23,002 bases of DNA, from positions 1 through 23,002 of the IMG/VR virus record IMGVR_UViG_3300013117_000130; one strand, given 5' to 3'. This document shows, one piece after another, positions 1 through 23,002 of this stretch (positions within the stretch are counted from its first letter, which is position 1; each line of letters begins with the position of its first letter). The translations under genes were made by a program, and so were the position numbers. The stretch is from a virus. The notes under the pieces were generated by a model that was not told where the DNA came from, searched no databases, and worked only from the letters and a program-made list of their open reading frames with translations.

Positions 1-494
1 TCGGCGCCGACATCGGCGAGGTCAACGACCCGACGACGGTCTGGCTGCTCGAGCGCGTCGGCGACGTGCTCTGGACCCGTCAGGTCTTGAAGTTCACCGA
101 CGAACCGCTGAGCGTCAAGGAAGAGGCGATCCTGAATGTCGTCAGGCGGCCGCGAGTCGTCCGGGCGTGCATAGACGCCACCGGCGTCGGCGCCCAGATC
201 GCCCAGGCCGTCGAGCGGACCGGCAAGGGCGAGGGCGTCAAGTTCACCCTGGGCAGCAAGGATGAAATCGCCAGCCCCATGCGAGGGCTGTTCGAGGACT
301 CACTGATCCGCATCCCAGACGATCCCGATATCCGCAGGGATCTCCATTCGGTGCGCATGACGCTGGCCGCCGGCCACCCGAGATTCGACGCCGCCCGAAG
401 CACTGACGGGCACGGCGATCATTTCTGGGGCCTGGGCCTGGCCCGCCACGCCGCAGGCGCCGCAACACCACAACCGTACATCAGCGTGGGCTGA
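1..494 (+). CDS. Phage terminase large subunit, C-terminal part (5' end outside window)
   Basis: The frame is open from the left edge and stops at 492-494, so only about 163 C-terminal residues are present. The fragment carries the nuclease half of a large terminase, the motor and nuclease that cuts concatemeric DNA and packs it through the portal. It begins with GADIGEVNDPTTVWLLE, which resembles the first acidic strand of the RNase H-like fold. It continues with CIDATGVGAQIAQAV, a second conserved acidic strand (D in DATG), and ends with DGHGDHFWGLGLARHAA, matching the DxHxDxxxALALA-like motif seen near the end of terminase nuclease domains. The portal gene follows after 7 bases, the usual order. 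The ATPase domain is not visible, so packaging type cannot be judged. Confidence 0.85.
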   Translation, partial: GADIGEVNDPTTVWLLERVGDVLWTRQVLKFTDEPLSVKEEAILNVVRRPRVVRACIDATGVGAQIAQAVERTGKGEGVKFTLGSKDEIASPMRGLFEDSLIRIPDDPDIRRDLHSVRMTLAAGHPRFDAARSTDGHGDHFWGLGLARHAAGAATPQPYISVG

Positions 495-501
495 TAACAA
501 G

Positions 502-2820
502 ATGACCACTAGAGCACAAAATACAATCGACAACGCGGCGGCCCTGGCGGAAATGGCAGGCGGCTCGCCGGTCCCGGTCGAAAAGGAAACCCTCTCGGGT
601 TGGGCTGCGCGGTGGCTCTCCGGCCAGGCCACGGGCACCGCCTCGCAACTCGGCGGGCCGTCGTCGCCGTATAACGAGTATATATGGTCCAACGCGTGCA
701 TTCGTGCACTGTCGATCAACGCCGCCCGCGTTCCGATCAAGCTCTCGCGAGGCGAAGCGTCCGGTACGCGAAGCGTCTGGGGGCACAAGCACGTTCGCTG
801 CGGAGGCGGCCGCAACCGCAGGAAGATGGCCGATCGCCTCGCCAAGAGGGCGTCAGTCCACAAGGCCGCCGAAGGCGAGATCATCGAGACCGGCGATCTG
901 CACGCGCTGCTGGAGCGCCCCAACTCCCATCAGACGTGGTCGCCGTTCATCAGGGAGACCGTCACGTACCTTTACGTTTACGGATCGGTCCACTGGCTGT
1001 TCGACGAGATGATCGGCTGCAGGCCGGTTTCGATGTACGCCGTCCCGGGCCACAGGTCGACGGCCGTGGTTGATAAGTCCGGCCTGGTCGAGCGGCTGGT
1101 CGGCTGGAAGTTCCGCGACCCCCACGGCGGCGAATACCCGGTAACGCTGGATGAGTGCATTACCTTTTCGATCTTCAATCCCGAAGACAAGCACGGCGGC
1201 CTGGCCCCGCACATCCCCGCCCGCCTGGCGATCGCCAGCGACTACAACGCCAGCACGTATAACGCGGCGATGTTCCACAACTCGTGCGAGCCCGGGACCA
1301 CCCTGGAAACCGAGGCGCCGTTCGATAAGGTGCTGGATGATCAAATCCGCACCTCCTGGGTCCAGAGGCACGGCGGACCTCTCAACGCCAACAAGTTTGC
1401 GATCCTCTGGGGTGGCCTGAAACACAATTCCGTCGCCAAGACGCTGAAGGAAATGGTCTACGCCGAGGGCAAGCAGCTTTCTCGCGTGGAGGTCTGCGCC
1501 GTCTACCGCGTGCCGCCCACCGTCGCGGGGTTCTTCGGGACCTCCGGCGATTCGTCGGCCTACACCGACAACGAGATGGAGCGGTTCTGGCAGGACACCG
1601 AAGCGCCGCTGGTCGGCGATATCGCAGAGGCTATCGACGTGCATCTCTGTCCGCGATTCGAGGGCAACCTGGAGGCCTGGGCCGACGTGGAAGATGTGCC
1701 TGTCTACCAGAAGATGAGGCGGGCCCGGATCGCCGTTGCCGACAAGATGTTCAAGATGGGCGTGCCGATGGAGGATATCATCGAGAATCTGGACCTCGCC
1801 CTGCCCGAGCGGCCCTGGTACGCCGCCGGTTTCCTGCCGCTTAACATCCAGCCGGCACACCTGGCGGCCGCAGAGACGCCCGACGAACCGGTCAACGAAC
1901 CGAGCGATGACGACGACGAAACGGACGAATTGGGGCAAAACGGCGTGAAAAGTGTCCGTGGGGTCCCCGCGGCGCGCAAAACCGCAAGTAACGACCGTCT
2001 GACCCGAATCTGGAAGGCGTGGGAGGCGTCCTGGAAGCCGCTGGCCGGGCGGTTCGAGTCGATGCTCCGGGCCCATTACCGGCGACAGGAAACGGCTATT
2101 CTTAAATCGCTCCGCAAGGAACTCAAAAAATCCGTTTCATCCGGTTCATCCGTGGCTACAAAATCAGCCGTCAGCCGTATCCTTTTCGCCATCTTCGGCG
2201 ATCCGAAGTCGAAGAGGGCGTTCCGCGATCGCGTGAGGGCCTTCCTGACGGACGCCGCCGGCCTGGGCGTCCGCCAGGCGTTATCCGAGGCGGGCGTCGA
2301 AGGCGACGCCCTCGACGACGCGGCCGCTGAGGTCGCCGGATCGTCGGCGATCACCGACGCCCTGAAGTCCAATGCGGTGCGCGTCTCGACACTGGTCGAC
2401 GGTAAGACGCGGGGGCGGCTTAAGGCGGCCCTGACGGAGGGCTTTGCCGGCGGCGAGGATATCCGCCAGCTTACCACGCGCGTCCAGGAGATCATGGGCA
2501 ACTCGCGCAAGGCCGCGATGGTCACCGCCCGCAACGCCGTAGGTCAGACGCTCAGCCACAGCCGCCACGTCGGACACAAGAAGGCGGGGATGACACACAA
2601 GGTCTGGGTCCACTCTCGCGGGCCCGGCGAGCGGCGAGAAAGCCACGTGGCGGCCGAGGCCCGGTACGCGACCAATCCGATCCCGCTCGATCAGCCGTTT
2701 GAGATCGGCGGTGCGAAGCTGATGTACCCACGCGATTTTTCCGCCGGTGAGCCGGGCGAGACGGTCAACTGCCAGTGCCTGCAGTTGGCAAAACGGAAGA
2801 AGAAGAAAGGCGACGGATGA
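502..2820 (+). CDS. Portal protein fused to a MuF-like head morphogenesis domain
   Basis: The 772-residue product is longer than a normal HK97-type portal (about 400-500 residues). Residues about 55-440 look like the portal that forms the dodecameric DNA gate: WSNACIRALSINAARVPIKL (62-81), LLERPNS (136-142), TYLYVYGSVHWL (155-166) and EVCAVYRVPPTVAGFF (330-345). A basic, Gly-rich stretch at about 83-128 is extra relative to typical portals. Residues about 460-500 form an acidic linker. Residues about 630-765 resemble the Mu gpF/SPP1 gp7 head morphogenesis domain, with HSRGPGERRESH (704-715) and the closing ETVNCQC (753-759). The ATG start has no strong ribosome binding site; it lies 7 bases after the terminase stop and may be translated by coupling. 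The fusion would place portal and minor head protein in one chain at the packaging vertex. The portal call is firm and the MuF call good. Confidence 0.87.
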   Translation: MTTRAQNTIDNAAALAEMAGGSPVPVEKETLSGWAARWLSGQATGTASQLGGPSSPYNEYIWSNACIRALSINAARVPIKLSRGEASGTRSVWGHKHVRCGGGRNRRKMADRLAKRASVHKAAEGEIIETGDLHALLERPNSHQTWSPFIRETVTYLYVYGSVHWLFDEMIGCRPVSMYAVPGHRSTAVVDKSGLVERLVGWKFRDPHGGEYPVTLDECITFSIFNPEDKHGGLAPHIPARLAIASDYNASTYNAAMFHNSCEPGTTLETEAPFDKVLDDQIRTSWVQRHGGPLNANKFAILWGGLKHNSVAKTLKEMVYAEGKQLSRVEVCAVYRVPPTVAGFFGTSGDSSAYTDNEMERFWQDTEAPLVGDIAEAIDVHLCPRFEGNLEAWADVEDVPVYQKMRRARIAVADKMFKMGVPMEDIIENLDLALPERPWYAAGFLPLNIQPAHLAAAETPDEPVNEPSDDDDETDELGQNGVKSVRGVPAARKTASNDRLTRIWKAWEASWKPLAGRFESMLRAHYRRQETAILKSLRKELKKSVSSGSSVATKSAVSRILFAIFGDPKSKRAFRDRVRAFLTDAAGLGVRQALSEAGVEGDALDDAAAEVAGSSAITDALKSNAVRVSTLVDGKTRGRLKAALTEGFAGGEDIRQLTTRVQEIMGNSRKAAMVTARNAVGQTLSHSRHVGHKKAGMTHKVWVHSRGPGERRESHVAAEARYATNPIPLDQPFEIGGAKLMYPRDFSAGEPGETVNCQCLQLAKRKKKKGDG
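2130..2154 (+). repeat. Short CATCCG-type tandem repeat inside the portal-MuF linker
   Basis: Three imperfect units (ATCCGTTTC, ATCCGGTTC, ATCCGTGG) follow each other within the coding sequence and encode a Ser/Gly/Val-rich run around residue 545. The sequence resembles the low-complexity repeats in the nearby gaps more than it resembles the surrounding codons. It sits between the portal and MuF halves, where an insertion would be tolerated. Confidence 0.45.
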
Positions 2821-2856
2821 ATATCCAATATCCAACATCCGATATCCAATACCCAA
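2820..2856 (+). repeat. Family A repeat (ATATCCA units) between portal and protease genes
   Basis: The gap holds four degenerate copies of a roughly 9-base unit (ATATCCAAT, ATCCAACAT, CGATATCCAAT, ACCCAAG). A frame from ATG 2817 to TGA 2873 spans it exactly. Its ATG overlaps the portal stop as ATGA, and its stop overlaps the protease start as GTGA. The peptide would be MNIQYPTSDIQYPSERQR. Whether it is translated is unknown. Confidence 0.6.
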
Positions 2857-2869
2857 GTGAACGGCAACG

Positions 2870-3832
2870 GTGACAAGAATGGATGACATCAAGACAACAG
2901 GCCTGGAAACGGGCGTTATTGAAAAGGACTCCGAAGAGGCCAAGGGCCGCTTCATGAAGGGCTACACCAAGGGCGTCGACATCGCTAACAGGACGATCGA
3001 CGGCGTGGCCTCGACGATCAATCTGGACCGCCACTGGGAAGTGATCCTCCCGTCGGCCGTCGCGGCCCGGGCAGAAGCGTTCATGAAGTCCAACGCCCCG
3101 TTCCTGGCCGCCCACTCTCACCGCACCGGCGACGCCAGCCCCACCCAGATCGGCTGGGTGATCGAACTGAGTACCTCGAAAGCGGACGTTCCCTGCAAGT
3201 TCCGGTTTGCGACAACCGACGTGGCCGAGGAGTGGTGGAAGCTGGGCAGCGACGCCAACGGCAAGGGGATCGCCTTTTCGATCGGCTTCTACCCGATCCG
3301 CTGGGTCTACGGCAGCGTCGCCGATCTGGTCAAGGAGTTCCCGGAACTCAAGAAAGTATTCAAGGCCGCAGGCCTGAGCGACACCGATCGCGTACGCGTC
3401 TATACCGAGATCGAACTGGTCGAGATATCGGCCGTCCCGTGCCCGGCCAATCGCGAATCGATTCAAATCCTCGCGGCCAAGTTCTTTGACACGGAAAGCA
3501 AGGGCGGCGACGAAGGCGATGGGGGTGATCGGGTAGAGCGGTTCGCCGCCGCGCTTGGGAAACACTTCGCCGAATCGATCGGCGAGATGTTTGACGAAAA
3601 AATCGGTTGCTTGGAATCCCTCCGCTTCGACGTGGAGGAGTCACTCTCAGATATCAAACTCCTGATTGCCGGAGGCTCAGACCTCGACGGACGCGACGCG
3701 GGACCAAAAAGCCCTGACTGCGACGACGTCGACGACGAGGACGAGGCCGGCCAGGATGAGCAGGGCAAAGAAGGCGAAGACCTCGTCGGCCAGGCTGCGG
3801 TCGGGCTGAGCGAGGCATTGTCGAATCACTAA
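2870..3832 (+). CDS. HK97-type prohead protease (family S78-like) with acidic scaffold-like tail
   Basis: Prohead proteases cleave the N-terminal delta domain of the capsid protein and themselves during maturation. Residues about 28-205 show the fold: GVASTINLDRHWEVILPSA, PFLAAHSH (78-84, candidate catalytic His), GIAFSIGFYP (133-142, candidate catalytic Ser in FSIGF) and VEISAVPCPANRES (184-197), the usual end of the domain. At 320 residues it is longer than a bare protease of about 200. The extra C-terminal part is acidic (DCDDVDDEDEAGQDE) with helical segments, and may act as a scaffold, as in protease-scaffold fusions; this is inference. The GTG at 2870 overlaps the tiny family A frame; an in-frame ATG at 2879 is an equally possible start. 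The capsid gene follows. Confidence 0.85.
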   Translation: MTRMDDIKTTGLETGVIEKDSEEAKGRFMKGYTKGVDIANRTIDGVASTINLDRHWEVILPSAVAARAEAFMKSNAPFLAAHSHRTGDASPTQIGWVIELSTSKADVPCKFRFATTDVAEEWWKLGSDANGKGIAFSIGFYPIRWVYGSVADLVKEFPELKKVFKAAGLSDTDRVRVYTEIELVEISAVPCPANRESIQILAAKFFDTESKGGDEGDGGDRVERFAAALGKHFAESIGEMFDEKIGCLESLRFDVEESLSDIKLLIAGGSDLDGRDAGPKSPDCDDVDDEDEAGQDEQGKEGEDLVGQAAVGLSEALSNH

Positions 3833-3861
3833 TCATTAACACCAGAACAAGGAGCAGTACC

Positions 3862-5187
3862 TTGGACCCGAAACTAAAAGAACTACTCGAGCGCATGATG
3901 ACGCGGATTGCCGTCGGCGCGGCCGAACGGGACGAAAAGGCCGTCGCCGAGTCGCTCGGGGCCATAACCGAGTACATCAAGAACAACGACGTAGGCGGCT
4001 ACCAGGCCACCAAGGAGTTCATCGAGACGATCGCCCAGCTCCGCAAGGATATCGACGCCCAGGCGACGCAGATCCGCAGTCTCGAGCGCGCCGGACTGAA
4101 CGTCTCGAATCGCGGCGTCGAGCTGATGGGCCGCCGGGATATCATGGACCTGCGCAGAGTGGGCCGCGTCTTCCAGACGCGACAGCAGGCCGAAGGGTTC
4201 GGCGCATTGTGCGCACGCGCGGTTCACGGCAACTCGGCGCGGTACAAAGAGATCGTCTCGGCAAAGGCCCGCGATCTGGCTGAGCAGTTGACAAAGGACC
4301 TCGACCCCGGCGTTTCGACCCAGGGCACCGAACTGGTGGCTAATATCTACATGGCCGACCTGATCGCCCACGTCGAGGCCGTCGGCGTCCTGTTCACCGA
4401 GTGCGACCGCGTGCCGTTGGCCACCACCGGCCAGACGATCTACCCCAAGCTGACAGGCGAAGTGACCGCCGCACCGGTTGCCGTCGCCGCCGCCCTGGCC
4501 GAATCGACCCCGACCTTCGGGACGGTGACCCTGACGCCGGTCAAGTGGGGCCTGATCACCCCGGTGCCTAACGAGTTCTTCCGCAACCCCACGCTGCTCG
4601 ACCAGCTCGGCCAGCGCCTGGCGTGGCAGATCACCCGGGCGATCGCCTACGCGTTCGACAACGCCCTGGTCAACGGCGACGGGACGGCCGCCTATGGGAC
4701 CATCACAGGCCTCCTGCAGTCCAGCAACCTGACGGCGGTTACGGCCGGCTCGGCGACCACCCTGGCGACGTATACGGCGGCGGAGGTCGGCTCGGTCATC
4801 GCCGGTATGGCCAAGGACTACGTCACTGACCCCAAGTGGTACATGTCGCTCTCGGCCGAGCGGACACTGCGGAATATCCGGGCGACCACCGGCCAGCCCC
4901 TGTACGAGCGGGGCGGCAACGGCGAGCCGAACACGATCGACAACTACCCCTACAGCATCTGTCAGAGGTTCCCGGCTGCCGCCGCCGCGACGGCGGATGT
5001 CAAGTGGGGCGCGTTCGGCGATCTGCGGCTGAGCCACTACTTCGGGATGCTCTGCAATATCCAGATCGACCAGTCCGAGCACGTGCGGTTCGAGAACGAT
5101 ATGACCGTCCTTCGCGGCCTGGCACACGCCGACGCGGCCGAGAAGGACGCCGATGCGACCGTAGTCGCCAAGACCGCCGCCGCATAG
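3862..5187 (+). CDS. Major capsid protein, HK97 fold
   Basis: The 441-residue product is the shell-forming protein. Residues 1 to about 110 are helical and charged (LKELLERMMTRI, RKDIDAQATQIRSLERAG), like the delta or scaffold domain that the neighbouring protease removes. The body starts near DPGVSTQGTELV (148-159). It continues with AHVEAVGVLFTECDRVPL, TPVKWGLITPVPNEFF, an ITRAIAYAFDNALVNGDGTAAYGTITGL stretch typical of HK97-fold proteins, and late strands including WGAFGDLRLSHYFGMLC and VRFENDMTVLRG. The start is read as TTG at 3862 because AAGGAG at 3849-3854 sits at ideal spacing. The first ATG (3895) would lose 11 residues and lacks such a site. Order protease then capsid supports the call. 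Confidence 0.9.
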   Translation: MDPKLKELLERMMTRIAVGAAERDEKAVAESLGAITEYIKNNDVGGYQATKEFIETIAQLRKDIDAQATQIRSLERAGLNVSNRGVELMGRRDIMDLRRVGRVFQTRQQAEGFGALCARAVHGNSARYKEIVSAKARDLAEQLTKDLDPGVSTQGTELVANIYMADLIAHVEAVGVLFTECDRVPLATTGQTIYPKLTGEVTAAPVAVAAALAESTPTFGTVTLTPVKWGLITPVPNEFFRNPTLLDQLGQRLAWQITRAIAYAFDNALVNGDGTAAYGTITGLLQSSNLTAVTAGSATTLATYTAAEVGSVIAGMAKDYVTDPKWYMSLSAERTLRNIRATTGQPLYERGGNGEPNTIDNYPYSICQRFPAAAAATADVKWGAFGDLRLSHYFGMLCNIQIDQSEHVRFENDMTVLRGLAHADAAEKDADATVVAKTAAA

Positions 5188-5199
5188 GAACGACACCCG

Positions 5200-5249
5200 T
5201 TAGCTTTCAGCCCGTAGCTGACAGCTAGAAGCTAGTAGCTAGTAGCTAA
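5200..5249 (+). repeat. Family B repeat (TAGCTAG units), copy 1
   Basis: The gap after the capsid gene holds AGCTAGAAGCTAGTAGCTAG and related units. The left half (TTAGCTTTCAGCCCGTAGCT) is a degenerate reverse complement of the right half (AGTAGCTAGTAGCTAA), so the stretch can fold into a hairpin. It ends directly before the ribosome binding site AAGGAG of the next gene. A second copy lies at 8751-8813. No bridging frame with a usual start is visible in this copy. Confidence 0.6.
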
Positions 5250-5266
5250 TTTTAAGGAGTAACAAG

Positions 5267-6412
5267 ATGAAGCAGCACAGTACGAAAATCTTTTTTGCGG
5301 CGGTCGTCCTCCTGGCGATCTTCGCCGCCTCGACGTTCATCCCGACCCACGCGGCTGTAACGCCCCTGTCCGGCGCGACGGGCGCGACGGCCGGGGCCGG
5401 CGGGGTAACCGCCGGCCTGTTCGTCAAGCTGGAATCGGCCGGGACGATCGTCACGGCAACGGCAGTCACCGACAAGGTTGTCGGCGTCTGCGACCTGGCC
5501 GCCTCGGCCAACGGCCTGACCAGGTACGCGCCTATCGGCACGCAGCGGGCGGTAACTTCCGGCGAGGCGATCACCGTCGGGGATCTGCTCACCGCCGGCA
5601 CAGGCGGCAAGGCGTTTGTCCTGGACACCGACGATGCGTCTACCCAGCGGTATTGCGCCGTGGCGCTGACGGCGGCCTCCGGCGCCGACGAATCGGTAAC
5701 GGTGGCGATCATACCCGGCGTGGTCGAGCAGCGGCTGACACTCGGCGGGACGGTCGCCATCAGCGGCGCCAACACGTTTACCACGGGCACCGGGGCGGTG
5801 ACACTGGCCGGTGATGTTACCGTATCTTCGGGCAAGGATATCGGTATGTCCGGGGCGTCTACGTTCACCAGCGGGACAGGCGCCATCGCCCTCAACGGCG
5901 ACATTACCGTCGCGGCGGGCAAGGATATCTCGTTTGCTGTCGGCGCTGGATACCTGGAACTCAACGGCGAGACTTCCGGGTCTATCGTGATCGACCCGAT
6001 CACCACCGGCACGAACGCCACCACGATCGTCAACGGCAACGCCGCAGGGCCGGCGACGATCACCCTGCCGGACGCCACCGCGCAGCTCAACGGGGCGCCC
6101 GGCTCGTCGGTCGCGTCGGACGCTGATTCGCTGGCGATCCCCGTGACCAACACGGTCGTCACCAAGACCACCGGCGGCGACGCCGAGGCGCTGACCCTGG
6201 CCAACGGCTTTCCCGGCCAGGTCCTGATTATCACCTTAGTCACCGCCGGCGGAGGCGAAGGAACGCTGACTCCGGCGACCAAGACCGGCTTTGCGACGAT
6301 CGTATTCGCCGACGCCGGCGATACCGCCGCGCTGCTCTACGTCGACGATTCCATAGGTTGGATAATCCTCGGCACCGCAGGCGTGGCGGCCCCGCCCGTG
6401 ATAAGCGTGTAG
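5267..6412 (+). CDS. Decoration-like protein with N-terminal signal peptide and beta-repeat domain
   Basis: The 381-residue product has three parts. Residues 1-29 read as a classical signal peptide: a basic start (MKQHSTK), a hydrophobic core (IFFAAVVLLAIFAASTFI) and a possible cleavage site after THA. Residues about 45-155 resemble small capsid cement proteins (DUF2190-like): GGVTAGLFVKLESAGTIVTA, DKVVGVCDLA, RAVTSGEAITVGDLLTAG and QRYCAVALTAAS. Residues about 160-230 hold two copies of a roughly 30-residue beta-rich unit, followed by more Thr/Gly/Ala-rich sequence. The ATG has a strong AAGGAG site at 5252-5257. Position after the capsid gene fits a decoration role, but an export signal is odd for a protein assembled in the cytoplasm. 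It may be membrane-anchored or exported; family call moderate. Confidence 0.6.
   Translation: MKQHSTKIFFAAVVLLAIFAASTFIPTHAAVTPLSGATGATAGAGGVTAGLFVKLESAGTIVTATAVTDKVVGVCDLAASANGLTRYAPIGTQRAVTSGEAITVGDLLTAGTGGKAFVLDTDDASTQRYCAVALTAASGADESVTVAIIPGVVEQRLTLGGTVAISGANTFTTGTGAVTLAGDVTVSSGKDIGMSGASTFTSGTGAIALNGDITVAAGKDISFAVGAGYLELNGETSGSIVIDPITTGTNATTIVNGNAAGPATITLPDATAQLNGAPGSSVASDADSLAIPVTNTVVTKTTGGDAEALTLANGFPGQVLIITLVTAGGGEGTLTPATKTGFATIVFADAGDTAALLYVDDSIGWIILGTAGVAAPPVISV
5759..5935 (+). repeat. Internal duplication of a 30-residue beta unit
   Basis: Residues about 165-194 and 194-223 of the decoration-like protein are two copies of the same pattern: SGA-TFT-GTGA-L-GD-TV--GKDI. The DNA copies share blocks such as GGCAAGGATATC. 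This looks like an in-frame tandem duplication in a surface-exposed domain. Confidence 0.7.
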
Positions 6413-6429
6413 ACCACATCGGCCCGCGA

Positions 6430-6456
6430 GCCGGGGCGGCTGCCAGCCGCCCCGGC
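6430..6456 (+). promoter_or_regulatory. Perfect 12-bp stem-loop between structural genes
   Basis: GCCGGGGCGGCT (6430-6441) and AGCCGCCCCGGC (6445-6456) pair completely around a GCC loop. There is no T run after it, so it does not look like a standard intrinsic terminator. It stands 26 bases before the next start codon. It may be an mRNA stabiliser, a processing site or another intergenic hairpin of this module. Confidence 0.5.
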
Positions 6457-6482
6457 CGCCGGCTGGCGAAAGGAACAATCCG

Positions 6483-6863
6483 ATGGCAGAGAGAAAAATG
6501 GTAAGAGTCAAGGTCCTCCAGGCAATTGCCTACGAGGGCCTTGTCATCCGGCCCGAGATCGACGACTCGCCCAGAATCCACGGGCGTCCCGCCAAGATCA
6601 CGCCGATCGAGGCGGAGATCCCCAGGGACCTGGCCAAGGCCTTCGGGCCGAAGTACGTCAAGATCCTCGGCCCGGCCGCAAACAAGAAGGCCCCGGCCGA
6701 TCCGCCCGCCGACGACAAACCCGAAGGTGGCGAGGAGCCTGAAGGCGGAAAGGAGCCCGCCGACGACAAACCCGAAGGTGGCGACAAGCCTGAAGGCGAC
6801 GACAAACCCGAAGGTGGCGACAAGCCTGAAGGCGACGAGAAACCAAAAGGCAAGAAGAAATGA
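6483..6863 (+). CDS. Small unknown virion-module protein with acidic DKPEG repeats
   Basis: The function is not recognised. The first 60 or so residues (MAERKMVRVKVLQAIAYEGL through IEAEIPRDLAKAFGPKYVKIL) look like a small compact domain. A similar short protein often follows the decoration protein in phage head operons. The remaining half is a disordered, highly charged tail built from (D/E)KPEGG(D/E) units and ending in KPKGKKK. The ATG follows GAAAGGAA at good spacing. The stop overlaps an ATG (ATGA at 6860) that opens a 61-residue frame through the next gap. The tail repeats could vary in number by slippage. Confidence 0.65.
   Translation: MAERKMVRVKVLQAIAYEGLVIRPEIDDSPRIHGRPAKITPIEAEIPRDLAKAFGPKYVKILGPAANKKAPADPPADDKPEGGEEPEGGKEPADDKPEGGDKPEGDDKPEGGDKPEGDEKPKGKKK
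6708..6844 (+). repeat. In-gene tandem DNA repeat encoding DKPEGG units
   Basis: Units of about 36 bases built on GACAAACCCGAAGGTGGCGA and GCCTGAAGGCG recur with few changes. The last two 36-base units are almost identical, which suggests recent expansion. Confidence 0.75.
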
Positions 6864-7045
6864 TCCGCCGCTACAAAGACAGACTGGCCCCCCGCCCGCT
6901 CGATAAGCGGGTCGGGGCAGGCGCGAGGCCGGAGACCGGAGGCGGGAGTGACGGCAAAGGCTGTGGGAAAACCTCCGGCCTCAAGACTCCGGGCTCAGGC
7001 CTGGAAACCTTCACCGCCCCGCCTCACCAGCGGGCGATTACCTAG
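6860..7045 (+). CDS. Possible 61-residue bridging frame across a repeat-containing gap
   Basis: The ATG at 6860 overlaps the upstream stop as ATGA, the classic coupling arrangement. The frame runs to TAG at 7043-7045, about 95 bases before the next gene. The peptide starts MIRRYKDRLAPRPL and carries ARPETGG and TSGLKTPGSGLE, which are encoded by the family C repeat. Related words (RPETGG, TSGLRSP) occur in the tiny frame at 9757-9834. The peptide matches no family I recognise. It may be a non-functional passenger frame of the repeat. Confidence 0.3.
   Translation: MIRRYKDRLAPRPLDKRVGAGARPETGGGSDGKGCGKTSGLKTPGSGLETFTAPPHQRAIT
6925..7006 (+). repeat. Family C repeat (GGCCGGAGACCGGAGG), copy 1
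   Basis: The left arm GAGGCCGGAGACCGGAGG (from 6925) is partly complementary to ACCTCCGGCCTC and GGGCTCAGGCCT downstream, with about 30 bases between. The same left arm recurs at 9759. The gap from 6863 to 7141 also holds a short CCCGCT/AGCGGG hairpin near 6896-6912 and the stem-loop at 7081-7111. Confidence 0.6.
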
Positions 7046-7080
7046 ATTATTTCCAAAAACCCAGAGAGCGACGAGACGGG

Positions 7081-7111
7081 GCCTGGCGGGTGCGATCATC
7101 GCCCGCCAGGC
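7081..7111 (+). promoter_or_regulatory. Perfect 10-bp stem-loop before a small gene
   Basis: GCCTGGCGGG (7081-7090) pairs with CCCGCCAGGC (7102-7111) around an 11-base loop. It lies 29 bases upstream of the next ATG and has no following T run. The role is unknown; it adds to the hairpin-rich character of this gap. Confidence 0.45.
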
Positions 7112-7140
7112 CGCCCGGCGTCCGGGAAAGGAAACGACTG

Positions 7141-7380
7141 ATGACAGTAGACAAAAACATCGAGCCCTTGACGGTCGAGCAGATCAGGAAGACGGCAAAG
7201 ACCTCCATCCGCAAGTCGGACAACGCGCTGATGGTCGCCGTTGAAGTGGTCGGCCCGACCTGCACGAGTAACGGCAAGACCTACGGCCGTGGCGAGAAAT
7301 TCGAGATGGAGATCTCGCTCGTGCCCGTCCACGTCCAGCACAAGCAGATCGAAGTCATTGAGAAAACGAAAAAGGCGTAA
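7141..7380 (+). CDS. Small unknown protein of the head module (79 residues)
   Basis: The product starts MTVDKNIEPLTVEQIRKTAK and includes ALMVAVEVVGPTCTSNGKTYGRGEKFEMEISLVPVHV. The middle resembles the small proteins near the connector genes of some phages that carry a short beta barrel (a G-TY-RGE turn), but I cannot name a family. The ATG at 7141 is chosen because AAAGGA at 7127-7132 is well spaced. The same leader, GGAAAGGAAACGAC, precedes the gene at 9310. An in-frame GTG at 7090 would lie inside the stem-loop and is less likely. Confidence 0.6.
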   Translation: MTVDKNIEPLTVEQIRKTAKTSIRKSDNALMVAVEVVGPTCTSNGKTYGRGEKFEMEISLVPVHVQHKQIEVIEKTKKA

Positions 7381-7385
7381 CGGCG

Positions 7386-7534
7386 TGGCAGTTGGGAGTT
7401 GGCAGTTGGCAACGACATGAGAACCCACGGCAACAACCAGGCAACGACAGCGGCGACCGCTTGCGGTTTCGCGCGATGTTGCTGTTTCGCCGTTAAGCCG
7501 TCGCCAACTGCCCACTGCCATCTGCCAACTGCCA
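7386..7534 (+). repeat. Family D inverted-repeat element, copy 1 (CAGTTGG type)
   Basis: The left arm is made of CAGTTGG-like heptamers and the right arm of CCAACTG-like heptamers (GCCAACTGCC, CTGCCAACTGCCA), with about 85 bases between. The interior (ACGACATGAGAACCC ... GCCGTTAAGCCGTCG) closely matches that of copy 3. Frames bridge the gap: GTG 7385 to TGA 7420 overlaps ATG 7417 as ATGA, and that frame runs 42 residues to TAA 7545, 2 bases before the next gene. Its peptide begins MRTHGNNQATTAATA. Confidence 0.75.
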
Positions 7535-7547
7535 CCGAGGTTTAACC

Positions 7548-8144
7548 ATGCTCTGCACCCTCGCACAACTGAAGGCCCGACTGTCGGTCGCCCACAGCGA
7601 CAGCGATGCTCTCCTGACGGCGATCATTACCGGCGTTTCCGGTCAGCTCCAGGGCCAAGGCGGCTGCGGCCGCCAGCTGGCCCTGGACTCGGGGCGCGTC
7701 GAATACATCAGCGTCGAAGAGTCCCGGCAGGGAAGCGTCTGGGTGGCCCGCTACCCGATCGCCTCGATCACCGAGATCAAGGAGGCGTTGTATGGCGCCT
7801 ACGCCGACGTGGATGCCCTGGTGGTCAACGAGTCGTATCAGTTCAAGGCCGCCACCGGCGAGCTGAGGCGGATCGGTTTTTGGCTGCGGGGCATAGAGAC
7901 GATCAAGATCACCTACGACGGCGGCTACGTGCTGCCGGCCGACGTTGCCGGCGCCGGCGAAACGGAACTGCCCGACGAGATAGTCGAGGCCGCGATCCAG
8001 CAGGCCTCGTTCGTCTACCAGCGCCGCGGGCAACTGGGCCTGACATCGGTCGGCTCCCAGGGCGGATCGGCCTCGGCCTACGCACAGGACAAACTGCTGC
8101 CGGGCGTGGCAGCAACGATGAAGGGATACAGGCGGTTCGCGTGA
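7548..8144 (+). CDS. Head-tail connector (gp6-like) protein
   Basis: The 198-residue product resembles gp6/gp15-type connector proteins, which form the ring below the portal. It has the short helical start LAQLKARLSVAHSDSDALLTAIITGVSGQL, central strands RVEYISVEESRQGSVWVARYPIASITEIKE and the late motif IETIKITYDGGYVLP followed by LPDEIVEAAIQQASFVYQRR, a typical final helix. The ATG at 7548 follows GAGG at 7537-7540, just after the family D element. The stop overlaps the next GTG start (GTGATAG), so the two genes are coupled. Confidence 0.75.
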   Translation: MLCTLAQLKARLSVAHSDSDALLTAIITGVSGQLQGQGGCGRQLALDSGRVEYISVEESRQGSVWVARYPIASITEIKEALYGAYADVDALVVNESYQFKAATGELRRIGFWLRGIETIKITYDGGYVLPADVAGAGETELPDEIVEAAIQQASFVYQRRGQLGLTSVGSQGGSASAYAQDKLLPGVAATMKGYRRFA

Positions 8145-8746
8145 TAGTGACTTGCGAAATAACGCCGGAGTCCGACGCCGCGATCGGCGCCCACGGCCGC
8201 GCGGCCGCCGGGGCTCATGCTGCGATGGCAGACGGCCTGGAGACGGCCGTTGTCGTCGGCGCAGAGTCCGTCACCGAGCAGTTGGTTATGGGGCAGTTGG
8301 GCCTGACGATGCAGAACCAGGCATCCGGCCTGGCGGCGTCAATGGCCGGCTGGATGATCGACCGTCGCGGCCTGGTTGCAGCCCTGGGCATCCCGCCGGA
8401 CTCACCTGCGGCCCACTATGCCCGGATGCTCAATGACGGCGGTGTGATCCTGCCGCGCAGGGCAAAGGCCCTGGCCATCCCCGTATCGCAAGAGGCCAAG
8501 CGCCACGAGTCGCCGCGGGACATGGACGGCCTGGAGATGATCCCCCGCAAAGACAAGCCGCCGCTGCTGGTCAGGAAGCTAACCAAACGCGGCGACTTCA
8601 CCGGCATGCAGGTCCACTGGATTCTGGTGGCCAGCGTAACGATCCCGGCATTCCATTGGCTCGACAACGGCGCCGAAAACGCCGTCGGCGACATGGTCGA
8701 CGCGTTTGTAGACGTTCTGGAAGAGTGGATGGGCAAGTGGGATTAA
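8141..8746 (+). CDS. Putative neck or tail-completion protein
   Basis: The frame is read from GTG at 8141, which overlaps the stop of the connector gene, giving 201 residues. The first half is helical and Ala-rich. The middle contains GGVILPRRAKALAIPVSQEAKR, a pattern I associate with phage morphogenesis proteins of the Mu gpG/HK97 gp10 type, and the later part VHWILVASVTIPAFHWLDNGAEN resembles their usual aromatic-proline segment before a C-terminal helix. These proteins close the neck or start tail attachment. Position between connector and tail-terminator candidate agrees. The family call is tentative. The stop overlaps ATG 8746 (TAATG), which opens a small frame through the next repeat. 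Confidence 0.55.
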   Translation: MIVTCEITPESDAAIGAHGRAAAGAHAAMADGLETAVVVGAESVTEQLVMGQLGLTMQNQASGLAASMAGWMIDRRGLVAALGIPPDSPAAHYARMLNDGGVILPRRAKALAIPVSQEAKRHESPRDMDGLEMIPRKDKPPLLVRKLTKRGDFTGMQVHWILVASVTIPAFHWLDNGAENAVGDMVDAFVDVLEEWMGKWD

Positions 8747-8750
8747 TGCG

Positions 8751-8813
8751 AGAGCTACGAGCTGCTAGCCGCGAGCCTCTAGCTAGAAGCCAGGAGCTAG
8801 TAGCTAGTAGCTG
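8751..8813 (+). repeat. Family B repeat (TAGCTAG units), copy 2
   Basis: AGCTACGAGCTGCTAGCCGC on the left is a degenerate reverse complement of AGGAGCTAGTAGCTAGTAGCT on the right, so the stretch can fold. It shares AGCTAGAAGC and AGCTAGTAGCTAGTAGCT with copy 1. A 22-residue frame (8746-8814), beginning MRELRAASREPLARSQ, runs through it from the upstream stop to 11 bases before the next ATG. Confidence 0.65.
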
Positions 8814-8825
8814 AGAGCGAATGAA

Positions 8826-9248
8826 ATGAGCAACAAGATATCGACAGTCGTCGACAACATCGCCACCGGCCTGGCGTCGCTCGTGCCGGACACGATCCGC
8901 GAGATCAAGCGAAAGGTGATCAATGCCCAGACCGAGCAGGACCCCCCGGTCATGGGGATCTCGATCAGCCGCTTCTGGCGGACGGCCGACGACTGCTGGC
9001 ATGCCCAGGCCCTCGTGCAGTTGGTCACCCGCAAGGGCGGCGACGAGGTTGACGAGGCGACTATCGACCTGACCGCCGACGTGGCGGCCAATATCCAGAC
9101 GACGATCGACGCAGGCGACATCGGCGGCCACGTCGACAAGCCCGTCTTCGATACATGGCACAACCGCAGCGGAAACGACGACCTGACGCTGGTCGGTGTA
9201 ATGGCCACGATCGATATCCAGGTTAAAGGACCGTTAAAGACCGAGTAA
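8826..9248 (+). CDS. Tail-terminator-like protein (tentative)
   Basis: The product has 140 residues. The order after a tail-completion candidate and before a tail-tube candidate suggests the tail terminator that caps the tube. Visible features fit but do not prove this: an N-terminal helix (STVVDNIATGLASLVPDTIREI), a strand-rich centre (DCWHAQALVQLVTRKGGDEVDEATIDLTADVAANIQTTID) and a final strand (TLVGVMATIDIQVKG). The start ATG has only a weak purine stretch upstream (GAGAGCGAATGAA). It could equally be a minor tail protein of another type. Confidence 0.5.
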   Translation: MSNKISTVVDNIATGLASLVPDTIREIKRKVINAQTEQDPPVMGISISRFWRTADDCWHAQALVQLVTRKGGDEVDEATIDLTADVAANIQTTIDAGDIGGHVDKPVFDTWHNRSGNDDLTLVGVMATIDIQVKGPLKTE

Positions 9249-9291
9249 CGGCCAGTGAAACGGCCAGTGATCAGTGAGCAGTTATCAGTAA
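9249..9291 (+). repeat. Family E repeat (CAGTGATCAGTGAGCAG)
   Basis: The gap contains two CGGCCAGTGA units followed by ATCAGTGAGCAGTTATCAGT. A frame from GTG 9255 runs through the repeat and into the next gene, ending at TGA 9320. A single copy is seen in the window. Confidence 0.5.
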
Positions 9292-9309
9292 CAACGGAAA
9301 GGAAACGAC

Positions 9310-9747
9310 ATGGCGAATGAAGGCGAGAAAATCTACGCATTGCGGAGCGCAACGCAGAACGCTGCTGGCGTCGACGGGGTGACCCACGCGTCGATAAGCG
9401 TCCGGCCGTTGGCCCGAACGGCGCTCAACTCCAAGTCCGGCGGCATCGAGGATTCGGCGATCGTCGGGTACAACATCAGGGTGCGGTTGTTCGGCCACAA
9501 CCAGGTCGCCCTGACCGGCCTGTTCGAGGACGCGGCCGCCGACACGGTGATCGACACTATCGGCCTGGCCGGCGCGCTGGAGAAGGCGACGATCAAGAGC
9601 GTCAACTACATCGACGCCGTGGCCGACGTGGACATACCCGAGCGCGACGGAGGCGGCAAGGTCGCGCCGTTCGGCATCGAGGGCGTGGCCCACTTCGGCG
9701 ACGCGGACACCCTGGCACTCATGATCGTCTGGGCGGCGGATGCGTAA
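9310..9747 (+). CDS. Major tail (tube) protein candidate
   Basis: The 145-residue product lies directly before the tape measure gene, the usual position of the tube subunit. The sequence is strand-rich (THASISVRPLARTALNSKSG, AIVGYNIRVRLFGHNQVALTGLFEDAA, KATIKSVNYIDAVADVDIPE, KVAPFGIEGVAHFGDADTLALMIVWA), which suits a small beta barrel that stacks as hexamers. It is short for a tube protein but not impossibly so. The ATG follows AAAGGA at 9298-9303. No second frame-shifted tail chaperone lies between it and the tape measure. The call depends mostly on order. Confidence 0.5.
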   Translation: MANEGEKIYALRSATQNAAGVDGVTHASISVRPLARTALNSKSGGIEDSAIVGYNIRVRLFGHNQVALTGLFEDAAADTVIDTIGLAGALEKATIKSVNYIDAVADVDIPERDGGGKVAPFGIEGVAHFGDADTLALMIVWAADA

Positions 9748-9756
9748 GAGGCAGGC

Positions 9757-9834
9757 ATGAGGCCGGAGACCGGAGGCTGTAGGTTCGGCGTCCGGGCCGT
9801 TACTCCAACCTCCGGCCTCCGGTCTCCAGTCTGA
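9757..9834 (+). repeat. Family C repeat (GGCCGGAGACCGGAGG), copy 2, with 25-residue frame
   Basis: GAGGCCGGAGACCGGAGG (from 9759) and CCTCCGGCCTCCGGTCTCC (9809-9827) form a strong inverted repeat, and AGGTT and AACCT near the loop pair as well. A frame from ATG 9757 to TGA 9834 crosses it, giving MRPETGGCRFGV then TSGLRSPV. It starts 9 bases after the upstream stop and ends 13 bases before the tape measure ATG. Copy 1 is at 6925. Confidence 0.65.
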
Positions 9835-9847
9835 ACAGAGCGAAGCG

Positions 9848-11446
9848 ATGGCAAAGGGCATCAAAATTCCGGTCACCGCACCCGGGGCCAAGCAGGCCCG
9901 GCGGGACATCAAAGGCGTTGCCGACGCCTCGAAGCAGCTTGGCGGTGACGCCAAGGCCGGCGGTGTGGACGCCGCCGAGGGGATGGATGACTTCACGGGC
10001 GCCATGGGCGTCAATCTCAGTACCTTCACTAACTGGAAGATCGGCCTCGGCGCGGGCATCGCCGCAATCATCGCGGGGCTTAAGGCTTCGTATGAACACG
10101 TCTCCCAAATCCACGAGAAGATGAGGGAAGCGTACCGTGAGTTTTCGTCCATGGCCCAGAGGCCATCGACCATCGCGTTGGCACAGGTTCGCGGTGAGTC
10201 GGAGGCGGCGACCGTCAAGTGGAAGAAAAGGACCGCCGCGAAGTACACCATCGACGCCGAAGAAGCCGGGGCTGCGGACTTCGGCCTCAAGTCCGGCCTG
10301 AGTACGGAATTCGATCGCTCCGGCCTCGACGAGATCGGCGAGGGGGCCTTCAAGACCATGCGCGTCTTCGGGGCCCGGGGCAAGACCGTCTCGGAGACCG
10401 CCGCCGCCTCGGTAAAGGCCGGGGTCGCTACCACACCCGCCGAGGTCAAAGACTTCCTGGCGAAGGTCGGGACGTTCGCCAAAGAGTCGGCCGTGGACTA
10501 CCAGGGCCTGGCTCAGGTCGTTAAAAGGCTGCTCCCCCTGGTCAAGTCGTCCGGCATACCGGTCGACCGCTTCCTGGCGATGGCCGCCGCTATGTCGTTC
10601 CAGATCTCCGACCCCGGCGAGTTGGCGACGACCCTGGAGAGGATCATCCGCTCGGCCGGAAAGTCGGGTCCGGCCCTAAAGAGGTACGCTGCCGAGGCGG
10701 GAAAGAAGCTCGACGACCTGACGGCCGCCGAGATCATCGACTTCCAGGCCAGCGTCATCGACGCCGCAGAGGGACCGCAGGCAAAGGCGCGGGCGGCCAA
10801 GAGCCTCGGCATAGAAGACGAGATCGCCACCCTGTACGGCAAGGCCTACGGCCCCGAGACGCGGGCGGGCGTCCGCAAGTTCCTTGCCGGCGCCGGCACC
10901 GCGTCGTTCGCCGACGTGGAAGGGCAGTACGCCAAGGTCCGCTCGTCGGACACGGCGAAGGTTTACGCCGCCAAGCAGAAAAAAGAACTCACCGAATTCG
11001 AGGCATCGCAAAGCGCCGCGCTGATGACGGAAGTCGAAGATCTTGCCGAGGCCGAAGTAACCCGGGCGATGGGCGAGGGAGAAGATATTGGCGGTTGGGA
11101 AGTCCTGGAAGACTTGGCCGGGGGCGACAAACGCGCCAAGCGATACTATATGATCAAGGCCCTTAAGGCGATGCTCAAGAGACTGTCCGAAGATCCGTCT
11201 CTCGACGCGGCGGCAAGCGCCGAGGCCGGTGATCTGTATCGCCAGTTCACTACCACCACGATGAGCCGGGGGGATATCGGCGCCAGCTTCCAGACCTCCG
11301 GTGGCAACGAACCTGCCGTCCGCGAAGCCTTCCGCTTCGTCCAGGGACAAGGGGGCGGAAACATAACGATCAATAACGGCGGGGTGCACTTTAACGGCCA
11401 GTACGCAGACCCCGCCGGAGTGCGGCGGGATACAGGGATGGAATGA
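9848..11446 (+). CDS. Tape measure protein (short)
   Basis: The 532-residue product is mostly helical and Ala/Lys-rich. It has a hydrophobic segment (KIGLGAGIAAIIAGLKA, about residues 57-75), long charged helices and a Gly-rich tail with NITINNGGVHFNGQYADPAG, an ending I associate with tape measure proteins. These set tail length and enter the cell with the DNA. By the usual rule of about 0.15 nm per residue it would specify a tail near 80 nm, a short siphovirus-like tail. A region with DYQGLAQVVKRLLPLVKSSGIPVDRFLAMAAAMSF resembles the repeated helical part of other tape measures. No peptidase or lysozyme domain is visible. The ATG has only a weak upstream purine stretch. Confidence 0.7.
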   Translation: MAKGIKIPVTAPGAKQARRDIKGVADASKQLGGDAKAGGVDAAEGMDDFTGAMGVNLSTFTNWKIGLGAGIAAIIAGLKASYEHVSQIHEKMREAYREFSSMAQRPSTIALAQVRGESEAATVKWKKRTAAKYTIDAEEAGAADFGLKSGLSTEFDRSGLDEIGEGAFKTMRVFGARGKTVSETAAASVKAGVATTPAEVKDFLAKVGTFAKESAVDYQGLAQVVKRLLPLVKSSGIPVDRFLAMAAAMSFQISDPGELATTLERIIRSAGKSGPALKRYAAEAGKKLDDLTAAEIIDFQASVIDAAEGPQAKARAAKSLGIEDEIATLYGKAYGPETRAGVRKFLAGAGTASFADVEGQYAKVRSSDTAKVYAAKQKKELTEFEASQSAALMTEVEDLAEAEVTRAMGEGEDIGGWEVLEDLAGGDKRAKRYYMIKALKAMLKRLSEDPSLDAAASAEAGDLYRQFTTTTMSRGDIGASFQTSGGNEPAVREAFRFVQGQGGGNITINNGGVHFNGQYADPAGVRRDTGME

Positions 11447-11449
11447 GGC

Positions 11450-11887
11450 ATGGCTGAAAACGTAAACGGCGCAGACATCTTCGGCAGCGGGTCCCACCGG
11501 TGGGACTGGGGCCAGCGGGCGATCGCGCGCAAGGAGATCCGGACGGTCGGCACTACCGGCGCCGCCTCGTGGCCGATCCAGGTCGGCGCCCGGCCCGGCA
11601 GGATCACCGGCGCCGACGGGCCGGCCGTGCTCAAGGTCTCCGGCCACGACACCCGCGCCCTGGCGGATGCTGCGATGGATACCCTGGAGGCGGCCATCGA
11701 GGATCTGATCACGGCAGGTACCGAATGCACCTGGGAAGACGACACCGGCCGGACCGGCAGCCATTTGCAGGTCCTCCGCTATCAGCCAGCCGCCCGCAGG
11801 CTCTACACCCGCGACTCAGACGGCAAGCACGGGATCTGGCAGGAGTACGTCTGCGAGATCATCGAACTTAGTGGCGACATCGTTTAA
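11450..11887 (+). CDS. Small tail protein after tape measure (possible distal-tail type)
   Basis: The product has 145 residues, starts MAENVNGADIFGSGSHRWDW and contains ADAAMDTLEAAIEDLITAGTECTWEDDTGRTGSHLQVLRYQPAARRL and a final strand YVCEIIELSGDIV. Its place between tape measure and the hub-like protein suggests a distal tail or tail-tip adaptor. I do not recognise the family from sequence. The ATG lies 3 bases after the tape measure stop, so coupling is likely. Confidence 0.5.
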   Translation: MAENVNGADIFGSGSHRWDWGQRAIARKEIRTVGTTGAASWPIQVGARPGRITGADGPAVLKVSGHDTRALADAAMDTLEAAIEDLITAGTECTWEDDTGRTGSHLQVLRYQPAARRLYTRDSDGKHGIWQEYVCEIIELSGDIV

Positions 11888-11893
11888 GAGGCA

Positions 11894-12091
11894 TGGCAGT
11901 TGGGAGTTGGCAGTTGGCAATTGGCGACGGCATGAACGACACACCAAACGACAGAACGACAGCAGAGCACGCGGAAAGGTCACAGCAAACGATGCGATCA
12001 CTAGCACACTTATCTCAGCGCCCGGCGGACTCGTTGTCCGCCACTGCCGTCGCCTTTGAGCCAACTGCCAACTCCCAACTGCCAACTGCCA
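11894..12091 (+). repeat. Family D inverted-repeat element, copy 2 (CAGTTGG type)
   Basis: The arms TGGCAGTTGGGAGTTGGC (from 11894) and GCCAACTCCCAACTGCC (ending near 12091) are near-perfect reverse complements across about 130 bases. A 68-residue frame spans the element from ATG 11893, 5 bases after the upstream stop, to TAA 12099, 1 base before the next gene. The peptide starts MAVGSWQLAIGDGMND and ends PTANSQLPTASE. The interior differs from copies 1 and 3 except near the arms (CGACGGCATGAACGACA, TGCCGTCGCC). Confidence 0.75.
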
Positions 12092-12100
12092 GCGAATAAA

Positions 12101-14152
12101 ATGAGCACCAATCGAACAACCCGGACCCGCAAGCTCACCCGCCCGGTGGTCGGCTACTCCACCGAATTGTGGGGCGTTCGCGCTGGGCTCGGTGCGCCCG
12201 AGCAGGTCTGGGAACCGCCCGACAGCAACCTCTCGTGCACCGAGGTCATCGAGCGGCTGGCGCCCGATGTCACCTCGGCCAAGTTGCGCATGGTGGCCGC
12301 CAATCGGTTCTACGCCTGGCAGTGGCGAAACATGATCGGGGTGTACGATAACGTCCGGGTCACTTCCAACCAGGCCGCCGCCGCCGACCGCACGTGCGTC
12401 TTTACCGGCTTCCTGGTCGACCACGACATGCACTTCTCCGGCAGCCGCGATGAAGTGATCGTAACGGCCATGTCCAACGCCCACCGCTTAAAGAGCGACA
12501 CGTGCGTCTACGGCCGCCAGATGCTCTACGACGCGGCGGACTCTACCGCCTGGACGCAGCTGATACACGCCACCGGCCTGAAGTGCAGCTTCAACGCCGG
12601 CGGCCTGCCCAACCGCAGCAAGTACTACACCCAGCAATCCCAGTACCGCGTCGGGATCGCCGCCGGCGGCACTCTCACATCCGTGCCCGTCTTCACCTGG
12701 GACGGAGATCCCGACGCCGAGTACTGGACGCTCTGGCAGGCGATCAGGTACCTGCAGGCGTTCTACAACGAGGCCGAGACGTGGCTGACCAATTATCCCA
12801 TGACCGTCGATCTGGTCAAGGGGCCCGGGCCGCTGGTCAAGGTCGATTGCGACGGGCTTGACGCCTGGTCGGCGATGGCCGCATGCTGCAGGCAGGCCGG
12901 ATACGATCTGTACGAATCGTACTCGGACGTCAACCCGGCCGCCGACGGACCGCCGACAACCGCGATCTCGATCGTCAAGTGGGGCGCCGGTACACAGCGG
13001 ACGGTCAAGCACCAGGACACCGACGTTGACGACAACGACGACCAGGTCGCCTCGGCGCTCGACCTGGAAAAAACCAACCTGTTCGGCGCGACGATCGCCG
13101 AGTCGACCGCCTCGTGCGTCGCTTCCCCGATTGTAGCCGGCGGCCGGGAGACCGTCGAGATCACAGTCGACCTCTACCAGGCCTGGGACCCCGGACGCCT
13201 GAACGTGACGACCTCCGACGTGATCAAGCCAGGCGAAGAGAGCGACAACGAAACCGACACCTACGTCAAGCGGTACTACACTCGCGGCTCTGAGTTCGGC
13301 CGGTACTCCGATGTCGGGCGCCTCTGGGACGCCAACTCCGACAAGCGATACTCCGGGTCGCCGTACAACTGCCTCGATGGCGGGGACCTGGGCGTAGCGG
13401 CTGACCTGGCGATAAAGACCTGGCCGCGCATGCCGCTGCCGCCAAGGCCGTGTCTGACCAGGCATGGCACAAGCGCCTCGGGCCGGGCGTCACAGGAGGC
13501 GGTCCTGCAGGTCAGTTTCGATTCGGGCAGCACTTGGCGGCCTCTGAGTGGTTTTCGCATGCTGAAGGACCGGCTGGGCGTCCAGCTCACCGCCGCCAAT
13601 CTCGCCTCGATCGTCAAGCCGACCGGCGACAAGACCGATCCGGCCGATACGCTCATCGGCTGCCTGATCGACTCGCCCGCGACGGTGAAGATGCGCCTGA
13701 CCTGCAGCGTTGCCTCCCCGCTGCGGCGGATAGTCAACCCCCCGCGTAGGGCCACCGCCGGGACGCCCCACGAAACCAAACGCTTCTTCGATCGCTCGGC
13801 CGCCGATGCGGCAAGGCGGCGGTCCTCATCGAGCATTTTTGAATCGGGCGACCCGTCGGACTTCCCGGCAGACACCGCCGACGCGGGCAACAAGCTCTCC
13901 CTGATCGCTGCGGCCATCCAGGACGCCGCCGAGGGCAGGACGCTGGAGGCCAATCTGCCGATCGAATGGCCAGACGAGGACCTCGGCCTTACCGACGTGA
14001 TAACGCGGATCGACGGGATCGACTACGACCTGGCAGCCACGCAGGGCGCCCGCAGGGTCTATCCCCGGATCGTCGGCAGGACGCTTCTGCTGGGGCCCCA
14101 GCACGCGATGAGCATCTCACTGGACTCGACGCGAAAGGCGGGGGTGGTTTGA
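12101..14152 (+). CDS. Baseplate hub/tail-tip structural protein
   Basis: The 683-residue product is strand-rich and lies where siphophages encode the hub that closes the tail tube. The N-terminal third (VVGYSTELWGVRAGLGAPEQVWEP, RMVAANRFYAWQWRNMIGVYDNVRVTSN, DRTCVFTGFLVDHDMHFSGSRDEVIVTAMSNAHRLKS) looks like the double-barrel domains of hub proteins of the gp27 type: an interface value is set, a tube frame defined and a binding operation described. The later part has a Tyr/Asp-rich region and a charged, disordered stretch near 570-600 (RRATAGTPHETKRFFDRSAAD). The ATG at 12101 is preferred. In-frame starts further up would add only repeat-encoded residues. No ribosome binding site is visible, so it may depend on coupling from the small family D frame that stops 1 base upstream. 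Confidence 0.6.
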   Translation: MSTNRTTRTRKLTRPVVGYSTELWGVRAGLGAPEQVWEPPDSNLSCTEVIERLAPDVTSAKLRMVAANRFYAWQWRNMIGVYDNVRVTSNQAAAADRTCVFTGFLVDHDMHFSGSRDEVIVTAMSNAHRLKSDTCVYGRQMLYDAADSTAWTQLIHATGLKCSFNAGGLPNRSKYYTQQSQYRVGIAAGGTLTSVPVFTWDGDPDAEYWTLWQAIRYLQAFYNEAETWLTNYPMTVDLVKGPGPLVKVDCDGLDAWSAMAACCRQAGYDLYESYSDVNPAADGPPTTAISIVKWGAGTQRTVKHQDTDVDDNDDQVASALDLEKTNLFGATIAESTASCVASPIVAGGRETVEITVDLYQAWDPGRLNVTTSDVIKPGEESDNETDTYVKRYYTRGSEFGRYSDVGRLWDANSDKRYSGSPYNCLDGGDLGVAADLAIKTWPRMPLPPRPCLTRHGTSASGRASQEAVLQVSFDSGSTWRPLSGFRMLKDRLGVQLTAANLASIVKPTGDKTDPADTLIGCLIDSPATVKMRLTCSVASPLRRIVNPPRRATAGTPHETKRFFDRSAADAARRRSSSSIFESGDPSDFPADTADAGNKLSLIAAAIQDAAEGRTLEANLPIEWPDEDLGLTDVITRIDGIDYDLAATQGARRVYPRIVGRTLLLGPQHAMSISLDSTRKAGVV

Positions 14153-14158
14153 GAGACA

Positions 14159-14308
14159 TGGCAATTGGGAATTGGCAATTGGCAATTGGCAACGACATGA
14201 AAACCAACGGCGACAACACGGCAACGACGAACACGACGGCAGCGGCCCGCGCCGTTGTCGTGGCCGTTAGGCCGTCGCCAATTGCCAATTGCCAATTGCC
14301 AATTGCCA
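14159..14308 (+). repeat. Family D inverted-repeat element, copy 3 (CAATTGG type)
   Basis: The left arm uses GGCAATTGG units and the right arm CCAATTGCC units. Every G-to-A change in the left arm relative to copies 1 and 2 is matched by a change in the right arm. The interior (ACGACATGAAAACC, CACGGCAACGACG, GCCGTTAGGCCGTCG) matches copy 1. A 57-residue frame from ATG 14158, 5 bases after the upstream stop, runs to TGA 14331, overlapping the next start as GTGA. The peptide starts MAIGNWQLAIGNDMKTNGDN. Confidence 0.78.
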
Positions 14309-14333
14309 GCTCACAGGAGGCACTCCTGTGAGC
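14309..14333 (+). promoter_or_regulatory. Perfect 11-bp hairpin covering ribosome binding site and GTG start
   Basis: GCTCACAGGAG (14309-14319) pairs completely with CTCCTGTGAGC (14323-14333) around a GCA loop. The left arm contains the ribosome binding site AGGAG, and the right arm contains the anti-site CTCCT and the GTG start at 14328. In a folded transcript the site and the start codon would be hidden. A ribosome finishing the small family D frame (stop 14331) would melt it. Confidence 0.7.
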
Positions 14334-14831
14334 GTAATAAAAGCAGAAGGCAAAGTGAAGATCACCTGGCCGGCCCAGACGCACGTCGGGCTCGGCGGGT
14401 ACTTCAATATCTACCATCGCATCAGCGGCGGGGCCTTCGACTACGACGATCCTATTAACCGCAACAAGATACTCGCCTGGCCTGACGGCAGACACCCGGG
14501 CGCCGGTTTTGGTCCGGCAGGCCAACGGCCGGCGGGCATGGGAGTACTGAGCGCACCGGCAGGCTATGGGCCTGCGGGTTACGGGCCTGCTGGGTTCGGG
14601 ACGTTCAGCTACCGGTACGTCACCGGCCTGTACGACGACGGGGCGCATGAGTTCTGCGTGATCGCCTACGACGCGGCGGGCAACCGGATCACCCCGGCCG
14701 TGGCGACCGCCTCGGTGACGATCGCCGCCGAACCGCTGCCGCCGACGAATCTGGCGGTAGTCAGCCACGACGACGCCACCGACACGACCGTCTTTTCATG
14801 GACGCTCACAGAAGACGAACAGGCAGCATGA
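14328..14831 (+). CDS. Fibronectin-III-like tail protein with Gly/Pro repeats
   Basis: The 167-residue product is read from GTG 14328 because ACAGGAGG lies 7 bases upstream. Residues 1 to about 120 resemble a fibronectin type III domain: VKITWPAQTHVGLGGYFNIYHR at the start and YRYVTGLYDDGAHEFCVIAYDAAGN at the end. A Gly/Pro-rich insertion (PAGYGPAGYGPAGFG) sits in the middle. A second domain begins at LPPTNLAVVSHDDATDTTVFSW but stops almost at once, as if truncated. Such domains decorate tails and bind glycans weakly. The start codon is buried in a hairpin. The next gene follows after 13 bases. Confidence 0.65.
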   Translation: MSVIKAEGKVKITWPAQTHVGLGGYFNIYHRISGGAFDYDDPINRNKILAWPDGRHPGAGFGPAGQRPAGMGVLSAPAGYGPAGYGPAGFGTFSYRYVTGLYDDGAHEFCVIAYDAAGNRITPAVATASVTIAAEPLPPTNLAVVSHDDATDTTVFSWTLTEDEQAA

Positions 14832-14844
14832 GAAAGGAATCTCA

Positions 14845-15984
14845 ATGGCATCAACACGAAAAGTACCGACCGACGCGACACTCAACGCATTGAGCGCATC
14901 TGAAGATTCGCTTTCCGGCTTCCCGTTCTTTACGATCGGCGAAGATCCTCACTACACGGCATACCTGAAGATGTTCTGGTTCCTTCTCCAGGTGGGGATG
15001 CTTTCGGATGAACTCCGCGTCTACAAGGATACCGGCGGCGAACTGCAGTTTGGCGTCAACGCCGGGCGGTTCCCCGACGGTCTGGCGATGCGCACCTACG
15101 CGGGCGCCACCGGGCAGGCCCTCACCGACGATGCAACCAATTACATCTACCTGACCGCCGCAGCGGTGCTGACGGTAAACATCACCGGCTGGCCGCATGC
15201 TTCGCACATTCCGCTGGCGACGATCGACACGGGCTCCGAGTCGGTGGCGGGCACGTCGGGATACTACGACTTCGTCGACATTACCGACTTTCGCGGCCTG
15301 GCGGTATTCTCCCCGGTCAACCCTGCCGCCGGGCGTTTCGCGATCTCCGAGGGCTTTGTCGCGGCGCCGGGCGTGACCCTGCCGGCCCCGTGGGCCTCCG
15401 ATACCCACAACACAGCCACCGCCGACTACATGGCCGATGAGCCGACCGGCGTATACCAGCTTGCCCTCACCGCCGCCAACTCGGCCGAAGCCGCCCAGCT
15501 TACTCACGGCAATCAGCGGATGATCGACACGGACAACGATCCGGTTGCCGAATTCCTCATCCGCGTCGACGGGATCGCCGACCTGACCAGCGTCGAACGG
15601 ATATTCATCGGCCTGATCGCCGACCACACCAACGCCGAGGATTCGCTCGACAACGTCGACCACTCGGTGGGCTTCCTCCTGAAGGGAGCCGCCGATCTGA
15701 ATATCTACCAGGAAGCCGACGACGGGACCACCGACACCGACGACGAGGATACCGGTATCAATCTGGTCGACGATACCTGGACGGTCTTCCGGATAGACAT
15801 GTCCGACCTGACGGCCGTGGTGATGAGCGTAGACGGCGTGGCTACGGCCGCGACGCTCGATATGACCCAATCGGCGGGCCAGGTCCTCCAGCCGATCGTC
15901 TGCATCCAGCGAGACGACAACAGCCAGGCGGAAGTCGGCTTCCAGGTCGAGATCGATCTGGCACAAGCGCAGGCGGGCAGATAA
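14845..15984 (+). CDS. Tail fibre or minor tail structural protein
   Basis: The 379-residue product starts MASTRKVPTDATLNALSASEDSLSGFPFF. The N-terminal half contains TGGELQFGVNAGRFPDGLAMRTYAGATGQALTDDATNYIYLTAAAVLTVNITGWP, a pattern of short strands typical of fibre shafts or knob modules. The C-terminal half is a jelly-roll-like domain (VAEFLIRVDGIADLTSVERIFIGLIADHTNAEDSLDNVDHSVGFLLKG, DTWTVFRIDMSDLTAVVMSVDG, PIVCIQRDDNSQAEVGFQVEIDLAQA), like lectin-type domains in adhesins. Position among tail-tip genes supports a fibre or receptor-binding role; the exact family is not recognised. The ATG follows GAAAGGAA at good spacing. Confidence 0.6.
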   Translation: MASTRKVPTDATLNALSASEDSLSGFPFFTIGEDPHYTAYLKMFWFLLQVGMLSDELRVYKDTGGELQFGVNAGRFPDGLAMRTYAGATGQALTDDATNYIYLTAAAVLTVNITGWPHASHIPLATIDTGSESVAGTSGYYDFVDITDFRGLAVFSPVNPAAGRFAISEGFVAAPGVTLPAPWASDTHNTATADYMADEPTGVYQLALTAANSAEAAQLTHGNQRMIDTDNDPVAEFLIRVDGIADLTSVERIFIGLIADHTNAEDSLDNVDHSVGFLLKGAADLNIYQEADDGTTDTDDEDTGINLVDDTWTVFRIDMSDLTAVVMSVDGVATAATLDMTQSAGQVLQPIVCIQRDDNSQAEVGFQVEIDLAQAQAGR

Positions 15985-15986
15985 CC

Positions 15987-16358
15987 ATGGCAACCTACAC
16001 CGGAACATCATTGCGCGTAGTCGAGGCCCGCGCCGCTGACGGCGATTCCGTAGAGGATTCGACACTGATCGGACCGTCGCCGAACTGGCCGATCTGCATC
16101 GGCGCTAAAGGCCTGAAGTTTACCAATTGCCGGTTTGTCCGCTGCGAGCCCCCCCTGGATGCGATCTGCGACGATCGCTGCACCTTCGACCAGCGGCCGC
16201 TGCCCCCCGAACCCGTGAGCGAGGAGATGATCCCCATGCCTCGCCGCGAGTTGGAAAATGTCATCGCCGCCGCCCGTGCCGGCGGACTGACCGACGCGGA
16301 CGAATTCTGCGAGCGCCACGGCCTGAACCTGAACCGGGGCCTGGAGGTCGGAAGATGA
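15987..16358 (+). CDS. Small tail-tip accessory protein (unknown)
   Basis: The 123-residue product has a short strand-rich start (GTSLRVVEARAADGDSVEDSTLIGP, GLKFTNCRFVRCEPP) that reads like one or two turns of a beta helix. A Pro-rich link and a helical C-terminus (RRELENVIAAARAGGLTDADEFCERHGLNLNRGL) follow. The latter could bind the spike encoded next. The start lies 2 bases after the fibre stop, and the stop overlaps the spike ATG as ATGA. No family recognised. Confidence 0.5.
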   Translation: MATYTGTSLRVVEARAADGDSVEDSTLIGPSPNWPICIGAKGLKFTNCRFVRCEPPLDAICDDRCTFDQRPLPPEPVSEEMIPMPRRELENVIAAARAGGLTDADEFCERHGLNLNRGLEVGR

Positions 16359-17623
16359 CCGATTACTATCTCGACCCTGCAAAAGCCTACTCCGACGCGA
16401 CTGGCGTCGACAAGACCGGCAATGAATACACCGGCCCGGCCGGCCTGCAGGCGGCGATCCGGGGCACGGGCAACGCCACGGCCCTGGTCAAAGGCGACAC
16501 GCTCTACATTAAGGCCGGGACCGGCGATCAGTCCCGCCTGGTCCTGATCGACTGCAACGGGACCAGCGTTACCGCCTGGGGGATCGGGGATGTGGTCCAC
16601 AATAAGGACGCCGGCTCGACGTGGCAGGGTGTGGTCGTCGAGACCAATTCCGGCGGCTTCCTCGGGGCCAACGACCTGGCCCTCGTCTGGCTGGACTCGG
16701 GATACGACAAGGACGATATACTGATCGCCGAGGGCGTGACCAACGACGACGCTGGCGGCGGTGCCAACGACCCGACAGACGTTGACCCCCTTGCCGCAGT
16801 GAGCGCCCCGGGGAACGCTACCGACAACAACACCGGCGACGCCGACGAGCCGATCTCGGTGATCGCCGTCAATGCCGCGTGGGTCGAGGACGGCTCCGAG
16901 GCGATCTTCGACGCCAAGGATATCGCGACGTACAACTTCGACCTCGCCGGAAAGGACTATCTCCACTTCCGGAACATCCACGGAGCCAACGCCGCGAGCC
17001 ACGGATGGGTTTGTTCTACGGGCTTGTCAGTATACAGCCACTTTGAAGACTGTGTCGCTTCGGGCAGCGGTGGCTGCGGATTCGGCGGGTTGTCGAACAT
17101 CCGGTACAGCAGCTTCCATCGGTGCAGGGCCTACGACATCGCCGGTACCTACGGTATTACCGGGCTGCTTTGTTCGTACTCTCACTGTGTTGCCTACAAT
17201 TGCGTCACGGGCTTCTATCCTAATACTGGCGGGGCTTTGAGCGGGTGCTTGGCCTATCAATGCACCACCGGCATTAAGACAGGGCAGGGGTCCACCCTCT
17301 ACAACTGCGTCGCCGACGATAACACGACCGGGGTTTCGATATACGTCGCCGGGGCGTCTCTCGTGGGTGTGCGGATCACGAACAACACCACCGGCGTCGG
17401 CGGGACGTCCGCCTGGTACGAAAAGTTCTGCTTCTACGGCGGCAATACCGCCAACTGGACGAACGCCAACGGCGTCGACCTAGTCGATGGTGCATCGACC
17501 CGGACGATCTCCGATGTCGTCGCCGACATCGGCTATATCGATCCCGACAACGCTACACTGGCAGACCGCAACTACGCCCTGACCAACCAGGCCTCCGCCA
17601 GGCGGCAGGCGGTGACCCTATGA
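16355..17623 (+). CDS. Right-handed beta-helix tail spike
   Basis: The 422-residue product begins MTDYYLDPAKAYSDATGVDKTGNEYTGPAGLQAAI, a start typical of pectate-lyase-like phage spike proteins that open with a repeated DP motif and a lid helix. From about residue 200 there are successive turns rich in C, N, G and S (YSHFEDCVASGSGGCGF, IRYSSFHRCRAYDIAG, YSHCVAYNCVTGFY, LSGCLAYQCTTGIKTG, LYNCVADDNTTGVSIY). Each turn is about 20-24 residues long, as expected of a parallel beta helix. Such spikes bind or cut host surface polysaccharide; catalytic residues cannot be assigned by eye. The many Cys at equivalent rungs form a ladder. ATGA overlaps join it to both neighbours. Confidence 0.7.
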   Translation: MTDYYLDPAKAYSDATGVDKTGNEYTGPAGLQAAIRGTGNATALVKGDTLYIKAGTGDQSRLVLIDCNGTSVTAWGIGDVVHNKDAGSTWQGVVVETNSGGFLGANDLALVWLDSGYDKDDILIAEGVTNDDAGGGANDPTDVDPLAAVSAPGNATDNNTGDADEPISVIAVNAAWVEDGSEAIFDAKDIATYNFDLAGKDYLHFRNIHGANAASHGWVCSTGLSVYSHFEDCVASGSGGCGFGGLSNIRYSSFHRCRAYDIAGTYGITGLLCSYSHCVAYNCVTGFYPNTGGALSGCLAYQCTTGIKTGQGSTLYNCVADDNTTGVSIYVAGASLVGVRITNNTTGVGGTSAWYEKFCFYGGNTANWTNANGVDLVDGASTRTISDVVADIGYIDPDNATLADRNYALTNQASARRQAVTL

Positions 17624-18336
17624 CGACCACCGCATATGTCGACGCAGGCCTGCCCGCCCCCGACACTTCGACCTCCGAGCCTTCTGCGACAACGGCCTAC
17701 GTCACCGCCGGTATTCCCTCGGCCGATCCGCCCCACAGCGGATACGAGCTGTGTATGGGCGCCTCCGAAGACAACATCGACACCGACAACCCCGTGGCCC
17801 TCATGCCGCCTGGCAAGGCGACCGTCCCCCTGGCGGGCCTCGGCCTGGCCGAAGACACAGACCACTGGTTCGGCCTCCTGGACAAGACCTCGGCCTACCA
17901 GCCGTCGGCCCTGAGCAATATCGTCCGCGTGCGTATCGAATCCGGGTCCCTGATCGGACCCAAACCCAACCCCCTGACCCGTGCGGTCGCCAAGGCGATC
18001 GCAGGCGGCGACGTGAGGGTCAAAGTCCACTACAACACCGTCGGGGCCCCGGCGGCCGCTACGAGCATCAAGATCGCCAAGTTCACAAACGGCGCCTACG
18101 ACTGGTCGACCCCGGCAGCGACGATCGCGATCGGATCGTCGGAGACCGGCAGCCTGACGAAGACGGTAACGCTGGCCGAGACGTTTTCGCACGGCCAGAC
18201 GGTAAAGCTGGCCGCCCGGGCGGTCACCGCAGCGGGTGCCACCGGCGACGCGGCGGTGATGATCCCCGTGGTCGCCGACACGACCGCACCGGCAGCGATC
18301 GCCAGCGGCGTTACGGCGGAGCAATACGATGACTGA
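17620..18336 (+). CDS. Tail-tip protein with beta-sandwich domains (unknown)
   Basis: The 238-residue product starts with two copies of a short word (TTAYVDAGLPAP and TTAYVTAGIPSA). A small domain follows (YELCMGASEDNIDTDNPVALMPPGKATVPLAGLGLAEDTDHWFGLLDKTSAYQPSALSN), then a second beta-sandwich (VRVKVHYNTVGAPAAATSIKIAKFTNG through VKLAARAVTAAGATGD) that reads like a fibronectin-III-type or similar domain. It is likely part of the tail-tip or fibre assembly. The start overlaps the spike stop (ATGA), and the stop overlaps the next gene by 8 bases. Confidence 0.55.
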   Translation: MTTTAYVDAGLPAPDTSTSEPSATTAYVTAGIPSADPPHSGYELCMGASEDNIDTDNPVALMPPGKATVPLAGLGLAEDTDHWFGLLDKTSAYQPSALSNIVRVRIESGSLIGPKPNPLTRAVAKAIAGGDVRVKVHYNTVGAPAAATSIKIAKFTNGAYDWSTPAATIAIGSSETGSLTKTVTLAETFSHGQTVKLAARAVTAAGATGDAAVMIPVVADTTAPAAIASGVTAEQYDD

Positions 18337-18526
18337 TAGCAACGATGCAATCAATCCCGAGTACGCCGGCCCGCCGGCAGACTCGCCGCCGCCGGCGCCG
18401 CAGGCGACCCTCCTGCCGCCCTTCCCGGCCGCCGAGGATATCTACTGGCTCAAGCTCTCTGTAGACGCCAACGGCGTCGGGACTCTGAGCTGGGGCGAAA
18501 CCGGTACGGAGTGCCCGGAACCATGA
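18329..18526 (+). CDS. Small Pro-rich tail-module protein (65 residues)
   Basis: The product has a Pro-rich disordered first half (GPPADSPPPAPQATLLPPFP) and a short strand pair at the end (YWLKLSVDANGVGTLSWGETGTECP). It overlaps the upstream gene by 8 bases and the downstream gene by 4 (ATGA at 18523). The tight packing supports real coding use. Its role may be that of a linker subunit; no family recognised. Confidence 0.5.
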   Translation: MTDSNDAINPEYAGPPADSPPPAPQATLLPPFPAAEDIYWLKLSVDANGVGTLSWGETGTECPEP

Positions 18527-19146
18527 CGCCTGACCCGCCCGAAAGCCCGTTGTACCTGCCAGGTGGCAAGCTGTTGATCAAAGACGGCAAGATGGTCACC
18601 AACCCCACCGACTGCTGCTGCGCCGAGCAGTGCGCCCATTGCGAGGGTATTACGCCCTGGCGGTTCAGGGTGACATTTTCGGGGGTTAGTCTCTGCACGG
18701 GCTGTTACGTGATGGCAGACGGCAAGTTCATTAAATGGGTTGTCAATCCAAGTCCCGCGATCTCCGCTTCGTACATCCTGGGCCAGGACCCCGCAGACCC
18801 GTGCCATTACTTTTACGATGGCGACATGGACGCCGGGGAAACGGGTATCTGGACGGCCGGCGTCGGGGGCTGTATCGGGGCCGCCAATTGGTCAACTGAC
18901 TTCATCGACAATATCCGCCTGGACCTGACGATCGCCGCCGGCAACGTGGCCCTGACGGCCTATCACCGAAACGCAATCAATCAAAACACGGCCGCCATAT
19001 TCGTCGGCAATCAGAACACGGCCACCCCGTGCGGCGGAACCACGGTTATCAACGCCGACGAGGCCGCCTGCGGCGGCGGCATCGACGGCACCGGGGCCTG
19101 GGCCACGGGGCACGCAGGAGGGACCGCCACGGTGGTCAAGGTGTGA
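18523..19146 (+). CDS. Cys-rich unknown tail-module protein
   Basis: Read from ATG 18523 (207 residues) because the ATG overlaps the upstream stop. A GTG 12 bases upstream is in frame but less likely. Residues 31-40 contain CCC, then CxxC, and another CxxC follows near 58-61 (SLCTGC). Further Cys lie near CHYF, GGCIG, PCGG and AACGG. The Cys-free parts are strands (WRFRVTFSGVSL, IRLDLTIAAGNVALTAYH), so it may be a small sandwich stabilised by metal or disulphides. No recognised family. It is followed by another Cys-rich gene, suggesting a linked pair. Confidence 0.5.
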   Translation: MTPDPPESPLYLPGGKLLIKDGKMVTNPTDCCCAEQCAHCEGITPWRFRVTFSGVSLCTGCYVMADGKFIKWVVNPSPAISASYILGQDPADPCHYFYDGDMDAGETGIWTAGVGGCIGAANWSTDFIDNIRLDLTIAAGNVALTAYHRNAINQNTAAIFVGNQNTATPCGGTTVINADEAACGGGIDGTGAWATGHAGGTATVVKV

Positions 19147-19149
19147 TAC

Positions 19150-19485
19150 ATGAATCACGGCTCGAAAATTCCGAACTTCACAGGCTCGCCGGAATGTGCC
19201 TCCCGTGCCCACTGCCGGGCATGTCGGACCGTCACCGCCTGGCGTATATCGGCGGGCGCCCCGGACGACTGCCCCCACGGCGTGTCGATCGACGATCTTC
19301 CGGAGATACGCAATCCCGGTGCGATCGCCGCCCGGCGCCTGGCGATCTGTGCGGCCTGCGATAATACCGGCTGCGGCATCAAACACCAAACCGACTGCCG
19401 CGCCCGGGCGATTCTCGGCCGCGAGAATTTTCAATGCCCGCGAGGGCGATTTCGTCAAACTCAAGAAGAAAGGATGCTGACATGA
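19150..19485 (+). CDS. Small Cys-rich protein, probable metal-binding
   Basis: The 111-residue product has Cys at 16, 22, 25, 41, 67, 70, 75, 83 and 96, with two CxxC pairs (CRAC and CAAC), CPHG, GCGIKH and CPRG. The spacing suggests one or two zinc ribbons or an iron-sulphur-like site. Arg-rich surroundings could bind nucleic acid. It starts 4 bases after the preceding stop, and its stop overlaps the lipoprotein start as ATGA. Role unknown; it marks the end of the tail module. Confidence 0.55.
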   Translation: MNHGSKIPNFTGSPECASRAHCRACRTVTAWRISAGAPDDCPHGVSIDDLPEIRNPGAIAARRLAICAACDNTGCGIKHQTDCRARAILGRENFQCPRGRFRQTQEERMLT

Positions 19486-19991
19486 GAACAATAATGAGAC
19501 AGTTATTGATGGTCTTGGCCCTGGCCGCGATCGCGGGCGCTGCGGGATGCAGTCCGACGATCGCCGCCTGGGCCGATCGCGGCGAGCTGGGCTGCGCCAA
19601 CGAGCAGGCAAACGCCGACGCCTGGCGCGGGCTGGTAATCGAGCAGCTCGACCTGCAGAAGAAGGCCTCGGTAGCCGACGTGTTCACCGACATCAGGTCG
19701 GTGACCGCCGGCAGGGTCATCGGCCTGGACGGCAAGCCGGTAGCCCTGGACGACGCCTGGCTCGACGAGGCACACAAGGCCCTCGATGCCACCCTCGAAG
19801 TGCAGGCCAAGCGGCGTGCGGCCGTCGACGAGATGTACGAACGGCACACCGCCAACATCGCCGCGACCCGCGAATCGTTTACCCAGATCCGCAGGCTCAA
19901 CACCGCCTGGGCATCACTGGGCAACTCAGGCCTCGACGCCCAGGTAAGCAGGCTCATCGAAGAACTTCGCAGACAGAGGACAGAAAGGTAG
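19482..19991 (+). CDS. Lipoprotein, possible spanin-type lysis protein
   Basis: Read from ATG 19482, which overlaps the upstream stop (ATGA) and follows AAGAAAGGA; 169 residues. Residues 1-23 form a lipoprotein signal peptide (MRTIMRQLLMVLALAAIAG then AAGC, Cys at 23). The remainder is largely helical and charged, with coiled-coil character (HKALDATLEVQAKRRAAVDEMYERHTANIAATRESFTQIRRL, VSRLIEELRRQRTE). Phage spanins of outer-membrane hosts combine a lipid anchor with periplasmic coiled coil. Being next to a holin-like gene supports that role, but no inner-membrane partner is visible and the protein could be a lysogenic-conversion lipoprotein. Confidence 0.5.
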   Translation: MRTIMRQLLMVLALAAIAGAAGCSPTIAAWADRGELGCANEQANADAWRGLVIEQLDLQKKASVADVFTDIRSVTAGRVIGLDGKPVALDDAWLDEAHKALDATLEVQAKRRAAVDEMYERHTANIAATRESFTQIRRLNTAWASLGNSGLDAQVSRLIEELRRQRTER

Positions 19992-19995
19992 AAAA

Positions 19996-20298
19996 ATGAC
20001 ACAGACATCGACAAGCGAAACACCGGCCCCCGTTCCGCCCGAGATCAAAGACATAATCGCCACGGCCGCCGGCCTGACGTGGTCGCACTTCAAGGCCCGC
20101 CACCCGGCCCAGTCAGAAGGGATCGAACGATCCCTCGGCGGCAAGCCGATCGTCCCGGAAATCATCCGCTGCCTCGAAGCTGACGAACGCTACGAGGACC
20201 TCGTCGACGCCACCGAGACCGAGGCGGACGTGGCGGAGATTACCGCGACGATCGCCCCGCTCGTGATCGACGCACTGTTTACTATCCTGGCGGCCTAG
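19996..20298 (+). CDS. Small acidic protein of the lysis-side cassette (unknown)
   Basis: The 100-residue product starts MTQTSTSETPAPVPPEIKDI and contains WSHFKARHPAQSEGIERSLGG followed by acidic helices (CLEADERYEDLVDATETEADVAEITATIAPLVIDALFTILA). The C-terminal helix is hydrophobic and might touch the membrane. No family recognised. It lies 4 bases after the lipoprotein gene and 49 before the holin-like gene, consistent with one transcript. Confidence 0.5.
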   Translation: MTQTSTSETPAPVPPEIKDIIATAAGLTWSHFKARHPAQSEGIERSLGGKPIVPEIIRCLEADERYEDLVDATETEADVAEITATIAPLVIDALFTILAA

Positions 20299-20347
20299 GT
20301 TGGCCCCGGAAACCATCAAACGCAGCACAGGCAAAGGAGTGCCGAAA

Positions 20348-20569
20348 ATGGATAGTTACATAAGCAAGATCAAGAGCCGCAAATTCCAGGTCGCCGTATC
20401 GGGCGTCATCACCGGCCTGGTGGTGATGTTCTCCGACGCGCCGGAAGACCAGGCCGCATCCCTGGCCCAGCAGGTCATCGGCGGCGTAGTGGCCGTCGCG
20501 TCGATCGTGGCGTACCTGTTTGCCCAGGGCAAGGTCGACCAGGTCAAGGAAGCAAACGGCCAGAAGTGA
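20348..20569 (+). CDS. Holin-like small membrane protein
   Basis: The 73-residue product is read from ATG 20348, which has AAGGAG at 20334-20339; a TTG at 20300 is in frame but lacks a good site. A basic start (KIKSRKFQ) precedes a first membrane segment at residues 13-29 (FQVAVSGVITGLVVMFS). A short acidic turn (DAPEDQAA) leads to a second segment at about 39-59 (LAQQVIGGVVAVASIVAYLFA), and a charged tail (KVDQVKEANGQK) follows. Two segments with charged ends suit a class II holin. No endolysin lies next to it, so the call rests on topology and position. Confidence 0.5.
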   Translation: MDSYISKIKSRKFQVAVSGVITGLVVMFSDAPEDQAASLAQQVIGGVVAVASIVAYLFAQGKVDQVKEANGQK

Positions 20570-20734
20570 CGGCCCCGACAGGTCACCGGACGCGGGTGGC
20601 GGGCAGTTACGCTAACCACCATCGCGGCGGGTCGGCCAGGACCCACCGTCTTTACACGCCCAGTGACGTATCGATAACGTAGTTTTAACGGGCAGTTACG
20701 AAATGGTCAACAGCGATGTAATTACAACCGAATA
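20570..20734 (+). other. Gap between phage genes and tmRNA: weak terminator and direct repeats
   Basis: The gap contains a hairpin, GGGTC (20629-20633) and GACCC (20640-20644), followed by ACCGTCTTT, a weak terminator candidate for the phage transcript. The 12-base word CGGGCAGTTACG occurs twice, at 20600-20611 and 20689-20700. No gene is seen. Confidence 0.4.
20651..20678 (+). promoter_or_regulatory. Candidate promoter for the tmRNA
   Basis: TTTACA (20651-20656) and GATAAC (20673-20678) are separated by 16 bases and resemble -35 and -10 boxes (five and four of six consensus bases). Transcription would start about 50 bases before the mature 5' end, giving a leader that RNase P removes. The candidate is weak. 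Confidence 0.3.
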
Positions 20735-21050
20735 GGGCGTGAAATGGTTTCGACCGGACGAGTGACGGTCACGACTACACCGGCTGGAATGGCAAGGCAG
20801 GCCAGCATAAAAGCCTTCCGAATCTTCAACTGGCGAATACCAGATGAAACGGGCTGCGTAACGCCGGCCCACCATGGCCGCTGACCCCGCTAAGCGGACC
20901 CATGGAGACAGCGGGCAGTTTCTCGTTTCAGGAAAACGAGTGGTGGAAGCGTCGGATTGCATGGTAAGCCGCCATGGCCACAACGGCGGTAACGGTGTGA
21001 GGTTTGATCAAAAGCGTCACGGGACCCGGGTTCGACTCCCGGCACGTCCA
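20735..21050 (+). ncRNA. ssrA: tmRNA (ssrA), one-piece
   Basis: tmRNA rescues stalled ribosomes and tags the unfinished protein. The 5' end GGGCGTG (20735-20741) pairs with CACGTCC (21043-21049) as a 7-bp acceptor stem, followed by A at 21050; CCA is not encoded. The 5' region has the typical GGTTTCGACCGG. The T arm is CCGGG (21026-21030), loop TTCGACT and CCCGG. Helix P2 forms from GTGACG and CGTCAC, and ACACCG with CGGTGT. Pseudoknot 1 is clear: GCTGG (20783-20787) with CCAGC (20802-20806), and AAGGC (20794-20798) with GCCTT (20813-20817). The best tag frame is 20832-20861, encoding GEYQMKRAA then TAA. The length of 316 is short, so it may lack one of the later pseudoknots. The gene lies on the same strand as the phage genes, 165 bases after the holin-like gene. 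Confidence 0.92.
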
Positions 21051-21476
21051 CTGAAACGACAGACAGTTGACATACGACCGGGATCGTTTCGGTCGGCAGA
21101 ATAGACGGCAAAACTCATAAGCGCAAGGCCTCGAAAAGGGAGCGATTTCAAGGCCTTACGCTTATCGTCTGCGCGATAGCAGTTCGACCGATCCCCGATC
21201 TCATGCCAACTGTGTGTCATCTATGCCAACTGTGATTGCGCACTGTATCTTCCGTATACATACATACTGGCGCAAAAGGCGCGATTTTGACCACCCCCCC
21301 AAAAAGATTTTTTGTCCAGCGGAAATGTCAATCGCATAACGCTTGTGATTGCGTAGTGTTACAACAAAACGGCGAGCCCGAAAAATTTTCACTTTCGACC
21401 AACAAAATTTCTGAAAATCTTTCCCGGTTCAACGAAGCTGGCGATGTGTCAATGCGAGATTAGAGGCAGTAATTTG
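21051..21476 (+). other. Non-coding stretch between tmRNA and intron
   Basis: No convincing gene is seen. The stretch holds a small dyad after the tmRNA (CGACCG 21075-21080 with CGGTCG 21090-21095), the long dyad at 21117-21165, a tandem word ATGCCAACTGTG (21203-21214 and 21223-21234), and the word TGTGATTGCG near 21231 and again near 21344. From about 21280 base composition becomes more A/T-rich than the phage part, with runs such as CCCCCCAAAAAGATTTTTTG. This suggests a different origin, probably host intergenic DNA. Confidence 0.5.
21117..21165 (+). repeat. Near-perfect 20-bp dyad downstream of tmRNA
   Basis: The arms 21117-21136 (ATAAGCGCAAGGCCTCGAAA) and 21146-21165 are reverse complements with two mismatches, around a 9-base loop AGGGAGCGA. 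Outer AGACG (21103-21107) and CGTCT (21166-21170) also pair. There is no T run. It may be a terminator, a recombination site or a protein-binding site. Confidence 0.6.
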
Positions 21477-21522
21477 GTAGGGGTAGGAAGGACCGGTTTA
21501 GTTCCCGGTCCCTCCTCCCTCC

Positions 21523-21555
21523 GAACCGTGCGTGCGGTTCTCCCGCACACGGCTC
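21523..21555 (-). ncRNA. Group II intron domain V
   Basis: On the minus strand this reads GAGCCGTGTGCGG, loop GAGA, then ACCGCACGCACGGTTC, a 33-base hairpin. It starts with the GAGCCGT of bacterial domain V and closes with CGGTTC, enclosing the conserved catalytic bulge region. It lies just upstream of domain VI, as required for splicing. Confidence 0.9.
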
Positions 21556-21568
21556 TCCGGTCGGTGGT

Positions 21569-22912
21569 TCACCTTCTAGCGGATTGGCAGGCCAAGTCAC
21601 GGGCTGCGGCTAGAGAGAACAGCCCGTGTTTGGCAAAGTAGCGGTTCGGCCAGCGGAAGTGATCCTTCCCTCGGCCACGGCCTTTTCCATGGTGACGCAT
21701 ACGTAAGATGCTGCGAAGACGCATACGAACCCATCGGTCTAGACTAGGGAACGTGGTGCGGTGGCTATGCTTGAAGTATCCGAACCATCCGCAAAGCGTG
21801 AGGTTCACCTCTGCGATGATCGTCTCCAGGCTGTGGCCGTTCGCTCGGCGCGTCTTCTTGCGGATCGCGTCCTTCAACGCCCGGATACTTTTGTCGCGCG
21901 GCCAGCGATAGCCCCGTTCAAAATGGTATCCGAGGAAGTCGAACCCGCCACGCTGTGTGGCGTCGACGATCCGAGTCTTTTCAGGATGCAGCGTCAAGCC
22001 GGCATCATCCAGCCAGCGTTGCGCTACCGCCAAGGCCTCTCGGGCCTCGGCCTCGCTGCGGCACAGCAGCACGAAGTCATCCGCGTAGCGAATCATCTCG
22101 ATCCCCGCGGCGGCCAACTTGTGGTCCAGCGGGTCCAAGTATATGTTCGACAGCAGCGGACTGATCACCGCGCCTTGCGGACTACCCTTGGTGGGCGTCC
22201 ACGAGCGGGCCGTCTCCATCACCGACTGCTCTAGGAACTGCTCTGTCAGTTTCAATACACGTCCGTCGGAGACCTTCGCCTGTATGCGGTCCATCAGTCT
22301 CGCGTGGGGAATCGTATCGAAGTAGCTTCGCAGGTCCGCGTCCACCACCCATGTGTATCCCTGTTTCAGCAGCGAGTCCACACGGCGGAGGGCGTCCTGG
22401 CAGCGGCGCCCGGGACGGAAGCCGTAACTGTGTTCGGCGAAGTCCCGTTCAAAGATCGGCTCCATTACTTGTCGCAACGCACCCTGGGCCACCCGGTCGC
22501 GAACCGTCGGAATCCCCAGAGGACGCTTTTCTTTGCTTCCCGGTTTGGGGATCCACACCCGCCGTATCGCACTCGGACGGTACGTGCCGTCCTGTAGCGA
22601 TTTCGACAGGCGTTCCAGGTTCTCGTCCAGGCGGGACTCGAACATCTCCAGCGTCACGTGGTCAACGCCCGGTTTACCGCAGTTGGCCTTCGTTTTCGCG
22701 AACGCCGCACGCAAGTTATCCAGACGCCAGACCTTGTCAATCAGGCTGAACCATTTATCTCCTTTCACCCCGCGATGCAGGGCCGCCAGCATGCGATCCG
22801 TCCAGACCGATGGTTCGACCCAGCCCCAATCGGGCCGGGCTCGTCCCGCGCGGTTAGCCCCGGATGACCGGGACACTCTCGTCGGGTTGGATTCCATCTG
22901 TCTGTCCTTCAT
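21569..22912 (-). CDS. ltrA: Group II intron reverse transcriptase/maturase
   Basis: The 447-residue product copies intron RNA into target DNA and helps it fold and splice. RT motifs lie in order: GKPGVDHVT (79-87), IPKPGSKEKRPLGIPTVRDRVAQ (121-143), EHSYGFRPGR (160-169), DADLRSYFDTIPH (191-203), GSPQGAVISPLLSNIYLD (243-260), the catalytic RYADD (275-279), and HPEKTRIVDATQRGGFDFLGYHF (309-331). Maturase-type sequence follows (WFGYFKHSHRTTFPSLDRWVRMRLRSILRMRHH). No HNH endonuclease domain is seen after it. The frame is intact, so the intron may still be active. The ATG at 22912 has AGGTGG upstream on the minus strand. Confidence 0.92.
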   Translation of the reverse strand: MKDRQMESNPTRVSRSSGANRAGRARPDWGWVEPSVWTDRMLAALHRGVKGDKWFSLIDKVWRLDNLRAAFAKTKANCGKPGVDHVTLEMFESRLDENLERLSKSLQDGTYRPSAIRRVWIPKPGSKEKRPLGIPTVRDRVAQGALRQVMEPIFERDFAEHSYGFRPGRRCQDALRRVDSLLKQGYTWVVDADLRSYFDTIPHARLMDRIQAKVSDGRVLKLTEQFLEQSVMETARSWTPTKGSPQGAVISPLLSNIYLDPLDHKLAAAGIEMIRYADDFVLLCRSEAEAREALAVAQRWLDDAGLTLHPEKTRIVDATQRGGFDFLGYHFERGYRWPRDKSIRALKDAIRKKTRRANGHSLETIIAEVNLTLCGWFGYFKHSHRTTFPSLDRWVRMRLRSILRMRHHGKGRGRGKDHFRWPNRYFAKHGLFSLAAARDLACQSARR

Positions 22913-23002
22913 GCATCCACCTTCCTGCGTCCCTTCGCTCGGCGCCAGTTACGGCGTTTCAACGCTACTATGGACGCTCCGACTCCTGTCGGGCTCTCTA
23001 TC

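Follow-up and report, generated by a model that had tools for sequence, protein, structure and literature searches.

The intergenic gaps in the late operon of an uncultured phage appear to be occupied by a rapidly changing family of elements that are composed of repeats: an array with a unit of 7 nt, to which the long gaps add a loop and the reverse complement of the array. From their sequence, we tentatively read the gaps as fast-evolving intercistronic hairpins that act as punctuation and that are REP-like in place, but are not REPs, and we hold this reading with somewhat less than even confidence. Tiny reading frames that join neighbouring genes across the gaps are real, yet they are largely a by-product of the repeats.

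The window, i.e., the whole stretch of DNA that was analysed, is a 23,002-base linear virus record from IMG/VR, and the phage has a siphovirus-like late region. The order of the late region is terminase end, portal fused to a head-morphogenesis domain, protease, major capsid protein (MCP), scaffold-family protein, head-tail adaptor, and tape measure. Calling the gene at 9310-9747 the major tail protein is a guess from the gene order, and the starts of the genes upstream and downstream of the gaps are predictions. Two more contigs carry DNA nearly identical to the window (99.98-100%). The same gene order was present in six usable relatives, with protein identities of roughly 22-73% (30-68% for most genes). 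A search of GTDB genomes with the portal found no relative, and the tail-protein query also found none. The repeats and hairpins in the gaps of the window are the following:

2820-2856, plus strand: single array of TATCCAA heptads in the portal-protease gap (TRF period 7, 5.3 copies).
5188-5266, plus strand: MCP-g5 gap with AGCTAGT heptads (array at 5223-5248), lag-7 identity 0.56, no bridging frame.
6422-6463, plus strand: GC-rich hairpin filling the g5-g6 gap (arms 6422-6442 and 6444-6463, fold z -4.8).
6893-7036, plus strand: stem-loop of CCGGAGG-type heptads in the g6-g7 gap, with a second hairpin at 7080-7112.
7386-7535, plus strand: heptad stem-loop TTGGCAG/CTGCCAA with a loop AUG at 7417, beginning 5 nt past the stop codon and finishing 12 nt before the next start.
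8753-8812, plus strand: AGCTAGT heptad stem in the g9-g10 gap.
9265-9289, plus strand: single array of CAGTGAT/CAGTTAT heptads in the gap between g10 and the major tail gene, no stem (z 0.1).
9760-9832, plus strand: heptad stem-loop CCGGAGG/CCTCCGG between the major tail and tape measure genes.
11894-12091, plus strand: heptad stem-loop TTGGCAG/CTGCCAA with a loop AUG at 11932 (fold z -10.8).
14159-14308, plus strand: heptad stem-loop TTGGCAA/TTGCCAA with a loop AUG at 14197 (fold z -9.5).

The arrays are thus built from the units TATCCAA, AGCTAGT, CCGGAGG, TTGGCAG, CAGTGAT, and TTGGCAA, and the heptad differs from junction to junction. The lag-7 identity was 0.44 in the gaps, while other lags (non-multiples of 7) yielded 0.24-0.31 and the genes 0.26. 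Strict arrays were found six times in the window at lag 7 and never at lags 5-6 and 8-12. In the relatives, sixteen strict arrays were found at lag 7, four at lag 9, one at lag 12, and none at other lags.

Most of the long gaps contain an array, a loop, and the reverse-complement array, so that the gap folds as one stem-loop. The fold z was below -2 in seven of ten window gaps, with a lowest value of -10.8, and the arm match was 37.2 within a gap versus 17.5 between gaps. Five of the heptad stems begin 5, 6, 12, 6, and 6 nt past the stop codon, and they finish 9-19 nt before the next start. The gaps 2821-2869 and 9249-9309, as well as all gaps of the relative L017, contain heptads without a significant stem. 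The sense and antisense strands fold equally well. Among the stem mismatches, A.C was more frequent than G.T (51 versus 18; 16 gaps versus 4), and this record speaks against selection on the sense RNA stem, because such selection should favour G.U. The arms also have a polarity: in 20 of 27 gaps the left arm is rich in purines and the right arm in pyrimidines, and 26 of 32 single arrays from other viral contigs, some of them near-duplicates, are rich in pyrimidines on the sense strand. The polarity connects the elements with the direction of transcription or replication, a connection not expected from plain slippage. Intrinsic terminators (GC stem plus T run) and known RNA families were rejected as the identity of the gaps. 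Terminator-like sites were no commoner in the gaps than in shuffles, the sole plus-strand site in a gap (7461-7476) lies within a loop and has a stem of five pairs, and none was seen after the heptad stems. The Rfam 15 covariance models had no match in the gaps and matched a tmRNA and a group II intron alone.

The first-pass annotation had claimed that small frames bridge many of the gaps and are joined to the genes on both sides. All nine frames that it listed were found at the positions it gave, with the joints it described. The frame at 6860-7045 is indeed joined at its start end only, and the gaps 5188-5266 and 6413-6482 have no bridging frame, as it had also pointed out. The same is true for its remark on weak or hidden ribosome binding sites: g10, the tape measure gene, and g14 are without a clear Shine-Dalgarno sequence, and that of g15 lies in an 11-bp stem. 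The protease may instead begin at ATG 2879, which lies in the same frame as GTG 2870; the overlap of the frame 2817-2873 would then become a 5-nt gap. Four features are needed for the following:

7417-7545, plus strand: loop-AUG frame, stop 2 nt before the head-tail adaptor start.
11893-12099, plus strand: small frame, stop 1 nt before the g14 start, second in-frame AUG at 11932.
14158-14331, plus strand: small frame, stop in a GTGA overlap with g15, second in-frame AUG at 14197.
14309-14333, plus strand: perfect 11-bp hairpin GCTCACAGGAG-gca-CTCCTGTGAGC, predicted from sequence and fold, containing the Shine-Dalgarno sequence and the GTG start of g15.

Ten gaps of at least 40 nt were scored for joining in the window. 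The proposed comparison with shuffled gaps bore the observation out: six of the ten gaps were joined at both ends versus 1.15 expected from dinucleotide shuffles (p 0.002), and seven versus 1.30 when the two-frame chain was included. The expectation was 2.4 joined gaps when arrays and start codons were kept and the frame alone was randomised, 1.6 when the junctions were shuffled, and 1.0 when junctions and frame were both randomised; seven joined gaps were reached in 0 of 2000 trials of these nulls. The excess of joined frames is genuine for the window sequence. The true surprise is smaller, because the tolerances for joining were fixed post hoc, with the pattern already seen, and because three of the seven joined gaps (7386-7535, 11894-12091, and 14159-14308) are copies of one element family. 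TTGGCAG, CCGGAGG, TATCCAA, and their complements are stop-free in all three frames, as are most heptads, and thus a frame that enters an arm crosses the whole arm; stops are present in AGCTAGT, CAGTGAT, and CAGTTAT. The starts and stops near the joints may be supplied by pieces at the element ends, i.e., CATGGCA after the stop codon and A-rich DNA before the next gene. Stop-poor heptads and these end pieces would lower the excess, but would not abolish it.

The outcome was different for the relatives, in which preservation of the frames had been proposed as a further check. In six of them (L017, L018, L020, L021, L023, and L024) 7 of 46 gaps were joined versus about 5 expected, which is no excess over chance, whereby the gene starts were inferred from homology and added noise to the gap counts. 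A looser rule, i.e., a frame that covers half of the gap and ends at the next start, gave 12 of 44 gaps versus 9.3 (shuffles) or 8.4 (frame null). At most of the junctions that are joined in the window, the relatives have lost the frame, lack the gap, or contain different repeats, with the same neighbours. The portal-protease gap, for example, is missing in most relatives, and the two genes overlap there. Because the relatives are at chance level and most junctions have no frame, the frames as such are not conserved, and conserved small proteins were rejected. A stop close to the downstream start, as in coupled gene pairs, is found in seven of ten window gaps by way of the small frame, and these joints are not conserved among the six relatives. 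The idea that the small frames carry ribosomes across the gaps and couple translation is therefore supported in part: it did not stand in its general form, but a narrower version is kept plausible by the frames that start in loops and by the sequestered start of g15.

An AUG in the loop was found in eight stems (three in the window and five in relatives), which are among those with the longest loops. In all eight cases the frame from the first loop AUG runs through the downstream arm and either stops at a distance of -3 to +11 nt relative to the next start or continues in-frame into the next gene. The local expectation was 3.9 of eight and the product of the local probabilities 0.002, for a pattern that was spotted post hoc and in which three of the eight cases are related copies. 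The mean A content of the loop-AUG context was 0.39, compared with 0.31 downstream of gene starts and 0.20 genome-wide, and the context was A-rich in seven of eight cases. It resembles a real start of the phage, AACGACATG, as found before 9310. When the portal of L021 is read from the loop AUG, its N-terminus includes AAALAEMA, which the portal of the window also has, and the downstream arm is thus probably coding in L021. This AUG is likely to be where the portal gene starts, because the conserved AAALAE is located between it and the next start. In the same relative (L021:19102), an N-terminal extension of g17 (SSASSAPSVA) may be encoded by the downstream arm of an element.

Coupled reading at single junctions is plausible, and the best candidate is 14309-14333. 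A downstream start that is hidden by a hairpin is a classic setting for coupling by RNA unfolding in phage genes, and phage f1 VII-IX shows the principle; coupling is lowered by structure directly after the stop codon (PMC12548453). The g14-g15 hairpin resembles the f1 VII-IX and MS2 coat-lysis systems (PMC12548453) in that it lies before the start and could be opened by a translating ribosome, but the upstream reader would be a small, unconserved, repeat-made frame. No g15 hairpin was seen in L021.

The gap fillers are turned over rapidly. The same junctions carry other words in the relatives, i.e., CAGGCTG in L017, GGGCACT and 9-nt words in L021, and ATTTCCG and ATCCGCA in L024, and arrays are completely replaced between relatives. 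L018 and L019 are 99.5% identical, and the MCP-g5 gap has 64 nt in one and 136 nt in the other, the length differing exactly there. At this gap (L018:6866-6918, L019:6610-6746) the identity falls to 95% and the filler differs, as if it were a recombination border. Copy-number change between near-identical phages was rejected for L021 and L022, which have no indel across 10.8 kb. Four relatives also have heptad arrays within the portal gene itself, towards its head-morphogenesis part (L020:1841-1884, L021:4644-4685, L023:4426-4472, and L024:4759-4902), and heptads of the ACCGAAA type lie between late genes of a distant phage, whose adaptor is 27% identical (L025:1791-5177). In the window, the portal gene contains a 9-nt repeat at 2130-2152, and the 3' end of g6 (6704-6852) an in-frame 18/36-nt repeat of an acidic, Pro-Glu-Gly-Gly-Asp-Lys type. 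No gene is present at 9748-9847, where the presumed major tail gene is followed by that of the tape measure and where tail assembly chaperones usually lie; in several relatives this gap is a repeat-built stem.

Arrays of TTGGCA are not confined to these phages. They were found in at least 120 genome stretches of many phyla and in 48 viral contigs. With gene models that are simple ORF calls, 16 of 21 chromosomal sense-strand TTGGCA arrays lie 4-36 nt past a stop codon, and TGCCAA arrays lie farther away (p 0.001). The fold z was below -2 in 13 of 23 chromosomal array gaps, several of which have a complementary array downstream. A phage-only origin was rejected, because bacterial contigs that carry ordinary genes have arrays as well. 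Nor was a genome-wide host trait supported: in a MAG whose arrays are dense in other parts, a random sample of 433 kb contained few. Lag 7 was not special in this sample, and thus the array density varies strongly within genomes or bins.

Exact-sequence and heptamer searches of the accessible literature found no description of such hairpins. Bacterial heptamer arrays have been noted for years, and we know of no accepted account of their role and cause. That bacterial genomes give rise to heptanucleotide arrays is known (PMC4679880). Examples are the TAACTGA intergenic heptamer direct repeats of Beggiatoaceae, Cyanobacteria, and Bacteroidetes (MacGregor 2015, PMC4679880) and, as far as they are described where cited in PMC4679880, heptanucleotide long simple sequence repeats (LSSR, Mrazek 2007). 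The window arrays, which are tandem 7-nt units located between genes, share with both the unit length, the intergenic location, the few copies, the proximity to start codons, poor ribosome binding sites, and a distribution scattered across phyla. In contrast to TAACTGA, which is one fixed word per genome without a structure of its own, the window has at least five heptads, which change with the junction and have paired inverted arms. Unlike TAACTGA and LSSR repeats, they fill a phage late operon. The window gaps carry a variant of the known intergenic heptamer repeats, which is new in that it occupies the late operon of a phage and has inverted arms that match each other.

REP/BIME elements of enterobacteria are a second comparison. 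REPs within 15 nt of the stop codon lower translation in E. coli (PMC12306157), and REPs protect RNA ends (PMC12306157, PMC13289151). The window elements are likewise extragenic imperfect palindromes that are able to fold, and five of them lie 5-12 nt past the stop codon, i.e., not more than 15 nt away and in the translation-lowering range of REPs (PMC12306157). However, they have no consensus motif across copies, their arms are tandem heptads, and the heptad differs between junctions. The tandem repeats of Borgs, as far as the available part of the source describes them (PMC9879509), are also fast-evolving, occur in mobile genomes of uncultured hosts, and are both intergenic and coding. Borgs are linear extrachromosomal elements of archaea, and according to that part their repeats are direct, of varied unit length, and not inverted pairs at junctions.

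Under the punctuation reading, the late operon would be transcribed and a hairpin would stand directly behind the upstream gene, comparable to REP elements acting within 15 nt of the stop codon. Punctuation may mean that the 3' end of the upstream gene is protected, that terminating ribosomes are held, or that cistrons are separated. The arrays were probably born by slippage and template switching, and the frames would stay open because TTGGCAG, CCGGAGG, TATCCAA, and their complements are stop-poor. Ribosomes that start at a loop AUG or in a small frame could unfold the downstream arm, which may influence protein ratios at some junctions, above all g14-g15, and the peptides themselves would be of no importance. 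A neutral or selfish growth of heptads and inverted copies, by replication slippage and strand switching, is only slightly less likely: the junctions would be the only room that the phage has, arrays would arise wherever no gene is harmed, and stem and frame would be functionless. The complete turnover of arrays, the difference between L018 and L019 (99.5% identical) just at the MCP-g5 gap (64 versus 136 nt), the same heptads in genomes of many phyla, the lack of preference for G.U in stems, and the arrays known from bacterial genomes (PMC4679880) all agree with it. However, plain slippage does not predict a unit of 7 nt nearly throughout, the arm polarity (20 of 27 gaps; 26 of 32 single arrays), or the tight spacing from stop codon to stem. 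Function and neutral growth are nearly level, with function slightly ahead.

It is distinctly unlikely that the tiny frames themselves are the purpose, i.e., that ribosomes cross the gap in the small frame, melt the stem, and start the next gene. The seven of ten joined window gaps, the eight of eight loop-AUG frames with their A-rich, start-like context, the likely portal start in L021, and the hidden Shine-Dalgarno sequence of g15 together with the f1 VII-IX principle (PMC12548453) point towards such coupling. The relatives show no excess of joined frames and have no frame at most of the same junctions, structure directly after a stop lowers coupling (PMC12548453), and the g15 hairpin was not seen in L021, which argues against it. 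Insertion of mobile palindromic elements (MITE- or REP-like) behind stop codons is very improbable. The similarity among three of the elements is 63-84% over 63 nt, and their loop motif AACGACATGA also occurs in one element of L021, but no target-site duplication is visible at the element ends, and the arm sequence differs from junction to junction. The punctuation reading could also be given a more specific form, which is rather unlikely: a late-operon punctuation free in sequence, which keeps the 7-nt period, the paired arms, the place behind the stop, and the loop AUG, while the sequence changes with junction and lineage, and in which loop-starting ribosomes would open the downstream arm and set protein ratios.

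A compact phage family whose late-gene junctions each have their own heptad and matching inverted arms offers a small, repeatable system for telling structure, position, and translation apart from sequence. For annotation, it is a warning that many of the tiny frames in gaps of this kind are by-products of the repeats, and that some loop AUGs may be real starts.

Two further features lie outside the gaps. A tmRNA gene with the tag GEYQMKRAA was found within the viral record at 20735-21051, and it may be an attachment site or a phage-borne copy. Over the final 40 nt it agrees at about 90% with many Planctomycetota, a likeness that does not fix the host. Just beyond the phage late genes, the region 21477-22912 contains a group II intron end (Rfam RF00029) and an adjoining minus-strand ORF of 447 aa, which is presumably its reverse transcriptase.
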